A DNA stretch of 64,000 nucleotides. Origin: Botryobacter ruber. GTDB lineage: Bacteria; Bacteroidota; Bacteroidia; Cytophagales; Hymenobacteraceae. The notes under the pieces are model-generated. The model did not search any database. It had not been told where the DNA came from and saw nothing but the letters and a program-made list of their open reading frames with translations. The DNA is taken from contig NZ_QCZK02000041.1 in NCBI RefSeq assembly GCF_003347595.2, positions 186,001 to 250,000 of the forward strand, given 5' to 3'. How positions within the stretch are numbered: position 1 is the first letter of the stretch; every line of letters starts with the position of its first letter. The position numbers were made by a program, and so were the translations under genes. Positions 1 to 64,000 of this stretch are shown in pieces.

Positions 1-698
1 ACGTGGAAGGCGAGGAACTGGTAGACGCCATCGGCATTTTCAAGTCGGAAAATAAAGATACCTTTCTTACGTTCCAGGACCAGGACGACGATCTGCAGGT
101 GAACTACCACTTTGGGGTTAACATAAAGAGCGTAGACAAAGGCTGCCTTATTTTTAACACCGAAGCAGAAGACGGGTACCGCGTAAAACTGGTGGATGCC
201 AACAGCACCGACGCCCTGTTCTGGAAAGAGGATTTCCTGAACATAACGGAGCTGAAAGACACTAACTTTACTACCAAAACCTACCTGAACCTCTGCAAGG
301 ACTATTCGGAAGAGGTTTTTGCCCAGAGCGAGAGCAAGAAAGAGCAGATAGAGTTTATCAGCCGTTCTGTGGATTATTTTTCAAAGAACGAGACCTTCGA
401 CCTGGAAGAATTCACGAGCAGCGTGATTGAAGAGCCGGAATCGGCGGAGCGGTTTAAAAACTATTCACAGGCCTTTGCCGAGGAGCGTGGCCTGGAAGAC
501 TTCAGCGGGTTTGCCATCAACAAAAACACCGTCCGCAATATGAAGCGCAAATTCCGCAACTTCATCAAACTCGACACGCAGATCGAAATCAAGTTCAGCG
601 GCTACAACCCGGAGCAAAGCGAGCAGTACATGGAGCGCGGTTTCGACGAAGAACGCGGCATGCATTTTTACAAAGTATATTTCCACAGCGAAAGCTAA
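1..698 (+). CDS. Nucleoid-associated protein (NdpA/YejK family), 5'-truncated
   Basis: The frame is open from the left edge, and the visible 232 residues match the C-terminal two thirds of the 37-kDa nucleoid-associated protein family (PF04245), which in Bacteroidota is about 340 residues. Family-like stretches are DAIGIFKSENKDTF near the edge and DKGCLIFNTEAEDGYRVKLVD, followed by FWKEDFLN and the KTYLNLCKDY block. The protein is hydrophilic and acidic with no signal peptide or membrane segment, so it should be cytoplasmic and DNA-associated. The true start lies before base 1; the GTG at base 3 is internal. The family assignment rests on remembered sequence pattern and the exact role in Bacteroidota is not established. 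Confidence 0.75.
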   Translation, partial: VEGEELVDAIGIFKSENKDTFLTFQDQDDDLQVNYHFGVNIKSVDKGCLIFNTEAEDGYRVKLVDANSTDALFWKEDFLNITELKDTNFTTKTYLNLCKDYSEEVFAQSESKKEQIEFISRSVDYFSKNETFDLEEFTSSVIEEPESAERFKNYSQAFAEERGLEDFSGFAINKNTVRNMKRKFRNFIKLDTQIEIKFSGYNPEQSEQYMERGFDEERGMHFYKVYFHSES

Positions 699-740
699 GG
701 GAGTTTGGGAGTTTGGGAGTTAGAAAGGTAGAAAGGTAGA
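699..740. repeat. Octamer tandem repeats next to a stop codon
   Basis: Starting on the base after the stop codon there are three 8-bp units (GGGAGTTT, GGGAGTTT, GGGAGTTA; 699-722) followed by two units of a different octamer (GAAAGGTA, 723-738) and the start of a third. This is a short simple-sequence tract in the 3' flank of the nucleoid-associated protein gene. Confidence 0.8.
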
Positions 741-748
741 ATTTGTAG

Positions 749-768
749 GGGTTGAAAATATTCAACCC
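749..768. repeat. Palindrome, GGGTTGAA arms
   Basis: GGGTTGAA and TTCAACCC face each other across the 4-base centre AATA, giving a perfect 8-bp stem. A near-identical palindrome follows 27 bases later. Confidence 0.75.
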
Positions 769-795
769 TTTAAGAGAGAGGTAGTGAACATGTAG

Positions 796-815
796 GGGTT
801 GAAGATTTTCAACCC
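796..815. repeat. Palindrome, second GGGTTGAA copy
   Basis: Same arms as the palindrome at 749-768 (GGGTTGAA/TTCAACCC) around a different centre, GATT. Both are preceded by TGTAG, so the repeated unit is wider than the stem. There is no T-run, so a terminator role is not supported. Confidence 0.75.
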
Positions 816-854
816 TGTAACAGAAAGTTAAAGCGTTGGGTGTTATGATCTGTA

Positions 855-875
855 GAGACGCGGTGCCCGCGTCTC
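855..875. repeat. Palindrome GAGACGCG/CGCGTCTC
   Basis: A perfect 8-bp G+C-rich stem with loop GTGCC, flanked by TGTA on the left and CTGCAC on the right. Intergenic palindromes with GAGACGCG arms are familiar from several bacterial groups. It sits 260 bp before the next gene and has no T-run. Confidence 0.7.
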
Positions 876-1126
876 CTGCACAAATCACAAACAAATCCAA
901 TCAATCCTACTATTCCTTAAATCTTCTTAATCTTGTTCAGACAGAATAATTCCGTAAATCCTGATTCAGACTAATATAAAATCACAAAGATCACACATCA
1001 TTACCATCAACGGTTCAGACAGTATTTATAACCACCTGAAACTTAATCGCTTTACTTTCAGTTGCATATTGTCGTAAAAGATAATTCAGCAACCGGAATG
1101 GTTTTTGAAGAAGCTTATACTTTCAC
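876..1126. other. Gene-free A+T-rich stretch with TTCAGAC motifs
   Basis: No credible gene. The stretch carries GTTCAGACA (near 937), GATTCAGAC (near 963) and ATCAACGGTTCAGAC (1006-1020). The last matches 14 bases of the outer arm of the inverted repeat at 6156-6531, so this looks like a decayed relative of that element. The promoter of the following gene should lie here but no clear TAnnTTTG box was found. Confidence 0.5.
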
Positions 1127-1585
1127 ATGAAGCCTATGAAACACGTAACATTTGCCTTAATCTTCTTTTTTGCGTCTACAGCACTGTTTGCGCAGACAAC
1201 TACTGCCTCTGCGGTGCAACAGGACCCAAAAGCAGGCCAAAGTACTAATAAAACACTCGAGCAACGCGCCGACGAAATTACGGCCGGTATGGTAAAGCAC
1301 CTCCATTTATCCGGCGAGCAGGCCAAAAAGGTCAGAGCGATTAATCTTGCCAACATGCAGCATGCCGAAGCAGCCCGCGTGAAGTATAAAAATGATCCGA
1401 AGCAGTTTGCACACCAGATGGAGATTATTAGCGAGACCAGGCTGCAGCAGATAAAGGAAGCGCTCACGCAGCAGCAGTTTGAGCAGTACCAGGCCCGCCG
1501 CGAAGAGAAAATGGGCGTGCCGCGCGAAGCCCGGAGCAATCCGGGAGCCAGGCAGCAGGAAAGCTCTTACCAGAACCAGTATTAG
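1127..1585 (+). CDS. Spy/CpxP-like periplasmic protein (LTxxQ-type helical protein)
   Basis: A 152-residue protein (149 from the second ATG at 1136) with an N-terminal signal peptide ending near FAQ. The mature part is helical and charged: a LEQRADEITAGMVKHLHLSGEQAKKVRAIN stretch is followed by QQIKEALTQQQFEQYQARREEK, the LTxxQ...Yxxxx(R/K) layout seen in Spy/CpxP-family chaperones and small Bacteroidota relatives. The C-terminus is Q/N/S-rich. It probably acts in the periplasm in envelope stress or folding; that is inference from family shape only. A strong terminator follows immediately, so it is a single-gene transcript. Confidence 0.55.
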   Translation: MKPMKHVTFALIFFFASTALFAQTTTASAVQQDPKAGQSTNKTLEQRADEITAGMVKHLHLSGEQAKKVRAINLANMQHAEAARVKYKNDPKQFAHQMEIISETRLQQIKEALTQQQFEQYQARREEKMGVPREARSNPGARQQESSYQNQY

Positions 1586-1591
1586 ACCCAC

Positions 1592-1626
1592 AAAGAGGCA
1601 GGCGACCAACCTGCCTCTTTTTTTTT
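1592..1626 (+). terminator. Rho-independent terminator
   Basis: An 11-bp stem (AAAGAGGCAGG/CCTGCCTCTTT) with a 7-base loop runs straight into nine T in a row. It lies 7 bases after the preceding stop codon. Confidence 0.9.
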
Positions 1627-1652
1627 GCACCCCCGCCAAATAAAAATAGCCG

Positions 1653-1674
1653 CTGCACCTCCCTCCATAGCCAC
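1653..1674 (-). repeat. Decayed copy of the GTGGCTGTGGTGGCAGGTGC repeat
   Basis: CTGCACCTCCCTCCATAGCC resembles the repeat read on the minus strand. The TCCAT variant inside it is shared with the copy at 41336-41363. It is a degenerate neighbour of the clear copy 50 bp downstream. Confidence 0.45.
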
Positions 1675-1723
1675 ACCACAACAACTAACTCAGGATAAGC
1701 TATTTGCACGTAAAAAAAGTTTA

Positions 1724-1752
1724 CTGCACCTGCCACCACTGCCGCTGCTGCT
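1724..1752 (-). repeat. Interspersed repeat copy 1
   Basis: CTGCACCTGCCACCACTGCC followed by GCTGCTGCT, the repeat in minus orientation, preceded by an A-run plus GTTTA. It lies in the gap before the siderophore receptor, 37 bp upstream of that gene's -33 box. Confidence 0.85.
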
Positions 1753-1788
1753 ACCGTCTTTTTTAACAATAATTTTAACAGGTACCAT

Positions 1789-1818
1789 TTGCAAAATAAA
1801 ATCTGTCGCTTACCTTTG
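1789..1818 (+). promoter_or_regulatory. Bacteroidota-type promoter of the siderophore receptor
   Basis: TTG (1789-1791) and TACCTTTG (1811-1818) fit the Bacteroidota -33 TTG and -7 TAnnTTTG boxes with a 19-bp spacer, the usual distance. Transcription should start near 1824, about 47 bp before the ATG. Confidence 0.7.
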
Positions 1819-1824
1819 CCATTG

Positions 1825-1841
1825 TTTAGAATAAGTCTAAA
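1825..1841. promoter_or_regulatory. Candidate metal-repressor operator at the start site
   Basis: TTTAGA-N5-TCTAAA is a perfect 6-bp dyad exactly where transcription of the siderophore receptor should begin. A repressor bound there would block the promoter, as expected for iron control by a Fur- or DtxR-type regulator. Which regulator binds is inference. Confidence 0.5.
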
Positions 1842-1870
1842 TAAAAATAAACTTTTAAGACAAATTGTAT

Positions 1871-4213
1871 ATGAAAAAACTATGTACCCTTTTTGCGCTA
1901 CTGGTCCTTGTGCTGCAGGTGCAGGCCCAGACCGGAAACATCAAAGGCATTGTGCGGACATCGGACGGAGAACCTGCCGAGTTTGTAAACGTGGGCTTGA
2001 AAGGAACATCGCTCGGAGCCACCGCCGACAAAAACGGGAATTACCATTTTAAAAATATTCAGCCCGGCCGCTATACGCTGGTAGCAACGTTGGTGGGCCT
2101 GCAGCCACAGGAACAACTGGTGGTACTGCTGGCCAACGAAACACTGGAAGTTAATTTTACACTGCAGGAAACAGCCCAAAAGCTGCAGGAAGTGGTGATA
2201 TCAGCCAACTCGAACAAATACCGGCAGCCGAACCTCTCCTCTTCCCTCCGCCTCCGCACGCCTGTACTGGAAACACCCCAGAACATACAGGTGGTAACTA
2301 ATGCCGTGCTGGCCGACCAGCAGGTGTTCGACATGCTGGAAGGCGTAACCCGTAACGTAAGCGGTGTAACACGGCTGGAGCACTGGGACAACTATGCCCG
2401 CATCAACATGCGCGGTTCGCAGATTGCAGCTTTCCGTAACGGCATGAATGTGCAGATGCCCTGGGGGCCGCTGGCGGAAGACATGTCGGTAGTAGACCGG
2501 ATTGAATTTGTGAAAGGGCCGGCAGGTTTTATGATGGCGAACGGCGAACCCAGTGGTTTTTACAACATCGTTACGAAAAAACCGACAGGCCTTACCAAAG
2601 GCGAGGCAGCTTTTACCCTTGGCAGCTTCCAGACCTACCGCGCCACCCTGGACCTGGACGGAAAACTTTCTTCCAACGGCAAACTGCTCTACCGCCTCAA
2701 CCTGATGGGCCAGCAGAAAGGCTCACACCGCGACTACGAATACAACAACCGCTACACTGTGGCGCCGGTTCTTAAATACCTCTTCTCCGATAACACCTCC
2801 CTTACCGCCGAGTACACTTATCAGTTTTCTGAAATGTCGGCCATTGGCTCTAATTACGCTTTCTCCCCGAACGGCTACGCCGACCTTCCGCGTAACTTTA
2901 CCACGGCAGAGCCCACCCTGGCTCCTACCAAAATTCACGACCAGAGCATTTTTGTTACATTACAGCACCAACTGGACGAGGACTGGCAGATGACCGGCCA
3001 ACTGGCTTACCTCAACTACGACCAGGAAGGCAGTTCCCTCTGGCCAACTGCTTTTGATGAAGCTAAAACCGGCATCCTGAAGCGCGGCACCAGCATCTGG
3101 GATGCGCTGGGGCAGAGCAAACAGGGCCAGTTTTTTGTGAACGGCGAAGTAAAAACCGGTTTTATCACGCACCGCCTCCTGGCTGGCGTGGACATGTACC
3201 ACAAAGATTATTTTGCCGACTGGAGCCAGAGCTTTGAGCTGGTAGGCACCGAACCTTTTAACATCTACAACCCGGTTTATGGAAAAGTACCTGCCGCTTC
3301 GCTCCCTGTGTTCGACCGCTCCAGCGACCTCCGCAGCAGAGGCGTGCGCTATAACCAGGGCTCAGCAGGAATCTATGTGCAGGACGAACTGCGCATGTTC
3401 CAGGACCGCCTGCGCGTGACTTTAGCGGCAAGGCAAACGTCCGCCCAAACAGTTAACCCCTACTCCGGCATCACCAACGACAAGGCCTTTACGCCACGTG
3501 TTGGTGTGAGCTACTCTATAAATCCTGCCGTATCGGTGTATGGACTCTATGACCAGGCATTTGTACCGCAGGCAGGCGCGAACTTCGAAGGCAAATCATT
3601 CGACCCGATCACCGGAAGCAACACCGAAGCCGGTATTAAGAAAGACTGGTTCAACGGCACCTGGAATTCGACGCTGGCAGTATACCGCATCACCAAGAAC
3701 AACGTCCTGACGGCCGATCCGAACAATCCTAACTTCTCTATCCAGCTTGGTCAGACACAAACACAGGGTGCTGAGTTCGATGTGCGCGGGAATATTACGA
3801 AAGACCTGAACCTGATCTTCAACTATGCTTATACCGACTCCAAAATCTCCAAAGACACAAATCCGGACCGGGTAGGCACGGCACAACCCGGCATCTCCAA
3901 ACACATCTCCAACACCTGGCTGTCGTACCAGGTACCTTACGCACCGCTCAAAGGGCTTGGCTTATCGCTTGGGTACCAGTGGCAGAAAGACCGCTCTTCC
4001 TGGTATGTATTCGATGGTACCCAGAATTCTCTACCGGACTACTTCCGCCTGGATGGCGCCGTTACCTGGCAAAAAGACAAAGTACGGGTATCGCTGAACG
4101 TGAACAACCTGCTGGATGAGTACCTGTATTCCGGTGCTCCTTACGGTGAATACTTTTACTGGCAAACCGAAGCCGGACGCAATGCCCGCCTCAACGTAGC
4201 CTATAAATTCTAA
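1871..4213 (+). CDS. TonB-dependent siderophore receptor
   Basis: A 780-residue outer-membrane receptor that should import a ferric siderophore using TonB energy. A signal peptide (about 1-20, ending VQAQ) is followed by a carboxypeptidase-regulatory-like domain (about 22-105), then a plug (about 115-225) containing VDRIEFVKGPAGFMMANGEP and NIVTKKP, a signature of FhuA/FoxA-type siderophore receptors. The rest forms the barrel and ends in an aromatic residue (NVAYKF). ATG at 1871 is preferred over the TTG two codons upstream because it opens a normal signal peptide. The gene lies one base before a PepSY membrane protein and behind a promoter with a metal-repressor-like dyad, supporting iron uptake. 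The cognate siderophore cannot be told from sequence. Confidence 0.9.
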   Translation: MKKLCTLFALLVLVLQVQAQTGNIKGIVRTSDGEPAEFVNVGLKGTSLGATADKNGNYHFKNIQPGRYTLVATLVGLQPQEQLVVLLANETLEVNFTLQETAQKLQEVVISANSNKYRQPNLSSSLRLRTPVLETPQNIQVVTNAVLADQQVFDMLEGVTRNVSGVTRLEHWDNYARINMRGSQIAAFRNGMNVQMPWGPLAEDMSVVDRIEFVKGPAGFMMANGEPSGFYNIVTKKPTGLTKGEAAFTLGSFQTYRATLDLDGKLSSNGKLLYRLNLMGQQKGSHRDYEYNNRYTVAPVLKYLFSDNTSLTAEYTYQFSEMSAIGSNYAFSPNGYADLPRNFTTAEPTLAPTKIHDQSIFVTLQHQLDEDWQMTGQLAYLNYDQEGSSLWPTAFDEAKTGILKRGTSIWDALGQSKQGQFFVNGEVKTGFITHRLLAGVDMYHKDYFADWSQSFELVGTEPFNIYNPVYGKVPAASLPVFDRSSDLRSRGVRYNQGSAGIYVQDELRMFQDRLRVTLAARQTSAQTVNPYSGITNDKAFTPRVGVSYSINPAVSVYGLYDQAFVPQAGANFEGKSFDPITGSNTEAGIKKDWFNGTWNSTLAVYRITKNNVLTADPNNPNFSIQLGQTQTQGAEFDVRGNITKDLNLIFNYAYTDSKISKDTNPDRVGTAQPGISKHISNTWLSYQVPYAPLKGLGLSLGYQWQKDRSSWYVFDGTQNSLPDYFRLDGAVTWQKDKVRVSLNVNNLLDEYLYSGAPYGEYFYWQTEAGRNARLNVAYKF

Positions 4214-4214
4214 C

Positions 4215-5375
4215 ATGACAGGCAGAAACATCGCACGAAAACTACACCTCTGGCTCGGACTATTGTCCGGGCTGGTGGTGTTTATCATTTCCGTTACCGG
4301 CTGTATCTATGCCTTCCAGGCCGAACTCCAGGACCTCCTGCAGCCTTACCGCTTTGTGGCAGCACGCCAGGCGCCGCAGCTCCCGCCATCGCAGCTGCAG
4401 GCAAAGGCCGAAGAAGCTCTTCCGGGGAAACTGGTGCATGCCGTGTTGTATGCAGAGCCCGGCAGAGCGGCAGAAGTAATCTTCTACAGCTACGAGCCAA
4501 CCTACCACTATGTCGCCTACATAAATCCTTACACCGGGGAGGTGCAGCACATACAGGATGTAAAGAAGAGCTTTTTCGGGTTCATATTACAAGGGCATTT
4601 CTACCTCTGGCTGCCTCATGATATCGGGCAACCTGTGGTCGCGTCTGCCACGCTCGTATTTGTGGTGATGCTCCTGACAGGCATTATCCTCTGGTGGCCC
4701 CGCAACAAAAAGGGCACCCGGCAGCGCTTCACTATTAAGTGGAACGCCCGCTGGCGCCGCCGCAACTTCGACCTGCACAACGTGCTGGGCTTTTACGTGA
4801 GCGCGCTGGCCCTGCTGCTGGCGCTGACGGGGCTGGTATGGGGTTTCCGGTGGTTTGCGCAGGGCGTTTATGGCCTGGCCTCCGGCGGAAAAGAACTGCA
4901 GGAGTACCAGGAGCCGCCATCCGATACCACACAAGCAGCCACCATAGCCGCTGCACCTATCCTGGACCGGGTGTGGCACAAGATACAGGCCGAGCACCCG
5001 GGCGCGGCCGTAGTGGAAGTGCACCCGCCCCTAAACGAAAGCTCTTCCATTGCCGCCACCATCAACTACCACCCCGACACCTACCATAAAATCGACTACC
5101 GCTACTTCGACCAGTACACCATGCAGGAGCTGTCGGTGGATCATATCTGGGGCAGGTACCACGAAGCCACAGCAGCAGACAAACTGATGCGCATGAACTA
5201 CGACCTCCACACCGGCGCCATCCTGGGGCTGCCCGGAAAAATACTCGCTTTCCTGGCTAGCCTGCTGTGCGCCAGTCTACCGGTTACCGGCTTTTTTGTG
5301 TGGTGGGGACGCCGCAACAAGAAGCCGAACAAGCAAAAGCAAGCGGTCAGAAAACTGCAGCAAGCTTCCATATAA
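4215..5375 (+). CDS. PepSY-associated TM helix protein, iron-regulated type
   Basis: A 386-residue inner-membrane protein of the PepSY_TM family (PF03929), often encoded beside siderophore receptors, where some members reduce or release iron in the periplasm. Membrane segments are visible near residues 17-37 (WLGLLSGLVVFIISVTG), 135-158, 190-212 and 345-365. Histidines precede several of them (KLHLWLGL, DLHNVLGF, DLHTGAILG), as in the family. The C-terminus is short, basic and cytoplasmic. The ATG starts one base after the receptor stop, so the two are co-transcribed and probably translationally coupled. A strong terminator follows. Confidence 0.85.
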   Translation: MTGRNIARKLHLWLGLLSGLVVFIISVTGCIYAFQAELQDLLQPYRFVAARQAPQLPPSQLQAKAEEALPGKLVHAVLYAEPGRAAEVIFYSYEPTYHYVAYINPYTGEVQHIQDVKKSFFGFILQGHFYLWLPHDIGQPVVASATLVFVVMLLTGIILWWPRNKKGTRQRFTIKWNARWRRRNFDLHNVLGFYVSALALLLALTGLVWGFRWFAQGVYGLASGGKELQEYQEPPSDTTQAATIAAAPILDRVWHKIQAEHPGAAVVEVHPPLNESSSIAATINYHPDTYHKIDYRYFDQYTMQELSVDHIWGRYHEATAADKLMRMNYDLHTGAILGLPGKILAFLASLLCASLPVTGFFVWWGRRNKKPNKQKQAVRKLQQASI

Positions 5376-5393
5376 CAAAGCGTAAGCTTAAAC

Positions 5394-5438
5394 AAAAAAA
5401 CACAGCAGCCATAAGTTTTGGCTGCTGTGTTTTTTTTT
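5394..5438. terminator. Bidirectional terminator between convergent genes
   Basis: ACACAGCAGCC/GGCTGCTGTGT form an 11-bp stem with a 9-base loop, with seven A on the left and nine T on the right. It can end both the PepSY operon and the convergent minus-strand gene. Confidence 0.9.
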
Positions 5439-5465
5439 ACAGGCAAGGCGCCGGCTGTCGTTATG

Positions 5466-6086
5466 TTATGCCTTTGCCTTCTCGTACTTCCAGTTCCGCG
5501 ACTTCCCCTCCGCCAGCCACTCCAGCGCCGTAGCCATGCGCTTTTCGCGCGTGGCATCAGTTTTGGCTTCGGTTAGCCAGCTCACGTACTCTTTGCGGTG
5601 GCTGTAGCTGAAGTTTTCGAAAGCAGCCTTTGCCTGCCCGTTTTGCTCCAATGCCTCCTGGAAATACATCGGCACCACCAGCTCCTGCTTTGCACCCGCT
5701 TTGGCTTTTGAGGGAGCTTTTACATTGTCCTGGTTCAGCTTAACGGCTTCCGCAATGTACTGTAGCATGATTTCGTCGGAAGGCAGATCTGCCGGGCTTT
5801 TGAGCTGGCCCAGGTGCCCCATGGAAGCTCTGTCTGCTACCGCCAGCAACTGGTACGGGTCCGTAAGCAACGATGCTTTAAAGAAGGTGAAGGCGCAGTG
5901 TTTTTTAAAAGCGGCCATGCTGCACACAATCCCTTTGAACTCAAAATGCGGAAAGCCCCACTTGATGGTTTCGGTTATGTCGGGACAGGCCTGGTGCACC
6001 AACTGCCGCAGGTGGTGCAGGATAGGTTGGGCAAAGGGTTCAGCTTTTTCGATGTAGGCGGTTATGCGGGGGTCGGTGTTTTGCAT
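5466..6086 (-). CDS. YdeI/OmpD-associated family protein (DUF1801 plus OmdA)
   Basis: A 206-residue soluble protein with no signal peptide. The first half (about 10-115) is a DUF1801-like domain: an early DPRITAYIEKAEPFAQPIL helix, then ITETIKWGFPHFEFKGIVCSMAAFKKHCAF, the conserved heart of the fold. The second half (about 130-200) matches the YdeI/OmdA domain, with LEQNGQAKAAFENFSYSHRKEYVSWLTEAKTDATREKR. The family is common in Bacteroidota and has no firmly assigned biochemical role. Transcribed alone, converging on the PepSY operon. The fold assignment is secure by pattern; no function is claimed. Confidence 0.8.
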   Translation of the reverse strand: MQNTDPRITAYIEKAEPFAQPILHHLRQLVHQACPDITETIKWGFPHFEFKGIVCSMAAFKKHCAFTFFKASLLTDPYQLLAVADRASMGHLGQLKSPADLPSDEIMLQYIAEAVKLNQDNVKAPSKAKAGAKQELVVPMYFQEALEQNGQAKAAFENFSYSHRKEYVSWLTEAKTDATREKRMATALEWLAEGKSRNWKYEKAKA

Positions 6087-6283
6087 ATGGCTGCAGTTGT
6101 TACGTTTCTATTGATTTTAGAAAAGTATGCATTCCGGGGCAGAGTTGCAAGCTGCCTGAACCGTTGATTTTTGTCTGAATTTGGATTTGCCAGATGAAGG
6201 GATTAACAGGATGTTTCAGTTAATTTAGGAACAGGCACTGCCGCAAGTTTAGGCGCAGCCGTAACTTGTGGTAATCTATGGCA

Positions 6284-6300
6284 GGAAGTTTTCAACTTCC
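6284..6300. repeat. GTT-N3-AAC palindrome with GGAA arms (left)
   Basis: GGAAGTTTTCAACTTCC, a perfect 7-bp stem around TTC, at the inner end of the left arm of the composite inverted repeat. Confidence 0.75.
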
Positions 6301-6373
6301 GAAATCCACACACAAAATTAAATTTTAGTTTTACACCATTGCTGGCCCTGTTGCCTTTCCGTTTCTGGAACCC

Positions 6374-6390
6374 GGAAGTTGAAAACTTCC
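6374..6390. repeat. GTT-N3-AAC palindrome with GGAA arms (right)
   Basis: GGAAGTTGAAAACTTCC, the inverted partner of the palindrome at 6284-6300, with the centre GAA instead of TTC as expected for the opposite orientation. Confidence 0.75.
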
Positions 6391-6717
6391 TGTTACATAT
6401 TACCATAAGTTACGGCTTCGCCTAAACTTGCTGAAGGAAAGGACGGTAGTTGGGTTTACTTCTAAAAATTTAAAATCCTGCTAATCCCTTCATCTGGCAA
6501 ATCCGAATTCAGACAAAAATCAAAGGTTCAGACAAAATAGTGGCTGCATCAAAAAATAATAACCCGCCACACCTACTATTGCATCAGGTTTTTCACTACT
6601 TTAAAGCCACAGACTTCATACCCTGTTCCAGTTTCAGCTGTGTGTCCTGAAAACGCAGCACAAAACAAACAGGAAGTCTGCGGGTTTAATTTGTAGCATA
6701 CGCAACACCCTTTTGCC

Positions 6718-7803
6718 ATGAAATTGTACATCCGGCTGTTCCTGGTCATCCTCCCCCTGCTGGCCTCCTGCAAAGGGGAACAGGAAACAACTACACCCAC
6801 CGTAGAACCCATCACGGAATCTGTTTATGCTTCGGGCATCGTGAAAAGCCGAAATCAGTACCAGGTGTTTTCTAAAGTAAACGGGCTGGTGCAGCAGGTT
6901 CTGGTAGACGAAGGCGATACGGTTAAGCAGGGAGAGCCCATCATTAGGCTGGTGAACGAAACATCCCGGCTTAGTGCCGAAAATGCACGGCTGGCGGCAG
7001 AATATGCAGCTTTAAGCGCCAATACCGAAAAGCTGAACGAACTGAAAGCCAATATCGACCTGGCTAAAACCAAACGACAGCACGACTCGCTGCTCCTGGT
7101 ACGGCAACGCAACCTGTGGGCGGAGCAGATCGGGACACGCGTGGAACTTGAACAGAAAGAACTGGCTTACAAAAATTCAGTAACGGCCCACGAGGCAGCC
7201 ATTCTCCGTTACAAAGACCTGAAAAAACAACTCAATTTTGCCGCCCGGCAGTCGCAGAAGAACCTCCAGATCAGCAGAACACAGGTAAACGATTTTACCA
7301 TCACCAGCGAAACCGACGGCCGTGTGTACAGCATCCTGAAAGAACCGGGCGAAATGGTGACTACCCAGGCACCGGTGGCGGTAATAGGCGATGCCGATAG
7401 TTTTATGCTGGAGCTGCAGGTAGACGAATACGACATTGCGCGGGTAAAGCCGGGGCAGAAAGTGCTGCTGACCCTCGACAGTTACCGGGGACAGGTGTTT
7501 GAGGCAAAAGTAGAGAAAATAAATCCTGCCATGAACGAGCGGTCGCGGTCCTTTACCGTGGAAGCCGGTTTTGTTACCTCGCCCCCTGCCCTCTACCCCA
7601 ATCTCACCACCGAAGCCAACATCGTTATCCAGACCAAGGAAAAAGCCCTGACCATCCCCCGCCCCTACCTACTCGACGGCGCTTATGTACTGACCGAGGA
7701 CGAAGAGAAAAAGAAGGTAAAGACCGGGCTGAAGGATTATGAGAAAGTGGAGATACTGGACGGATTAACCAAAAATGACGTGCTCCTAAAGCCGGCCCAA
7801 TGA
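6718..7803 (+). CDS. HlyD/MacA-type periplasmic adaptor lipoprotein of an ABC exporter
   Basis: A 361-residue membrane-fusion protein. A lipoprotein signal ends in LLASC (Cys18). The barrel-sandwich half is seen around GLVQQVLVDEGDTVKQGEPIIRL, then a helical hairpin (about 75-165) rich in Leu, Ala, Lys and Glu, and the second half near ITSETDGRVYSILKEPGEMVTTQAPVAVIGD. The C-terminal part has the usual LQVDEYDIARVKPGQKVLLTLDSYRGQVFEAKV beta-barrel. It should bridge the inner-membrane pump to an outer-membrane channel. The stop overlaps the permease start by 4 bases (ATGA), so the three following genes form one operon. No outer-membrane factor is adjacent. Confidence 0.85.
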   Translation: MKLYIRLFLVILPLLASCKGEQETTTPTVEPITESVYASGIVKSRNQYQVFSKVNGLVQQVLVDEGDTVKQGEPIIRLVNETSRLSAENARLAAEYAALSANTEKLNELKANIDLAKTKRQHDSLLLVRQRNLWAEQIGTRVELEQKELAYKNSVTAHEAAILRYKDLKKQLNFAARQSQKNLQISRTQVNDFTITSETDGRVYSILKEPGEMVTTQAPVAVIGDADSFMLELQVDEYDIARVKPGQKVLLTLDSYRGQVFEAKVEKINPAMNERSRSFTVEAGFVTSPPALYPNLTTEANIVIQTKEKALTIPRPYLLDGAYVLTEDEEKKKVKTGLKDYEKVEILDGLTKNDVLLKPAQ

Positions 7804-9059
7804 ATTTCAGGTTAATTGTACATATCGCCAGAACGTTGCTGCTGGCCCGCGTAGGCCAGACCCTGGTTGCTGCTATTGGCGTAACCTTCAGTATTGCCAT
7901 GTTCATTACGCTGCTCAGTTTCATGACCGGGCTCAACGACATGCTGGACAGCCTGATCCTGAACCGTACGCCACACGTCAGGCTGTACAACGAGATTAAG
8001 CCAAGCGAGAATCAACCGGTTAACATGGCGCCGGAATTCAAGGACTCCTACAATTTTATTTACTCGGTTAAAGCCAGCACCAGCCGGCAGGAGATTTACA
8101 ACAGCGGCCCCATTATGCAGGCCGTAAAAACAGACGACCGGGTGTTGGGCGTGGCGCCTAAAATAATGGCGCAGGTGTTTTTTAACGAAGGCACCCTGGA
8201 TATTACAGGCTCCATCCACGGCATTGATGTTGAAGCAGAAAGCAACCTGTTTTTCTTCCAGGACTACGTTACCACCGGCAAAGCCATGGATGCCAAAAAC
8301 GTAGCCAACAGCATCATCCTCGGAAAAGGCCTGGCCGACATCCTGCTGGCGGAGGTGGGCGATGTGGTGCAGGTAACTACTGCCCAGGGCGAGCGGTTTC
8401 CGCTGAAGGTGGTTGGCTTTTTTCAGTCCGGCATCCAGGAGATAGACCGGGTGCAGAGCTATGCCTCTATCGGTACGGTGCAGAAACTGCTTGGCAAATC
8501 GAACAGCTATATCACCGATATCCAGGTGAAGCTAAAAGATGTGAATATGGCGCCGGCGGTTGCCAAAGAATATGCCCAGCTTTTCCAGATAGATGCCGAG
8601 GACATACAAACGGCCAACTCCCAGTTCGAAACAGGCAGTAACATCCGGACGCTTATCTCCTACTCCGTTGGCATCACGCTGCTGGTGGTGGCCGGCTTTG
8701 GTATTTACAACATCCTGAACATGATGATTTACGAGAAGATGGATTCTATCGCCATCCTGAAAGCAACCGGTTTTTCAGGTCGCGATGTGAACCGGATTTT
8801 CCTGGTTATTGCCCTGAGCATTGGTTTCTTTGGCGGCATGACGGGGCTGCTCGTCGGCTTTATCTTTTCCTCCATTATCGATCAGATTCCGTTTAATACC
8901 GATGCCCTGCCGACCGTAAAAACCTACCCTATTAATTACAGTGCAGCGTTCTACTTTATCGGTTCCACTTTTTCGCTGGTTACCACTTACCTGGCAGGGT
9001 TCTTCCCGGCACGAAAAGCCAGCAAAGTAGACCCTGTCGAAATTATCAGAGGCAAATAG
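7800..9059 (+). CDS. ABC transporter permease, FtsX/MacB type
   Basis: A 419-residue permease with the MacB/FtsX layout: one N-terminal membrane helix (about 15-40, TLVAAIGVTFSIAMFITLLSF), a large periplasmic domain (about 45-275), and three C-terminal helices (about 285-310, 335-360, 375-400) with the FtsX-like IYNILNMMIYEKMDSIAILKATGF coupling region. This class moves substrates from the periplasmic side or works mechanically with the adaptor rather than carrying substrate across the inner membrane. The gene overlaps the adaptor by 4 bases and is 1 base from the ATPase gene. Substrate unknown. Confidence 0.88.
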   Translation: MNFRLIVHIARTLLLARVGQTLVAAIGVTFSIAMFITLLSFMTGLNDMLDSLILNRTPHVRLYNEIKPSENQPVNMAPEFKDSYNFIYSVKASTSRQEIYNSGPIMQAVKTDDRVLGVAPKIMAQVFFNEGTLDITGSIHGIDVEAESNLFFFQDYVTTGKAMDAKNVANSIILGKGLADILLAEVGDVVQVTTAQGERFPLKVVGFFQSGIQEIDRVQSYASIGTVQKLLGKSNSYITDIQVKLKDVNMAPAVAKEYAQLFQIDAEDIQTANSQFETGSNIRTLISYSVGITLLVVAGFGIYNILNMMIYEKMDSIAILKATGFSGRDVNRIFLVIALSIGFFGGMTGLLVGFIFSSIIDQIPFNTDALPTVKTYPINYSAAFYFIGSTFSLVTTYLAGFFPARKASKVDPVEIIRGK

Positions 9060-9060
9060 C

Positions 9061-9741
9061 ATGAGCGAGATTATCCTGGAAGCAAGGCATATCAACAAGT
9101 GTTTTCACGACCCGGTGACGGTGCAGGTGCTGCGCGATATTACTTTTACAGTAGACAAAGGCGAGTTTGTGTCCGTGATCGGGAAGTCGGGTTGCGGCAA
9201 GTCTACGCTGCTCTATATCCTCTCTACCATGGACACCGATTACGAGGGGGAACTGCTGATCGACAAGGAGTTGATGACCAATAAGCGGGAAATAGAGCTG
9301 GCGCGCATCCGCAACGAGAAGATCGGGTTCGTGTTCCAGTTCCACTACCTGCTCAACGAGTTCACGGTGCTGCAGAACGTGATGCTGCCCGGCCTGAAGC
9401 TGAAAAAACTTCCGCAGGAAGAAGTGGAGCACCGGGCCATGGAACGGCTGAAAATGCTGGGCATCGACCACCTGGCCTCCAAAATTGCTTATAAAATATC
9501 CGGTGGCGAAAAGCAGCGCGTCGCCATTGCCCGCGCCCTGATCAACGATCCGCACATAGTGATGGGCGACGAACCCACCGGCAACCTGGACATACGGAAC
9601 AGCGAAATGGTATTCGACATTTTCAAGGAGCTGGCCGAAGTCCATAACCAGACCCTCCTGATTGTAACGCACGACCAGAGCTTCGCGGAAAGAACCCAGC
9701 GCATCATTGAAATGGAAGACGGCCGGATTATCAGCGGGTAA
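9061..9741 (+). CDS. ABC transporter ATP-binding protein, MacB/LolD type
   Basis: A 226-residue ATPase with every family motif: Walker A GKSGCGKST (41-49), a Q-loop in GFVFQFHYLLNEFTVLQNVMLP, signature SGGEKQR, Walker B HIVMGDEPTGNLD, and the H-loop in LLIVTHDQ. The GFVFQ..LL.EFT sequence places it in the LolD/MacB subfamily that pairs with FtsX-like permeases. It powers the adaptor/permease pair immediately upstream and closes the operon. The stop is followed within 20 bp by an interspersed repeat. Confidence 0.92.
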   Translation: MSEIILEARHINKCFHDPVTVQVLRDITFTVDKGEFVSVIGKSGCGKSTLLYILSTMDTDYEGELLIDKELMTNKREIELARIRNEKIGFVFQFHYLLNEFTVLQNVMLPGLKLKKLPQEEVEHRAMERLKMLGIDHLASKIAYKISGGEKQRVAIARALINDPHIVMGDEPTGNLDIRNSEMVFDIFKELAEVHNQTLLIVTHDQSFAERTQRIIEMEDGRIISG

Positions 9742-9756
9742 ATTTTCTGAGACACG

Positions 9757-9790
9757 GAGCAGCCGCAGTGGCTGTGGTGGCAGGTGCAGA
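9757..9790 (+). repeat. Interspersed repeat copy 2
   Basis: GAGCAGCC, then the core GTGGCTGTGGTGGCAGGTGC at 9768-9787, then AGAACAC and six T. It is among the best-matching copies and begins 16 bp after the ATPase stop codon. Confidence 0.9.
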
Positions 9791-9866
9791 ACACTTTTTT
9801 ATCGGCTGTACCGGGATGAAGCGGGTTAAAGGACTGATGTAACGCAGAAACCAGTAGGAAAAGTCG

Positions 9867-9896
9867 CCCTTTGAAGGCTAATCTTATAGGGAAAAA
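9867..9896 (+). repeat. CCCTTTGAAG...TAGGG module
   Basis: CCCTTTGAAGGCTAATCTTA followed by TAGGGAAAAA. A near-identical stretch (one indel and two or three substitutions) lies at 48405-48432, and at both places a palindrome follows 25-35 bp downstream. Confidence 0.6.
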
Positions 9897-9920
9897 TGGA
9901 ATAATAAAATAATTCCTGCC

Positions 9921-9937
9921 GCCAGTTATCAACTGGC
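9921..9937. repeat. GTT-N3-AAC palindrome with GCCA arms, copy 1
   Basis: GCCAGTTATCAACTGGC, a perfect 7-bp stem around ATC. Compared with the palindromes at 6284 and 6374 both arms have changed together while GTT-N3-AAC is kept. Confidence 0.75.
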
Positions 9938-9967
9938 GTAGCTGGATATTCCTGCTTTTGTAACCAC

Positions 9968-9984
9968 GCCAGTTACAAACTGGC
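9968..9984. repeat. GTT-N3-AAC palindrome with GCCA arms, copy 2
   Basis: GCCAGTTACAAACTGGC, the same arms as 9921-9937 with the centre ACA. Just beyond it, 9998-10028, ACCACAAGTTACCGCTGCGC and CAAACTTGCGGTA are the reverse complement of the arm sequence found at 6250-6280. Confidence 0.75.
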
Positions 9985-10090
9985 CTTAATTGAAACCACA
10001 AGTTACCGCTGCGCTCAAACTTGCGGTAGAAAATATTATTAAAATACCACAAGATCCATCACATAATCACAGAAAGGAAGAATCTGACAT

Positions 10091-10140
10091 AAAAAAACCG
10101 TCAGGCGCAGCTCATGAATGTAAGCTGCGCCTGACGGTTT
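10091..10140 (-). terminator. Strong terminator of the minus-strand gene
   Basis: An 18-bp perfect stem (10095-10112 with 10123-10140, arms AAACCGTCAGGCGCAGCT) with a 10-base loop. Read on the minus strand it runs into seven T, so it ends the gene starting at 10850. On the plus strand there is no T-run. Confidence 0.88.
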
Positions 10141-10160
10141 GGTAACATCAGAAAACAGGA

Positions 10161-10850
10161 TTAATGCCTGACAACCTGGTGCTTTCGGAGGCGATCCAGC
10201 TCCAGCGCCATTTCCTCCCGCAGGTTCATTTCAGTTTGCAGTTCGCGCTTGATCTTCAGTTCGCGTTCGCGGGCTTTCTTCTTGTACTCATTCAATTCTT
10301 CTTCCATGGTATTGTATCCCTCCTGCTTCTCGACAGCCACCCGGTTACTGCTTTTATAGCGCTGCATGGCCACAAACAGCATCACAACCAAGGCAATAAT
10401 AATAACAGCCGTCAGGATAACGTAAAACTGCTTCTGCATATCTATACCGAGCACCGACAGGTTGTTTACAGCGTGCTGGCTTTGCTGCACCTGCTTCTCC
10501 TTCTCAATATTATCGAGCTTCAGGGCCTGAATTTGCTTTTTCTGCTCCTCAATGGTCTGGTGGGCCTGTGCTGCCTCCTGCTCAGCCGATTTTTTATCAT
10601 CGATCAGCCCTTTTTCGGTTGCTTTTATCGATTGCTGCACGCTCTTCCAGAAAGCTTCGAGGGTACTTACATTTACAACTTTGTACTCCCGGTTACCTTC
10701 CCGGTAAGAATTGGAACCTTCTTTCAGGCTGTTATACTGCCGGGTGAGGGCGGCAGGCGCTGCGGATTCTTTTGTTGCCGTTTGTTGCGCGGTAGCTGTT
10801 ATTATTGAAAAAGAAAACAATAAAACCAGGGGATAAAAGAGAGTTTTCAT
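10161..10850 (-). CDS. Membrane-anchored coiled-coil protein, function unknown
   Basis: A 229-residue protein from the ATG at 10848-10850; an upstream ATG would add 13 residues before the signal peptide, so the shorter start is chosen. A signal peptide (1-21, TATAQ) leads into an exported region, a coiled coil (about 84-128, rich in Glu, Gln and Lys), one membrane helix (about 143-163, FYVILTAVIIIALVVMLFVA) and a second coiled coil (about 180-224, EELNEYKKKARERELKIKRE). Similar Bacteroidota proteins sometimes carry a tRNA methyltransferase label, but no such domain is visible. A scaffold or envelope-spanning role would be a guess. Confidence 0.7.
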   Translation of the reverse strand: MKTLFYPLVLLFSFSIITATAQQTATKESAAPAALTRQYNSLKEGSNSYREGNREYKVVNVSTLEAFWKSVQQSIKATEKGLIDDKKSAEQEAAQAHQTIEEQKKQIQALKLDNIEKEKQVQQSQHAVNNLSVLGIDMQKQFYVILTAVIIIALVVMLFVAMQRYKSSNRVAVEKQEGYNTMEEELNEYKKKARERELKIKRELQTEMNLREEMALELDRLRKHQVVRH

Positions 10851-11374
10851 ACACAGATTCATAAAGTTTAAGTTTGGAGAACAAGGCACCAGTAAACAAG
10901 TTTTAAGTAGCAGACTGAATCAAAATTCATATCCTCCAATTTCAGATTTACCACTTATAACTCAAAAAAGATAAATATATTATATTTTTCAAAAAACAAC
11001 AACCATCTTTTTTCAAACCTTGCCAAGATGATTAAAGCTGCAATTTACAAAAACATTCTTTAAACTTCATTTTACACCGCTTTCAAAACACATTCCAGCA
11101 CTAAAAAGGTCCTGTTTTTTACAAAACAACCCACCGGCAAGCCCTCTTCTACATTTTATACACAAGCAAAATACTTAAAAATATTCAAAAACACATCATT
11201 ATATCCCGGCAAACAATTACTATGTTCTGTCATAACGCAAAAACAAAACCAGCAACAAACAGTCATTAGCCTGCAACAGTACCGGCGCCCTTGCCGGCTA
11301 AAGCAGGCAGCTGGTTTGCGAAATCTATCTTACCAGTGTCGCGTACCATAGAGGGCATCCCAAAACCTGAGCCT
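10851..11374. other. A+T-rich divergent intergenic region
   Basis: Between two divergent genes lie 524 bp rich in A and T with many A-runs and no repeat copy. It must hold both promoters, but I could not place a TTG/TAnnTTTG pair with confidence. An open frame from 11291 into the MarC gene reads through the right end and is not taken as coding. Confidence 0.5.
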
Positions 11375-11989
11375 ATGATCGCAGCAATTTTTAGTTTCCT
11401 GGTTATGCTGAACCCTTTTGCCCTTTTCCTTTATTTAAAGCCTGTGATGAATGACTTGTCGGACGCCGACTTCAGGTCGGTATTTTTAAAAGCTTCGACC
11501 ATTTCCTTTTTTATTTTCCTGGTGTTTTTGCTTTTCGGAGACCTGGTTTTCGAGAATGTATTCCGCATCAACTTCGAGTCGTTCCGGATTTTTGGTGGCA
11601 TTGTGTTGTTTTCGCTGGCTTATATGTTTATTGTGCAGGGCAAAAAGGCATTTATCCAGATAAAAGGCGACCTGCATGACCTGGCATCTGAAATTGCCTT
11701 GCCTTTTATGGTGGGGGCAGGCACCATTTCGCTTACCATCCTGATGTCGGAGCAGTTGGTGCTGTGGCAGGGGGTGCTGTCGCTTGCCATTATTATGCTG
11801 GTAAACTTTTTGTTTATCATGGGTTTAAAACAGATTCGCCGCAACATGCGCTCCAAAAAAGTACAGACAGCCTTTGATAAAAACATGGAGCTGTTGCTGC
11901 GTATCAACGGTTTTTTTGTGGGCGCTATCGGGATCGATATGGTCGTGACAGGTATAAAACACCTGCTAACGGCAGCCGCCCAGCAATAA
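11375..11989 (+). CDS. MarC/NAAT-family integral membrane protein
   Basis: A 204-residue, six-helix membrane protein. MIAAIFSFLVMLNPFALFLYL at the N-terminus carries the family's NP motif, and VGAGTISLTIL in the middle corresponds to the GPGTI motif. ATG at 11375 is chosen because it begins directly with the first membrane helix; the 28 codons upstream in frame are polar and unlike the family. MarC-type proteins were once linked to multiple antibiotic resistance, and some relatives are amino-acid transporters; the substrate here is unknown. The gene converges on the universal-stress operon, 15 bp away, without an obvious hairpin. Confidence 0.8.
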   Translation: MIAAIFSFLVMLNPFALFLYLKPVMNDLSDADFRSVFLKASTISFFIFLVFLLFGDLVFENVFRINFESFRIFGGIVLFSLAYMFIVQGKKAFIQIKGDLHDLASEIALPFMVGAGTISLTILMSEQLVLWQGVLSLAIIMLVNFLFIMGLKQIRRNMRSKKVQTAFDKNMELLLRINGFFVGAIGIDMVVTGIKHLLTAAAQQ

Positions 11990-12004
11990 CTTCGATTTCC
12001 TTTT

Positions 12005-12880
12005 TTACTTTATCACCGCTTCAGAATACACCAGCCACAGTGGTACATCAATATCCATGTTATAAAGCTCGGTAGGCACACTGCCCAGGCTCAGGGAGGG
12101 CAAGGGGTTACTTCCTTTCAGCCCAAGCACCAACAGGTCGTACTTCCCCTTTTGCAGCTGCAGGTTAATGCGGTCGGCAATGCTTTTCCCGGCAGCGCGC
12201 ACCAGCGTGTAGGGTACCTCTGCAATTTCAGGATGGTGCCGCTGCAGGGAATTGAATTTCTCTTTTACAACTTCTTCTGCTTTTTTGATTGCTTTTTCTT
12301 CCGATATCAGCGGGAAGTACTGGGTAGGCAACTTGTAAACGTGCATAATATCGAGCCGCAGGCCCAGCTGGTCTGCCAGGCTTTTGCTCAGCCGGAGCGC
12401 ATGCACCGAGGCATCGGAAAAATCGATCGGCGCCAGCACTTTGCCAATGTCGAATCTGGCTGTCTCCGGAAAAACCAACAGACTGCAGGGCAGCACCCGG
12501 AGCAGCTTGCTTCCTAAGGCGCCTGTGCTTTTATCGCTCATCCGCTTGCCGAGCAGGGTTACCTTTACCTGGTACCGCTTCACCAGTTCGGCCAGGATCA
12601 CTTCTGTATTCGGCTCTTCGCTTACCAGTATTTCATAATCGGTGGCGTTGGAAAACTGATCCGTAACGATATCATCAATATTCTCTTCCACCTCTTTTGC
12701 CAGGTCTACATCCCCGAAGTACTCCTTAAATTCATCGCTTAGCTCGGATGTTTTGATATTATGCACAAAGTACACCTTGTTTACAGGCAGGCGCATACAG
12801 ATGGAGCGGGTGAAGGCAACCAGTTTTTCATCTATGTCACTCAGGTCCAGGCAGACCATCATGGAGTCTATTGAAATCAT
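12005..12880 (-). CDS. Tandem universal stress protein (two UspA domains)
   Basis: A 291-residue cytoplasmic protein with two UspA-type domains, about 1-145 and 146-291. Each starts with a beta strand plus Asp (MMVCLDLSD; VLAPIDFSD). The second ends in DLLVLGLKGSNPLPSLSLGSVPTELYN, a form of the ATP-binding G-2x-G-9x-G(S/T) loop, while the first keeps VTLLGKRMSDKSTGALGSKLLRVLPCSLLVFPE. It is the last gene of a minus-strand operon, 14 bp after a BCCT osmolyte transporter. Coupling of USP genes to transporters is common and suggests a regulatory or stress-survival role here. Confidence 0.88.
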   Translation of the reverse strand: MISIDSMMVCLDLSDIDEKLVAFTRSICMRLPVNKVYFVHNIKTSELSDEFKEYFGDVDLAKEVEENIDDIVTDQFSNATDYEILVSEEPNTEVILAELVKRYQVKVTLLGKRMSDKSTGALGSKLLRVLPCSLLVFPETARFDIGKVLAPIDFSDASVHALRLSKSLADQLGLRLDIMHVYKLPTQYFPLISEEKAIKKAEEVVKEKFNSLQRHHPEIAEVPYTLVRAAGKSIADRINLQLQKGKYDLLVLGLKGSNPLPSLSLGSVPTELYNMDIDVPLWLVYSEAVIK

Positions 12881-12894
12881 ACGTATTACGTTTG

Positions 12895-14544
12895 TTAAGC
12901 CGGTGGTACATCTTTTTTGCCGTTTGCCGTTTCAGCTTCGTGCTTCACGGCACGTTTGGCCAGCATTTCGGCAATCAGCTGCTGGTAATCTTTACGTTGC
13001 TGCGTTTTACCCAGCCTGTTTTCTTCTTCAAGCTCCTCGCTCACGCCCCTGTACAGGCTGTAGCACATCAGCAACAAAATAAGCGCGAAGGGCAGCCCGG
13101 TAATGATAACGGCTGTCTGCAGCGCCTGGAGTCCGCCCCCCAGCAGGAGTACGGCTGCCACACCACCCTCTGCCAGGGCCCAGAAAATGCGGATACCTAC
13201 CGGCGAGTCGGTTCTGCCTCCGGAGGTAAGGCTGTCGACAACCAGCGAGCCGGAGTCGGATGAAGTAACGAAAAAGCCGGCCACCAGCACAATGCCGATA
13301 ACGGAGAGAATCGTGGAGAAAGGAAGCTGCTCGAAGAACACAAACAAGGCTGTAGAAATGTCTGCCGCAACGGCTTCTGAAACAGCTGTTTCGCCTGCCA
13401 GTACCTCCCGCAGGGCCGTGCTGCCAAACACCGTCATCCAGAGGAAAGACAATAACGAAGGCACGATGAGCACACCAAGCACAAACTCCCGGATGGTGCG
13501 CCCCTTGGAAACCCGCGCGATGAAAATACCCACAAAAGGCGCCCAGGAAATCCACCAGGCCCAGTAAAAGACCGTCCAGCCGCCCTGCCAGTTACGGGTA
13601 GAGTAGGCTTCGTTCCAGAAGGAAAGCTGCAGGAAATTGCCCAGGTAAGAGCCGGTGTTCTGCACATAGGACCCCAGGATGAACACCGTTGGCCCCAGCA
13701 CCAGCACGGCCACCAGTATGAGCAAAGCAATGCGTATGTTCCATTCGCTCAGGATCCGTACACCTTTGTCTACCCCCGTCACCACCGAAATGGTAGCTAT
13801 GCCGGTGATGCCGGCTATCAGCATAATTTGTGTTGTTACATCGCTGGCAATACCCGGGAAAACGTGGTGCAGCCCGGCGGCGACCTGTTTCACCCCCAGC
13901 CCCAGGGAAGTAGCAAGGCCGAAAAGCGTTGCCAGCACCGCCAGTATATCGATAATGTCGCCGATCAGGCCATGGATACGCTCCCCCAGGAACGGGTAAA
14001 AAACAGAACGGACGGTTAGGGGCAGTTTGCGGCTGTAGGTAAAATACGCCAGCGAAAGACCAACTAAGGCATAGATGGCCCAGGCATGAAAGCCCCAGTG
14101 CAGGAACGTAAAGTTCATAGCTTGCCGGGCTGCAGCCGGTGTGCCCGGTTCACCCAAAGGCGGTGTCTGGAAGTGGTTGATTGGCTCCGCTATACTCCAG
14201 AAAAGCAACCCGATGCCCATGCCGGCACTAAAGAGCATGGCAAACCACGACGAGGTGCTAAACTCAGGCTTGGCATTTTTGCCCCCCAGCCGGATGCCGC
14301 CAAACTTCCCGAAGGCCATATACAGGCAAAAGCCGACAAAGATGTTCACGCTCAGGATGAACAGCCATCCCATGCTCGAGGTGATGCTTGCCTGCAAATC
14401 GCCGAAAAAAGCCTCGGCCCCCTCCCTGAAAACCAGCACCAGGCTGATGATCACGATCAGGATAATAATCGATGTCCAGAACACGGGACCGTTTACTTCG
14501 AGCCCCAGGGATTTTTTTGTATCGCTTCTTGTTACTTTACTCAT
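12895..14544 (-). CDS. BCCT-family choline/glycine betaine/carnitine transporter
   Basis: A 549-residue, 12-helix secondary transporter. The glycine-rich MGIGLLFWSIAEPINHF lies near residue 107 and the BCCT signature is seen as FYWAWWISWAPFVGIFIARVSKGRTIREF, with tryptophans at positions expected for the quaternary-ammonium binding box. It should import a compatible solute with Na+ or H+. The C-terminal tail (about 500-549, EELEEENRLGKTQQRKDYQQLIAEMLAKR) is charged and helical, comparable to the osmosensory tail of BetP. It lies 15 bp behind the porin and 14 bp before the USP gene, so the three form an osmolyte-uptake operon. The exact substrate cannot be decided. Confidence 0.9.
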   Translation of the reverse strand: MSKVTRSDTKKSLGLEVNGPVFWTSIIILIVIISLVLVFREGAEAFFGDLQASITSSMGWLFILSVNIFVGFCLYMAFGKFGGIRLGGKNAKPEFSTSSWFAMLFSAGMGIGLLFWSIAEPINHFQTPPLGEPGTPAAARQAMNFTFLHWGFHAWAIYALVGLSLAYFTYSRKLPLTVRSVFYPFLGERIHGLIGDIIDILAVLATLFGLATSLGLGVKQVAAGLHHVFPGIASDVTTQIMLIAGITGIATISVVTGVDKGVRILSEWNIRIALLILVAVLVLGPTVFILGSYVQNTGSYLGNFLQLSFWNEAYSTRNWQGGWTVFYWAWWISWAPFVGIFIARVSKGRTIREFVLGVLIVPSLLSFLWMTVFGSTALREVLAGETAVSEAVAADISTALFVFFEQLPFSTILSVIGIVLVAGFFVTSSDSGSLVVDSLTSGGRTDSPVGIRIFWALAEGGVAAVLLLGGGLQALQTAVIITGLPFALILLLMCYSLYRGVSEELEEENRLGKTQQRKDYQQLIAEMLAKRAVKHEAETANGKKDVPPA

Positions 14545-14559
14545 TAAAAATAGCTTAAA

Positions 14560-15708
14560 TCAGAAATAGTATCCCATGTTGATATTGAACCGCATGTGCC
14601 AGGCAGTTTCGCCCGGCGTGCCTGCTGCAAAAGCATTGGTCCATTCAGGACCAAGCCAGGGGTGGTTGTACCCGAAAGCGGCATCGGTGTAGATGTACAT
14701 AGGGCCGGCGGTAAACAAAGCGCCCAGTACATTCATGTGCGCATTTTCGTACCCCGAAATGCGCTTGTTGTAATAGCCATAGTTGTCGTAGAAGGTGATC
14801 CCCTGCAGCAGGCGGGACTCTACCGGCAGGTGATAGGCAATGCCTGCCGTATAAATTTCCCCTTTTGTGGCTACGTTATAGTTGGCTCCGTAGGCGCCCA
14901 TTTCCACAATATCGCGTGCCTCCCCGGCAGCATATTCCGGGTTGATGCGGTAGTACATCGCCTGCAGTTTTACATTCCAGGGACTGTGAGCCGACTGGTA
15001 CTCATAGTGTATGGCGCCTGCATGACGGGTACCGTTCTGCTCTGTATCCAGGTTGTACAGCAAGCCCCCCTGCAGCGACACCCCCAGCTCATGCTCCAGG
15101 CTATCCCCCAGCCGACGAACCGTTTTAAAGTCCAGCTGGTTGTTTTCCTTGTTACGGCCGGTTATATCGTAAGAGTACCGGTTCGGGCTGGGTTCTGCTG
15201 CTCCAAACACAAATTCTTCCGCACTTTTATAGTAGGCCGCCTGCCAGCGCCACAGGCCCGTGTCGTGAATGTATTTAACCCCCATATCATGGTCATCCTC
15301 GAAACCGACATAATAGGTCATGTTGAAAAACCAGTTGTTGGAATTGTACTGCTGGATACCGAAAGGAATCTGGTTAAGCCCAACCTGTAGTTGCGACTTG
15401 TCGGAAAAATCGTACTGGAACCAGCCTTGTTTGAGGAAGGCCCCGCCAAAGGCCTGCGAGTAGTGCCGGAACTCAGCGTTGAGTTTTATGCCCTTGTATT
15501 CGGACTCCACATTGATCCGGAACAAATCGAAGCCAAAATCACCGCCACGCTCCAGCTGATCTTCTTTCCAGGTAGACAGGTTATAATTGAAACGAACAGC
15601 GCCTCCTAATTTTAAATAAGGTTTTTCTTCCACTTTATCTGCCGGAAACTGCGCATGGCAAACAGCGCTAACCAGCAAGAGTGTGATCAGTAAAAGTACT
15701 TTTTGCAT
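14560..15708 (-). CDS. Outer-membrane porin-like beta-barrel protein
   Basis: A 382-residue protein with a signal peptide ending CHAQ (about 1-20) and a mature sequence of alternating polar and hydrophobic strands rich in Tyr, Trp and Asn, ending in GYYF. Pieces such as YLKLGGAVRFNYNLSTW, FRINVESEYKGIKLNAEFR and QLQVGLNQIPFGIQQYNSNNW resemble phosphate-selective porin O/P-like barrels. As first gene of the operon with a BCCT transporter it is probably the outer-membrane entry route for the same solute. The fold is inferred from composition and strand pattern. Confidence 0.7.
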   Translation of the reverse strand: MQKVLLLITLLLVSAVCHAQFPADKVEEKPYLKLGGAVRFNYNLSTWKEDQLERGGDFGFDLFRINVESEYKGIKLNAEFRHYSQAFGGAFLKQGWFQYDFSDKSQLQVGLNQIPFGIQQYNSNNWFFNMTYYVGFEDDHDMGVKYIHDTGLWRWQAAYYKSAEEFVFGAAEPSPNRYSYDITGRNKENNQLDFKTVRRLGDSLEHELGVSLQGGLLYNLDTEQNGTRHAGAIHYEYQSAHSPWNVKLQAMYYRINPEYAAGEARDIVEMGAYGANYNVATKGEIYTAGIAYHLPVESRLLQGITFYDNYGYYNKRISGYENAHMNVLGALFTAGPMYIYTDAAFGYNHPWLGPEWTNAFAAGTPGETAWHMRFNINMGYYF

Positions 15709-15828
15709 AGTTGCTTTTTTTAGTGAGCATTTGCCTGTTCAAAAGCATTTCTATAGGTTGGACGGCTTTGAGAAGGAAAGGTTGTTGCGGGAGAAAAAAG
15801 ATAAATTTTGCAGCATTCCTCAACTCCG

Positions 15829-15858
15829 GAGCAGCAGTGGCTGTGGTGGCAGGTGCAG
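15829..15858 (+). repeat. Interspersed repeat copy 3
   Basis: GAGCAGCA, the full core, then AGAC, in the divergent gap between the porin start and the ECF sigma gene, about 120 bp before the porin start and 230 bp before the sigma start. Confidence 0.9.
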
Positions 15859-16086
15859 ACTGGCTCTCACAGGCTTAAACCGTTTACCGCTAATTCAGGC
15901 ACCACCAGTTGCTTCTTGGAAACAGCGTTGGGAAAGCTCCTGGTGCAGGTGTGCTTTCACCCGGCACAGCACATCCTGCTACATAAATAGATGAATTACG
16001 TATAGCCCTTTGTCAGGCTCTACCACAGATAAATTTTCTACAGGACCGGATCAGATACAACAGCAGCAATCTATTTCTGAAAGACC

Positions 16087-16728
16087 ATGAAAAAGCAAGA
16101 CGTGCTGGAAAACAATTCGACTGCCACGGACAGCGAAGTTATCCAAAACATTGTAACCGGTGAGCGCGACATGTTTGAAATACTGCTAAGGCGTTACAAC
16201 AGCCTGCTCTACAAGATTGGCCGCTCGTATGACATTTCGCACGACGATGTGCAGGACCTGATGCAGGAAGCCTACATTTCTGCCTACCATAACCTGGAGA
16301 AATTTGAAGCACGTTCGAGCTTTAAAACCTGGCTTGTTCAGATTATGCTGAATAAATGTGCGGACTGGAAACGGAGAGCTGCTACCCATGCAACATCAGG
16401 TACTTCCGGCTGCTTTCAGGAGACAGTTTCTTCAGATGTCCGGAAAGAAATTCTGAACCGGGAACTGGGCAGGTTACTGGAAAAAAGTATTGAGGAACTA
16501 CCTGAAAAATACCGTACGGTATTTGTGCTGCGCGAACTGGAAGGAATGACTGTACCTGAAACAGCAGTAGCACTGCAGATTACGGAATCTAATGTAAAAA
16601 TACGCCTGAAAAGAGCGAAAACGATGCTCCGAAAGCAGCTGGAAAGCCTCTACTCTCATGTGCTGGTATATGAATTTAACCGCGTTTACTGCGATAGGCT
16701 GGTGGACCGGGTGTTCCGGCAGCTGTGA
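16087..16728 (+). CDS. ECF-type RNA polymerase sigma factor
   Basis: A 213-residue sigma-70-family factor. Region 2 (about 25-95) contains LLRRYNSLLYKIGRSYDISHDDVQDLMQEAYISAYHNLEKFEARSSFKTWLVQIMLNKCADWKRR, and region 4 (about 135-190) contains IEELPEKYRTVFVLRELEGMTVPETAVALQITESNVKIRLKRAKTMLRKQL, a helix-turn-helix for the -35 element. It should direct RNA polymerase to a stress regulon. No anti-sigma gene is adjacent. The next genes on the same strand are a DoxX-like protein, a GH15 enzyme and a membrane protein, which may be targets; that is inference. The C-terminal 25 residues extend beyond the family norm. Confidence 0.9.
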   Translation: MKKQDVLENNSTATDSEVIQNIVTGERDMFEILLRRYNSLLYKIGRSYDISHDDVQDLMQEAYISAYHNLEKFEARSSFKTWLVQIMLNKCADWKRRAATHATSGTSGCFQETVSSDVRKEILNRELGRLLEKSIEELPEKYRTVFVLRELEGMTVPETAVALQITESNVKIRLKRAKTMLRKQLESLYSHVLVYEFNRVYCDRLVDRVFRQL

Positions 16729-16763
16729 CACAAACCAGGGTATTGTAATAGGCGCAAGCTGGT

Positions 16764-16792
16764 CTGCTGCCCCTGCCACCACAGCCACTGCT
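16764..16792 (-). repeat. Interspersed repeat copy 4
   Basis: CTGCTGCCCCTGCCACCACA followed by GCCACTGCT, 36 bp after the sigma stop codon and 80 bp before the DoxX-like gene. Copies 3 and 4 thus flank the sigma gene in opposite orientations. Confidence 0.88.
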
Positions 16793-16872
16793 CATGACAT
16801 CCGGTAAGTTTTTTTGATAAAATGTAACGGGCCGTAGCTGCCCGCGTCTAATGAGAAAAAAACAATAAAACT

Positions 16873-17298
16873 ATGGATGCATCATTAACTCATGACGTCA
16901 GACATGCTCCAGGAGCAGTTAGTCAGGTAGACCGTGTTACTAGTATCTTAAAATGGACTTATGGCTTAGTGCCTATCGTGGCCGGAGCAGATAAGTTTAT
17001 GCACCTGTTAACCGATTGGGAAAAATACTTAGCACCAGTCGTAACTGATATCCTTCCGTTTCAGCCGCATACATTCATGTTACTAGTGGGGGTGATAGAA
17101 ATAATTGCGGGCATCATTGTATTGGTAAAACCGAAGCTGGGGGGGCTTATTGTGGGTTTATGGCTAATGGGCATAGCCCTAAACCTGTTACTCACAGGCC
17201 AGTACTATGATATTGCCGTTCGGGATGCCGTTATGGCGATAGGAGCTTTTTCCTTAAGTATGCTGTCAGGCGCAGGAAAAGCTTATGCCGGCTCTTAA
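16873..17298 (+). CDS. DoxX-like four-helix membrane protein
   Basis: A 141-residue membrane protein with four predicted helices (about 28-45, 62-84, 88-108, 113-133). ILKWTYGLVPIVAGADKFMHLLTDWEKYLAP is the DoxX-family pattern of a first helix followed by a K-F loop. The protein has no catalytic motif. DoxX proteins have been linked to quinone or redox partners, but a role here is not shown. The stop lies 14 bases inside the next gene, so translation is probably coupled to the GH15 enzyme. Confidence 0.7.
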   Translation: MDASLTHDVRHAPGAVSQVDRVTSILKWTYGLVPIVAGADKFMHLLTDWEKYLAPVVTDILPFQPHTFMLLVGVIEIIAGIIVLVKPKLGGLIVGLWLMGIALNLLLTGQYYDIAVRDAVMAIGAFSLSMLSGAGKAYAGS

Positions 17299-19120
17299 CA
17301 TTTCAGATTATGCCTTGATTGGCAATTCCCGGGCAGCAGCACTGGTTGGCAGGAATGGTGCCATCGCGTGGTGCTGCATGCCGGAATTTCATTCACCAGG
17401 TATATTTTCGGCTCTTTTAGACCAGGAAAGAGGTGGCTACTTTGCTGTTGCTCCGGAAAGAAGTTACCAGTCTGTTCAGAAGTACCTGCCGGACACCAAT
17501 GTGGTAGAAACAATTTTCACCACTTCGGAAGGTGAATGCCGGCTGCTGGATGCCTTTACAGCCATGACAGAAAAGGAAAAAACACGCGTTCTTCTACCGG
17601 AACAGGAGCTACTACGTGTTGTGGAAGGCATCTCAGGCAATGTTAAAATCAGGATGGAGTACATGCCGCGCATTTTTTACGGAAAAGACATCCCGCACCT
17701 CAAAGACCATAAAAGGCTGGGTATCTGTTTTTTCTGGAAGGAAAACATCTTTACACTGCGCAGTACCCTGGAACCGGAACAACTAACCCTAGCCGCCGGG
17801 GAAGCAGGCAGGGCAACGGCTGAATTCTTTGTGAAACCGGGAGAGCAGGTGTTGTTTTCGTTAAGCTTCTCCAGCCAGAGTCCCGCGGTTCTACCTGAGT
17901 TGCATACTACCGGCTGGAACCGGATGCAGCAAACCATCAGGTTCTGGAAAAACTGGATCGGGCAGTGCCGGTATGCTGGTCTCTACCGGGAAGAAGTAAA
18001 GCGGAGCGCCCTTACGCTGAAACTCCTGGCCCATGCCCCTTCCGGGGCAATTATTGCAGCTCCCACCACTTCCCTGCCGGAAGAACCGGGGGGTGAGCGA
18101 AACTGGGATTACCGCTACTGCTGGCTCCGGGACGCTTCCTTTACAACCAGGGTGCTGGTAAAGCTGGGATTTGAAGAAGAAGCCCATGCCTACATGAACT
18201 GGATACTGCATGCCACGCAACTCACCCGACCGAAGCTGCAGGTGGTGTACTCTGTTTATGGCCATGCATCGCTCAAAGAAGAAACATTGCATTGGCTGAC
18301 CGGTTATTGCAATTCCACTCCGGTCCGGATTGGCAATGGCGCCGACGGACAGTTTCAGCTGGATGTATATGGCGAAGTGCTGGATGCCGTTTATACCTAT
18401 GCTCCCCTGGTTAAAGATTTTGACCGGGACACCAGGAAGTTTATTTTAGGCCTGGGTGAGGTTATTTGCAAACAATGGGACCAGCCAGATAACGGGATCT
18501 GGGAAGTCCGCTCCTCCACTGTCCACCATACACATTCAAAAGTAATGGCCTGGGTAGGCCTGGACCGACTCATAAAGCTTTCTGAAAAATACAAATGGAA
18601 ACGTGCGCCACTCGAAAAGTATCGCAACGTAGCTTCCTGCATTCGGGAGCAAGTGGAGCAGTTTGGTTACAACAGTGAGCTGCAGGCCTATACACGCGAA
18701 TTTAATGGAGAGACCTTAGATTCCAGCCTGCTGGTACTCTCTCTTGTGGGCTTCTGCCATCCAACCTCCCCCAGAATGATCTCTACATCACAACTCATAT
18801 CGGAGCGGTTAGCAAAAAATAATCTCCTTTACCGGTACCTGCATACCAACGATGGCCTAACAGGTACTGAAGGATCTTTTGGAATCTGTAACTTTTGGCT
18901 GGTCGAGAACCTGGCAAAGTCAGGGCAGCTGGATAAAGCAACTCAAATCTTTGAAACTATGCTGCAACATGCAAGCCCTGCCGGGCTACTGTCCGAAGAA
19001 ATTGATCCGGAATCGCACGAGCTACTCGGAAACTACCCGCAGGGCTTTACGCACATTGGTCTCATAAATGCGGCCCTCACCCTTAATGAGGAGCACCGGA
19101 AAGGAGGTCTGGCGGAATGA
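17285..19120 (+). CDS. Glycoside hydrolase family 15 protein (glucoamylase or trehalase type)
   Basis: A 611-residue cytoplasmic enzyme without signal peptide. The N-terminal beta-sandwich (about 1-235) opens with ISDYALIGNSRAAALVGRNGAIAWCCMPEFHSP, and the (alpha/alpha)6 barrel (about 240-600) contains GERNWDYRYCWLRDASF from residue 271, a GH15 hallmark. FNGETLDSSLLVLSLVGF and the later EGSFGICNFWLVENLA block, whose Glu is a plausible catalytic acid or base, are also typical. The family includes glucoamylases, dextran glucosidases and trehalases; the cytoplasmic location and an osmolyte context favour trehalose or a short glucan, but this is inference. It overlaps its neighbours at both ends (14 and 4 bp). 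Confidence 0.9.
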   Translation: MPALNISDYALIGNSRAAALVGRNGAIAWCCMPEFHSPGIFSALLDQERGGYFAVAPERSYQSVQKYLPDTNVVETIFTTSEGECRLLDAFTAMTEKEKTRVLLPEQELLRVVEGISGNVKIRMEYMPRIFYGKDIPHLKDHKRLGICFFWKENIFTLRSTLEPEQLTLAAGEAGRATAEFFVKPGEQVLFSLSFSSQSPAVLPELHTTGWNRMQQTIRFWKNWIGQCRYAGLYREEVKRSALTLKLLAHAPSGAIIAAPTTSLPEEPGGERNWDYRYCWLRDASFTTRVLVKLGFEEEAHAYMNWILHATQLTRPKLQVVYSVYGHASLKEETLHWLTGYCNSTPVRIGNGADGQFQLDVYGEVLDAVYTYAPLVKDFDRDTRKFILGLGEVICKQWDQPDNGIWEVRSSTVHHTHSKVMAWVGLDRLIKLSEKYKWKRAPLEKYRNVASCIREQVEQFGYNSELQAYTREFNGETLDSSLLVLSLVGFCHPTSPRMISTSQLISERLAKNNLLYRYLHTNDGLTGTEGSFGICNFWLVENLAKSGQLDKATQIFETMLQHASPAGLLSEEIDPESHELLGNYPQGFTHIGLINAALTLNEEHRKGGLAE

Positions 19121-19587
19121 ACATAGATAACCTTCTCTTGTGGGGATTTGCCGCCACGTTGATCCTGACAACCTTAATGGCTGGTTCCAAACCCTTAGGA
19201 TTTACCCGGATGGATATCCCCTTCTTGCTGGGAACAATGTTTACAGCCAACCGCAACAAGGCACCCTGGATTGGATTTGTCTCGCACCTGGTAATGGGAT
19301 GGATTTTTGCATTTATTTACGGTGCCGCATTTGAAAGCGCAGGCCTGCACACCTGGTGGTTTGGCCTGGCTATTGGGCTTGTACATGGCGCATTCGTACT
19401 GGCCGTAGGCTTACCTGTTTTCAGCTTTCTTCATCCCAGAATTGCCAGCCCGGCACAAGGCCCCACTCCTACCAGACAACTCGAGCCCCCCGGTTTTCTT
19501 GCCCTCAATTATGGAAAAGGTACGCCTTTGGTAACACTACTGGCCCATTTAATTTACGGCAGCGTATTAGGCATCTTCTATAACTAA
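19117..19587 (+). CDS. Small multi-pass membrane protein, unknown function
   Basis: A 156-residue protein with about four hydrophobic segments (about 5-24, 48-68, 78-98, 136-154). PLGFTRMDIPFLLGTMFTANRNKAPWIGFVSHLVMGWIFAFIYGAAFE is the most distinctive part and resembles conserved bacterial membrane proteins of unknown role. The final helix repeats the theme (LVTLLAHLIYGSVLGIFY), so the protein may be two related halves. Its ATG overlaps the GH15 stop (ATGA), the third overlapping gene of this set. No function is claimed. Confidence 0.65.
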   Translation: MNIDNLLLWGFAATLILTTLMAGSKPLGFTRMDIPFLLGTMFTANRNKAPWIGFVSHLVMGWIFAFIYGAAFESAGLHTWWFGLAIGLVHGAFVLAVGLPVFSFLHPRIASPAQGPTPTRQLEPPGFLALNYGKGTPLVTLLAHLIYGSVLGIFYN

Positions 19588-19666
19588 GATGGTGCAGCAG
19601 TTCCGGATGCTCATCAGCAAAATTGGTGTAAAGCACCGTTTCAATATGCATTTATCAAAAGATAAA

Positions 19667-19696
19667 GAGCAGTGGCTGTGGTGGTAGGAGCAGCAG
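19667..19696 (+). repeat. Interspersed repeat copy 5
   Basis: GAGCAGTGGCTGTGGTGGTA followed by GGAGCAGCAG and then six T. It differs from the core in the right third (GGTAGGAGC), and lies 80 bp after the preceding stop codon. Confidence 0.82.
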
Positions 19697-19968
19697 AATT
19701 TTTTCGAAGCGTAAAACGATATCACCAAACAAGCTGCAGAAGCTAGCTGGTTTATACATGCTCCCCACCTGATGAGCAGCTGGTCGCAGTGCACCCAAAA
19801 CAGAAGATAAGTCAGAAAACATAGTACTTAAACAATTAAAATATTTTTTTCATATATAAATCACAATTACCGCAAGGTTTTTGCGGAATTTCAGACCAGT
19901 GCAACTATTACCAATATTTCAAACGGAAGCGGGTTTTGATTAAATTTTTACTAAGTTGATAAGTTATA

Positions 19969-19998
19969 TTGCTATATTATCAAATTTTTGTAAATTTG
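19969..19998 (+). promoter_or_regulatory. Bacteroidota-type promoter of the 20043 gene
   Basis: TTG at 19969-19971 and TAAATTTG at 19991-19998 are separated by 19 bp, matching the -33/-7 consensus. The implied start site near 20004 supports ATG 20043 as the gene start and excludes an earlier in-frame ATG at 19956, which would lie upstream of the transcript. Confidence 0.6.
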
Positions 19999-20042
19999 AA
20001 TCTTCAAGGTTTAAACAACGACTATTAATTCGTTCAAAGGAA

Positions 20043-20447
20043 ATGATGTGGAGGAGCTTTTTTTGGTTACTAATCCCCTGCTTCCTCTTTCATGCTACCC
20101 TACAACTAAAGTCAGGCACTACCGGCCATCTGAATTTGCAGCCCAGCCAGGGCAGTTTATTCCTCCCATGCAACGGCACCCTGTCTGAAAACAGCAGCCC
20201 CACGGTGGTAGAAACGCTGCTGAATGATTTTGTTGATCTACTCGGCGACTTCCCCAAAACAGAGCAAGTCAAATCCGGACTGAACTACCGCACGAAATCC
20301 AGCCGCAACAACCAGGCACTGAGGCGGCATACCGGACTGCTGCCGGAGGTGCTGCAGGTGGCGCTGCTACCGGCAACTACTTACAAACGGCAGAACTTCC
20401 TGCTGTCCGATTACTACGACTTTGTGTTTCGGCTAACCCCCTTCTGA
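20043..20447 (+). CDS. Small exported protein, unrecognised
   Basis: A 134-residue protein from the ATG at 20043 (a second ATG follows directly). A hydrophobic N-terminus (about 3-20, WRSFFWLLIPCFLFHATLQL) looks like a signal peptide. The mature part is rich in Ser, Thr, Asn and Leu with a short LPATTYKRQNFLLSDYYDFVFRL end and no known motif. The start is set by the promoter at 19969-19998. I do not recognise a family; it could be a lineage-specific envelope protein. It is transcribed toward the RND operon 150 bp downstream, without an evident terminator between them. Confidence 0.5.
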   Translation: MMWRSFFWLLIPCFLFHATLQLKSGTTGHLNLQPSQGSLFLPCNGTLSENSSPTVVETLLNDFVDLLGDFPKTEQVKSGLNYRTKSSRNNQALRRHTGLLPEVLQVALLPATTYKRQNFLLSDYYDFVFRLTPF

Positions 20448-20598
20448 TCTTCCCTTTTTCCGGTTAGCGTAACCGCTTCCCGCTTACTTTTTCAAATACA
20501 GGTTTCTGCAGGAAAGGCCACCTTACCCCAGGCAGTTACCCTGCTTTCTGTTGCTTTTCATATACCAAAACATCATAAAAAAATAATCTGTTAGCTCT

Positions 20599-21744
20599 AT
20601 GAACATACTCCGCACAAAATCAAACTGGATGTACCTGATCGCCCTTAGCGCATTTACCTACGGGTGCAGCGCACAAGGCCAGGGCGATTCCCCAGACAAA
20701 GTAATACCCGAACTGCCCGTCACCAAACTGATCACGGTAGACACCGTGCTGCACAACGATTACGTGGCCGATATTCAGGCGGTAAAGCACGTGGAAGTGC
20801 GGGCCCGCGTCAACGGCTTCCTCGAGAAAATATATGTAGACGAAGGGCAGGAAGTAAAGAAGGGGCAGCCCCTGTTCCGGATCAGTTCCGAAGAATACAA
20901 AGCAGAGGTGGCCCGGGCTGATGCCAACTTAAAGAACGTAATTTCGGAGGCGCTGGCCGCGGAACTGGACCTGGACCGGGTAAAGCTGCTGGTCGAGAAA
21001 AAAGTAATCTCCAAATCGGAACTGGACCTGGCAAAAGCCAAGCTGAAAGCAGCCATGGCTAAAATCGACGAAGCCCAGTCAGCGAAAGCAAATGCCGCCA
21101 CCCGCTTGTCCTACACCTACATCCGGGCGCCGTTTTCCGGCATCATGGACCGCATCCCGCTCAAAGAAGGCAGCCTGGTGGAAGAAGGCACCCTGCTGAC
21201 TACCGTTTCGGACCTGGAGGCTGTGTATGCCTATTTCGATGTGTCGGAGAAGGAATACCTGGCCATCAAAAAAGCAAAGCAAACCAATGCGGTCAATAAC
21301 AGTGAAGCCGTAAAACTGATACTTGCCGACGGTACGCTCTACCCGCACGAGGGCGAAATTGAAACGATGGAAGGCGTGTTCGAAGCGAACACCGGCTCCA
21401 TTGCCTTCCGCGCCCGTTTCCCCAACCCGAAGCAGCTCCTTAAGCACCACTCTACCGGCAAAGTGCGCCTGTTTAACGACATCGACAATGCCCTGATGGT
21501 GCCCCAGAAAGCAACCTTCGAGGTGCAGGACAAGAGTTTTGTGTATGTGGTGGACAGCCTGAACAAGGTCACAATCAAAAGCTTTCATCCCAAAGCCCGT
21601 TTCTCACACTTCTACATTGTAGGTTCCGGCCTGGAGCCGGGCGAAAAGGTGGTGTACGAGGGCATCCAGAACCTGCGGGAAGGCGTTTCCATCCGACCCG
21701 ATGAACTGCCGATGGACAGCCTTTTCGTGTCGGCGAGCCTGTAA
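20599..21744 (+). CDS. RND efflux periplasmic adaptor (AcrA/MexA family) lipoprotein
   Basis: A 381-residue membrane-fusion protein. The signal ends in SAFTYGC with a plausible lipid-attachment Cys23. The lipoyl-like half DIQAVKHVEVRARVNGFLEKIYVDEGQEVKKGQPLFRI is followed by a helical hairpin (about 95-155, AELDLDRVKLLVEKKVISKSELDLAKAKLKAAMAKIDEAQ) and the partner half TYIRAPFSGIMDRIPLKEGSLVEEGTLLTTV, all standard for AcrA/MexA. It docks the inner-membrane pump to the outer-membrane channel. The permease and channel genes follow; the 208-bp gap to the permease carries an interspersed repeat. Confidence 0.93.
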   Translation: MNILRTKSNWMYLIALSAFTYGCSAQGQGDSPDKVIPELPVTKLITVDTVLHNDYVADIQAVKHVEVRARVNGFLEKIYVDEGQEVKKGQPLFRISSEEYKAEVARADANLKNVISEALAAELDLDRVKLLVEKKVISKSELDLAKAKLKAAMAKIDEAQSAKANAATRLSYTYIRAPFSGIMDRIPLKEGSLVEEGTLLTTVSDLEAVYAYFDVSEKEYLAIKKAKQTNAVNNSEAVKLILADGTLYPHEGEIETMEGVFEANTGSIAFRARFPNPKQLLKHHSTGKVRLFNDIDNALMVPQKATFEVQDKSFVYVVDSLNKVTIKSFHPKARFSHFYIVGSGLEPGEKVVYEGIQNLREGVSIRPDELPMDSLFVSASL

Positions 21745-21788
21745 GGGCAGCCGTTACCAGTTCGCCTTTACCTTGCGCAGCTATGTTG

Positions 21789-21818
21789 AGCAGCAGAGGC
21801 TGTGGTGGCTGCTGCAGC
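21789..21818 (+). repeat. Interspersed repeat copy 6, inside the RND operon
   Basis: AGCAGCAGAGGCTGTGGTGG followed by CTGCTGCAGC. The right third is CTGCTGCAG rather than CAGGTGCAG, a variant shared with the copy at 37127. It sits between the adaptor and permease genes. Confidence 0.8.
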
Positions 21819-21952
21819 AAAACAAAAACAGCAAAAAAAAGCTGTTTCAACAGGAGCAGGTGAACGCGATTTGGTAGTAGATGGATGTTTGGAAAAGCCG
21901 GCTCCGGAACAACCCGGGCTGGTGATGTTGGGTTTTTAGTTTGATTAGATAC

Positions 21953-24900
21953 ATGTTAAAATTATTTATACAACGGCCGGTTTTGTCGCTGGTCATTTCA
22001 CTTTTTATTGTCTTTTTAGGGCTGCTGGCCATCCTGCAGCTGCCCGTTACGCAGTTCCCCGAAATTGTACCGCCCTCTGTTACGGTAACCACCAAATATA
22101 CCGGTGCCAATGCCGAAGTGTGTACCAAAGCCGTAGCCACGCCCCTGGAAAGAGCCATCAACGGGGTACCGGGCATGACCTACATGACCTCCGTTTCGAG
22201 TAACAATGGCGTTACGCTGATCCAGGTTTTCTTTGAAGTGGGCACCGACCCCGATCTGGCCGCAGTAAACGTGCAGAACCGGGTAAACACCGTGATTGAC
22301 GAACTTCCGGAAGAGGTGATTAAAGCCGGTGTGGTTACCGAGAAAGAGGTAAACAGCATGCTCCTGTACCTGAACCTGATGAGCGACGATCCGAAATCGG
22401 ACGAGAAGTTTGTCTACAACTTTGCCGACATCAACGTGCTGCAGGAGCTTAAGCGGATTGATGGGGTGGGTTTCTGCGAGATCATGGGTTCAAGAGAATA
22501 CTCGATGCGTGTGTGGCTGAAGCCGGACCGGATGCTCGCCTACAAGGTGTCGCCCGACGAGGTGATCGATGCCATCCGGTCGCAGAACATCGAAGCTGCT
22601 CCCGGTAAAGCCGGTGAAAGCTCCGGTAAATCGCCCCAGATGCTGCAGTACGTGCTCCGCTACACCGGCAAATTTAATCAGCCATCGCAGTACGAAGACA
22701 TGGTCATCCGGGCCAGCTCCGACGGCTCCGGCTCGGTGCTTCGCCTGAAAGATGTGGCTGAAATTGAATTTGGGTCGATGGACTATGGCATGGTTTCCAA
22801 AACCGACGGCCGTCCCTCCGCTTCCATCATGATCAAGCAGCGGCCCGGTTCCAATGCCAAGGAAGTAATCGAGAATGTAAAGGCGCGCATGGCGGAACTG
22901 AAAGCAGAGTCTTTCCCGCCGGGCATGCAGTACAACATTGCCTACGACGTATCCCGCTTCCTCGACGCCTCCATGAGCGAGGTAATCCGCACGCTTATTG
23001 AAGCCTTCATTCTCGTTTCCATCGTCGTATTCATCTTCCTGCAGGACTTCCGCTCCACCCTTATCCCGACGCTGGCCGTGCCGGTATCGCTCATCGGTAC
23101 CTTCTTTTTCATGCAGCTGTTCGGCTTTTCGATTAACCTGCTCACGCTTTTCGCGCTGGTGCTGGCCATCGGTATTGTGGTGGACAACGCCATTGTGGTG
23201 GTAGAAGCGGTGCATACCAAAATGGCCGAACAACACCTCTCTGCCAGAGCAGCGACTTTGGAGGCAATGGGTGAGATCAGCGGGGCCATTGTGGCGATTA
23301 CCCTGGTGATGTCGGCGGTGTTTGTGCCGGTGGCGTTCATGTCCGGTCCGGTGGGTATTTTCTACCGCCAGTTCTCCCTCACGCTCGCCATTGCTATTGT
23401 TATTTCCGGTATCAACGCCCTTACCTTAACGCCCGCGCTTTGTGCCATGATGCTAAAAAATACGCACCAGGAAAAGAAAAAGAGGAATCCGCTGACCTGG
23501 TTCTTTGGCAAGTTTAACAAAGGCTACGATGCAGTGGAATCCGGTTACAAAAGCCTGATTACCCGCATCGCCGGCAGAAGGGCCATCACCCTCGTACTGC
23601 TGATAGTCTTTTTTGCCGGCACCTGGGGCATCAGCCAGGTACTGCCTTCCGGCTTTATTCCTACCGAGGATCAGGGCATGATTTATGTGAACGTAACTAC
23701 GCCGTCGGGTGCTACCGTGGAAAGAACCGAAGAAGTGCTGGACCGCATACAACTGGCAGCCGAGGAAATAGACGCCGTGGAAAACGTATCGACACTGGCA
23801 GGTTTCAGTCTTTTAACAGATGCCGCAGGCGCATCCTATGGCATGGGCATGATCAACCTGAAATCCTGGGACGAACGCAAAGCTTCTGTTGACGATATCA
23901 TCGCGTTGCTCGAAGAAAAAACCAGCGGCCTCAAAGATGCCAGCATCGAGTACTTCCCCCCTCCTACCGTACCGGGATTTGGTAACTCCAGCGGATTTGA
24001 GTTCCGCCTGCTGGCCCGCGACAAAACGCAGACCCTTGACGAAACGGCAAAGGTAACGAACAACTTCCTGGCAGCCCTGAAAGAGACACCGCAGGTAAGC
24101 AGCGCCTTCACCAACTTCGACCCCAGCTTCCCGCAGTACCTGATTCACGTGGACCAGGACATGGCGGCAAAAAAAGGTGTGACTACCGAAAATGCCATGC
24201 GCACACTGCAGACACTGCTCGGTAGTTATTATGCTTCCAACTTCATCCGTTTCGGGCAGATGTACAAGGTGATGGTGCAGGCCTCGCCAAATTACCGTGC
24301 CGAACCGGAAGACCTGCTGGAGCTGTACGTGAAAAACAACTGGGGCGAAATGGTGCCCTTCTCCTCCTTCCTCAGTATTGAGCGGGTGTACGGACCGGAG
24401 CAGCTGACGCGCTACAACATGTACACCTCTGCCATGGTAAACGGCAGCGCCGCCCCCGGCTACAGTAGTGGCGACGCCATCAAAGCAATCGAGACAGTAG
24501 CAGAAACCTCGCTGCCGCGCGGCTACGACTTTGAGTGGTCGGGCATGACGCGCGAAGAGATCCTGTCGGGCAACCAGGCCATTTACATTTTCCTGGTGTG
24601 CCTGCTGTTCGTATACCTGCTGCTGGCGGCCCAGTACGAAAGTTTCCTGCTGCCGCTGCCGGTAATCCTGTCGCTGCCGACCGGTATCTTCGGAGCTTTC
24701 CTGGCGCTGCAGCTTATGGGCCTGCAGAACAATATTTACGCACAGGTGGCCCTGGTGATGCTCATTGGTCTGCTCGGTAAAAATGCGATCCTGATCGTGG
24801 AGTTTGCCATCCAGCGCAACAAGGAAGGTGCCACCATTTTACAGGCAGCCGCAGAAGGCGCCGTTTCCAGGTTCCGGCCTATCCTGATGACTTCCTTTGC

Positions 24901-25093
24901 GTTTGTGGCCGGTCTTATTCCGCTGTGTATGGCCTCGGGTGCCGGTGCCATGGGCAACCGCTCGATCGGTACGGCTGCCGCAGGCGGTATGCTGTTTGGT
25001 ACCATCTTCGGCATCATCCTGATTCCGGGACTCTACGTGCTGTTTGCCGGACTGGGCAAACGCAAGCAAAAGAACCAGCTGCAGTCAGCCTAA
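21953..25093 (+). CDS. RND efflux pump permease (AcrB/HAE1 family)
   Basis: A 1046-residue inner-membrane proton antiporter starting at ATG 21953; a TTG four codons earlier is less likely. The N-terminus (LKLFIQRPVLSLVISLFIVFLGLLAILQLPVTQFPEI) is classic for hydrophobe/amphiphile RND pumps. LLTLFALVLAIGIVVDNAIVVVEAV is the TM4 proton-relay region with its Asp, and EFAIQRNKEGATILQAAAEGAVSRFRPILMTSFAFVAGLIPL is the TM11 region. Two large periplasmic loops follow TM1 and TM7. It exports drugs, dyes, lipids or toxic metabolites through the adaptor and the channel encoded next. Confidence 0.96.
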   Translation: MLKLFIQRPVLSLVISLFIVFLGLLAILQLPVTQFPEIVPPSVTVTTKYTGANAEVCTKAVATPLERAINGVPGMTYMTSVSSNNGVTLIQVFFEVGTDPDLAAVNVQNRVNTVIDELPEEVIKAGVVTEKEVNSMLLYLNLMSDDPKSDEKFVYNFADINVLQELKRIDGVGFCEIMGSREYSMRVWLKPDRMLAYKVSPDEVIDAIRSQNIEAAPGKAGESSGKSPQMLQYVLRYTGKFNQPSQYEDMVIRASSDGSGSVLRLKDVAEIEFGSMDYGMVSKTDGRPSASIMIKQRPGSNAKEVIENVKARMAELKAESFPPGMQYNIAYDVSRFLDASMSEVIRTLIEAFILVSIVVFIFLQDFRSTLIPTLAVPVSLIGTFFFMQLFGFSINLLTLFALVLAIGIVVDNAIVVVEAVHTKMAEQHLSARAATLEAMGEISGAIVAITLVMSAVFVPVAFMSGPVGIFYRQFSLTLAIAIVISGINALTLTPALCAMMLKNTHQEKKKRNPLTWFFGKFNKGYDAVESGYKSLITRIAGRRAITLVLLIVFFAGTWGISQVLPSGFIPTEDQGMIYVNVTTPSGATVERTEEVLDRIQLAAEEIDAVENVSTLAGFSLLTDAAGASYGMGMINLKSWDERKASVDDIIALLEEKTSGLKDASIEYFPPPTVPGFGNSSGFEFRLLARDKTQTLDETAKVTNNFLAALKETPQVSSAFTNFDPSFPQYLIHVDQDMAAKKGVTTENAMRTLQTLLGSYYASNFIRFGQMYKVMVQASPNYRAEPEDLLELYVKNNWGEMVPFSSFLSIERVYGPEQLTRYNMYTSAMVNGSAAPGYSSGDAIKAIETVAETSLPRGYDFEWSGMTREEILSGNQAIYIFLVCLLFVYLLLAAQYESFLLPLPVILSLPTGIFGAFLALQLMGLQNNIYAQVALVMLIGLLGKNAILIVEFAIQRNKEGATILQAAAEGAVSRFRPILMTSFAFVAGLIPLCMASGAGAMGNRSIGTAAAGGMLFGTIFGIILIPGLYVLFAGLGKRKQKNQLQSA

Positions 25094-25123
25094 CCTTGTC
25101 ATTTAATTACCAGAGAATATTTT

Positions 25124-26572
25124 ATGCATTCAGATATTATTCGATTGAAACACCTGTATTACCTGCTCCTGCTGGCGCTTATCAGTTCCTGCAAAGTGGG
25201 CGAACCAATTCAGTTACCCGCTGCCAGACCAATGCCTGCTACGTTTGCCGGGATCCAGGATACGACCAGTGCAGGCGACCTGCAGTGGCGCGAGTTCTTC
25301 GCCGACCCTTACCTGGCCGGGCTTATTGACACAGCGTTGCAAAACAACCCGGACGTGCTGGGGGCGGTGCAGCAGGTAGAAATAGCCCGGGCCAATTTCT
25401 TATACAGCAAAGGCATCCTGCTGCCACAGTTAGAGGGCGTTGCATCGGCCGGCGTACGGAAGTACGGCGACTACACCATGGATGGCGTCGGCAACTACGA
25501 CACCAACTTTTCTACTAACATCGAAGAGAAGCAGCAAATCCCGAACCCGGTGCCCGACTACTTTCTGGGCGTTCGCAGCTCCTGGGAAATTGATTTGTGG
25601 GGAAAGTTGCGCAGCGCCAGAAAGGCTGCTTATAACCGTTTTCTTGCTTCCGAAAAAGGGCGACAACTGGTTGTCACCTCACTCGTTGCCGATGTGGCGT
25701 ATGTGTACTACGAGCTGCTGGCGCTGCACAACGAGCTGGATATTCTGAACAAGAACATTGAGCTGCAGAAACACGCCGTCGAGATAAGTAAAATTCAGAA
25801 AGAAGGAGGCCGAACCACCGAACTGGGCGTGCAGCAGTTCACAGCACAATTGCTGAACACGCAGAGCCGGAAAGCCGCCATTCAGCAGGAAATTATTACA
25901 CTGGAGAACCAGTTGAACCAGTTGCTGGGGCGTTATCCGCAGTCGGTTGCTCTTGACAAATCCTTACTGGAACAGCAACTGCCGGCGCAGCTAAAAGCGG
26001 GTATTCCTTCCGGCATGCTGCACCGCCGCCCGGACATCAGGCAGGCAGAGCTGTTACTGGCGGCCTCTAAAGCAGATGTGGATGCAGCCCGTAAAGCATT
26101 CCTGCCTTCGCTGAGTATCTCTCCCTACCTGGGGTTGAATGCCTTTGATGCGTCCCTGCTTTTTGCTACTCCGGCCTCCATTGCCTATGGTCTGCTGGGC
26201 GGTGTTACAGCTCCCATCCTCAACAGGACGAAACTGAAAGCGCAACTCCGGCGCTCCGATGCCGAAAAAATGCAGGCGTTTTATGCCTACCAGAAAGCTG
26301 TCCAGACCGGTTTCAAAGAGGTGGTAACAAACATGCAAGGCATTGAAAACTACCGGAAAGTAGCAGACCTGAAAGCGCAGGAAGTAGCAGTGCTGCAAAA
26401 TGCCGTAACAACCTCCAACGACCTTTATCGTGCCGGCTACGCCTCTTACCTCGAAATTATCACCGCGCAACGGGGCGTGCTGGAAGCAGAACTCAGCCTG
26501 ACCAACAGCAAAAAACTTATGTTCCAGTCGATGGTGAACCTGTACCGTGCACTGGGGGGAGGCTGGCAGTAG
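25124..26572 (+). CDS. RND outer-membrane channel lipoprotein (OprM/NodT family)
   Basis: A 482-residue TolC-like channel. The lipoprotein signal ends LISSC (Cys23). DLQWREFFADPYLAGLIDTALQNNPDVLGAVQQVEIARANF opens the first helical repeat, and IPSGMLHRRPDIRQAELLLAASKADVDAARKAFLPSLSISPYLG opens the second, as in the OprM/NodT family. The GYASYLEIITAQRGVLEAELSL helix near the end is typical. It completes the tripartite pump, starting 30 bp after the permease stop, and a terminator follows. Confidence 0.93.
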   Translation: MHSDIIRLKHLYYLLLLALISSCKVGEPIQLPAARPMPATFAGIQDTTSAGDLQWREFFADPYLAGLIDTALQNNPDVLGAVQQVEIARANFLYSKGILLPQLEGVASAGVRKYGDYTMDGVGNYDTNFSTNIEEKQQIPNPVPDYFLGVRSSWEIDLWGKLRSARKAAYNRFLASEKGRQLVVTSLVADVAYVYYELLALHNELDILNKNIELQKHAVEISKIQKEGGRTTELGVQQFTAQLLNTQSRKAAIQQEIITLENQLNQLLGRYPQSVALDKSLLEQQLPAQLKAGIPSGMLHRRPDIRQAELLLAASKADVDAARKAFLPSLSISPYLGLNAFDASLLFATPASIAYGLLGGVTAPILNRTKLKAQLRRSDAEKMQAFYAYQKAVQTGFKEVVTNMQGIENYRKVADLKAQEVAVLQNAVTTSNDLYRAGYASYLEIITAQRGVLEAELSLTNSKKLMFQSMVNLYRALGGGWQ

Positions 26573-26607
26573 ACACAGTAGCCTGACCAATTGATCTGGT
26601 CAATTTG

Positions 26608-26651
26608 AAAGCTAACATATGACACGCTGGTGTTGTATGTTAGCTTTTTTT
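26608..26651 (+). terminator. Rho-independent terminator of the RND operon
   Basis: A 12-bp perfect stem (AAAGCTAACATA/TATGTTAGCTTT) with a 16-base loop, ending in a run of seven T, 35 bp after the channel stop codon. Confidence 0.9.
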
Positions 26652-27055
26652 GTTTTGGAAATTCTGAGAAAACATTCCGGAGCCACCCATTTTCAGCAGC
26701 AGTTGAACGATAGGGCACCTACCGGTGTTGCAGGATAAAGCATTGAAATCCTGAAACATAAGCTAACAGCAATAGCATAGGCCACTTCACAATTTTAAAA
26801 TACGGTGGTTACAGGGCATGAGGCAGCAGGTAAGGCAGTTGTTGTAATGATTAATATAACCCAGTTTATTTAATTGATTACAATTCCGATAAATACTCCT
26901 AACACCTTGCAAATAAGCAACCTATGCTTTAAATTGGATGCCGTGATACTGGATTTTCTTTGCAAAATTAATAGACAATAGTTTTTTGAGCCTTTAAAAT
27001 ACAAATCTAAAGGCTGGCTGTCTGATTAATTAACTATTGTAATATTTAGCTGCTT
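26652..27055. other. Gene-free region before the ECF sigma gene
   Basis: About 400 A+T-rich bases with no repeat copy and no credible gene. TTG at 26934-26936 and TTTCTTTG at 26955-26962 (one mismatch to TAnnTTTG, 18-bp spacer) form a possible promoter for the sigma gene about 90 bp before its ATG. Confidence 0.45.
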
Positions 27056-27637
27056 ATGGATTCCCTTACAAATTCTGCTGAGCCTGCATTTAACAATACC
27101 AACACGGAAGTTCTCTCGCTTGAGGAGCTTTTCCAGAAATACTATGCCCGCTTAGTACATTTTGCCTTCCAGTTCACCAACAGCAAAGAGAGTGCGGAGG
27201 ACTTCGCCCAGGACGCTTTTATCAAGTACTGGAATTTAAAAGACGAAATCGCTACTGACGAACGCGCCATAAAAAGCTTCCTGTACACTACGGTTAAAAA
27301 CGCCAGCCTGAACGCCATTCGCCACCTGAAAGTAGCCGAAAATTTCATGGCGCAATCCGGGTTTTCTGATATCGAAGAGGAAACCGTTGTGCACGCCATC
27401 ATCAAATCGGAGGTAATTGGTGAGCTTCACCGCGCTATCGAATCGCTGCCGGAAAGTTGTCAGATAGTATCTAAAATGGGCTTCCTGGAGGGCATGAAAA
27501 ACCATGAGATTGCGCAGGAATTAGGCGTTTCGATCAACACCGTTAAAACCCAGAAAAAACGAGGCCTGCAACTGCTCCGCTCCAGGCTCAGCCCCGAAAT
27601 CATTACCCTCTTGTTGCTGCTCCTGTCTGACCAATAA
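27056..27637 (+). CDS. ECF sigma factor, FecI-like Bacteroidota type
   Basis: A 193-residue sigma factor. Region 2 is seen as EELFQKYYARLVHFAFQFTNSKESAEDFAQDAFIKYWNLKDEI, and region 4 as AIESLPESCQIVSKMGFLEGMKNHEIAQELGVSINTVKTQKKRGLQLLRSRL. This is the group that partners with FecR anti-sigma factors and drives SusC/SusD loci. The next genes are exactly such a FecR and SusC/SusD pair, so it should be released when the TonB-linked receptor signals its substrate. The C-terminus ends in a very hydrophobic ITLLLLLLSDQ tail, common in this group. Confidence 0.93.
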   Translation: MDSLTNSAEPAFNNTNTEVLSLEELFQKYYARLVHFAFQFTNSKESAEDFAQDAFIKYWNLKDEIATDERAIKSFLYTTVKNASLNAIRHLKVAENFMAQSGFSDIEEETVVHAIIKSEVIGELHRAIESLPESCQIVSKMGFLEGMKNHEIAQELGVSINTVKTQKKRGLQLLRSRLSPEIITLLLLLLSDQ

Positions 27638-27768
27638 TTTGTGTGGTTTGATTGATTGAGCTGATTTCTAGGCTGAGAAATTTTCAGTTCATGCCACCTT
27701 CTTTTAGTTTTGGAAAATCCCTGATTTTCCCGTGCTCACATTCATGTCAAAATAACGGTTCAGAAATT

Positions 27769-27799
27769 CTGCTGCTCCAGCCACCACACCCGCTGCTCC
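27769..27799 (-). repeat. Interspersed repeat copy 7
   Basis: CTGCTGCTCCAGCCACCACA followed by CCCGCTGCTCC, preceded by AGAAATT. A CGGTTCAGA motif like that of the composite inverted repeat abuts it on the left (27756-27764). Confidence 0.78.
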
Positions 27800-27874
27800 T
27801 GTCTGAACTTTGATTCTTACTTCTCTCTCTCCTCACATCCTTCAAATCAAAAAAATCACAGTCCGGAAAGCATT

Positions 27875-27903
27875 CTGCTCCTGCCACCATAGCCTCTGCT
27901 GCT
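27875..27903 (-). repeat. Interspersed repeat copy 8
   Basis: CTGCTCCTGCCACCATAGCC followed by TCTGCTGCT, 106 bp after copy 7 in the same orientation. Both copies lie in the 374-bp gap between the sigma and FecR genes, which otherwise holds only A/T-rich sequence. Confidence 0.8.
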
Positions 27904-28011
27904 CGCTACCATTCCCTCCGCACCAGCGACTCAAAAAAAATAAAATTTTTTTTCATCACTCTTTCACCCACTTTTCATTTTCGGGTGTCTTACCTATGAA
28001 AGCAAGCCCAC

Positions 28012-29223
28012 ATGGAAACAAACCGGAACGCATTTGACATCGCAGCACTCATCAGCAAGGAAAAAAATGGTGAGCTGACAGCGCAGGAAAAACAGGCCCT
28101 GCAACACTGGATTCAGGCCAGCAAACAAAACCAGGACCTGTACAACTCTTTGATGCAGGAGGATGCCGGCACGAAGGCCGACCTGGATTTTATGGCTGAA
28201 GTAGATGTGCAGGCGGCCTGGCAAAAAGTAGCAAAAGCAACCGGCCAACAACCTGAAACGAAAGTAATCCCGATGTGGCAACGGCTCCGGCCTATGCTGC
28301 AAGTTGCCGCGGTCTTTATTTTACTCGTGCTGGCTGTCGGTATCTACCGGTATAACAAAGGCAGTCAACCGGAAGCACCTGCGGTAGCAGTGAACAACGT
28401 GCAGCCGGCGGAGCCTGAAGAAATGCGGACCCTGCTGGTATTACAGGATGGCTCCAGCATTAACCTCGACAGCATACCGGAAGGTACGGTTCGTGAACTG
28501 AACGGCATACAGGTAGTCGCAGCAGACGGCGTCGTACGGTTCGATGCAACAGCCGCCGTAGCGCCGGCCAAAGCGGTACTGGCTTACAATACCATCTCCA
28601 CACCCAGGGGCGGCCAGTACCAGGTGGTACTCCCGGACGGCAGTAAGGTGTGGCTGAATGCCGCTTCCTCGCTTCGGTTTCCGACAGCTTTTTCGGGGGC
28701 AGAGCGACGGGTAGCGCTAACCGGAGAAGCTTATTTTGAAGTGGTAAAAGACACAAAGCAGTTTATTGTAGATGCAGGCGAAGTAGATGTCACCGTGCTG
28801 GGCACCTCCTTCAACGTCTCTTCCTACGACGAAGATAACACCATCGCCACCACGCTGGTAACAGGGCATGTACAACTTTCGGGCGACCAGCTGAACGGCA
28901 TCACCAACCTTACCCCGGGCAGGCAGGCTGTATTCACAAAAGCTGGTAATACCATGGAAGTTAACAAAGTAGACACCGAATTCTTTACCGTCTGGAAAGA
29001 AGGAAAGCTCTATTTTGAGAAGGAAGAACTGGAGTCGATCATAAAAAAATTAAACAGGTGGTATGCAGTAGATGTGGCGTTTGCTGACCAGGCAAGCAAA
29101 AAGAAAACATTTACCGGTGTTGCCTTTAAAAACCGCCCGATCGACCACCTGCTCAGCATGATAAGCCAGACAACCGATGTAACTTTTGAAAAGAAAGGAG
29201 GCAAAATTTACATAAAGAAATAA
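28012..29223 (+). CDS. FecR-family anti-sigma factor
   Basis: A 403-residue inner-membrane sensor. The cytoplasmic N-terminus (about 1-95) should bind the sigma factor, one membrane helix follows (about 98-115, QVAAVFILLVLAVGIY), then a periplasmic linker and the FecR domain (about 195-290) with YNTISTPRGGQYQVVLPDGSKVWLNAASSLRFP and ALTGEAYFEVVKD, both strongly conserved. The C-terminal DUF4974 domain (about 325-403) has TEFFTVWKEGKLYFEKEELESIIKKLNRWY. It should pass the signal from the SusC N-terminal domain encoded next to the sigma factor. Confidence 0.94.
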   Translation: METNRNAFDIAALISKEKNGELTAQEKQALQHWIQASKQNQDLYNSLMQEDAGTKADLDFMAEVDVQAAWQKVAKATGQQPETKVIPMWQRLRPMLQVAAVFILLVLAVGIYRYNKGSQPEAPAVAVNNVQPAEPEEMRTLLVLQDGSSINLDSIPEGTVRELNGIQVVAADGVVRFDATAAVAPAKAVLAYNTISTPRGGQYQVVLPDGSKVWLNAASSLRFPTAFSGAERRVALTGEAYFEVVKDTKQFIVDAGEVDVTVLGTSFNVSSYDEDNTIATTLVTGHVQLSGDQLNGITNLTPGRQAVFTKAGNTMEVNKVDTEFFTVWKEGKLYFEKEELESIIKKLNRWYAVDVAFADQASKKKTFTGVAFKNRPIDHLLSMISQTTDVTFEKKGGKIYIKK

Positions 29224-29231
29224 AAAAAGAA

Positions 29232-29261
29232 GTCCGGAAAATGCGCCAACATTTCCCGGAC
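29232..29261 (+). terminator. Hairpin between FecR and SusC genes (attenuator-like)
   Basis: GTCCGGAAAATG pairs with CATTTCCCGGAC (12 bp, one mismatch) across a 6-base loop, 8 bp after the FecR stop. It lacks a T-run, so it may only weaken read-through or protect the downstream susC message rather than fully terminate. Confidence 0.5.
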
Positions 29262-29320
29262 GGAACAGCAAATTAATACCAAGTGCAATTGATTACTAAC
29301 CAACTATCCGATTACAATTT

Positions 29321-32300
29321 ATGAAGAAAATTGACTTCAAAAAAGCCTTCACACCCCGCGAAGGCTACAGGGTGCTAGTGCCCAGGCTCTTACGGCGTTC
29401 GTTGCTCCTGATTTTTATCTCTCTTTTCAGCTTCTCTGCCTGGGCCTCTGCCCAGAAGCTTACCCTGAACCTGGGTAACGTTACGCTGTACGATGCGCTG
29501 AAAGAAATCAGAAAAGAAGCAAACGTCGAGTTCTTTTACAGCAACGATGAACTGGATGTAACCCGTAAAGTGCGCGCCAACTTCCGGGACACCGATGTAC
29601 TCCAGGCAGTACAGTCACTTGTGGGCAACCAGTACCAGGTGAAGATGAGCGAGGGAAATGTGATCCTGATCAGCCCGCAAGCTCCCCAACCCAAAACTAC
29701 TTCCCAGGCAGACAGGATTACGGTTAAAGGTAAAATTACCGACGAAAAAGGCAATGCCTTGCCAGGGGTAAGTCTGCAAATCAAAGGCACCTCCACCGGT
29801 ACCGCTACCGACATCAACGGTAATTATTCTTTACAGGCACCCTCCGACGCTGTACTGGTAGCTTCCTTTATCAGCTATAACTCCCAGGAAATCGAGATCA
29901 AAGGACGCGCTGTGCTTAACATTTCCATGGTTCCTTCTACTGCACAACTGAAAGATTTTGTGGTGGTGGGCTATGGCAACACCAACAAGAAAGACCTGAC
30001 AGGTTCCATCTCCACAATTTCAGCGGAAGACATCGAAACGCTGGCTCCGACCACCAACGTAGAGCAGGCGCTGCAGGGTAAAGCAGCCGGTGTATATGTG
30101 GTACAGGAAACAGGTCAGCCTGGCAGCGCTACACGTGTACGGGTAAGAGGCGCCACTTCACTGCTTGGCTCTAACCAGCCCCTTTACGTCATTGACGGGA
30201 TTCCGGTAGCCGCTCAAAGCAACATGCCCAATAGCGGCGATGCATTTGATACCGGTCTTGCACAACAGGGACTGAACACACCGCTGGGTAATATTAACCC
30301 GGCCGATATCGAATCCATCAACATCCTGAAAGATGCCTCTGCAGCAGCTATCTATGGTTCGCGTGCGGCAAACGGTGTCATTATCATCACCACTAAAAAA
30401 GGAACACAACTTGGCAAGCCGCAGTTTAACGTTGGCTATTCCGTAAGCACCCAGGAAGCAAAAACGACAGATGTGCTGAACGCCGCCCAGTTCCGCGAAA
30501 TTTATACCGAAGCTGTAAACAACAGCACGAGCACTGCCGCTTTTGCTAAAGCAGTACGCGACGGCTCTTACTTCGGCACTGCCGACACCGACTGGGAGAA
30601 GGAAGTGAGCCAGAACAACCCGATCACGCACAACTTTAACTTTTCAGCAACCGGCGGAAATGCTGCCACCCGCTACTATACCTCGGTAGGTGTGCAGGAT
30701 CAGCAGGGCCTGTTTGATAACTCTTCTTTCAAGCGTTACTCCCTCAACCTGAACCTGGATACGGAGCTTTCCAAGAGATTGCTGTTTGGCACCAACCTGA
30801 ACTTTTCGGGCACAGACCAGGAAGCGCCGGATGGAAGCCTGCTAAGCAGAATTTACGCCTTCCGCCCAGACCTCCCGGTAATCGATGAAACCGGCAATTA
30901 TTCTGTGTCGCCTTTTTACAACCTGGAAAACCCGGTAGCCTTGTCTACCGCCAGCACCACCAACCAGACAAAACTGTTCTTTGGTTCTGCCTTCGGGGAG
31001 CTGGAGCTGCTGCAGGGGCTGAAGTTAAAATCGGCTTTATCGGTTAACGTAAACAATGTGAACACCAAAAGCTTCTACCCCAGCGTTACGCTTACCGGTG
31101 GCTTTTCAAGAGTAAACGGACCGGGCGACGGCTTTGGTCGCCAGGGCAGCAGCGATGCATTGATGCACCTTTGGGAGAACACCTTAAGCTATAACAAGCT
31201 GATCGCAGAGAAGCACAACATCAACTCGGTAGTAGGGGCCTCGTGGCAGGGCAACCGGAACAGCTTTCTGCAGGCATCCGGCAAAGGCTTTCCGAAAGAC
31301 CAGATCCTCACTAACCTGAGCAGCGCCTCCAACAGCTTTCAGATCGCTTCCGATGAAACGCAGAGCGGACTTGTATCTTACTTCGGCAGGATTAACTACG
31401 GATTCGACGACCGTTACCTGTTCACCGTGTCAGGCCGTGTGGATGGTTCTTCCAAGTTTGCCGAAGAAAATAAGTGGGCCTTCTTCCCGACAGCAGCAGC
31501 AGCCTGGAAAATCTCGAATGAGTCGTTTATGGCAGGCGCCACCTTTGTCGACGACCTGAAATTCAGGGTGAGTGCCGGTACAACCGGTCAGCAGAACTTT
31601 GGCCCTTACCAGTGGCGCACGCTATACGAAGCTACCTTCTATGGCGGCCGTCCGGCTGTTGTGAGAAGCCAGTTGGGTAACAGCAGGCTGAAATGGGAAA
31701 CGACCGACCAGTTTGATGCCGGCGTAGACTTCTCCATCCTGAAAGGCAGACTGAGCGGCGGTATCGGGTACTATGTAAAGAACACCCACGACCTGCTGTA
31801 CTTTGTCGAGACGCCAGGCAACACCGGTATCTCCTCGGTTATAGCTAATCTCGGCGATACCCGTAACCGCGGTTACGAACTGGAGTTGTCAGCTGATATT
31901 TTCAGATACAACGGTTTTACCTGGAACCTGTCTGCCAACGCCAGCCGTAACGACAACACGCTGGTTCGCCTGAACGATGACTTCCTGGATGAAGAAACTG
32001 GTCTGATCAACCCGCCAAACACAGGTTCTGTGCTGAAAGTAGGCTTGCCGCTTGGCCTGATTTACGGTTACGTGGCAGAAGGAATTTTCCAGGAGCAGTC
32101 AGAAATTGATGCTTTAAATCAGGCCGCCCCGAATGGTGTTTACCAGAATGCAGCTACTTCGCCAGGCGACATCAAGTTCAAAGACATCAGCGGACCGGAT
32201 GGCAAGCCGGACGGTATTATCAACTCCTTCGACCAGACCATAATCGGCGATACGCAGGCCGATGTGTTCGGCGGGTTTACGAATACCTTTACCTTTAAAG

Positions 32301-32767
32301 GCATCTCCTTATCAGCGCTGTTTACCTATTCCATCGGGAACGATCTGCGCTGGGATGCCCAGCGAAACGGGATAAACGTCGCCTCCACCTTCACGAGCGA
32401 GAACAGGACAGTTGACATCCTGAACCGCTGGACGCCGGAGAACCCGACCGATCAGCCGCGTGTGGTGTACCTGGACCCGAACCAGAACTCCAGGATCTCC
32501 AGCTTCTACGTGCACGATGCTTCTTACCTGCGGTTACGAAACATCAACCTGTCCTATACTTTACCAAAAGCTTTGCTGAGCAAGACGAAGTTCATCCGGA
32601 CAGCTTCCGTGTACGGCATCGCGACCAACATCTGGACGCTCACAAATTATCCGGGTGCTGACCCGGAGACAAATAACCTCTTCGATAATGACGTGAGCGC
32701 AGGTCTGGATAATGCCCGTTTCCCGACACCGAAAGTGTTCACTGCAGGCGTTAAACTTGGTTTCTAA
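29321..32767 (+). CDS. SusC/RagA-family TonB-linked outer-membrane transporter with STN domain
   Basis: An 1148-residue outer-membrane transporter. After an unusually long, basic N-terminus with its hydrophobic signal core at about 26-44 comes an STN domain (46-118), the signalling module that contacts FecR. A carboxypeptidase-regulatory-like domain (about 130-205, GKITDEKGNALPGVSLQIKGTSTGTATDINGNYSL) and the SusC plug follow, with VVVGYGNTNKKDLTGSIS, RVRGATSLLGSNQPLYVIDGIPV and AAIYGSRAANGVIIITTKKG. The barrel ends in KLGF. With the SusD lipoprotein it should import a glycan or peptide. The STN domain is consistent with sigma/FecR control. Confidence 0.96.
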   Translation: MKKIDFKKAFTPREGYRVLVPRLLRRSLLLIFISLFSFSAWASAQKLTLNLGNVTLYDALKEIRKEANVEFFYSNDELDVTRKVRANFRDTDVLQAVQSLVGNQYQVKMSEGNVILISPQAPQPKTTSQADRITVKGKITDEKGNALPGVSLQIKGTSTGTATDINGNYSLQAPSDAVLVASFISYNSQEIEIKGRAVLNISMVPSTAQLKDFVVVGYGNTNKKDLTGSISTISAEDIETLAPTTNVEQALQGKAAGVYVVQETGQPGSATRVRVRGATSLLGSNQPLYVIDGIPVAAQSNMPNSGDAFDTGLAQQGLNTPLGNINPADIESINILKDASAAAIYGSRAANGVIIITTKKGTQLGKPQFNVGYSVSTQEAKTTDVLNAAQFREIYTEAVNNSTSTAAFAKAVRDGSYFGTADTDWEKEVSQNNPITHNFNFSATGGNAATRYYTSVGVQDQQGLFDNSSFKRYSLNLNLDTELSKRLLFGTNLNFSGTDQEAPDGSLLSRIYAFRPDLPVIDETGNYSVSPFYNLENPVALSTASTTNQTKLFFGSAFGELELLQGLKLKSALSVNVNNVNTKSFYPSVTLTGGFSRVNGPGDGFGRQGSSDALMHLWENTLSYNKLIAEKHNINSVVGASWQGNRNSFLQASGKGFPKDQILTNLSSASNSFQIASDETQSGLVSYFGRINYGFDDRYLFTVSGRVDGSSKFAEENKWAFFPTAAAAWKISNESFMAGATFVDDLKFRVSAGTTGQQNFGPYQWRTLYEATFYGGRPAVVRSQLGNSRLKWETTDQFDAGVDFSILKGRLSGGIGYYVKNTHDLLYFVETPGNTGISSVIANLGDTRNRGYELELSADIFRYNGFTWNLSANASRNDNTLVRLNDDFLDEETGLINPPNTGSVLKVGLPLGLIYGYVAEGIFQEQSEIDALNQAAPNGVYQNAATSPGDIKFKDISGPDGKPDGIINSFDQTIIGDTQADVFGGFTNTFTFKGISLSALFTYSIGNDLRWDAQRNGINVASTFTSENRTVDILNRWTPENPTDQPRVVYLDPNQNSRISSFYVHDASYLRLRNINLSYTLPKALLSKTKFIRTASVYGIATNIWTLTNYPGADPETNNLFDNDVSAGLDNARFPTPKVFTAGVKLGF

Positions 32768-32787
32768 TTTTTTAAGTTATTAATCTG

Positions 32788-34143
32788 ATGAAAAAATTCT
32801 TGTATATACTAACTGCAAGTACTGTTCTGTTAACCAGCTCCTGCGAGCTTGTGAATGTGTTGGAGGTAGAGCCGCCAAATAACCTGGTGCCGGAAAATGT
32901 GGTAAAGGATGCACAGTCGGCAGAGGATCTGCTGAACGGAGCCTATTCGGTTTTCAACGACCAGTATTACTACATGTTTACCGAAACCGTTCCGGGACTG
33001 CTGAGCGGCTCCATGAGCAGAAACGGCTTCCTGGCCAACAGCGAACTTGCCAATAATGCAGTTACCATCGAAAATAACGATGTCGCAAATTTCTGGAAGG
33101 TATTTTACCGGCAGATTGATGCCGCCAACGCGGTTATCGAACTGGTGCCGGGTGTGCCGTCAGAGCAGTTTGCACCAAACCGCAAAAGCGAGATCCTGGC
33201 GGAAGCGCATTTCCTGCGTGCCATGTCGCACTTCGAGCTGCTCCGTTACTTTGGCAAGTTCTACGACCGCAGCAGCCCGCTGGGCGTTATTCTCAGAACC
33301 GAGCCCGCCAACTTCACCACGCGCGACAAAGGACGCGCTACCGTACAGGACACCTATGACCTGATTCTGAAAGACCTGGACATGGCAATTGCCAATGGTC
33401 CTGCTTTCTCTAAAACCTACTACGCTTCCAAAACAGCTGCCAAAGCCCTGAAAGCAAGAGTGCTGTTGTTTATGGGGGAATATGCCGCTGCTGCAGCGCT
33501 GGCCGATGAGGTGATTACAGAAAGTGGCCGGAAACTGGAAGCTACATATGCCGGTGTTTTTGATAAAAACATCAACTCCACCGAAATGATCCTGATGCGC
33601 TACACGGATGATGTGACCGTTACATCGGACAGGAAGAAGTTTACCTACGGTTCCCGCCACGCCATTGCCAGCAACTGGCTGGCCTCTTTCATGACCGGCG
33701 ACCCGCGAGCACCTATTACGTTTGCTGCTTCGAACAAAGCCATCCTGAAAGTAAACAATACCACCAACTTCAGCCCGACTTACTTTATCCGGTTAGCTGA
33801 AATGTACCTGATCAAAGCCGAAGGACTGGCCCGCAGCGGCGCCCCGCTCGAAGAAGCGAAAGCGCCGCTCGAAACCGTACGTTCCAGGGCACTGGGATTA
33901 CCCTACATTTCGCTGGCACTGACACGGGAACAACTGCTGGACGAGATATACCGTGAGTATGTGCAGGAGCTGGCTTTTGAAAATGGCAGCGAGTGGTTCG
34001 CTGGCATCCGTTTCGACAAAATCATGACAGTGAAGCCGTCGGTAACCAGCCCGGATCAATTCATTCTGCCAATCCCGTTAAGCGAGATCCAGGCGAATGC
34101 CGATCTGGGCATTGCAGACCAGAACCCTGGCTATAACCAATAA
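32788..34143 (+). CDS. SusD/RagB-family surface lipoprotein
   Basis: A 451-residue SusD homologue. The signal ends TSSC (Cys19), followed by acidic residues (ELVNVLEVEPP). LAEAHFLRAMSHFELLRYFGKFYDRSSPLGVILR is the conserved SusD TPR helix pair, AKALKARVLLFMGEYAAAAALADEVI a later one, and the C-terminus has FLLPIPLSEI-like FILPIPLSEIQANADL. It should form the substrate-binding lid over the SusC barrel. The gene begins 20 bp after susC. It is somewhat shorter than many members, with reduced insertions between TPR units. Confidence 0.95.
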   Translation: MKKFLYILTASTVLLTSSCELVNVLEVEPPNNLVPENVVKDAQSAEDLLNGAYSVFNDQYYYMFTETVPGLLSGSMSRNGFLANSELANNAVTIENNDVANFWKVFYRQIDAANAVIELVPGVPSEQFAPNRKSEILAEAHFLRAMSHFELLRYFGKFYDRSSPLGVILRTEPANFTTRDKGRATVQDTYDLILKDLDMAIANGPAFSKTYYASKTAAKALKARVLLFMGEYAAAAALADEVITESGRKLEATYAGVFDKNINSTEMILMRYTDDVTVTSDRKKFTYGSRHAIASNWLASFMTGDPRAPITFAASNKAILKVNNTTNFSPTYFIRLAEMYLIKAEGLARSGAPLEEAKAPLETVRSRALGLPYISLALTREQLLDEIYREYVQELAFENGSEWFAGIRFDKIMTVKPSVTSPDQFILPIPLSEIQANADLGIADQNPGYNQ

Positions 34144-34199
34144 GCAGGTAGCCGGTCGCCGGGGTCTCTCCGGTGACCGGAACTACTTTAAGTCCTGCT
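34144..34199 (+). other. G+C-rich hairpin after susD
   Basis: CCGGTCGCCGG (34152-34162) pairs with CCGGTGACCGG (34170-34180), one wobble, within a wider AGCAGG...CCTGCT dyad. No T-run follows, so it could stabilise the susCD message or partly separate it from the metalloprotease gene. Confidence 0.6.
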
Positions 34200-34279
34200 T
34201 GCGTTAGAAAACTGACGCTACAAAGAATAAAACACCTAAAGGAAAAAACTGCAAATCATCTACCAACCTTTTAATAAGA

Positions 34280-37021
34280 ATGAAAAAACGCTATATCAAA
34301 CCTTTCGCGGCAAAGCTGCTGCTGATGGGCCTCGTTTGCACGGTACCTTTCCAGCCTGCCACCGCACAAAGCAAAAAGAAGAAGAAAAAAGCGGAGGTTG
34401 CCGCCGCACAACAGGCTCCTGCCGCAACGCCGAAAGCCGATGCGGCACAAAAAGGAAAATTGAAACCATATGCCGAAATAATCACCAAAGATGCCAAGTC
34501 TGACGTTGGTTTATTCACGGTTCACCAGGTAAACGACGCGCATTACTTCGAAATACCGGACAGCCTGCTACAGCGTGAAATGCTGATCGTATCGCGGCGT
34601 GCGGCTATGAGCGGCAGCGAACTCGACAACATGGTGGCCGGCGACAGCCCACAGGATGCCCTGATGGTGAAGTGGGAAAAATCGCCGGATGGCAATAACA
34701 TCCTACTGCGCAAAGTTACCACCCGGAACGTAATGCAGTTCAGGGGGCTGGACAGCTCTTTTGAAAAAGCAGTAGAACTGCAGACCCTGGACCCGATTCT
34801 GCTTTCGTTTCCGATCAAAGCAGTTGGACCGGATGCAGCTTCCAGTGTGATTGATGTAGCCAGCCTCTTTTTGGATGATATAAAAGAACTGACGCCTTTC
34901 GGGTCCGGTGGCTTGCTTGAAGCGCTGGGTGCTATAGCGCCCAAAAAGTACACTTTCAACAAAGACAGGTCTTTCATCTCCGAAACCAAAAGTTTCCAGC
35001 AGAACATCGAAGTAAGATCGATGCTTACCTTTACCGAGATCGAAAAAACCGGCACTAAAGTATTTACTATTTTAATGCACCGCTCCATGGTGCTGCTGCC
35101 GAAGCAGGCCATGCAACCACGATTGGCTGACGAAAGAATCGGCCATTTTGCGCTCGGCTTTAAAGAGTACAACGAAAACAAACCGGTAGGCGACAATTAC
35201 TTCATTAAGCGCTGGCGCCTGGAGCCGAAGGCCGAAGACCTGGAGAAGTTTAAGAAAGGTGAACTGGTTGAGCCTAAAAAGAAAATCGTTTTTTACATCG
35301 ACCAGACCACCCCTGAAAAATGGCGGAAGTACATCAAACAGGGTGTAACCGACTGGTTGCCTGCCTTTGAGGAAGCCGGCTTTAAAAATGCCATTGAGGC
35401 CGTTGACGCTCCGGTAAACGATCCGGAATTTCACCCGGAAGATGTGCGTTATTCTGTCATTCGCTACGTTGCTTCCGATATTCCAAATGCCAAAGGTCCC
35501 TCGGTAGCAGACCCGCGATCTGGCGAAATCCTGGAGTCGGATGTGATTGTATATCACAACGTCATTAAACTGTTAAGAGACTGGCGCTTTGCCCAGACAG
35601 CCGCCAACGATCCGCGCGTGCGAACTTCAGACATTCCCGACGACATTATTGGCGATGGACTGCGCTACGTAATTGCCCATGAAGTAGGCCACGCCCTGGG
35701 CTTACGCCACAACATGGGCGCTTCTGCTGCTTTCCCGGTAGACTCGCTACGTTCGGCCTCCTTCACAAAGAAATATGGCACCACGCCCTCTATCATGGAT
35801 TATGCCCGCTTCAACTTTGTGGCCCAGCCAAAAGATAAAGACGTTAAATTAACGCCTCCGCACCTGGGCGTGTATGATAAATATGCCATCAAGTGGGCGT
35901 ACAGACCAATCCCGGAAGCCAGCAACGAATTTGCCGAAACAGATGTACTCAACAGCTGGATAAACGAGCATGCCGGCGACCCGTGGTACCGTTTTGGCGA
36001 AGGCGATTTATCAGGTTCCGATCCATCGTCGATGCGGGAAGACCTGGGTGATGATGTGATAAAAGCCAGTAAGTACGGCGTTGCCAACGCAAAATATATC
36101 ATGGCCAACCTGGACAAATGGCTGTACGCCCCGGGCGCTAAATACGACAATCTAGAGGATTACTATGCAGCTGTGCTTAAACAGTATGGCCGACATATTG
36201 GCCATGCAGGTACGCTGATTGGCGGCACCTACATCAGTCGCCCGATTCAGGGCGAAAAGGAAGTGGCTTACCGATATGTGCCGAAAGACAAGCAACGTGA
36301 AGCCGTTAAATTTGTCCTGGCGCAGTTCAGGGAGCTGCCTACCTGGATTGAGAACGAAAAGCTGAAATCAAAGCTGAACATTGTGGAAACCAGCGGTTCC
36401 GTAAGAAGAATTATCACACCGCCTGCTTACCTGGAGAGACTGTTCAACTCTAGTTTCTTAGCAAACCTGGCTAACGATGGCAACCTGATGATGATGATCG
36501 AGGATGAGATTGCGAACGGAGCAGCTGCCTACAAAGTAACTGACTTGTTCAATGACATACGCGGCGACTTCTTCCGGGAAACAGTACGCGGACAAAAGGT
36601 TGATTATTACGGACAGCTGATGCAGAACATTTATGTAAGCTGGCTGCTGAATAAGTCGCACTTCAGCGATATTGTTCCGTTCACGCCTACTGCCATGGCT
36701 GATGAAAATCAACTGGCTGCGCTGCCTGTAAACGACCTGGTGCATTGTGGCTTTGGAGCGCATGATGCTGAAGTAACCGTACCAATGGACCAGCAGCAAT
36801 ACGTTGCCTATGCCGAGAAACTGGCAAATGAGCAAAACCTTCACTTCCAGATCGTGAACATTTCACGAAACAACAAGCATGATAAAATAACCACGCATGT
36901 ATTGGCTGAAGTGAAGAAAGTAAAAGCCATTCTGCTAAAACACCGAAGTGCAGCCGATGAAGATACACGGGCACATTACGATTACCTGTTGAAGAAAATC
37001 GACCTGTACCTGAAGTCATAG
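34280..37021 (+). CDS. Large exported zinc metalloprotease (DUF5117/DUF4953 type)
   Basis: A 913-residue protein with a signal peptide (about 1-30, ATAQ) and a Lys/Ala-rich linker. The catalytic motif HEVGHALGLRHN (His467, Glu468, His471, His477) is the metzincin HExxHxxGxxH zinc site, followed 40 residues later by SIMDY, the likely Met-turn. The N-terminal half has the DUF5117/DUF5118-like pattern with LLRKVTTRNVMQFRGLDSSFEKAV and YFIKRWRLEPK. It lies downstream of a SusC/SusD pair, a common arrangement in Bacteroidota, so it may process protein or glycopeptide substrate imported or caught by that pair. Export to the periplasm or surface is likely. Confidence 0.88.
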   Translation: MKKRYIKPFAAKLLLMGLVCTVPFQPATAQSKKKKKKAEVAAAQQAPAATPKADAAQKGKLKPYAEIITKDAKSDVGLFTVHQVNDAHYFEIPDSLLQREMLIVSRRAAMSGSELDNMVAGDSPQDALMVKWEKSPDGNNILLRKVTTRNVMQFRGLDSSFEKAVELQTLDPILLSFPIKAVGPDAASSVIDVASLFLDDIKELTPFGSGGLLEALGAIAPKKYTFNKDRSFISETKSFQQNIEVRSMLTFTEIEKTGTKVFTILMHRSMVLLPKQAMQPRLADERIGHFALGFKEYNENKPVGDNYFIKRWRLEPKAEDLEKFKKGELVEPKKKIVFYIDQTTPEKWRKYIKQGVTDWLPAFEEAGFKNAIEAVDAPVNDPEFHPEDVRYSVIRYVASDIPNAKGPSVADPRSGEILESDVIVYHNVIKLLRDWRFAQTAANDPRVRTSDIPDDIIGDGLRYVIAHEVGHALGLRHNMGASAAFPVDSLRSASFTKKYGTTPSIMDYARFNFVAQPKDKDVKLTPPHLGVYDKYAIKWAYRPIPEASNEFAETDVLNSWINEHAGDPWYRFGEGDLSGSDPSSMREDLGDDVIKASKYGVANAKYIMANLDKWLYAPGAKYDNLEDYYAAVLKQYGRHIGHAGTLIGGTYISRPIQGEKEVAYRYVPKDKQREAVKFVLAQFRELPTWIENEKLKSKLNIVETSGSVRRIITPPAYLERLFNSSFLANLANDGNLMMMIEDEIANGAAAYKVTDLFNDIRGDFFRETVRGQKVDYYGQLMQNIYVSWLLNKSHFSDIVPFTPTAMADENQLAALPVNDLVHCGFGAHDAEVTVPMDQQQYVAYAEKLANEQNLHFQIVNISRNNKHDKITTHVLAEVKKVKAILLKHRSAADEDTRAHYDYLLKKIDLYLKS

Positions 37022-37045
37022 TTTTCTAGCTGAAGGTTAATTTTT

Positions 37046-37081
37046 AAGGGGAGAGATGGTTTGGAACTGTCTCTCCCTTTT
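37046..37081 (+). terminator. Rho-independent terminator after the metalloprotease gene
   Basis: AAGGGGAGAGA pairs with TCTCTCCCTTT across a 13-base loop, ending in four T, 25 bp after the stop codon. Confidence 0.75.
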
Positions 37082-37126
37082 GCTTTCCAGGGTGTGCTGC
37101 AGCAGACTATCTGCATGGCATATCCG

Positions 37127-37154
37127 GGAGCAGAGGCTGTGGTGGCTGCTGCAA
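37127..37154 (+). repeat. Interspersed repeat copy 9
   Basis: GGAGCAGAGGCTGTGGTGGC followed by TGCTGCAA, the CTGCTGCA variant shared with copy 6. It lies between the terminator and the upstream region of the pectate lyase gene. Confidence 0.78.
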
Positions 37155-37184
37155 AAGTGCCGGACCAGCCTCAAAAATATTTTA

Positions 37185-37198
37185 CTAACACTCGTTAG
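37185..37198. promoter_or_regulatory. Small dyad upstream of the pectate lyase gene
   Basis: CTAACACTCGTTAG, 5-bp arms with a 4-base centre, about 80 bp before the ATG. It could be an operator; nothing else supports this. Confidence 0.3.
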
Positions 37199-37275
37199 AA
37201 ATTATCCAATTTAAGATTATATTTCCTATGATTTTATAACCCCTGCTTCGGCTCCTTACTATTAACCACACCGGC

Positions 37276-38904
37276 ATGAAGTACTTCAACATATGCCTGC
37301 GCATCATGTGCTTTCTTTTGCTCTTCAAGGGCTCTCTTTTAGCGCAACCAACTCAGCTGGCCGATGAAGCCAGGGAGGCCATGCTCCGTTCCACCAGGTA
37401 TATGGTAGAACAGGTGAGTACCAATGGCGGCTACGTGTGGTATTACCTGCCGGACCTGTCGCGCCGTTGGGGAGAGATGGAGGCATACAAAACTATGGTG
37501 TGGGTACAGGGGCCCGGCACCGTGAACATGGGCCATGTCCTGCTGGATGCCTACCGCGCCACCGGCAACGACTACTACTACCAGGCTGCCGGGAAAGCAG
37601 CTGCCGCATTGGTCTGGGGACAGAGCAAAGAAGGTGGCTGGAACTACATGATCGATTTTGCCGGGGACCGCTCACTGAAATACTGGTACAGCACCATAGG
37701 CAAAAACGGCTGGCGGCTCGAAGAATTTCAGCACTACTATGGCAACGCTACTTTCGACGATGACGTGACCTCCAATGCCGCCCGCTTCCTGCTGCGGATG
37801 TACCTGGAAAAAATGGATCCGAAATACAAACCGGCACTCGACAAAGCCATCGACTTCATCCTGGAAAGCCAGTACCCGCTGGGCGGCTGGCCGCAGCGTT
37901 ACCCCCTCCGGCACGACTTCAGTAAAAATGGCAATCCCGACTATTCCTCCTTTTATACTTATAACGATGATGTGATCTGGGAGAACATCAATTTCCTGGT
38001 ACAGTGTTACCTCACGCTGGGCGAAGAGCGCCTGCTGGAACCAATTTACAGGGGGATGAATTTCTTTGTGATCTCACAGCATGGCAGCGGCGCCTGGGGG
38101 CAGCAGTACAACATGGCGCTGGAGCCAGCCGGCGCCCGCACCTACGAACCACCAACGCTTCTGCCTACCACCACCTTCGGCAATGCCATGCTGCTGCTCC
38201 GGTTTTACCAATACACCGGCGACCGGAAATACCTTTCCCGCATACCCGACGCCATTGCCTGGCTCGAGAAAACACGTTTACCCAAAAAGCAAACGGAGAA
38301 TGGTACGTACACGCACCCCACTTTTGTGGAAATAGCTACAGACAAACCGGTCTATGTGCACCGGACCGGGTCCAATGTAAAGCATGGGTATTACTTCTAC
38401 GACTATAACGACGAAAACCTGCTGGCGCATTACAAAGGCAAAAAAAGCCTGGACCTGGAGCGGCTGAAAGCGGAATACAAACGGGTGAGCGCCTTATCGC
38501 CTGCAGAAGCCACCAAAGACTCTCCGCTTAAAGCGGCGCCTTTTCAGGCAGCCGGAACGCCGCAGAGCTACTACAACCTGCACCAGTCTTCCGAAAGTGA
38601 AGCAGCCGATGCAGCAAGTGTAAAAACAGTTATCGCTTCCCTGGATGCGCAGAACCGCTGGCTGGTGAAGCATGCTATGATCAGTAATCCCTATCGCGGC
38701 GAAGGCCAGCAGCAAGAACAGACAAACAAATATGCCTCAGCGTTTGTAGGAGATGAAACCGATACCTCCCCTTTCCGGGATCCTTCGGACCAGGAATATA
38801 TTTCAACCGGGGAATACATCAGGAACATGCAACTGCTGATCTCCTACCTGAAAGCAACAGGACAGCAGGCTACCGTAACCGAAGCGCTGAAAGCAAAATT
38901 TTAA
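37276..38904 (+). CDS. Pectate lyase family 10-like protein
   Basis: A 542-residue exported protein with a signal peptide (about 1-24, SLLAQ). The (alpha/alpha) toroid resembles PL10 pectate lyases: GGWNYMIDFAGDRSLKYWYSTIGKNGWRLEEFQHYYGNATFDDDVTSNAARFLLRMYLE and SQYPLGGWPQRYPL...FYTYNDDVIWENINFLVQC are the recognisable blocks. It should cleave pectate by beta-elimination in the periplasm or outside. It is longer than a minimal PL10 catalytic domain; the extra C-terminal 120 residues (from about 420) show no second domain I can name. It stands behind its own terminator-bounded region and is not obviously part of the SusC/SusD operon. Confidence 0.8.
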   Translation: MKYFNICLRIMCFLLLFKGSLLAQPTQLADEAREAMLRSTRYMVEQVSTNGGYVWYYLPDLSRRWGEMEAYKTMVWVQGPGTVNMGHVLLDAYRATGNDYYYQAAGKAAAALVWGQSKEGGWNYMIDFAGDRSLKYWYSTIGKNGWRLEEFQHYYGNATFDDDVTSNAARFLLRMYLEKMDPKYKPALDKAIDFILESQYPLGGWPQRYPLRHDFSKNGNPDYSSFYTYNDDVIWENINFLVQCYLTLGEERLLEPIYRGMNFFVISQHGSGAWGQQYNMALEPAGARTYEPPTLLPTTTFGNAMLLLRFYQYTGDRKYLSRIPDAIAWLEKTRLPKKQTENGTYTHPTFVEIATDKPVYVHRTGSNVKHGYYFYDYNDENLLAHYKGKKSLDLERLKAEYKRVSALSPAEATKDSPLKAAPFQAAGTPQSYYNLHQSSESEAADAASVKTVIASLDAQNRWLVKHAMISNPYRGEGQQQEQTNKYASAFVGDETDTSPFRDPSDQEYISTGEYIRNMQLLISYLKATGQQATVTEALKAKF

Positions 38905-38916
38905 CCTCAAAGAGTT

Positions 38917-38948
38917 CTGCTGCCCCTGCCACCACAGCCGCTGCTGCT
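38917..38948 (-). repeat. Interspersed repeat copy 10
   Basis: CTGCTGCCCCTGCCACCACA followed by GCCGCTGCTGCT, lying in the 54-bp gap between two convergent genes, 12 bp from the pectate lyase stop. It takes the place where a terminator would be expected. Confidence 0.88.
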
Positions 38949-38958
38949 AGCATTTATG

Positions 38959-39621
38959 CTACAGCCGCGCCCACGGATTGATGCCTTCCGCTTTCGTGAC
39001 AAAGTAAAACAGCAGCAGGTAAGACAGGTCGAAAATGAAGATACTGATGTAAAGCAAAACCAGCAGGTAAGCATCCGGGAAATACATGTACAGCAGCAGC
39101 GAGGGGAAAATCGTCCCAATCATCTTGCACAGCGCAATGTACACCGACTGCCCAAGCGGGCTTTTCCGCCGCAGCAGCATGTGTATGAACAGCACCGACA
39201 TGAGCAGGTTCTGGCTGAAGGCAGCATACACGCCATTGTAATCGTTAAACTCGCGCGACATCAGCAGGATGAAAAGGGCAGCCAGCACCAACGTGAGCAG
39301 AAACACCGGCAGGAAATGATTCGAAGGAAAAAGCTCCGGGAATTCCTTTTTCCCGTAACGCAGGTACTGCACCAGGATGCCCACATCAAATGCCAGCCAC
39401 ACATAATCGATGTACAGCTGCGGCGTGCTGTGCGGGTGCACAAACGAAAAAATAAACTCCCAGGAAATATTGGCGCACAAGGCCACCATCGGCATCCCAT
39501 ACGTTTTGTCGACAAAGCCCCGCCGCAGGATGAGCAGGTACGTGATCGTCCAGAATACGCCGCTGCAGACCTTGAAGATCACATCAAGGGTCTTGTCTAC
39601 CTCTAAAGGGTTTTCTAACAT
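38959..39621 (-). CDS. Transmembrane terpene-cyclase-like protein (Pyr4/PaxB family homologue)
   Basis: A 220-residue protein with about seven hydrophobic helices, starting at ATG 39619-39621; an earlier in-frame start would run deep into the upstream gene. FVDKTYGMPMVALCANISWEFIF (36-58) matches the most conserved block of Pyr4/PaxB transmembrane terpene cyclases, including the catalytic acidic residue (Glu55 here). A second acidic residue in the last helix (Asp198, ISIFIFDLSYLLLFY) falls where these enzymes have their second catalytic Asp. The family cyclises epoxidised or plain isoprenoid chains. The bacterial substrate is unknown and the enzyme activity is inference. It lies 22 bp behind a PLP decarboxylase and is probably co-transcribed with it. 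Confidence 0.6.
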   Translation of the reverse strand: MLENPLEVDKTLDVIFKVCSGVFWTITYLLILRRGFVDKTYGMPMVALCANISWEFIFSFVHPHSTPQLYIDYVWLAFDVGILVQYLRYGKKEFPELFPSNHFLPVFLLTLVLAALFILLMSREFNDYNGVYAAFSQNLLMSVLFIHMLLRRKSPLGQSVYIALCKMIGTIFPSLLLYMYFPDAYLLVLLYISIFIFDLSYLLLFYFVTKAEGINPWARL

Positions 39622-39643
39622 GGTGAAGTGTGGTGAAAGAACT

Positions 39644-41161
39644 TTAAGAATTAGTGCTATCCTGCCGAAGCTGCGCATCCAGCCGCCTTCCTTCCCTGAT
39701 AGCGATCGCAACCAAAGCTTCCAGATCCTGCCACTGCGTCCTGAAGTTGACGATGCAGGCACGCAGGCAGTATTTCCCGCTGATTACTGCGTTGGAAACA
39801 AACACTTCTCCAGCCACCTGCAGGTGGTTCAGCAATGCTTCATTTAGCTTGTTCAGGTAATTTTCGTCCGGGTGGTTGGCCATACCCTGTGGTACATACC
39901 GGAACGTGGTAATGCTCAGGTTCTGCGAAACAGCTTCCAGTTCGGGAGTGGCCTGGATCAAGGAGAAAAGCTTTTGGGAGAGTGAAATATCATCCCGTAT
40001 CATCTGGATGTAGCCGTTCCTGCCTGCCTGCTTAAAGCCCAGCCACACCTTCAGCGCCCGGAAACCCCTGGAGTTTTGCATGCCATAGTCGTAGTAGTTT
40101 ACCGGCGGTTCGTCTCCGGTACCATCAAAATTATAATAGTCGGGATGAAAGCTGAAGGCTTCCTGGAGCAGCTTCGGGTCGCGCACCAGCGCACAACCAG
40201 CTTCCAGGGGACTGTAAAACCACTTGTGCGGGTCCAGCGCAACCGAATCGACCTCTGCAAGGCCTTCGAACAAGGCAGCACATTCGGGTAAGCCGGCGGC
40301 CGGGGCGCCGTAAGCGCCATCCACATGAAACCAAAGGTTGTTCTTCCTGCAGATTCCGGCAATGCCTGAAAGCGAATCGACGGTGCCTGTTCCTACGGTA
40401 CCTGCGCTGCCCACAACCAGAAAAGGAGTAAATCCCGCTGCGCGATCATCGGCAATTTGCTGCTCCAGCAGACTAAGATCCAGCTGCTGCTCTTCGTTGG
40501 GTTCAATCCAGCGGATGGCGTCGGTACCAAGCCCGAAAAGGTCGGCTGCTTTCTGTATCCAGGTATGGGTGTTGCGGGAGCAGTAGACTAAAAGGCGGCT
40601 GTTACGCGACTGCAGTCCATCTTTCCGGATGTCCCAGGCCGCTTTTGCTTTACGGGCTGCCAGGAAACCGACGAAATTGGCCATGTTGCCACCGCTCACA
40701 AACAAGCCGCCACAGGATACGGGGTAATTAATGAATTCTGCAATCCACCGGATGGTTTGCTGCTCAATTTCGGTAGCCACAGGCGACAAAGCAAAGGCGG
40801 CAACGTTTGGGTTAACAGCAGCCGCCAGCAAATCGCCCAGCGCCCCGATGGGCGTAGCAGAAGAGGTGATGTAGCCCCAGAAACGGGGATGGCCATTAAA
40901 AAGAGAATGGTGGAAAAGCAGTTGCGCCGCCTCTGCCAGGATACCGGAAGCAGCACTACCCTCGGCTGGTAAGGAATTATTTCCTAACGCCGCTCTTACG
41001 GCCGGAGGCTGTTCGCCGGTAGTAACAGGCTTTTGTTCCAGCCCGGCCAGGAAATCTGCGATCTGGTTTACCAGTTCGTGCCCTGCTTGCCGGAATTCTT
41101 CCGGTGCCATTGCCAGTGGAGCATTTTGCCGCCGGCGTGTTTGCGCTTCCTGATCTTCCAT
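39644..41161 (-). CDS. PLP-dependent amino-acid decarboxylase (aromatic-L-amino-acid or glutamate type, group II)
   Basis: A 505-residue cytoplasmic fold-type I enzyme. The PLP lysine is Lys313 in LDPHKWFYSPLEAGC, Asp281 of HVDGAYG should hold the pyridine nitrogen, and His199 in SRNTHTWIQKAADLFGLG is the residue that stacks on the cofactor. HPRFWGYITSSATPIGALGDLLAAAVNPN (91-119) is the conserved N-terminal substrate region. Family members decarboxylate aromatic amino acids, glutamate or 2,4-diaminobutyrate; the AADC-like length and motifs favour an aromatic substrate but do not prove it. It is upstream of the terpene-cyclase-like gene on the same strand. Confidence 0.88.
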   Translation of the reverse strand: MEDQEAQTRRRQNAPLAMAPEEFRQAGHELVNQIADFLAGLEQKPVTTGEQPPAVRAALGNNSLPAEGSAASGILAEAAQLLFHHSLFNGHPRFWGYITSSATPIGALGDLLAAAVNPNVAAFALSPVATEIEQQTIRWIAEFINYPVSCGGLFVSGGNMANFVGFLAARKAKAAWDIRKDGLQSRNSRLLVYCSRNTHTWIQKAADLFGLGTDAIRWIEPNEEQQLDLSLLEQQIADDRAAGFTPFLVVGSAGTVGTGTVDSLSGIAGICRKNNLWFHVDGAYGAPAAGLPECAALFEGLAEVDSVALDPHKWFYSPLEAGCALVRDPKLLQEAFSFHPDYYNFDGTGDEPPVNYYDYGMQNSRGFRALKVWLGFKQAGRNGYIQMIRDDISLSQKLFSLIQATPELEAVSQNLSITTFRYVPQGMANHPDENYLNKLNEALLNHLQVAGEVFVSNAVISGKYCLRACIVNFRTQWQDLEALVAIAIREGRRLDAQLRQDSTNS

Positions 41162-41335
41162 AGTGAAAGTACTTTAAGCTTCGGTTATGTTCCTGTGCCC
41201 CACACAAACCAGTAGCTGTCTTCCGCAGGCACAGGTACTACTTTCTTTACAATGCCGTTCCAAATAAGTTGTGACAATGCGGGTTGAGCTATTCGTTAGA
41301 ATGAACTTACAAGCAAAAAGGCTTTAAAAACCGTT

Positions 41336-41363
41336 CTGCACCTGCCTCCATTGCCGCTGCTCC
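41336..41363 (-). repeat. Interspersed repeat copy 11
   Basis: CTGCACCTGCCTCCATTGCC followed by GCTGCTCC, preceded by AAAAACCGTT. It lies between the end of the GH13 gene and the decarboxylase promoter region; CCTCCAT is shared with the decayed copy at 1653. Confidence 0.82.
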
Positions 41364-41393
41364 TCTTATAGGAGACGCGGCAACGAAAGACTT

Positions 41394-43049
41394 TTACTGT
41401 TTCCGCCGGTGCAGCAAATGGCTCAGGTCGCCGGCCCTGAACCAGCGGTAGCCGAAGGCATCCAGGGTAATCCGGTGCTGCCCTTTTTCGTCGGCTACGC
41501 TTTTTTCGTTTGCCATCAGGTCGATCAGGCGGTCCTCGTTGTTTTGCTTCAGGCTCAGTGTTACCTCGTGCGGCTGCTCATCAAAATTGTGCAGCACCAC
41601 CAGCGAATTGCCCCGCCAGCAGTAGTACATGCCCAGTACCTGCGGTCTGCCGGTTTTCAGGATTTCCCAGGTTCCCCAGCCTATTTCCGGGCATTCTTTG
41701 CGCAGGCGTATGAGGGCCGTCATCCAGTTGAGCAGCGAGTCAGGCTTGCGACGCTGGTCCTCTGCGTTTACATGGTGATAGGAATATGGCCCTTCGTCTA
41801 TCACCGGATGTACCAGTTTGTCTGCTGCCGAAAAACCGGCCTGGGACTCGTTTGCCCACTGCATGGGCGTCCGCACCGCATCCCGCTCGTTCAGGCGCAG
41901 GTCCTCCCCCATTCCGATCTCATCCCCATATCGCAACACAGGCGTGCCCGGCAGCGAAAACATCAGGCTGTAGGCCATCTCAATCTGCTGGCGGCTGCCC
42001 AGCATCGGGTTCAGCCGCCGCCGGATGCCCCGGTTGTACAGCTGCATTTCTTTTTCAGGACCGAAGCGTTTAAAAACTTTCTGTTGCTGCTCCTCCGTCA
42101 GGCGGCCCAGGTCCAGCTCGTCGTGGTTGCGCAGAAAGTGGGCCCATTGCGAGGTCGGGTAAATATTTTGAGTTGCTTTCAGGGCGTCGGCCAGTGGTTC
42201 GGTGTCGGAGGTAGCCAGCGCGTAAAACAGGTGCTGGTTAACATAAAAATTGAACATCAGGTGCACGCCGTCTCCCTCCTTGCCGAAATAATGCTCCGAT
42301 TCGTTGGGCAGCACGTTGGCCTCGCCCAGCAGAATGGCATCGCCTTTACGCCACTGCAGGAAGCGGCGCATCTCGCGCAGGTATTCAAACTTCATCTCGT
42401 GTTCGGCCAGGCCCGGGCTGGGACTTTCCAGGATAAAAGGCACTGCATCTACCCGGAACCCCGACACGCCCAGCTCCAGCCAATAGCCCATGATCCGGCT
42501 GACTTCGGTGCGTACTGCCGGGTTGTCCATGTTCAGGTCGGGCTGGAAATCGTAAAAGCGGTGAAAGTAATAGGCTTTCGCTTTTTTGTCGTAGGTCCAG
42601 GTCCGGTGCTGCACGCCCGGGAACACCATGCCCTGGTTCCAGTTTGGCGGTTTGCTTTCGGACCACACATACCAGTCGCGGTAGCGGGAGTCTTTGCTGC
42701 TGCGCGCTTCCTGGAACCAGAGGTGCTGATCGGAAGTGTGATTGACAACCAGGTCCAGGATCACTTTAAAGCCATGCTTTTTGGCCTGGTGCATAAACTC
42801 TACAAATTCGCCGCTCGACCCGAACCGGGGGTCCACGCCGTAGTAATCTTTTATATCATAGCCATTGTCTTTGTCCGGAGTTGGCTGGAAAGGTGACAGC
42901 CAGATGGTGTCCACGCCCAGGGCATCGAGGTAATCCAAACGGCGGGCGAGTCCTTCGAAGTCGCCAATCCCGTCGCCGTTTACATCCATAAAAGTTTTGA
43001 TATCCAGGTTATAGACTATTGCATTCTTGTACCACAGGTCTTCTATCAT
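41394..43049 (-). CDS. Trehalose-synthase-like alpha-amylase family enzyme (GH13)
   Basis: A 551-residue cytoplasmic enzyme from ATG 43047-43049, which gives the family N-terminus MIEDLWYKNAIVYNLDIKTFMD. The catalytic triad is Asp201 (GFRVDAVPF), Glu243 (LLGEANV) and Asp310 (LRNHDELD). NGDGIGDFEGLARRLDYLDALGVDTIWLSPF and VVNHTSDQHLWFQEARSS are regions typical of subfamily GH13_16, which interconverts maltose and trehalose. An acarbose-type hydrolase or a sucrose-like transferase remains possible. With a GH15 protein and a BCCT operon elsewhere in the window it fits osmolyte or trehalose metabolism. A 48-codon upstream extension in frame is unlike the family and is rejected. Confidence 0.85.
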   Translation of the reverse strand: MIEDLWYKNAIVYNLDIKTFMDVNGDGIGDFEGLARRLDYLDALGVDTIWLSPFQPTPDKDNGYDIKDYYGVDPRFGSSGEFVEFMHQAKKHGFKVILDLVVNHTSDQHLWFQEARSSKDSRYRDWYVWSESKPPNWNQGMVFPGVQHRTWTYDKKAKAYYFHRFYDFQPDLNMDNPAVRTEVSRIMGYWLELGVSGFRVDAVPFILESPSPGLAEHEMKFEYLREMRRFLQWRKGDAILLGEANVLPNESEHYFGKEGDGVHLMFNFYVNQHLFYALATSDTEPLADALKATQNIYPTSQWAHFLRNHDELDLGRLTEEQQQKVFKRFGPEKEMQLYNRGIRRRLNPMLGSRQQIEMAYSLMFSLPGTPVLRYGDEIGMGEDLRLNERDAVRTPMQWANESQAGFSAADKLVHPVIDEGPYSYHHVNAEDQRRKPDSLLNWMTALIRLRKECPEIGWGTWEILKTGRPQVLGMYYCWRGNSLVVLHNFDEQPHEVTLSLKQNNEDRLIDLMANEKSVADEKGQHRITLDAFGYRWFRAGDLSHLLHRRKQ

Positions 43050-43322
43050 GTTCTGCTGATATGTAATCAGGCTTCTGCCTCTATTTATTGTTGCTACATT
43101 TACTGTTATCCGTGCGCAGGAGTTACTTTTTCCTGCACGCTTCCCGCCCGCCAGGTTGCGAATAAGATCCTCGAGCCACAGAAACACTAGCACCTATTTC
43201 ACATCCAATAAAACAAAAACAACAAACAACCAAATATTTATAACTAATTTTATCTTTATTATAAATTATACCGTAACTCCTAACATGTTTTCAGAAATTG
43301 TTTTTCAAACAGGCTGTTGCTT

Positions 43323-44555
43323 ATGAAAGCTCTTATCCTGGGTATATTTTGCTTTTTCCTGATCTTGCGGGTGTGGGCGCAGCCGGGGTGTACCGATCCG
43401 CAGGCGCAGAATTTCAGCGCTGACGCAACGGAAAACGATGGCAGTTGTACCTATGCCGCTGCCGCTGCGGAGTTAACCAATCGCAAAGAGTTGCCCTCCC
43501 TCCTGAGCGAAAGCTCCGGCCTCCTCTATACCGACGGCAAGCTCTGGACGCTGAACGACAGCGGCGGCGAAGCGGCTATCTACCGCATCAGCGAAACGGA
43601 CGGTTCTGTAGAGCAGGTAGTATACCTTGCAGATGCCAAAAACAAAGACTGGGAATCGATTACAGCCGATGAAGACTATATTTACATTGGCGACTTCGGA
43701 AACAACTCCAAAGGCAACCGCAGCAACCTGAGAGTTTACCGGGTAAGCAAAGCAGCCCTTGGTGCAGCCGCAGAAACGACCGTCACCGCCGACATCATCT
43801 ATTTCACTTACCAGGACCAGGAAGACCTGGAGCCCGCCGATAACAACAACACCGACTTCGACTGCGAAGCCTTCCTGGTGAAAAACAACATAGTGCACCT
43901 GTTCACAAAAGAGTGGATCAGCCCCCACAACACCAGGCACTACACCTTCCCGGCCACACCCGGCACGCATGTAGCCGTGCCTGTAGAAGAACTGGCCGCG
44001 GATGGCCTTATCACCGGCGCCAGCCTGTCTGACAATAATGAAATCGTGCTGGTCGGTTACACTAGCAATAAGCTGAGTTTGTTTATGTGGCTGCTATTCG
44101 ATTACCAGGAAGACAGGTTCTTCAGCGGCAACAAACGCCGGATAGCGCTGGGCAGTGCGCTGCAGGGCCAGGTGGAGGGCGTGACCTTTACGACCAACGG
44201 GAATGGGTATGTTTCTACGGAGCGCATCAGCAGTCCTTTCGGTACTGTACCGCCCCGGTTGTACAGCTTCTCCGTTGCCGGCTTTGTAAACTCAATTCCA
44301 ACTCCAGCATTAAAAGTGCGCCCGGTGCCGCTCGCCAAAGGGAAAGCCCTGCACGTGGAATTATCCAACACCCAGGAAACCGCTTCCACCATCACCCTCA
44401 TCGGCGCCGACGGGAAAGTGTACCTGCTGAAAAACGTAGCTGCAGCTGCCGGCATTAACGAGCAGCTACAGCTCGATCACCTGAACAGCGGCGTCTATTT
44501 TCTGCGCGTAACCAATTCCCTGGAAACCTATACAACCAAAGTGCTCCTGCAGTAG
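43323..44555 (+). CDS. Secreted beta-propeller-like protein with T9SS C-terminal sorting domain
   Basis: A 410-residue exported protein from ATG 43323 (a TTG lies two codons earlier). After the signal peptide (about 1-19, VWAQ) comes GCTDPQAQNFSADATENDGSCTY, a Cys/Asp-rich module often seen in Bacteroidota secreted proteins. Repeats such as SSGLLYTDGKLWTLNDSGGEAAIYRIS, DWESITADEDYIYIGDFGNN and VEGVTFTTNGNGYVSTER give a beta-propeller pattern. The last 75 residues (KVRPVPLAKGKALHVELSN...LNSGVYFLRVTNSLETYTTKVLLQ) are a type-A T9SS sorting tail, predicting secretion to the surface. No active-site motif was recognised. Confidence 0.8.
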   Translation: MKALILGIFCFFLILRVWAQPGCTDPQAQNFSADATENDGSCTYAAAAAELTNRKELPSLLSESSGLLYTDGKLWTLNDSGGEAAIYRISETDGSVEQVVYLADAKNKDWESITADEDYIYIGDFGNNSKGNRSNLRVYRVSKAALGAAAETTVTADIIYFTYQDQEDLEPADNNNTDFDCEAFLVKNNIVHLFTKEWISPHNTRHYTFPATPGTHVAVPVEELAADGLITGASLSDNNEIVLVGYTSNKLSLFMWLLFDYQEDRFFSGNKRRIALGSALQGQVEGVTFTTNGNGYVSTERISSPFGTVPPRLYSFSVAGFVNSIPTPALKVRPVPLAKGKALHVELSNTQETASTITLIGADGKVYLLKNVAAAAGINEQLQLDHLNSGVYFLRVTNSLETYTTKVLLQ

Positions 44556-44603
44556 CCCCAACCTCCTATCCTGCCGCTCCCAATTTCTTCCCGAACCGGA
44601 GGT

Positions 44604-44632
44604 ACAGCAGTGGCTGTGGTGGCAGGTGCAGA
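44604..44632 (+). repeat. Interspersed repeat copy 12
   Basis: ACAGCA, then the full 20-base core at 44610-44629, AGAAAAACTTT after it, 48 bp beyond the stop codon of the T9SS-tail protein. Confidence 0.9.
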
Positions 44633-44739
44633 AAAACTTTACAAGGCAATAATTTCTCTTTCCGGGTAAAAAAGTGTCTCCGGCACAGCAAATTTTAACT
44701 TATCTAATCTTTGTTTAAACATTGTCCTATTTTTCATGC

Positions 44740-44747
44740 TATTTTTG
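44740..44747 (+). promoter_or_regulatory. Possible -7 box of the barrel gene
   Basis: TATTTTTG matches TAnnTTTG exactly, about 70 bp before the ATG at 44817. The nearest TTG (44722-44724) is only 15 bp upstream, closer than usual, so the assignment is weak. Confidence 0.3.
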
Positions 44748-44816
44748 CAGTGGCTTTAAACTTTCGCGTTTGAATATAGTCTATAAGCAAACCTTAATAT
44801 ATTTTCAGTAAACAGC

Positions 44817-47624
44817 ATGAAGTTTTTTTTACCGTTCTTTCTAGTATTGCTTTCGCTTAACCATGTTTATTCCCAGGATGTCCCGCAAAGCGTCAGGCGG
44901 AAAGAGGCACCTGATACCACGGCAGTACCCGGCGGCCAGGTGACACAGGCCAGGATTAAAGGCGTAATCAAAAGTGCTTCCGGCACCACCTTACCCGGTG
45001 CTACGGTTGTTCTCCGCAAAGCTGCGGATGAGAGTGTCGTAAATGGTACAGCAACGGACGCCGACGGCAACTTCCGGTTCGACAAAGTACCTACAGGCCA
45101 CTATACCGTTAAGATTGACTACATGGGCTTCCAGCCTTTTTCCAAAACTATCGTGGTGCAGCAGCAAACGGTAGACGTAGGCGTACTGACGCTACGGGAA
45201 GCAGCCACCACCATAGACGAAGTAGTAGTAATAGGACGCATACCACCCTCCGAGCAGAAAGGCGATACCACCCAGTTCAATGCCGCCGCCTTTAAAAGTG
45301 CACCGGATGCCAGTGCGCAGGACCTGGTGCAGAAAATGCCGGGCATTACCCTGGAAGACGGGCAGCTACAGGCACAGGGCGAAGCGGTACAGCGCATCCT
45401 GATAGACGGCAAGCCCTTTTTCGGGAATGATGTGGATGCGGCCCTGCAAAACCTGCCGGCCCAGGTAATCGCCAACATCCAGGTGTTCGATAAAAAAAGC
45501 GACAAGGCAGAACTGAGCGGCTTCGACGATGGCGAACGCATCCGGACGATCAACATCGTAACCAAACCCGAAGCGCGGAAAGGGCAGTTTGGCCGCGTGA
45601 CGGCCGGCTACGGCACCGATAATTCCTACATGGCGGGGGCCAGCGTGAACTTCTTTAAAAACGACAGGCGCCTGACGGTAACAGGCCTGAGCAACAACGT
45701 AAACCAGGTCAGCTTTTCAGGCGACCCCGAAAACAGTGGCCAGACCGAAACCCAGAACGGCATCATCAAATCGAATGTGCTGGGGCTGAACTACTCCAAC
45801 ACCTGGTTCGAGAAAGTAGAGCTATCGGGCAGCTACTCCTTCAGCCACCGAAACAACGAATCAAGCCATGAGCGGTTGCGCGATTATATACAGTCGCCGT
45901 GGGCGGGACAGGAGTACCTGGAAAGCAGCCGGAGAAACTACGAGAGCGCCAATCACGGGCTAAACATGCGCCTGGATTACGAGATAAACGAACAGAACCG
46001 GATCCGGGTCAGGACGCGGGGGAACCTGAATCAGAATGAGGATATTTCCTATTTCCTGGGCCGTAACATTTACGATGAAGGACCGCTAAGCCAGTCGGAA
46101 AACAACTCGGAAAGCGACAACAGCAGCTATAACTTTGATAACCGCATCTTCTACAGCCACCGTTTTTCGAAAGTGGGACGCAGCCTTAATTTCAGGTTGC
46201 ACAACGGGTTTAATGCCAGCAACGGCGACAGGTACCGTACTTCCGAAAACATATCTTATGTAAACGAAGCAGAATCTACCTTCCTGGATCAGTATTTTGA
46301 TTCGAAAGGCAATGGTAATTCCTGGGAAACCGAAGTTTCCTACACAGAGCCTGTAGGCCGTTTCGGACAGATGGAGCTGGAGTATGAAATTGGCAACAGG
46401 TTTAACGAATCCGACCGCAGGGCTTATGATTATATCGACCATCTTGAAAATTACGACGAGTTCCTCACGAATTTAAGCAACACCTTCAGTAATGAATTCC
46501 TGACCCAGGAAACGGAATTAGGCTACCGCTACAACAACGAAGCACTCTATTTCCAGGTGGAGACGAAGTACCAGCATGCCAAACAAGTAAACGAACAGCA
46601 GTTCCCGTACCCCAACTACATGCAGCGTTCTTTTGAAAGCATTCTGCCTTCGGCCCGCCTGCGCTATAAATTTACGGAATCGAATAACCTGGAATTCAAC
46701 TACGATACCCGCACCAATACGCCGTCGCTGGGGCAGTTGCAGGATGTGCTGGATATTTCGAACCCGCTTCAGTTCAGAGCAGGCAACCCGGAACTGACAC
46801 AATCGTTCAGCAACTGGTTCAGGGCCCGCTACCGGTCACATAACCCGGAAACAAATCGTAACTTTTACGCTTCCATCGAATCTACTATCGAAAGCAACCG
46901 GATCGTAAACAGTACTGCCGATGCCGCAACGTCGCCCTTACTGACCGGTGTAGAAGAAATAATCCCCGGAGCCCAACTTATCCGCCCTGTCAACCTGGAC
47001 GGTTACCGCGAGATCCGGACTTATTTCAGCTACGGCCAGCCGGTTAACTTTATCGAGTCGAACCTGAACCTGCGGGCCGCCATCAGCCACAACAGAAGGC
47101 CGGGCATGGTGAACGACCAGGTAAATTTCTCCAACTCCAACAGGTTTATGACCGGCATTTCGCTTAGCAGCAACATCAGCGAGCGCATCGACTTTAACAT
47201 CTCCACCCGTTCCAGCTACAGTGTGGTGCGCAACACGCTGCGGCCTTCGCAGAACAACAACTTCTTTTCGCAGCGCACCCGCCTCTGGTACAACTGGATA
47301 TTTGGCGACGGTTTTGTGTACCGCACCAACCTCAGCCACCAGCACACCACCGGATTGGCAGCAGGCTATAACAACAACATGATGCTCTGGAACATGAGCA
47401 TCGGCAGGAAGCTGTTCGACAGGCAGCTGGGCGAGATAAGCCTGAGTGTGTTCGACCTGCTCAAGCAAAACAACAACATCAACCGGAACATTACCGAAAC
47501 GTACATCGAAGATGTGGAATCGAATGTGCTGGGGCGGTACTTTATGCTGACCTTTACCTACAACATCCGCAACTTCGGAGGTGGCGCCACCATCGATGAT
47601 TTCCGTGACAGGGGCCGGGACTAA
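44817..47624 (+). CDS. TonB-dependent-receptor-like outer-membrane barrel protein (OMP_b-brl_3 type)
   Basis: A 935-residue outer-membrane protein. After a signal peptide (about 1-19, VYSQ) a carboxypeptidase-regulatory-like domain (about 42-125, RIKGVIKSASGTTLPGATVVLRKA and NFRFDKVPTGHYTVKIDYMGFQPF) leads into a short plug (about 130-230) containing VVVIGRIPPSEQKGDTTQFNAAAFKS and QDLVQKMPGITLEDGQLQAQGEAVQRILIDGKPFFGND. The barrel is of the outer-membrane beta-barrel family 3 type, common in Bacteroidota. It lacks a clear TonB box and SusD partner; transport or surface roles are possible. A double inverted repeat follows. Confidence 0.9.
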   Translation: MKFFLPFFLVLLSLNHVYSQDVPQSVRRKEAPDTTAVPGGQVTQARIKGVIKSASGTTLPGATVVLRKAADESVVNGTATDADGNFRFDKVPTGHYTVKIDYMGFQPFSKTIVVQQQTVDVGVLTLREAATTIDEVVVIGRIPPSEQKGDTTQFNAAAFKSAPDASAQDLVQKMPGITLEDGQLQAQGEAVQRILIDGKPFFGNDVDAALQNLPAQVIANIQVFDKKSDKAELSGFDDGERIRTINIVTKPEARKGQFGRVTAGYGTDNSYMAGASVNFFKNDRRLTVTGLSNNVNQVSFSGDPENSGQTETQNGIIKSNVLGLNYSNTWFEKVELSGSYSFSHRNNESSHERLRDYIQSPWAGQEYLESSRRNYESANHGLNMRLDYEINEQNRIRVRTRGNLNQNEDISYFLGRNIYDEGPLSQSENNSESDNSSYNFDNRIFYSHRFSKVGRSLNFRLHNGFNASNGDRYRTSENISYVNEAESTFLDQYFDSKGNGNSWETEVSYTEPVGRFGQMELEYEIGNRFNESDRRAYDYIDHLENYDEFLTNLSNTFSNEFLTQETELGYRYNNEALYFQVETKYQHAKQVNEQQFPYPNYMQRSFESILPSARLRYKFTESNNLEFNYDTRTNTPSLGQLQDVLDISNPLQFRAGNPELTQSFSNWFRARYRSHNPETNRNFYASIESTIESNRIVNSTADAATSPLLTGVEEIIPGAQLIRPVNLDGYREIRTYFSYGQPVNFIESNLNLRAAISHNRRPGMVNDQVNFSNSNRFMTGISLSSNISERIDFNISTRSSYSVVRNTLRPSQNNNFFSQRTRLWYNWIFGDGFVYRTNLSHQHTTGLAAGYNNNMMLWNMSIGRKLFDRQLGEISLSVFDLLKQNNNINRNITETYIEDVESNVLGRYFMLTFTYNIRNFGGGATIDDFRDRGRD

Positions 47625-47666
47625 TTCCCATCCCCTGTTCTTCTTTACTGGTTCCGGTTATATGTC

Positions 47667-47693
47667 AGCACCTGCCACCACAGCCACTGCTCC
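47667..47693 (-). repeat. Interspersed repeat copy 13
   Basis: AGCACCTGCCACCACAGCCA then CTGCTCC. It forms the left arm of a perfect 21-bp hairpin with copy 14. Confidence 0.92.
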
Positions 47694-47705
47694 AAATCAA
47701 ACAGG

Positions 47706-47730
47706 AGGTGTGGCTGTGGTGGCAGGTGCT
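47706..47730 (+). repeat. Interspersed repeat copy 14
   Basis: AGGT then GTGGCTGTGGTGGCAGGTGC and T; the plus-orientation partner of copy 13. It lacks the usual AGCAG left end. Confidence 0.9.
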
Positions 47731-47735
47731 GTTTA

Positions 47736-48332
47736 TTAACCATAAAGCAGCGAAATGGATTTTTTGCCGGAAACCGTTTTTTTGTAGTCTGCCTCTGCTT
47801 CATAGCCCGTCAGCAGCGCCACCGGGGCCAGCAGTTTGAACAGGATTTTCTGCGCCCACACTGGATAAGCCGCCAGGTAATACTGGTTGGCGTACTTGTT
47901 TAAGGTTATAGCCAACTGGAGCAGCGAAACATGCTCCTCCCCCTCCTGCCATTCGGATTGCGCAAAGGCCAGGACTGTTTCGTACAACGTTTCTGTAGCC
48001 AACGCAGGCACCATTTCACACCGAACGTTAAGTTCCTCCTGCCAGCTGGCATTCTCCAGTTGATGGGGAACACCAGCAGGAATCCTGATCTCTTCTCCCG
48101 GTCCGTACAGCCTTTTCAGTCCGTCGATGGTCGCCCATATTTTCCCGGATTTAATGTACACCGTCTCCTGCTGCTTCGGGTGCACATGCATTGGCAGGTG
48201 GTACAGCGTTCCGCCCGGGGAGATGATGATATCGAGCTGCAACAGCATACCAGCCGTATCAGCAGCAGTCAGCAGGAATGTGACGGTTGCCCTCCTGACC
48301 GGATCATAAAGAATGTCGCCTTTTCGTACCAT
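47736..48332 (-). CDS. Cupin-domain protein
   Basis: A 198-residue protein from the ATG at 48330-48332. The cupin core is visible as YHLPMHVHPKQQETVYIKSGKIWATI (metal-site His-x-His-x5-Glu) and LYGPGEEIRIPAGVPHQLEN (second motif with His). The C-terminal part (about 115-198) is helical with a hydrophobic stretch (VWAQKILFKLLAPVALLTGYEAEADY). A longer start at 48458 would add 42 residues encoded by intergenic repeat sequence (the CCCTTTGAAG module at 48405), so the short start is used. A sugar- or signal-related role is possible, but the substrate is unknown. Confidence 0.75.
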   Translation of the reverse strand: MVRKGDILYDPVRRATVTFLLTAADTAGMLLQLDIIISPGGTLYHLPMHVHPKQQETVYIKSGKIWATIDGLKRLYGPGEEIRIPAGVPHQLENASWQEELNVRCEMVPALATETLYETVLAFAQSEWQEGEEHVSLLQLAITLNKYANQYYLAAYPVWAQKILFKLLAPVALLTGYEAEADYKKTVSGKKSISLLYG

Positions 48333-48404
48333 GTTCCGATGGGTTTGATATGGGGTAGCATGCGGTGAAGACTGTAAAGCAGTTAAGCTTGAGGTAATTT
48401 GTCC

Positions 48405-48432
48405 CCCTTTGAAGCTAATCCTGTAGGGAAAA
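48405..48432 (+). repeat. CCCTTTGAAG...TAGGG module, second copy
   Basis: CCCTTTGAAGCTAATCCTGT followed by AGGGAAAA, matching 9867-9896 with one indel and a few substitutions. It lies upstream of the cupin start. Confidence 0.6.
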
Positions 48433-48465
48433 AGAAAAGGTGCTTTAGCAAAGTTCATTTTGCTG

Positions 48466-48590
48466 GTGCGAGCTTGTAGCTCGTACTTTCATGCCAGATG
48501 TAAAGCAGTAAGTCTTGTTTTGTAAAGCTAATTTAGGTAGAAATACAGTTATTTACCTGAGAAATGAAAGTACGAGCTACAAGCTCGCAC
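48466..48590. repeat. Perfect 27-bp inverted repeat
   Basis: 48466-48492 and 48564-48590 are exact inverted copies (arm starts GTGCGAGCTTGTAGCTCG and ends TTTCAT), 71 bp apart. Each arm itself contains a GCGAGCTTGTAGCTCG partial palindrome. No frame encodes a transposase; it fits a palindrome-pair (REPIN-like) unit. Confidence 0.82.
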
Positions 48591-48675
48591 TAACTCACCC
48601 ATTTAAGATTGTTCTCTACCAGTTTAGCTTAAAGAGAAGAATTTTCCTGCAACAGTGAACTATGCGTAAGCTCAG

Positions 48676-49299
48676 TTAATACATCGCGATGTTAAACTTA
48701 CCTGCAAACGAACCCTTCAGTGTCTTCCCCCCGAGCAAGATTAGGTCATATTCGGTCGTATAGTTAGGTGCTGTGCCCGAAACTTTTATGGTACCGCCTG
48801 TAACGAGCGCGGCCGTTTCTTCCTGCCAGTTTTTGTCGCCGTCGGTATCGGTAAACACCATGGCTAAGGGGAAAAAGTACTTGTTCTGGTAACGGGCAAT
48901 CAGATCTTCTTCCTCCAGGTCCAGGTGGTCGCTCCAGTCGTCGTATTCAAAAACACCGGTTTTAAAAGCAGCTGTACCGGGCGACAACAGCAGAGCCGAG
49001 ATAACGATTTTACCGTCGTTCATGCTTACCACATCGTTATCTTCAAACACAGGCGTGCCGTCTGTTAAAATGAGGTTGTAGTTGTAATGCGTCGTATGTT
49101 CGGCTTCGCTATCTAAAAAGATATCGACGGCCCCGCCATCCTGTATGAAGCCATTTTTGATGGTGTACTTTGCATTGCTGTACTCTGTGTTGGAAAGTAC
49201 GGGAGAAACATGTTCCGAATCGTCCTTGCAGGAAACGGACAGGAATACGATAAGCAGCGCGCAGGCTTTTAAAACAGGGGCAAAGAAAAGATTTTTCAT
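48676..49299 (-). CDS. Lipoprotein of unknown function
   Basis: A 207-residue protein with a lipoprotein signal (VFLSVSC, Cys24) followed by KDDSEH, acidic residues seen on surface-exposed Bacteroidota lipoproteins. The mature part is beta-rich (YTIKNGFIQDGGAVDIFL, GKIVISALLLSPGTAAFKTGVFEYDD, TGGTIKVSGTAPNYTTEYDLILLGGKTLKGSFAGKFNIAMY), resembling small calycin or jelly-roll-like surface proteins. I do not recognise the family. It follows the small barrel gene on the same strand after about 100 bp, so the two may be one transcript. Confidence 0.65.
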   Translation of the reverse strand: MKNLFFAPVLKACALLIVFLSVSCKDDSEHVSPVLSNTEYSNAKYTIKNGFIQDGGAVDIFLDSEAEHTTHYNYNLILTDGTPVFEDNDVVSMNDGKIVISALLLSPGTAAFKTGVFEYDDWSDHLDLEEEDLIARYQNKYFFPLAMVFTDTDGDKNWQEETAALVTGGTIKVSGTAPNYTTEYDLILLGGKTLKGSFAGKFNIAMY

Positions 49300-49400
49300 A
49301 GTTTTATTTTGTTAAAGTTTTTAAGTTTTATTTTGGTTTGGTTGTGTGTGTCGGGATATTGTTAAAAGGTAACAGGTAAGAGAGGCTGAAGCCGGAATGA

Positions 49401-49940
49401 TTAAAATTTAGCCGTAACACCAAGTTTCAAAGCCGAAACGCCGTAACCGACTTCCGCAAAACCGCCGATTTTTTCGGTAAAGAAATACCTGGTGCCGGCA
49501 TGAAAGCCAACAAACATACCGTTGCCGTAGTGGTTGTAAGAGATATCGCTGCCCGTGTTGTCGTTGTAAGAAACGGTGCGCAAACCAACAGACAGGCCAC
49601 CATAAGGATCGAATTTGCTGTTGCCATTCCCCAGTTCCAGCGCCGCCAGCACATCGCTCAGGTGGTAAGAACCTCTGGCGCCAAAATACAGGAAGTTGTA
49701 GTTCCACTTGTACCCACCGGACCGGTAGCCGTAGCGGGCATAATCGACAAAGCCTCCCACCGAGATGTTTTCCTTAATGCCGATTTCAAAGGAAGCACCC
49801 ACTGGCACACCGCCCGCCGTGTAGGCCGCCAGGCCGACGCCTGCATTCAGGTATTTGTCTTTAGCAGTTGTCTGGTCCTGGGCCTGTGACACAGAAAAAA
49901 GGGCGGTTACGCCAAGCAGGGATAGGAATAATTTTTTCAT
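49401..49940 (-). CDS. Small outer-membrane beta-barrel protein (OmpA-like barrel type)
   Basis: A 179-residue protein with a signal peptide (about 1-21, VSQAQ). Alternating strands with glycine and aromatic residues (YLNAGVGLAAYTAGGVPVGASFEIGIKENISVGGFVDYARYGY, YNFLYFGARGSYHLSDVL) and a C-terminal LGVTAKF predict an 8-stranded barrel. The family is widespread in Bacteroidota and members are often abundant under stress; the role is unknown. Its upstream region is shared with the divergent histidine kinase gene and carries a palindrome at 50057-50074. Confidence 0.75.
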   Translation of the reverse strand: MKKLFLSLLGVTALFSVSQAQDQTTAKDKYLNAGVGLAAYTAGGVPVGASFEIGIKENISVGGFVDYARYGYRSGGYKWNYNFLYFGARGSYHLSDVLAALELGNGNSKFDPYGGLSVGLRTVSYNDNTGSDISYNHYGNGMFVGFHAGTRYFFTEKIGGFAEVGYGVSALKLGVTAKF

Positions 49941-50004
49941 AGTTTTATGTTTTTGGAGGTTTGATCAGCAGGTTTGTTCCTTTTTTACCTGCGTTTTAAT
50001 ATGT

Positions 50005-50012
50005 CAAAGGTA
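50005..50012 (-). promoter_or_regulatory. Possible -7 box of the small barrel gene
   Basis: On the minus strand TACCTTTG, an exact TAnnTTTG, lies 65 bp before the 49940 start. No clear TTG is found at -33, which suggests an activator may be needed. Confidence 0.4.
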
Positions 50013-50056
50013 GGGCGAATAGGTGCAGGCGGGAATAGTCCCTACTGCTCATTTGC

Positions 50057-50074
50057 ATAGGTAGTACTACCCAT
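50057..50074. promoter_or_regulatory. Palindromic operator candidate, GGTAGTACTACC core
   Basis: The core GGTAGTACTACC (50060-50071) is a perfect 12-bp palindrome, extended as ATAGG...CCCAT. It lies about 45 bp upstream of the minus-strand -7 box and 140 bp before the kinase start, a good activator position. Confidence 0.5.
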
Positions 50075-50107
50075 TTTCAGGGGAAAAGCCGCTTATAGAA
50101 CCAGTTG

Positions 50108-50142
50108 TGCAGCTACTGTGGCTGTGGTGGCAGGTGCAGCAG
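50108..50142 (+). repeat. Interspersed repeat copy 15
   Basis: TGCAGCTACTGTGGCTGTGG then TGGCAGGTGCAGCAG, in the divergent region before the kinase gene. It is open in frame with the kinase and would be translated as LWLWWQVQQ if the longest frame were used. Confidence 0.85.
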
Positions 50143-50214
50143 ATGATATTAGGACGCTCCCCTTGCACATTCTACAGCCGGATTGGTTATATTTCGGTTT
50201 CGAAACCTGCATCC

Positions 50215-52101
50215 GTGAGAACCATTCTTTTCTGCTTCAGTATCTGCTGGCTGCTCCTGCTGTGGCCTGCCTGCGTGCGCACCTGCAGCGCCGGCACAGT
50301 ACCGCTTATCCGGCTGCACGACCAGGCGGAGCGCTATGCCTTGGGCAATCAGGTGGTGCTGCTCGAAGACGAAGCAGGTTCTCTTACTTTTCAGCAGGTG
50401 AAGGGTTTGCAGAATGCGTTTCAGAAAAGTTTGCAGGAGATCCCGGTGTATGGCCCTTCCTCTTCGGCGGTGTGGTGCATGTTCAGGGTGCAGAACAGGA
50501 GCCGGGAAGACAACTGGTACCTGGAAATCGGGAATTCCTACCTGAACCAGGTAGACCTGTACGAAGAAACGGAAGCAGGAAATTTCCGGGTAGTGAAGGG
50601 AGGAACAAACGAAGCTTTCCGGACACGGCACCTGAAAACGAACCGCATCATTCTGCCACTCCGCCTGCCACCGGGTACCGAACGCACCTATTATGTCCGC
50701 TTTCAGAGCAGGAGCATTTTACGTTTCCCGATCCAGGTTGCCACCATGCCGGCCCTGTACGAGAGCAACCACAGCTTCGACCTGGCTAATGGCATTTACT
50801 TCGGGCTGATGTTCTCGCTGGTCATCTTCAACCTGTTTGTCTACCTCTCGCTGCGCGATAAAGCTTACCTGTTTTACATCCTCTACATCCTGTGCCTGAC
50901 GCTGGATGTGGCCAGTGTCAGGGGATACCTGCTGGAGTGGCTCCCGGAGTCGCTGATGTGGCTTGTGACGAACCGGGTGTTTTCGGGCTTAACGATCTTT
51001 TTTGCGGTGCTTTTCACGAATGCTTTTCTGCAGGTAAAGAAGTTTATGCCGGGCCTGTACCCCTGGCGCAGGATTATTTACATTTCGGTGGCCGTCATTT
51101 TTGTACTGAGCCTGCTGCACCTTTACGTCTGGAGCTTTACCTGGATGCTGCTCACGTTTATCCCGACGTACATTTATATTTACAGTGCCGGCATAAAAAT
51201 ATACCGCAAGGGCTTCAAACCTGCCCTGTATTACACCATCGCTTTTGCCGCAGTAGGTATCGGGATTACAATTTATATCTTAAAAGACAACAACGTGCTG
51301 CCCGAAACGGCTTTTACGGAGGGGGCGCTGCAGCTGGGTTCCGTGATCGAAGCCATTGTGCTTTCTTTTGCCCTGGCCAGCAAGTTTAACTACTACCGCC
51401 GAGAAAAAAACCAGGCACAGGAACTGGCCATCCGGCAGGCTAACGCTTTTTCGCAGCAGCTCATCCAGTCGCAGGAGCACGAGCGAAAACGCATTGCAGC
51501 CGAACTCCACGACAGCGTGGGCCAGAGCCTGATCCTGATCAAAAACAAGGTACTCATGCTCCGGAAGCGTCTGGACGAACCTGCCAAAGTAAGCCAGCAC
51601 GCCGAGGACCTGACTGAAAGCGTAACCAACACGATAAATGAAATCCGGGCTATTTCCTATGCGCTCCGCCCCTTCCAGCTGGACATGCTGGGCCTGACGC
51701 AGTCCATACAAAGCCTGGCAGACGAAGTGGCCGAGGCAAGCGGCATAGCGGTAACAGTGGAGGCAGATAACGTGGACGGGCTCTTCCCGAAAAACGATGA
51801 GATTAACCTGTACCGCATTGTGCAGGAGTGCCTCAACAACATTGTTAAACATTCCGGCGCCACCCACGCCAGGCTCACCCTTACCCGTACCGAACAGGTA
51901 GTGCAGTTAATGATCGAAGACAATGGAAAGGGCATGCCCGCCGGTACCGGCAGTGTTCAAAAAAAGCAGGGCTTCGGACTGCTGGGCATCCAGGAGCGCA
52001 TCAACATACTGGCCGGTAACTGGCTTATCAAAGAAGCGGTGCCGCACGGTACCATCATTCATATTTCCATACCTATAGCTGTAGCACATGCAAACAATTA
52101 A
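50215..52101 (+). CDS. 7TMR-DISM sensor histidine kinase
   Basis: A 628-residue kinase using GTG 50215, which opens directly with a signal peptide (RTILFCFSICWLLLLWPACVRTCSA). A longer frame from 50107 would include repeat copy 15 and is rejected. The periplasmic 7TMR-DISMED2-like domain (about 30-170) is followed by seven membrane helices (about 180-375), then a HisKA_3 domain with ERKRIAAELHDSVGQSLILIKNK (His432) and an HATPase domain (EINLYRIVQECLNNIVKHSGATHARL, IEDNGKGMP, GFGLLGIQERI). It should phosphorylate the NarL-type regulator encoded next, whose gene overlaps it by 14 bp. The ligand may be a carbohydrate or other periplasmic signal. Confidence 0.88.
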   Translation: MRTILFCFSICWLLLLWPACVRTCSAGTVPLIRLHDQAERYALGNQVVLLEDEAGSLTFQQVKGLQNAFQKSLQEIPVYGPSSSAVWCMFRVQNRSREDNWYLEIGNSYLNQVDLYEETEAGNFRVVKGGTNEAFRTRHLKTNRIILPLRLPPGTERTYYVRFQSRSILRFPIQVATMPALYESNHSFDLANGIYFGLMFSLVIFNLFVYLSLRDKAYLFYILYILCLTLDVASVRGYLLEWLPESLMWLVTNRVFSGLTIFFAVLFTNAFLQVKKFMPGLYPWRRIIYISVAVIFVLSLLHLYVWSFTWMLLTFIPTYIYIYSAGIKIYRKGFKPALYYTIAFAAVGIGITIYILKDNNVLPETAFTEGALQLGSVIEAIVLSFALASKFNYYRREKNQAQELAIRQANAFSQQLIQSQEHERKRIAAELHDSVGQSLILIKNKVLMLRKRLDEPAKVSQHAEDLTESVTNTINEIRAISYALRPFQLDMLGLTQSIQSLADEVAEASGIAVTVEADNVDGLFPKNDEINLYRIVQECLNNIVKHSGATHARLTLTRTEQVVQLMIEDNGKGMPAGTGSVQKKQGFGLLGIQERINILAGNWLIKEAVPHGTIIHISIPIAVAHANN

Positions 52102-52741
52102 GATCCTCATTGCCGACGATCATCCCATCTTCCTGAAAGGGCTGAAAGAAGTTATCGAAATGGAAGAAGGTTTTCAGGTGGTGGCACAGGCGGTAAACGG
52201 GCAGGAGGCGGTGTATGCCCTCCAGACAAACCACGTAGATGTGGCCGTGCTCGATATTGATATGCCGCGCATGAATGGCCTGGAAGCAGCTGAAAAAATG
52301 TTACAGCACCAGCCACAACTGCCTATCCTGCTCCTGACCATGCACAAGGAACGGGCGCCCTTTATGAAAGCGCTGGAAATTGGCCTGGCGGGTTATGTAC
52401 TGAAGGAGAACGCGGTGAACGATGTGGTGAATGCCATTTACGCCGTAGTGGAGGGCGGCAACTACATCAGCCCCGACATGTCGGCGTACCTGCTGCGCAA
52501 GCCTGCCAAAACTGCTAAACCGACTCTGGTAGACGAGCTGCAGCTCCTCACGCCTGCCGAGCGGCAAATCCTGAAACTGATCGCCCTGTACAAGTCGAGC
52601 CGAGAGATTGCCGACGAACTATTTATCAGCGAAAAAACCGTTTCGAACCACCGCATGAACATCTCGAAAAAGCTCAGCCTGACCGGCAAGAACAGCCTGC
52701 TGCGTTTTGCCATCGAGCATGTGGGAACAGCAGGTATGTAA
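52088..52741 (+). CDS. NarL/FixJ-family response regulator
   Basis: A 217-residue DNA-binding regulator. The receiver domain (1-120) has the acidic pocket DDH (10-12), phosphoacceptor Asp56 in VLDIDMPRMNG, a Thr in LLLTMHK and a Lys in YVLKENA. The C-terminal LuxR-type helix-turn-helix (about 150-212) has LTPAERQILKLIALYKSSREIADELFISEKTVSNHRMNISKKLSL. It is the partner of the overlapping kinase. Its target site is unknown; the GGTAGTACTACC palindrome before the kinase and small barrel genes is a possible one. Confidence 0.95.
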   Translation: MQTIKILIADDHPIFLKGLKEVIEMEEGFQVVAQAVNGQEAVYALQTNHVDVAVLDIDMPRMNGLEAAEKMLQHQPQLPILLLTMHKERAPFMKALEIGLAGYVLKENAVNDVVNAIYAVVEGGNYISPDMSAYLLRKPAKTAKPTLVDELQLLTPAERQILKLIALYKSSREIADELFISEKTVSNHRMNISKKLSLTGKNSLLRFAIEHVGTAGM

Positions 52742-52773
52742 CAAACTGCTGTTTTTGCTGCTGCTTAAAAATA

Positions 52774-52810
52774 AAAAAAGCTGCCCATGTATAAACAGAG
52801 CAGCTTTTTT
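52774..52810. terminator. Bidirectional terminator
   Basis: AAAAAAGCTGC pairs with GCAGCTTTTTT (11 bp) with a 15-base loop, between the regulator gene and the convergent CBM48 gene. Confidence 0.85.
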
Positions 52811-52824
52811 CTTGCGTAAAATTG

Positions 52825-53115
52825 TTACAGCGTAATCACACTATTGCTGCTGCCAAAACTATTTGGCTGCTCGCTGTCAGCTTCCGGCTCATTCAACCAT
52901 ATTGTTTTATTCACCAGGTATCTGAATTCGTGTTGGCTGTTCTTGGGAAGGGCAGCATCGTAGGTAAAGCAGCCACCTTTTTTCTTGCTCATCGGAGCCG
53001 GATTTTCCCAATCATTATTTAAACCCAGTATTTCTACTGTCTCGGCGTTTTCAGGTGTTACCGTAAATTTCACCTTGCAATAGTCCTTCGTTTTGAGATA
53101 GGTTTTCTGTATCAT
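52825..53115 (-). CDS. CBM48/glycogen-binding-like domain protein
   Basis: A 96-residue protein that is a single early-set beta-sandwich: CKVKFTVTPENAETVEILGLNNDWENPAPMSKKKGGCFTYDAALPKNSQHEFRYLVNKTIWLNEPEADSEQPNSFGSSNSVITL matches the isoamylase/AMPK-beta glycogen-binding fold, with the conserved W, FRY and LNE positions. There is no signal peptide. It has no catalytic partner in the same frame, so it may bind glycogen or dock onto an amylase or branching enzyme. It is transcribed alone between two terminator-like or repeat features. Confidence 0.75.
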   Translation of the reverse strand: MIQKTYLKTKDYCKVKFTVTPENAETVEILGLNNDWENPAPMSKKKGGCFTYDAALPKNSQHEFRYLVNKTIWLNEPEADSEQPNSFGSSNSVITL

Positions 53116-53546
53116 TTTTTAATATAATTATTGGAAAAATAAAATTATGTTCTTTTATACAAATCACCAAAAAAAAGTAACCCATTGATACTGTAAATTT
53201 TACATGAACAAAAATTTTAAGTGCCTGTTTACCCGCTGCTGTCCTGGTCAAATCAGGTTAGTTGTTACAACAGCAACTTCCGAAAATACTTTTACAAGAA
53301 AATAGCAATCGTTTCCCGGTAGCAGGGGCAGGAGCGTTACCTACATAGCTGGTGATGCCTGTTTTCATCCTTCACCCACTTCCGGTAACGTAACTTTGGC
53401 TAAAATTTTCTGCTGCACCTGCCACCACAGCCACTGCACCACCCTGGTGCTGGTACCTACTGTTCTACAAGCGATTGTTTCAGTTTTTGATTTATTTTCA
53501 AATCACAAATTCCTGATCTTACGTTTGATGTTTAAAAACACGTAAT
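53116..53546. other. Divergent intergenic region
   Basis: This 431-bp gap separates the divergent CBM48 and pirin genes. It is A+T-rich near the CBM48 start and holds one repeat copy at 53410-53440. No promoter box was placed with confidence. Confidence 0.45.
53410..53440 (-). repeat. Interspersed repeat copy 16
   Basis: CTGCTGCACCTGCCACCACA followed by GCCACTGCACC, preceded by AAAATTTT. One of the longest matches, about 105 bp before the pirin gene. Confidence 0.9.
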
Positions 53547-54461
53547 ATGCTGGACATTGTCATAGAAGCACGCAAAGCCTCCCTGGGTCCGGGTATGGAT
53601 GTGAAGCGCATCCTGCCGTTCCGCCTGCGCAGAATGGTCGGTCCCTTTATCTTTATGGACCATGCAGGGCCGGTAGCCGTGCAGCCGCCTTTAACCCACG
53701 CTATGGACGTACTGCCGCACCCGCACATCGGCTTGTCCACCGTCAGCTATTTATTTGGCGGACAGGTTACGCACCGCGACAGCCTGGGTGTGGAGCAGAT
53801 CATTCGTCCGGGCGAAGTAAACTGGATGACGGCCGGCAGCGGCATTGCCCACTCCGAACGTTTCGAAGATCCGGCAGCCCTGGCAGGCGGCAACCTGGAG
53901 ATGATACAGACGTGGGTGGCGCTGCCGGAAAAAGACGAAGAAGCGGCGCCTTCTTTTGAAAACTACAAGCCCGATCAGCTTCCCATTTTTACCGACACCG
54001 GCGTGTGGATGCGGCTGATTGCCGGCAATGCTTACGGGTTGAAAAGTAATGTAAAAACAAACTCGCCGCTGTTTTACCTGCACGTCATCCTCGATAAGGG
54101 CGCACGCTTCGGCTTGCCCTCCGGGCACACGGAACGGGGCATATACATCGCCAAAGGAAGCCTCGAAATTTCCGGGAGAACCTATGCGGCGGGACAGATG
54201 CTCGTTTTCAACCAGGGCGCTGACCCTGCCATCGTGGCGAAGGAAAACACCACGCTCATGCTGCTGGGAGGCGAGCCGCTGGGAGAGCGGTTTATCTGGT
54301 GGAATTTTGTTTCGTCGAGGAAAGAGCGGATCGAGCAGGCCAAAGCCGACTGGAAAGCAGGGCGCATCCTGCTCCCTCCCACCGACAACCAGGAATTCGT
54401 TCCGCTGCCGGAAGACCGCTCCAGACCGGCAGGCAATCCTGCGCCGGAAGCGCTTTCGTGA
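53547..54461 (+). CDS. Pirin-family protein
   Basis: A 304-residue bicupin. The N-terminal cupin contains the pirin motif PHPHIGLSTVSYLFGGQVTHRDSLG and GEVNWMTAGSGIAHSERF; the two His in PHPHIG, the His in GIAHSE and the Glu next to it match the iron ligands of pirins. RRMVGPFIFMDHAGPVAV is the family opening. The second cupin (about 170-270) is the pirin C-terminal domain (AARGIYIAKGSLEI-like region near residue 195). Some pirins act as quercetinases, others as redox-sensing regulators; the role here is not defined. It precedes the nrf operon by about 180 bp without an obvious terminator. Confidence 0.9.
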   Translation: MLDIVIEARKASLGPGMDVKRILPFRLRRMVGPFIFMDHAGPVAVQPPLTHAMDVLPHPHIGLSTVSYLFGGQVTHRDSLGVEQIIRPGEVNWMTAGSGIAHSERFEDPAALAGGNLEMIQTWVALPEKDEEAAPSFENYKPDQLPIFTDTGVWMRLIAGNAYGLKSNVKTNSPLFYLHVILDKGARFGLPSGHTERGIYIAKGSLEISGRTYAAGQMLVFNQGADPAIVAKENTTLMLLGGEPLGERFIWWNFVSSRKERIEQAKADWKAGRILLPPTDNQEFVPLPEDRSRPAGNPAPEALS

Positions 54462-54558
54462 TTTTCTGGCAGGACACAAGCACAGCAAACTCACCTCAGC
54501 TAAAAACAAAAACCACTCTTCGCCAAGGTACCGAAACCACAAAACTTGTAACCATAAT

Positions 54559-54570
54559 CAGGTGCAGCAG
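54559..54570 (+). repeat. Fragment resembling the right end of the interspersed repeat
   Basis: CAGGTGCAGCAG, the last 12 bases of copies 15 and 18, without the GTGGCTGTGG part. It may be a decayed copy or chance. Confidence 0.3.
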
Positions 54571-54639
54571 TACACATAGTAGCAATTCCCTATATTCTTC
54601 CTTCCGGAAATTCAGCAAAAGCGTTACAAAAGCTAACCT

Positions 54640-55302
54640 ATGGCGGGATTCAGAAAACTCAAACGCTTCCTGTTCAGGCACAACCTCATCCCACCAAAAA
54701 AGTGGCGGCCTGCCGCTATCGTGGCTGTGGCTACCTTTGTGGGCCTGGGCTTGTATGTGGTAAAACTCAGCAACGCCGCTTCCTACCTTTCCGACGATCC
54801 GCAGGCCTGCGTAAACTGCCACCTCATGACGCCCCAGTACATTACCTGGAACCACAGCGCCCACCGCGAAGTAGCCAGCTGCAACGACTGCCACGTGCCA
54901 CACAACAATGTTTTTAATCAATATTATTTCAAAGCAAAAGATGGCTTGTACCATGCCTCCATCTTTACCTTAAGGGCTGAGCCGCAGGTGATACAAGCAA
55001 AAGCGCCTTCGGTAGAGGTAATACAGAATAACTGCATCCGCTGCCACGCGCAGCAGGTAACCGATGCCAGAATGGCCGGCTTTGTAGAAGATCATTACGA
55101 AAAAAGAACCGGCAGAACCTGCTGGGAATGTCACCGGGAGGTACCGCACGGAAGGGTGAAAAGCCTTTCTTCGGTTGGCCACCAGATAGAGCCCATCCGG
55201 GCGCATGCCCCGCCCGACCTGGAAATTGTACCCGCCTGGCTTAAAGCATCCATGGAAAAAAGTAAACAGAAAGCAGCAAAATCTAACAAAACAGCACCAT
55301 GA
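54640..55302 (+). CDS. nrfH: Cytochrome c nitrite reductase small subunit, quinol-oxidising (NrfH)
   Basis: A 220-residue NapC/NirT-family tetrahaem protein. One membrane anchor (about 25-45, AAIVAVATFVGLGLYVV) precedes four haem motifs: CVNCHLM (57-63), CNDCH (81-85), CIRCH (132-136) and CWECH (161-165). The Met after the first motif is typical of the NrfH haem near the quinol site. It takes electrons from menaquinol and passes them to NrfA, encoded next with a 4-bp overlap (ATGA). The C-terminus is Lys/Ala-rich. Confidence 0.95.
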   Translation: MAGFRKLKRFLFRHNLIPPKKWRPAAIVAVATFVGLGLYVVKLSNAASYLSDDPQACVNCHLMTPQYITWNHSAHREVASCNDCHVPHNNVFNQYYFKAKDGLYHASIFTLRAEPQVIQAKAPSVEVIQNNCIRCHAQQVTDARMAGFVEDHYEKRTGRTCWECHREVPHGRVKSLSSVGHQIEPIRAHAPPDLEIVPAWLKASMEKSKQKAAKSNKTAP

Positions 55303-56780
55303 AATACTGGATCCTCTTTATTGCAACCGTACTTGGCGTAGTTTTGCTAGCCATGCTGGTTTACTCCATCATGGACCGGAAAACGGAAGCACGCTTCGCC
55401 TACCAGCCCAAGGTAGAAATTGAAGGAATCGAGCCCCGGGATTCGCTCTGGGGACTGAATTACCCGCGCCAGTACCAGTCGTACCAGAAAACACAGGACA
55501 CCACGTTCAGCAGCAAATACAACACCAGCGGCTTCCGCGATGCCCTGGAAGAAAATCCGGAAACCATCATTCTCTGGGCAGGCTATGCCTTCAGCAAAGG
55601 CTACAACCAGCCGCGGGGCCACAACCACGCCGTACGCGATGTACTCAGTTCCGTGCGGATCGGCGCCCCCACAGAGGCAGGTACCGGTCCCATGCCCAGC
55701 ACCTGCTGGACCTGTAAAAGCCCTGATGTGCCCCGCCTGATGAGCGAGTTGGGTGTTGCAGACTTCTACAGCCATAAGCTTTCAGATTTCGGTGGCCAGG
55801 TGATCAACCCAATTGGCTGTGCCGACTGCCACAACCCCAAAACCATGAACCTGACCATTACAAGGCCAGCTTTGGTAGAAGCTTTTAAAGCCATGGGGCG
55901 TGACATCAACGAGGCTTCGCACCAGGAAATGCGCTCGCTTGTATGTGCGCAGTGCCACGTGGAGTACTACTTCAGTAAAACAAAACACGAAGGCGCCCAA
56001 TACCTTACCTTCCCCTGGCATAATGGCTTTACTGTAGAGGCCATGGAAGCCTACTACGACAGCATCGACTTTGCCGATTGGGTGCACCCGCTGAGCAAAG
56101 CCAGGATGCTGAAGGCACAGCACCCCGATTTCGAAATTTACACCTTTGGCGTGCATGCCGACCGCGGCATTTCCTGCGCCGACTGCCATATGCCTTACCG
56201 GACCGAAGGCGGCCAGAAATTTACAGACCACCACATCGGCTCGCCCCTCAGCAATGTAGAGAACTCCTGTTTTGTCTGCCACCGCGAAAAGGTATCGGAC
56301 CTGGTAAACGATGTGTATGAACGCCAGACGAAAGTAAAAGAAGCAACCGGCAGGCTGCAGCGGCACATTGCCATGGCCCACCTGGAGGCAGAGCAGGCCT
56401 GGAAACTCGGCGCTACAGAAGCCCAGATGAAAAACATCCTGCGGGGTATCCGCCTTGCCCAGTGGCGCTGGGATTATGTGGCAGCTTCGCACGGAGCAGG
56501 CTTTCACGCCCCCCTGGAATCGACCCGCATTGTGGCCTCGGGCTCTGCTATTATCCAGGAAGCGCGGGTAGAGCTGGCCCGGGTGCTGGCATCGCTGGGA
56601 CATAACAAACCCGTTCAAATGCCCGACCTCGACAGCAAGTCGGCGCTGCAGGCTTACATCGGCGTGGACCTGGAACAGGAAAAACGCGAGAAGGCAAAAT
56701 TCCTGGAACAGGTGGTGCCGCAGTGGCTGAAAGAAGGCAAAGCCCGCGAAGCAAAGCATAAGGTGAACATGATCAACTAA
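55299..56780 (+). CDS. nrfA: Ammonia-forming pentahaem cytochrome c nitrite reductase (NrfA)
   Basis: A 493-residue periplasmic enzyme reducing nitrite to ammonium. The active-site haem uses CWTCK (136-140) with Lys as ligand, and four CxxCH motifs follow at CADCH (174-178), CAQCH (216-220), CADCH (293-297) and CFVCH (324-328). Arg120 (SSVRIGAP), Tyr223 or Tyr224 after the third haem and His286 (FGVHADRG) match the catalytic Arg, Tyr and His. An N-terminal uncleaved-type signal or anchor (about 3-24) may keep it at the membrane with NrfH. The next gene encodes the haem-attachment protein, 54 bp away. Confidence 0.97.
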   Translation: MKYWILFIATVLGVVLLAMLVYSIMDRKTEARFAYQPKVEIEGIEPRDSLWGLNYPRQYQSYQKTQDTTFSSKYNTSGFRDALEENPETIILWAGYAFSKGYNQPRGHNHAVRDVLSSVRIGAPTEAGTGPMPSTCWTCKSPDVPRLMSELGVADFYSHKLSDFGGQVINPIGCADCHNPKTMNLTITRPALVEAFKAMGRDINEASHQEMRSLVCAQCHVEYYFSKTKHEGAQYLTFPWHNGFTVEAMEAYYDSIDFADWVHPLSKARMLKAQHPDFEIYTFGVHADRGISCADCHMPYRTEGGQKFTDHHIGSPLSNVENSCFVCHREKVSDLVNDVYERQTKVKEATGRLQRHIAMAHLEAEQAWKLGATEAQMKNILRGIRLAQWRWDYVAASHGAGFHAPLESTRIVASGSAIIQEARVELARVLASLGHNKPVQMPDLDSKSALQAYIGVDLEQEKREKAKFLEQVVPQWLKEGKAREAKHKVNMIN

Positions 56781-56834
56781 GTGCTTCTCAAAATCTCATC
56801 AGGATAAAAACACCCGACATTTTACAGTAGCAGT

Positions 56835-59800
56835 ATGACCTTCTTCAAACTTTTGCTTTCAACCAGGATAACCCTTGTTCTGCTGATTGCCTTTGCTGCT
56901 TCCATGGCTGCAGCCACCTTTATCGAAAATGACCACGGTACTGCCGTAGCCCGCGGGCTGGTGTACGAGGCCTGGTGGTTTGAACTGATCATATTGTGGC
57001 TGGCTATCAACTTCCTGAGCCACATCGGGCAGTACAAGCTCTTTCATAAAAACAGGTGGCCAATCGGCTTGTTTCATGTGGCATTTGTGATCATTATTGT
57101 GGGAGCGGGCGTTACGCGCTACTTCGGACGGGAAGGCATCATCCACATCCGGGAAGGGAAAGCCGAAAATACCTTCTACACCACCGCCCGCTACCTGCAA
57201 CTGAAACAGCATGGCAACGAAAGCGGCAAACAATTCGAGAAACCAGTCAACCTGATCAGCCACAACTTTAAGCCACAAACCACTACTGCCGGTTTTGAGG
57301 AGCAGGAGTTTAAGGTAACCTTCCAGGAACACATAACAGGAGCAAGAGAGGCAATGGTGGCAGGTGCAGAAACATTTTTAGACCTGGCAGTTGCCCTGGG
57401 CGGCGAACGGAAAGACGTCCTCATCACGCAGGGCGAAACTCTTCCAATGGGAAATATTTCGCTCGGAACGCAGCAGGAGGCTGAGCAGCCCGTAAAAATT
57501 TTCAAAACCGACAGCAGCTGGATGATACAGTCGGAACTGCACCTGCAGGTAATGGAAATGGCGACGCAGAAAATAGGCGTACTGCATGCCGGCGAAATAA
57601 AACCGCTGCAGCTGCGCACGCTCTACCAGTGGGAAGAAGGCGCCTTTTTGGTAAAAGCGATACATGAAAATGCGAAGCTGACATACCGGCCCGAGCAGGA
57701 CGAGAAGCTGGCCAAAAACCTGCCGGATGTGGTAAAGCTGAAAGTGAGCGACCAGCAGGACAAACCGGTAACGGAGCGTTATGTGAAACTGGCAAGCACC
57801 GACCCCACCTGGCACCCCTTCACCTACCAGGGAAAGCAGTATACCATAACCTACGGCCCGAAAGCTGAACAACTGCCCTTCCGCCTTCACCTGAAAAAGT
57901 TTGAACTGGAGCGCTACCCCGGCAGCCAGAGCCCCGCCAGCTACGCCAGCGAACTGAAAGTAATGGACGCCGGAAACGAATTCCCGTACCGGGTTTTCAT
58001 GAACAACGTGCTCGATTACAAAGGCTACCGCTTTTACCAGTCCTCCTACGACACCGACGAAAAAGGCACCATCCTGTCGGTAAACCAGGACAGGCCCGGC
58101 ACCTACCTCACCTACCTGGGCTACACGCTGCTGGCCCTGGGCATGTTCCTGACACTCTTTGCCAAAGGCAGTCGCTTCCGGATGCTCAACCGGAAAACGG
58201 GCGCCAGCCGCAAAAAGACGACAGCCACACAAGTTACGGCGATGCTGGCGCTTTGCCTCCTGGAGATACAGGCACAGGCACAACCGGAGGCAAGGCCTCT
58301 TGTGGTGCCCCAGGAAAAAGCAGCAGCCTATGGCAAACTGATCGTGCAGGACCTGGACGGGCGCTTGAAGCCGCTCAACACATTGGCCAACGAAATCCTG
58401 CGCAAACTCAACGGCAGGTCCACCATCACCCTTCCCGGCAATTCCGGCGAAGTAACGCTTTCCTCTGAGCAGTTCCTGCTGGCCGTACAACTCGACCCCA
58501 TTACGTTCAGCGGCCTGCCTGTCATCAAAATCGACAAGGAAAAATCACGAGAGGCTTTTGCAGCGATGGGCATTACGCCACGAGACCGGGTTAGCTTTAA
58601 AGACTTTATCAACGACGACGGTGACTACCTACTGCATGAGCTGGTGGAGGAGGCAAACAAACTGAAGCCTGCTGAACGGAACGAAGCGCACAAGGAGCTG
58701 CTGAAAACGGACGAGCGTTTCAATATTTTCTATGCCCTGCTTACCGGCGATTTCCTACGGATTTTCCCCAACAAGCACGATGAGAACAACACCTGGTTCA
58801 CGAGCCAGCAGTCGCAGCAGGGTTTTACAGAAGAAGATGCCCGGTTCGTAAAAAGTATCACCTCCATTTACCTGGCGGGGCTGCACAAAGGGTTGCAGAA
58901 TGGCGACTGGGCGCAGGCCGATGAGGCGCTGGCCTACATGCACCTTTTCCAGCAGCAAGCCGGCGTGAACGTATATCCCGAAGAAAACCTGGTCGAAGCC
59001 GAACTGCTCTACAACCGCCTAAACCTGGGCACCAACCTTTTCGGCCCCTTCTGGCTGACCGGCATTTTTATGCTGGTACTGGGGATTACTATGCTGTTTA
59101 AAGAGGCAAAGCCCGTGCAGTGGGCCTGGAATGCGGGCAAGGTACTTAGCTGGCTCGGTTTTGTTATCTTTACCTTCCACCTGTGCCTGCGCTGGTATAT
59201 CGCCAAACATCCGCCCTGGACCGATGGCTTCGAAATGCTGGTGTTTGTAGCCTGGGGTGTGCTGCTGTTTGGCCTGCTCTTTTCCGGCAAATCCAGGTTT
59301 ACCGTTCCGCTCGGGCTGTTATTTTCGGGCACGCTGCTGTTCGTCGGTTTCCTGGACTGGCTCAATCCCGAAATTACCAACCTGATGCCGGTGCTGCATT
59401 CTTACTGGCTGAAGATTCATGTAGCAATTATCGTAAGCTCGTATGCCCCACTGGCGCTGGCGGCCGTGCTGGCCTTGCTGAGTTTGCTCTTCATCATTTT
59501 CAAGCCGTCTTCGCCTAAAGCCACCTGGTGGGCGAGCATGCAGGAACTTACCGTCGTAAACGAGCTAGCTGTTACCATCGGGCTGTTTCTGCTGACCATC
59601 GGCACGTTCCTGGGAGGCGTGTGGGCTAACGAAAGCTGGGGGCGCTACTGGGCCTGGGACCCAAAGGAAACCTGGGCGCTGATCTCCATTATCGTCTACG
59701 CCTTTGTGCTGCACCTGCGCCTGATTCCGGCCCTGAAGAATGCCTTCGTCTACAACCTTGCCAGCCTGTGGGCATTTTCGGCCATCATCATGACTTCGTT

Positions 59801-59969
59801 TGGGGTGAACTACTACCTATCGGGGCTGCACTCCTATGCCGCCGGCGACCCGGTGCCGGTGCCGGTCTGGGTGTATTGGGTAGTGGCGTTGCTGCTGCTC
59901 GTTTCGGCGCTGGCTTTTCTGCAGTACCGGAAAATGAATCAGGAGGAAAAGAAGGAACTGATGGGCTAA
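56835..59969 (+). CDS. ccsBA: Fused cytochrome c biogenesis protein CcsBA (ResB-CcsA)
   Basis: A 1044-residue inner-membrane protein of the system II haem-attachment pathway. The ResB/CcsB half (about 1-470) begins with [61 protein letters not shown] and has a final helix near 425-445 ([16 protein letters not shown]). The CcsA half (about 735-1044) carries the haem-handling [11 protein letters not shown] motif (935-945) in [22 protein letters not shown]. Between them, about 490-735, lies an extra exported domain ([23 protein letters not shown]). It serves the haem-rich NrfH and NrfA just upstream. Residues 169-180 are encoded by a stretch like the interspersed repeat. Confidence 0.93.
   Translation: [1044 protein letters not shown]
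57340..57371 (+). repeat. Repeat-like stretch inside ccsBA
   Basis: GAGCAAGAGAGGCAATGGTGGCAGGTGCAG with following AAACA shows the TGGTGGCAGGTGCAG half exactly and the left half poorly. It is in frame and encodes [13 protein letters not shown]. It may be a captured copy or chance. Confidence 0.35.
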
Positions 59970-60009
59970 TAGGCAAACTGAGTATCCAGGACCTATGAAA
60001 AAAAGCGAT

Positions 60010-60040
60010 AGCACCTGCCACCACAGCCTTACCTGCTGCT
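60010..60040 (-). repeat. Interspersed repeat copy 17
   Basis: AGCACCTGCCACCACAGCCT then TACCTGCTGCT; the right part is altered (TTACC). It lies 40 bp after the ccsBA stop codon. Confidence 0.8.
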
Positions 60041-60118
60041 AATCGAGCCAGTGCAATCAGCTGATACCAATATCAGTTGATTTGTACGCTATACATTTAC
60101 ATATTCTGTCCCCGGTCT

Positions 60119-60141
60119 GGGTGTAGTTTTTAACTACACCC
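60119..60141. repeat. GGGTGTAGTT/AACTACACCC palindrome
   Basis: A perfect 10-bp stem with loop TTT. The centre GTT-N3-AAC is the same as in the palindromes at 6284, 6374, 9921 and 9968. Confidence 0.75.
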
Positions 60142-60211
60142 ACCTATCCTGTACAGCAGCAAATGTCACAAACCAAGACATCAGCACCGGTCTCCTCAGA
60201 AGTAAAATTTT

Positions 60212-60233
60212 GGTGTAGCTTAAATACTACACC
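60212..60233. repeat. GGTGTAG/CTACACC palindrome
   Basis: A 7-bp stem around CTTAAATA, 70 bp after the palindrome at 60119-60141 and sharing its arm sequence. Confidence 0.65.
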
Positions 60234-60540
60234 CAGCTACTCCTGGCAATGGACTTTCCGGAAAGTTATGGTATTGTCTATACTCCCTGTTCAAATATAC
60301 TATATCTAACTAAAACATTATTATAATACAACACATTTCATGTTAAATACTAACCGTGGAACATTTCCCAATTTTGGTGTGTTAACAATGAGATTCAGCA
60401 ATAGCACAATAAAAAGAATTCCATATAACGACACTAATCTTTCGCTCATGACAGGCTCCACCCCCTTCTGAGCTTTCAATCCTGACATTTATTTCCAGGC
60501 GATGCAAACAAACTTAATTTCAACTTTAGCCAACACAAAG

Positions 60541-61545
60541 ATGAATTTCAATTTCCGTAACGTAGTTGTACCTGTTCTTTTAGGCTTGGCAGTGGTGGCC
60601 TGCGATAAAAAAGACATGGAAGAAATAGCTCCTGAAGCTGCCATCAGCGCGCAATCAACAAGTTTAGCCACATCCGCCCAGCTTATTTTTGAAGAAACAG
60701 CCGAAGGCAGCACTTTTTTTCCGCTCTCAGGGGCTACGCTTAACAAAACCCACGGGATAGAAAACTGCGGCCTCGACTGGACTTTAGCATCCGTAACAAG
60801 TCCTGCACGGGAGCATGAGAAAGCGATCCGTTTTGAAATCAGGAAAGGGCAGCCGTTGGTAGGTTCAAGCGGGAAAATCCGTTCCGAGGTTACGGTGATC
60901 AAAGGCTCCTCCGACGACAGGTTCTCCAAAGATATCTGGTATTCGTTCTCGGTTTATTTCCCCTCTGTTGGTTTTGAATATGATGATGAAAGAGACTGCC
61001 TGATCCAGTGGTACGAAGACGGAAGCGATGAGACGACCATCCGTGCCGAGAACAACAAAGTCTACCTGGAGGTAACACCTGCCAACGACTCAACGGAACA
61101 AAAAACCTACGACCTGTTCAGCTCGAACACCGCCCTGAACTCCAAGTCAAAAAGCCTTGCAGCTTTTTCTGACATACCGAAAGATCAGTGGAATGAGTTT
61201 GTGTTCCATTTTGTGCACTCCACCGGTTCCGACGGTTTGATTGAAGTCTGGCGTAACGGGGTAAAAATTCACCACATCACCGGGCGAAACATGCACCTGA
61301 AATATCCGAAATGGAAAATGGGCCTTTATAAGTCATCGTTCCTGGCCGGCTCTTCCCCCCTTTCTTCCAGGGTAATTTATTTTGACAACATCCGGGTAGG
61401 CAAACCTACTGCCACGCTGGCCGACATGTCATCCGGGATAGCAACTGGTACTACCACTGTTACGCTTGCCGATACAACCGCTACGACAGCAACCGAACCG
61501 GAACGGGTTACAAGTACGGACACGACCAGTACAACCTCATTTTAA
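60541..61545 (+). CDS. Polysaccharide lyase-like lipoprotein (PF14099 type)
   Basis: A 334-residue protein from ATG 60541, which yields a lipoprotein signal (PVLLGLAVVAC, Cys21); an earlier ATG at 60502 only adds a polar N-terminus. The beta-jelly-roll domain (about 40-270) has KAIRFEIRKGQPLVGSSGKIRSEV, KDIWYSFSVYFPSVGFEYDDERDCLIQWYED and WNEFVFHFVHSTGSDGLIEVWRNGVKIHHITGRNMHLKYPKWKMGLYKSS, typical of the PF14099 lyase fold used on glucuronan, heparinoids or alginate-like polymers. The last 60 residues are a Thr-rich tail without a sorting motif. A terminator follows directly. Confidence 0.75.
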   Translation: MNFNFRNVVVPVLLGLAVVACDKKDMEEIAPEAAISAQSTSLATSAQLIFEETAEGSTFFPLSGATLNKTHGIENCGLDWTLASVTSPAREHEKAIRFEIRKGQPLVGSSGKIRSEVTVIKGSSDDRFSKDIWYSFSVYFPSVGFEYDDERDCLIQWYEDGSDETTIRAENNKVYLEVTPANDSTEQKTYDLFSSNTALNSKSKSLAAFSDIPKDQWNEFVFHFVHSTGSDGLIEVWRNGVKIHHITGRNMHLKYPKWKMGLYKSSFLAGSSPLSSRVIYFDNIRVGKPTATLADMSSGIATGTTTVTLADTTATTATEPERVTSTDTTSTTSF

Positions 61546-61551
61546 ATAATC

Positions 61552-61588
61552 AAAAGCCGCTCTGCTAAAAAGGAGCGGCTTTTCTTTT
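61552..61588 (+). terminator. Rho-independent terminator
   Basis: AAAAGCCGCTC pairs with GAGCGGCTTTT (11 bp) across a 10-base loop, followed by CTTTT, 7 bp after the stop codon. Confidence 0.88.
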
Positions 61589-61651
61589 GCTTTTCAACGA
61601 ACCGAACACTTCAACTATACCAACTGGTAAAAAGATGTTACCAAAAATAGA

Positions 61652-61682
61652 ACAGCAGCGGCTGTGGTGGCAGGTGCAGCAA
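61652..61682 (+). repeat. Interspersed repeat copy 18
   Basis: ACAGCAGCGGCTGTGGTGGC followed by AGGTGCAGCAA, in the gap between the lyase and the GH43 gene. An open frame reads it as EQQRLWWQVQQNK. Confidence 0.88.
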
Positions 61683-61870
61683 AACAAAACGTTCGGAAAG
61701 GAAACAGGTTTAGTTGAAAATAGCGTTAGTTACAGGAATTTACCAGCCGTGGATGTTCCGTATCAGCAGGATTCAACCATGCTAAGGATTTGTAAGTAAC
61801 AGAAAGACGCTTCGAATCTACTTTTCTGCACAACTTTTGCAGGAGTGGTTAACGTTCGTTCGTAATTTTT
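61683..61870. other. Remainder of the gap before the GH43 gene
   Basis: Nothing recognisable apart from CGTTCGTTCG near 61853; no gene and no hairpin. Confidence 0.4.
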
Positions 61871-61902
61871 TTGGATAAATGTCGTTTTTACGCTTATATT
61901 TG
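61871..61902 (+). promoter_or_regulatory. Bacteroidota-type promoter of the GH43 gene
   Basis: TTG (61871-61873) and TATATTTG (61895-61902) with a 21-bp spacer. The start site should lie near 61908. Just after it GATTCGTACGATAC (61911-61924) contains an 8-bp palindrome, TCGTACGA, at an operator-like position. Confidence 0.55.
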
Positions 61903-61957
61903 ACAAAACAAGATTCGTACGATACTTTCTTTTAAACTACCAGCACAAACAAAAGGT

Positions 61958-63007
61958 ATGAACATCCTGAGACTACTAAAACTAACACTTGTCGTGACGT
62001 TGCTTCTGAGCGGGATAACAGGCAACGCCCAGAAATTAAAGAAAAACCAATTCAACAACCCGCTGGCCTTACAACGGGCAGATCCGCATGTCTGGAAAGC
62101 GAAAGATGGCACGTATTACTTTATTGCCACAGTGCCTGAATACGACCGCATCGAGATACGCAAATCAAAAACCATTAATGGCATAAAAGAGGCGCAACCC
62201 GTGGTGGTGTGGCGCAAACACGACAAAGGGCCAATGGGCAATCACATCTGGGCGCCTGAACTGCACCGGATAGATGGAAAGTGGTACATCTATTTTGCAG
62301 CGGGTTCAGCTGAGGATAAATGGAAAATCCGCAAATATGTGTTGTCAAACCCGTCGGAAGACCCAACAAAAGGCGAGTGGAAAGAGGAAGGCGAGCTTGT
62401 GAGCAAACGCAATCAGTTCACGCTAGATGCCACCACCTTCGAGCATAAAGGCCAGCGCTACATGATCTGGGTAGACAGGGCATCGGACAAAGAAGTGAAC
62501 ACAGGATTGTATATCGCCAAAATGACCAGCCCGACCACCCTCGGCGATAAACAGGTCGTAATTTCACAGCCTGAATATGCCTGGGAACGGAAAGGGCATA
62601 ACGTAAACGAGGCTCCGGCAGTAATTATCCGCAACGGAAAAGTGTTTGTAACATTTTCGGCCAGTGCCACCGATGCCAACTACGCCCTTGGCTTGCTTTG
62701 GGCGGATAAGGATGCCGATCTGCTCGACACGGCCTCCTGGCACAAATTACCGGAACCGGTTTTCTACACCAACGAAAAACTGAAGCGCTTTGGCCCGGGG
62801 CACAACAGCTTTATAGTGGCTGAGGATGGCAAAACCGATATCATGATTTACCATGCCCGCGACTACAAAGACATTAAGGGCGAACCGCTGTACGACCCCA
62901 ACCGCCATACACGCGCCAGGGTCATTACCTGGACCAAAGACGGCATGCCTGATTTTGGCCAGGAACTGGACGACAACGAAACGGCGCTAAAAAAGGCAAA
63001 GAAATAA
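61958..63007 (+). CDS. Glycoside hydrolase family 43 protein
   Basis: A 349-residue exported enzyme with a signal peptide (about 1-24, TGNAQ) and a five-bladed propeller. The catalytic layout of GH43 is visible: general base Asp42 in LQRADPHVWKAKDGTYY, pKa-tuning Asp157 in FTLDATTF and acid Glu218 in VNEAPAVI. NHIWAPELHRIDGKWYIYFAAG and FGPGHNSFIVAEDGKTDIMIYHARDY are conserved blocks. Likely substrates are arabinose- or xylose-containing side chains. It has its own promoter and terminator, so it is transcribed alone. Confidence 0.93.
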   Translation: MNILRLLKLTLVVTLLLSGITGNAQKLKKNQFNNPLALQRADPHVWKAKDGTYYFIATVPEYDRIEIRKSKTINGIKEAQPVVVWRKHDKGPMGNHIWAPELHRIDGKWYIYFAAGSAEDKWKIRKYVLSNPSEDPTKGEWKEEGELVSKRNQFTLDATTFEHKGQRYMIWVDRASDKEVNTGLYIAKMTSPTTLGDKQVVISQPEYAWERKGHNVNEAPAVIIRNGKVFVTFSASATDANYALGLLWADKDADLLDTASWHKLPEPVFYTNEKLKRFGPGHNSFIVAEDGKTDIMIYHARDYKDIKGEPLYDPNRHTRARVITWTKDGMPDFGQELDDNETALKKAKK

Positions 63008-63025
63008 CCTGTGCTACTGCTACCC

Positions 63026-63080
63026 ATAACGGGCAGTTGATTTGCAACCTGAAGCAAGTCAACTGCCCGTTATAGTTTTG
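63026..63080 (+). terminator. Terminator after the GH43 gene
   Basis: ATAACGGGCAGTTGA pairs perfectly with TCAACTGCCCGTTAT (15 bp) across an 18-base loop, followed by AGTTTTG, 18 bp after the stop codon. Confidence 0.8.
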
Positions 63081-63185
63081 CAACGCTCTGTTTTCTGCAG
63101 CAGGCTGTACCTTCCCGGCACTTGCTGCGCAAACCTTTTCCCAGCACAACGGTTATGCTTCAGAGAAAACGGCAACAGGTTACAC

Positions 63186-64000
63186 TTGGCTAACAAAACT
63201 TACGATGCGGTAGTAATTGGCGCGGGCTTCGGGTCGCTGTCGGCGGCGGCTTTGCTGGCGAAGCGGGGGCTGCGGGTTTGCGTGCTGGAGCAGGCAAAGT
63301 ACCCCGGCGGCTGTGCCTCCAGCTATAAACGGCAGGGCTGCTGGTTCGAGACGGGCGCCACTACCCTCGTGGGATTGGACGAAGGAATGCCGCTGCGTTA
63401 CCTGGTCGACGAACTACAGCTTAACATCCCGGTGCGCCAACTGGCTACCTCCATGCAGGTACACTTGCCGGACGGGCAGTTGCTGACACGGTACGCGGGA
63501 CTGCAGGAGTGGATCGCGGAGGCGGAGCGTGTGTTTGGTGTGCGGGGGCAGCGGCCGTTCTGGGAGCAGTGCATGGCCATCAGCCGGGAGGTGTGGCAAA
63601 CGTCGCTGGTGCAGCAAAGTTTTCCCTTCTCCAACGCACAGGACCTGTGGCAGGCAGCCAGGCAGGTGCACCCGAGTCAGCTGCGCTTGCTCCCAAAGGC
63701 TTTCCGGACTGTAGAAGACCTGCTGCGGCGCTACGGATTGCTGGAGAACAGGCTGTTTACAGACTTCGTGAATGAGCAGCTCCTGATAACCGCGCAGAAC
63801 TATATGGGCGAAGTGAACCTGCTCTTTGGCGCCACCGCCCTCTGCTATACGCTGTTTGGCAACTACTATGTGGATGGCGGCCTGATCAACCTTGTGAAGC
63901 CAATCGTGGAATACATTACGAACAAAGGTTCCGAAATAAGATACCGGCAGCAGGTCCGGAAGGTCGTACGGGTAAATAACGGTTACGAAACACACACCGG
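63186..64000 (+). CDS. Phytoene-desaturase/carotene-isomerase-like FAD oxidoreductase, 3'-truncated
   Basis: The frame is open from TTG 63186 to the right edge (271 codons). ANKTYDAVVIGAGFGSLSAAALLAKRGLRVCVLEQAKYPGGCASSYKRQGCWFETGATTLVGLD is the NAD(P)/FAD-binding Rossmann motif (GxGxxG, then Glu at the strand end) and the GG-plus-FETG motif of CrtI/CrtISO-like amine-oxidase-fold enzymes. It later has YYVDGGLINLVKPIVEYITNKGSEIRYRQQVRKV, another family block. It should act on carotenoid or other isoprenoid substrates; pigment synthesis is common in this group. No ATG fits upstream, so TTG is the most likely start. The catalytic C-terminus is outside the window. Confidence 0.85.
   Translation, partial: MANKTYDAVVIGAGFGSLSAAALLAKRGLRVCVLEQAKYPGGCASSYKRQGCWFETGATTLVGLDEGMPLRYLVDELQLNIPVRQLATSMQVHLPDGQLLTRYAGLQEWIAEAERVFGVRGQRPFWEQCMAISREVWQTSLVQQSFPFSNAQDLWQAARQVHPSQLRLLPKAFRTVEDLLRRYGLLENRLFTDFVNEQLLITAQNYMGEVNLLFGATALCYTLFGNYYVDGGLINLVKPIVEYITNKGSEIRYRQQVRKVVRVNNGYETHT

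Follow-up and report, generated by a model that had tools for sequence, protein, structure and literature searches.

DNA uptake sequences (DUS/USS) are built on cores of 9-12 bp, and phasing of ~10 bp across 150+ bp around such cores is unreported in the literature searched, as far as the accessible parts of those sources go. In the available text of PMC2397512, the spacing of DUS/USS is tied to conversion tracts, the sequences are missing from recently acquired genes, and in core genes they occupy permissive sites; new DUS are in many cases too divergent from their homologues for an origin by point mutation, and inverted pairs serve as terminators. DUS also occur as dialects, according to the accessible portion of PMC3630211. 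Among the Bacteroidota, Riemerella is reported to be competent, with ComEC, DprA, ComF and RecA as well as envelope proteins that lack known competence homologues (available part of PMC8459023), and no uptake-sequence case in this phylum was found in the literature searched. Other systems come close in different respects. REPs of the GTAG/CGTC type are reported from convergent and co-directional gene gaps, where inverted dimers are frequent (accessible text of PMC3733652), and the gyrase motif of E. coli consists of a centre from -16 to 19 and two 47 bp arms with a GC periodicity of 10.75 bp (accessible text of PMC6379681).

The window analysed here, a 64-kb stretch of the Botryobacter ruber genome, carries many copies of a short directional repeat; the family is real and far above chance. 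The reading that we prefer, tentatively and with the chances leaning slightly against it, is that the repeats are a species-specific genome mark which is bound by a DNA-bending protein and behaves like DNA uptake sequences.

The repeat family and its lineage

The initial annotation had listed 18 "clear" copies, nine per strand, all of which are recovered at their places with 34.2-54.5 bits under a 39-column matrix. It had also named a frequency equal to that of shuffled DNA as grounds against its proposal; with the core at ≤3 mismatches, 18 matches were found in the window, whereas 100 dinucleotide shuffles gave 0 on average. The "decayed" copy placed at 1653 scores 28.1 bits, and the supposed 12-base fragment at 54559 has no matrix match >16 bits. 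Overlooked were a high-scoring copy at 57348-57367 (45.7 bits, in frame in a 1,044-aa ORF) and weaker ones at 52306 (31.0 bits, in a gene), 4932 (23.3 bits, coding) and 63593 (23.6 bits). The main copies in the window are as follows:

1649..1681, minus strand: weak (decayed) copy, 28.1 bits, 3 core mismatches, 71 bp to the next copy
1720..1752, minus strand: copy, 54.5 bits
9761..9793, plus strand: copy with exact core, 50.4 bits
15830..15862, plus strand: copy with exact core, 42.7 bits
16763..16795, minus strand: copy, 45.2 bits
19665..19697, plus strand: copy, 49.0 bits
21789..21821, plus strand: copy with right side CTGCTGC, 53.3 bits
27768..27800, minus strand: copy paired with the one at 27871, 103 bp start to start, 51.0 bits
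27871..27903, minus strand: copy, 46.8 bits
37126..37158, plus strand: copy with right side CTGCTGC, 36.3 bits
38916..38948, minus strand: copy, 51.0 bits
41332..41364, minus strand: copy, 46.5 bits
44603..44635, plus strand: copy with exact core, 51.2 bits
47662..47694, minus strand: first copy of a divergent (-+) pair whose starts lie 42 bp apart, exact core, 41.5 bits
47703..47735, plus strand: second copy of that divergent pair, exact core, 34.7 bits
50111..50143, plus strand: copy with exact core, 42.4 bits
52300..52332, minus strand: weak copy within the gene at 52088-52741, 31.0 bits
53409..53441, minus strand: copy with exact core, 51.7 bits
57341..57373, plus strand: in-frame copy within the ORF at 56835-59969, site of equal length in congener G028 (ungapped alignment), 45.7 bits
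60005..60037, minus strand: copy, 34.2 bits
61651..61683, plus strand: copy, 52.3 bits

Each unit has a direction: its 33 bp core, AG[G/C]AGCAG[A/C/T]GGCTGTGGTGGCAGGTGCAG[C/A]A[G/A]A, leads into an A/T tract. The matrix hits in 1.25 Mb have ~33 conserved columns and ~40 bits of information per site; the matrix was trained on the same sequence that it scanned, and the reversed matrix and the relatives serve as controls. What had been described as a T-run is better called an A/T tract, as positions 29-32 are T-rich or A-rich across the copies. Nor do the "at least two subtypes" of the initial annotation separate cleanly: of the 210 variable-column pairs, 30 show linkage at z > 4, and 16 of these lie ≤2 columns apart. 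Positions -4, -3, -1, 0, 5, 6, 15, 17 and 21 vary most often to the complementary base and not by transition. Near-identical copies are slightly in excess (6.4% vs 3.1% of pairs with ≤4 differences), and the core consensus has no self-complementary stem when judged by eye. A G-quadruplex was rejected because 35% of the matches have a C at position 17, which belongs to the fourth GG run, and a small ORF or peptide made of the GNN triplets because the copies occur in both orientations and are mostly non-coding.

Across the 5.84 Mb genome the core has 978 matches at ≤3 mismatches (484 forward, 494 reverse), the reversed-pattern control 3, and the matrix finds 451 matches in 1.25 Mb, its reversal 1. 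These 1.25 Mb comprise portions of five contigs picked for size and matches, not at random, and are slightly richer in ≤3-mismatch matches than the genome (190 vs 167 per Mb); extrapolation from them gives ~1,850-2,100 copies per genome. The search of relatives that had been proposed earlier sets the species apart, each of the 149 other genomes of the family having 0-12 core matches. Summed over 49 congeners, the core has 138 matches and its reversed control 75, and 570 kb from nine congeners yield 2 matrix matches, both in G028. No such motif in Bacteroidota was found among the openly accessible journal titles searched.

The congeners G028 and G127 carry a repeat of their own, AATTATTCTAAT...GGCCYTCCGGAG, with 104 matches in 283 kb of G028 and 0 in 1.25 Mb of the B. 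ruber genome. The two families are similar in density, and CTG triplets adjoin the repeat in G028, but their letters are unrelated, and the flanks in G028 show no 10.4 bp phasing. Two open-frame candidates for this repeat in G028 gave no usable in-place alignment.

Gene context and origin of the copies

Genes were predicted with our own hexamer-based caller. In 850 kb, 149 of the 167 copies with ≤3 mismatches are intergenic, 16 lie in predicted genes and 2 at gene edges, and in 1.25 Mb 92 of 451 matrix matches fall within predicted genes; the earlier statement that all copies lie between genes is true of the 18 listed but not of the family. Copy density reaches 2.0 per kb in convergent gaps against 0.58-0.75 in other gap types, and inverted +- pairs lie at convergent gene ends in 22 of 41 cases.

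An element acting at the RNA level, that is a transcription terminator, an mRNA end or a riboregulator, would fit the many copies that are preceded by stop codons and the A/T tract behind the core, and inverted pairs could form long hairpins and may still terminate. The tract is T-rich or A-rich and occurs in both orientations, which by inspection does not match the hairpin plus T-run of an intrinsic terminator on the strand being transcribed. Between co-directional genes the two orientations are about equally common (44 same vs 36 opposite), copies are also found in divergent gaps and antisense within genes, and the helical phasing described below is a property of the duplex. Rfam has no match in the window. 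We regard this explanation as extremely improbable.

Another explanation is a mobile element, a REP- or MITE-like sequence that a RAYT or some other transposase inserts between genes, coding insertions being selected against. The family resembles REP/BIME with RAYT in being short, high-copy and extragenic, with even strands, an intergenic excess and a restriction to one lineage, and the genome has other REP-like families. Its inverted dimers and its convergent and co-directional gaps are also typical of GTAG/CGTC REPs (accessible text of PMC3733652). Further points in favour are the slight excess of near-identical copies and the cysC-cysQ gap, which at 121 bp, with an intergenic copy, exceeds the length in most relatives (median 41, range 9-311, 15 relatives). 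Copies inside TTCAGACAAA mosaics share flanks, which indicates that these were copied along with their surroundings; by eye, the flanks of the 167 copies have nothing in common elsewhere than in the mosaics. Of 50 exact TTCAGACAAA sites, 8 have a same-direction copy 15-18 bp downstream (TTCAGACAAA/TAATCC arrays).

The search for a REP-associated transposase found three RAYT-like genes. Around two of them no copy lies within 1.5 kb. The third, which a stop interrupts, has apparent GC-rich palindromes of its own and is flanked by inverted copies of the repeat on both sides. Nor does the repeat go along with RAYT numbers (3 in this genome, 1-7 among nine congeners); the link to RAYT is rejected. 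The core is also non-palindromic by eye, nine positions prefer the complementary base to the transition, and the columns are only weakly linked. When 850 kb were compared with themselves by BLAST to look for duplicated stretches with an empty site, low-scoring or mosaic cases came up.

Coding copies bear on the question, since an element of 27-33 bp would add 9-11 residues. They favour one reading phase (71 of 92), and six of the seven tried could be aligned with orthologues:

Window 57348: ungapped against G028 (the G127 alignment ended before the copy)
C17:127590: one extra residue against 29 congeners, and close by a gap of 2 residues to G028 and G127
C58:34497: no element-sized insertion against 12 congeners
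C58:37607: 1-4 residue gaps near the site against 12 congeners
C17:89248: no element-sized insertion against 12 congeners
C17:92473: 1-4 residue gaps near the site against 2 congeners

An insertion of 9-11 residues is present in none of the six; for the seventh, C17:94924, no orthologue alignment was obtained. The copies had been chosen for clustering or shared regions, with C17:87820 and 88710 (21 and 28 bits, two weaker matches in one of the same genes) left out, and by eye the aligned ones lie at variable protein sites. At these six sites the copies were apparently written into existing DNA and not inserted, an origin that speaks against the label "short mobile repeat". Lacking a palindrome, a consistent RAYT association and an insertion at any of the six coding sites, the repeat is probably not REP/RAYT or another insertion element, and we consider the mobile explanation improbable. 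Thus the "mobile or protein-binding" proposal of the initial annotation splits: its protein- or nucleoid-binding half, with exclusion from coding DNA, gains indirect support from phased pairs, A/T arms and the 149 of 167 intergenic copies, and its REP/RAYT half is opposed by the RAYT loci and the six coding alignments.

Helical phasing and chromosomal spacing

Close pairs are spaced at multiples of ~10.3 bp (81 pairs in 1.25 Mb, R=0.74; the Rayleigh test takes pairs as independent, and adjacent pairs only, of which there are 80, give R=0.73), and all four orientation classes fall mostly on one such series. The three close pairs of the window, 71, 103 and 42 bp apart, fit it as well, contrary to the earlier remark that there is no periodic spacing. 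Around isolated intergenic copies the A/T content oscillates with a period of 10.45 bp to ~+115 and more weakly to ~-62 (arm peaks judged by eye), leaving a central segment of ~35 bp between the two phased arms. At fully coding copies the phased arms fall short of significance (31 copies, P=0.06-0.14). From these patterns in the sequence we infer that a protein probably wraps or sharply bends ~150-180 bp around the sites.

The main rival to the uptake-like mark starts from the same pattern. The sites would be docking places for a DNA-wrapping nucleoid protein or topology enzyme, such as a histone-like protein or DNA gyrase. Binding would nucleate at the GC-rich core and wrapping would follow along the phased A/T arms; such sites would organise the chromosome and absorb supercoils at gene ends. 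Positive supercoils collect between convergent genes, where the copies are densest. The common ~10.3 bp series of all orientation classes also suits wrapping, and the intergenic copies, whose ~35 bp centre has a phased arm to its left and to its right, resemble strong E. coli gyrase sites as far as the accessible text describes them (PMC6379681). Unlike those sites, whose preference is degenerate in the same text, the core here is highly specific at ~40 bits, and the right arm is longer. The motif is moreover restricted to one species although GyrA is conserved: the protein is ordinary (859 aa, 87-90% identity to three congeners with 0-12 core matches), and each of 14 genomes has two PF00521 genes. 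If the wrapper were a conserved housekeeping protein, related motifs would be expected in the congeners, and the 570 kb from nine of them hold 2 matches. Wrapping of this kind is possible, if somewhat unlikely.

Along the chromosome, merged sites are spaced more evenly than random (CV 0.66 vs 0.94±0.06, 0 of 500 simulations, at a 34-bit cut with contig C31 excluded). Without C31 the effect is significant at both cuts, 28 and 34 bits; with it, P=0.01 at 34 bits and P=0.13, not significant, at 28 bits. Three stretches >12 kb are free of copies, two of them low in GC (48 kb at 46% and 18 kb at 42%) and one of normal GC (13.7 kb in C7, 51%). Even spacing would suit another sequence-specific DNA system such as a Chi-like recombination signal or a phage- or plasmid-borne recogniser, as would the GT-rich core, which resembles the letters of E. 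coli Chi. The 33 bp, the mostly intergenic position and the phased arms speak against it, and copy orientation correlates little with GC skew (r=0.11, 345 copies); a system of this sort seems very improbable.

A possible self-mark of the genome

The preferred reading, a species-specific mark that behaves like DNA uptake sequences, draws on several likenesses to DUS/USS: a directional motif with an extrapolated two thousand or so copies, mostly intergenic and in a single lineage; inverted pairs at gene ends and an A/T tract adjoining the core; fairly even spacing and absence from two low-GC stretches; and occurrence in variable coding sites without length change (six aligned coding copies). The differences lie in the 33 bp and ~40 bits, against cores of 9-12 bp in the accessible DUS/USS literature, in arms phased at ~10.4 bp over 150+ bp and in the type IV pilus/T2SS ATPase (PF00437), which is above cut-off in 0 of 14 genomes, with weak partial matches below it in 14 of 14, and this makes the known type of DUS/USS receptor unlikely here. 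As the congeners are nearly without marks, any "dialect" must change completely between species.

Under the self-mark reading, the sites would be recognition sequences for a species-specific DNA-bending protein, and copies would spread via exchange in homologous recombination and not by transposition. Less certainly, the bending protein may serve the recognition of self-DNA in natural transformation, in which case biased uptake and recombination could have driven the copy number to its present level. The ~40 bits far exceed the need for rarity alone, which suggests drive rather than simple selection for binding behind the sites. An elaborate version would be a self-mark that evolved independently in Bacteroidota: a wrapping site of ~180 bp with a specific core, which biased exchange of DNA has written anew, in place, at some two thousand loci, and which is read by an envelope or nucleoid protein that bends DNA, while sister species carry unrelated marks. 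This fuller version is unlikely.

If the repeats are wrapping sites, a chromosome-wide wrapping pattern would be readable from sequence alone, to the helical turn, and the sites would provide bait for the protein. If they are self-marks, competence-linked sequence marks would exist in a further phylum, without a recognisable type IV pilus ATPase; no uptake-type mark from families other than Neisseriaceae and Pasteurellaceae, and none whose arms are helically phased, came up in the literature searched, and this one would be the first on both counts. The sites are numerous and regular enough for a direct test of drive versus selection.

Number, anatomy and placement of the mark

The conserved unit of the mark, a directional 33 bp repeat, spans -6 to +26 from the first core base, AG[G/C]AGCAG[A/C/T]GGCTGTGGTGGCAGGTGCAG[C/A]A[G/A]A, and is followed at +28 to +32 by a T-rich or A-rich tract. 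All 18 clear copies listed in the initial annotation exist, nine per strand and at 34.2-54.5 bits with a position matrix built from the genome's copies, and its decayed copy at 1653 is present at 28.1 bits, while a strong copy within a gene at 57348 and weaker matches at 52306, 4932 and 63593 were absent from its list. The abundance that it proposed is borne out: the 20-base core matches 18 times with up to three mismatches in the window, whereas 100 dinucleotide shuffles gave on average 0. Genome-wide (5.84 Mb on 62 contigs, the window being C36:186001-250000), there are 978 matches, 484 + 494 by strand, as compared to 3 for the reversed pattern. The matrix finds 451 matches above 16 bits in 1.25 Mb, which scales to roughly 1,850-2,100 copies.

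The mark lies mainly between genes: of 167 copies (up to three mismatches) in 850 kb, about 79% of which is coding by our own gene caller, 149 fall in gaps, 16 in coding sequence and 2 at edges. Density is 2.0 per kb in convergent gaps, 0.69-0.75 in co-directional and 0.58 in divergent ones, and copies scoring 34 bits or more occur in 72/151, 131/614 and 40/151 of these gaps, respectively. Orientation is about even in co-directional gaps (44 same, 36 opposite) and shows little correlation with GC skew.

A single base accounts for at least 95% of matches at positions -2, 4, 8, 9, 10, 12, 16, 19 and 20. At -4, -3, -1, 0, 5, 6, 15, 17 and 21 the second most frequent base is the complement (A<->T, C<->G) and not the transition, which would not be expected from neutral decay. 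Among 332 intergenic matches, z is above 4 for 30 of the 210 pairs of variable columns; where the two columns are over two positions apart, mean z is 0.84 and 14 pairs lie above 4. A small excess of near-identical copies persists. Such weak linkage is closer to binding-site variation than to mobile-element subfamilies. The sequence GCTGCTCCTGTCTGA occurs at 27792 as the left edge of a mark and again, with no core beside it, at 27616, where a predicted gene ends.

Origin and spacing of the copies

The REP/RAYT-type origin initially suggested is probably not correct, as two of the three genes for REP-associated transposases (RAYTs) in the genome have no copy within 1.5 kb. The third, a RAYT-like gene in stretch L103 (C46:5177-5386), is broken by an internal TGA, adjoined by GC-rich palindromes of its own (by eye) and flanked by two inverted marks. 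RAYT genes number 1-7 in nine congeners, and no Rfam family was found in the window.

Other repeats occur in the genome too. On C17, C36 and C7 (e.g. C17:57300, C17:316700), TAATCC/AAATCA-rich units form arrays that end in TTCAGACAAA, with 50 exact TTCAGACAAA sites in 850 kb, one of them in a predicted gene; in eight of the 50 a mark follows 15-18 bp downstream. A hairpin family, GTAGGGGTTGAAGATTTTCAACCCCTAC, which may be a GTAG-type REP, adjoins AGTTAGAGAG/AGTTTGGGAG minisatellites at window 739-830 and in other gaps, and CGCGTCTCCTGCACGAACC has about 12-14 intergenic copies in 171 kb of gaps on C7, C17 and C36.

Coding copies favour one reading phase on either strand (71/92 in 1.25 Mb). Seven were compared with orthologues, six of which were alignable, where an element-sized insertion of 27-33 bp would appear as 9-11 extra residues. 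Congener G028 matches window 57348 in length and without a gap, with RQEFEPGNETYFD in place of our REAMVAGAETFLD; the C17:127590 copy is located within the signal peptide of its gene, which aligns with 29 congeners with one residue difference; C58:34497 and C17:89248 show no gap at the site against 12 congeners each; and C58:37607 (12 congeners) and C17:92473 (two congeners) have gaps of 1-4 residues near the site. As far as such alignments can show, the copies at these six sites arose in place, a claim limited to genes. The cysC-cysQ gap, which holds an intergenic copy, is 121 bp long in this genome, while in 15 relatives it ranges over 9-311 bp with a median of 41, and copies within TTCAGACAAA mosaics have flanks in common.

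Spacing was compared with 500 simulations of random placement at the same coding share, after merging copies less than 300 bp apart. Without contig C31 the CV is 0.66 (34-bit cut) or 0.68 (28-bit cut) against 0.94+-0.06, none of the simulations being as regular; with C31 included, P=0.01 and P=0.13, respectively. C31 contains 48 kb without a mark (131431-179714, 46% GC), in which inspection by eye, not a family search, suggests genes for transposases and for mobilisation, besides a 2,334-aa protein whose start resembles a signal peptide. Copy-free stretches of 18 kb (42% GC) and 13.7 kb (a normal 51% GC) lie on C36 and C7.

Helical phasing

Pairs of copies within 25-110 bp of each other have start-to-start distances of 31-33, 39-43, 49-53, 59-63, 70-73, 82-84, 90-95 and 100-104 bp, with 78 bp as the single exception. 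At 10.4 bp, 81 pairs (20-bit cut) give a vector length of 0.735 (Rayleigh p about 1e-19), whereas 22 pairs 110-260 bp apart show no phasing (R=0.17). All four orientation classes, three of them with few pairs, obey the series, and +- pairs seem to be separate events because the sequences between their copies look unrelated.

A similar period is found around 175 isolated intergenic copies: downstream, A/T content rises and falls every 10.45 bp, with maxima near +30, +41, +51, +62, +73, +83, +93 and +104. Power at 10.3 bp is 4.5-4.6, and none of 200 random sets gives more than 2.6. The upstream oscillation is weaker (2.8-3.1 against random maxima of 1.9-2.6), peaking near -11, -22, -31, -41, -52 and -62, and the mostly A/T core positions 0, 11 and 21 lie on this flanking series. 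Phasing was not significant around 31 copies deep within genes. An unrelated dense repeat of G028 shows none in its flanks (103 copies); the phasing is therefore not created by the method itself.

Species specificity and reading of the mark

The family survey covered 150 genomes, our own included, with 49 of the 149 others in the same genus. Core counts in these 149 are 0-12, with at least one match in 133; the 49 congeners together hold 138 matches, slightly above the 75 of the reversed control, and the highest congener counts are those of G028 and G127 (12 each, against 4 in the control). G028 and G127 do hold a few related sequences, as a cysC-cysQ DNA query returned three short matches to the mark there (83-93% over 28-46 bp). 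In 570 kb from nine congeners the matrix gave two matches above 16 bits, both in G028, against the 451 of our 1.25 Mb. Exact matches were found neither for a 28-base version among 84,980 species genomes nor for a 26-base version in IMG/VR, searches from which the window's own or nearby records were possibly excluded.

The block at window 54628-59964 is common to G028 and G127 at about 75% identity, and only one further 99 bp piece of the window matches the compared stretches of 140 and 30 kb. Both congeners also have a dense dispersed repeat of their own, AATTATTCTAATSAAAA then GGCCYTCCGGAG (G028 contigs C66 and C12, L108-L114 and L337-L341; G127, L115-L116), the one that served in G028 as the phasing control above. 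It is estimated by extrapolation at ~2,100 in the G028 genome and often precedes CTG repeats (G028) or CAAGGGT (G127); no match was found in our 1.25 Mb, nor in samples of 40-60 kb from seven further congeners. Overlapping overrepresented 13-mers in the genomes G083 (L153-L155; e.g. ACGATCAACTAATAACG) and G105 (L150-L152) suggest local tandem arrays.

What the mark does can be approached by comparison with known systems. The phased arms fit the E. coli gyrase motif, as described in PMC6379681, better than they fit uptake sequences, and the main rival is a site at which DNA would be wrapped or its topology controlled. We consider this less likely than the uptake-type reading, as GyrA is ordinary here and alone cannot account for a species-specific 40-bit core. 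The behaviour of the mark in the genome resembles that of uptake sequences as reported in PMC2397512 and PMC3630211. For the H. influenzae uptake sequence, PMC7811141 likewise reports A/T tracts adjoining the core as well as closely paired sites (in one strain, 23% within 100 bp). The known type of uptake receptor was not seen, as PF00437 passed its cut-off in none of 14 genomes; in another member of the Bacteroidota, competence is reported to involve envelope proteins without known competence homology (PMC8459023). What the analysis shows is how many copies there are, where they lie, how they are phased and spaced, and that they arose in place at six coding sites; a binding protein, DNA wrapping and a function are inferred. 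Because of the uptake-like genome behaviour, and because an ordinary GyrA leaves the species-specific core unexplained, we tentatively read the mark, with somewhat less than even confidence, as a self-mark of the uptake-sequence type, which would be bound and bent by a protein.
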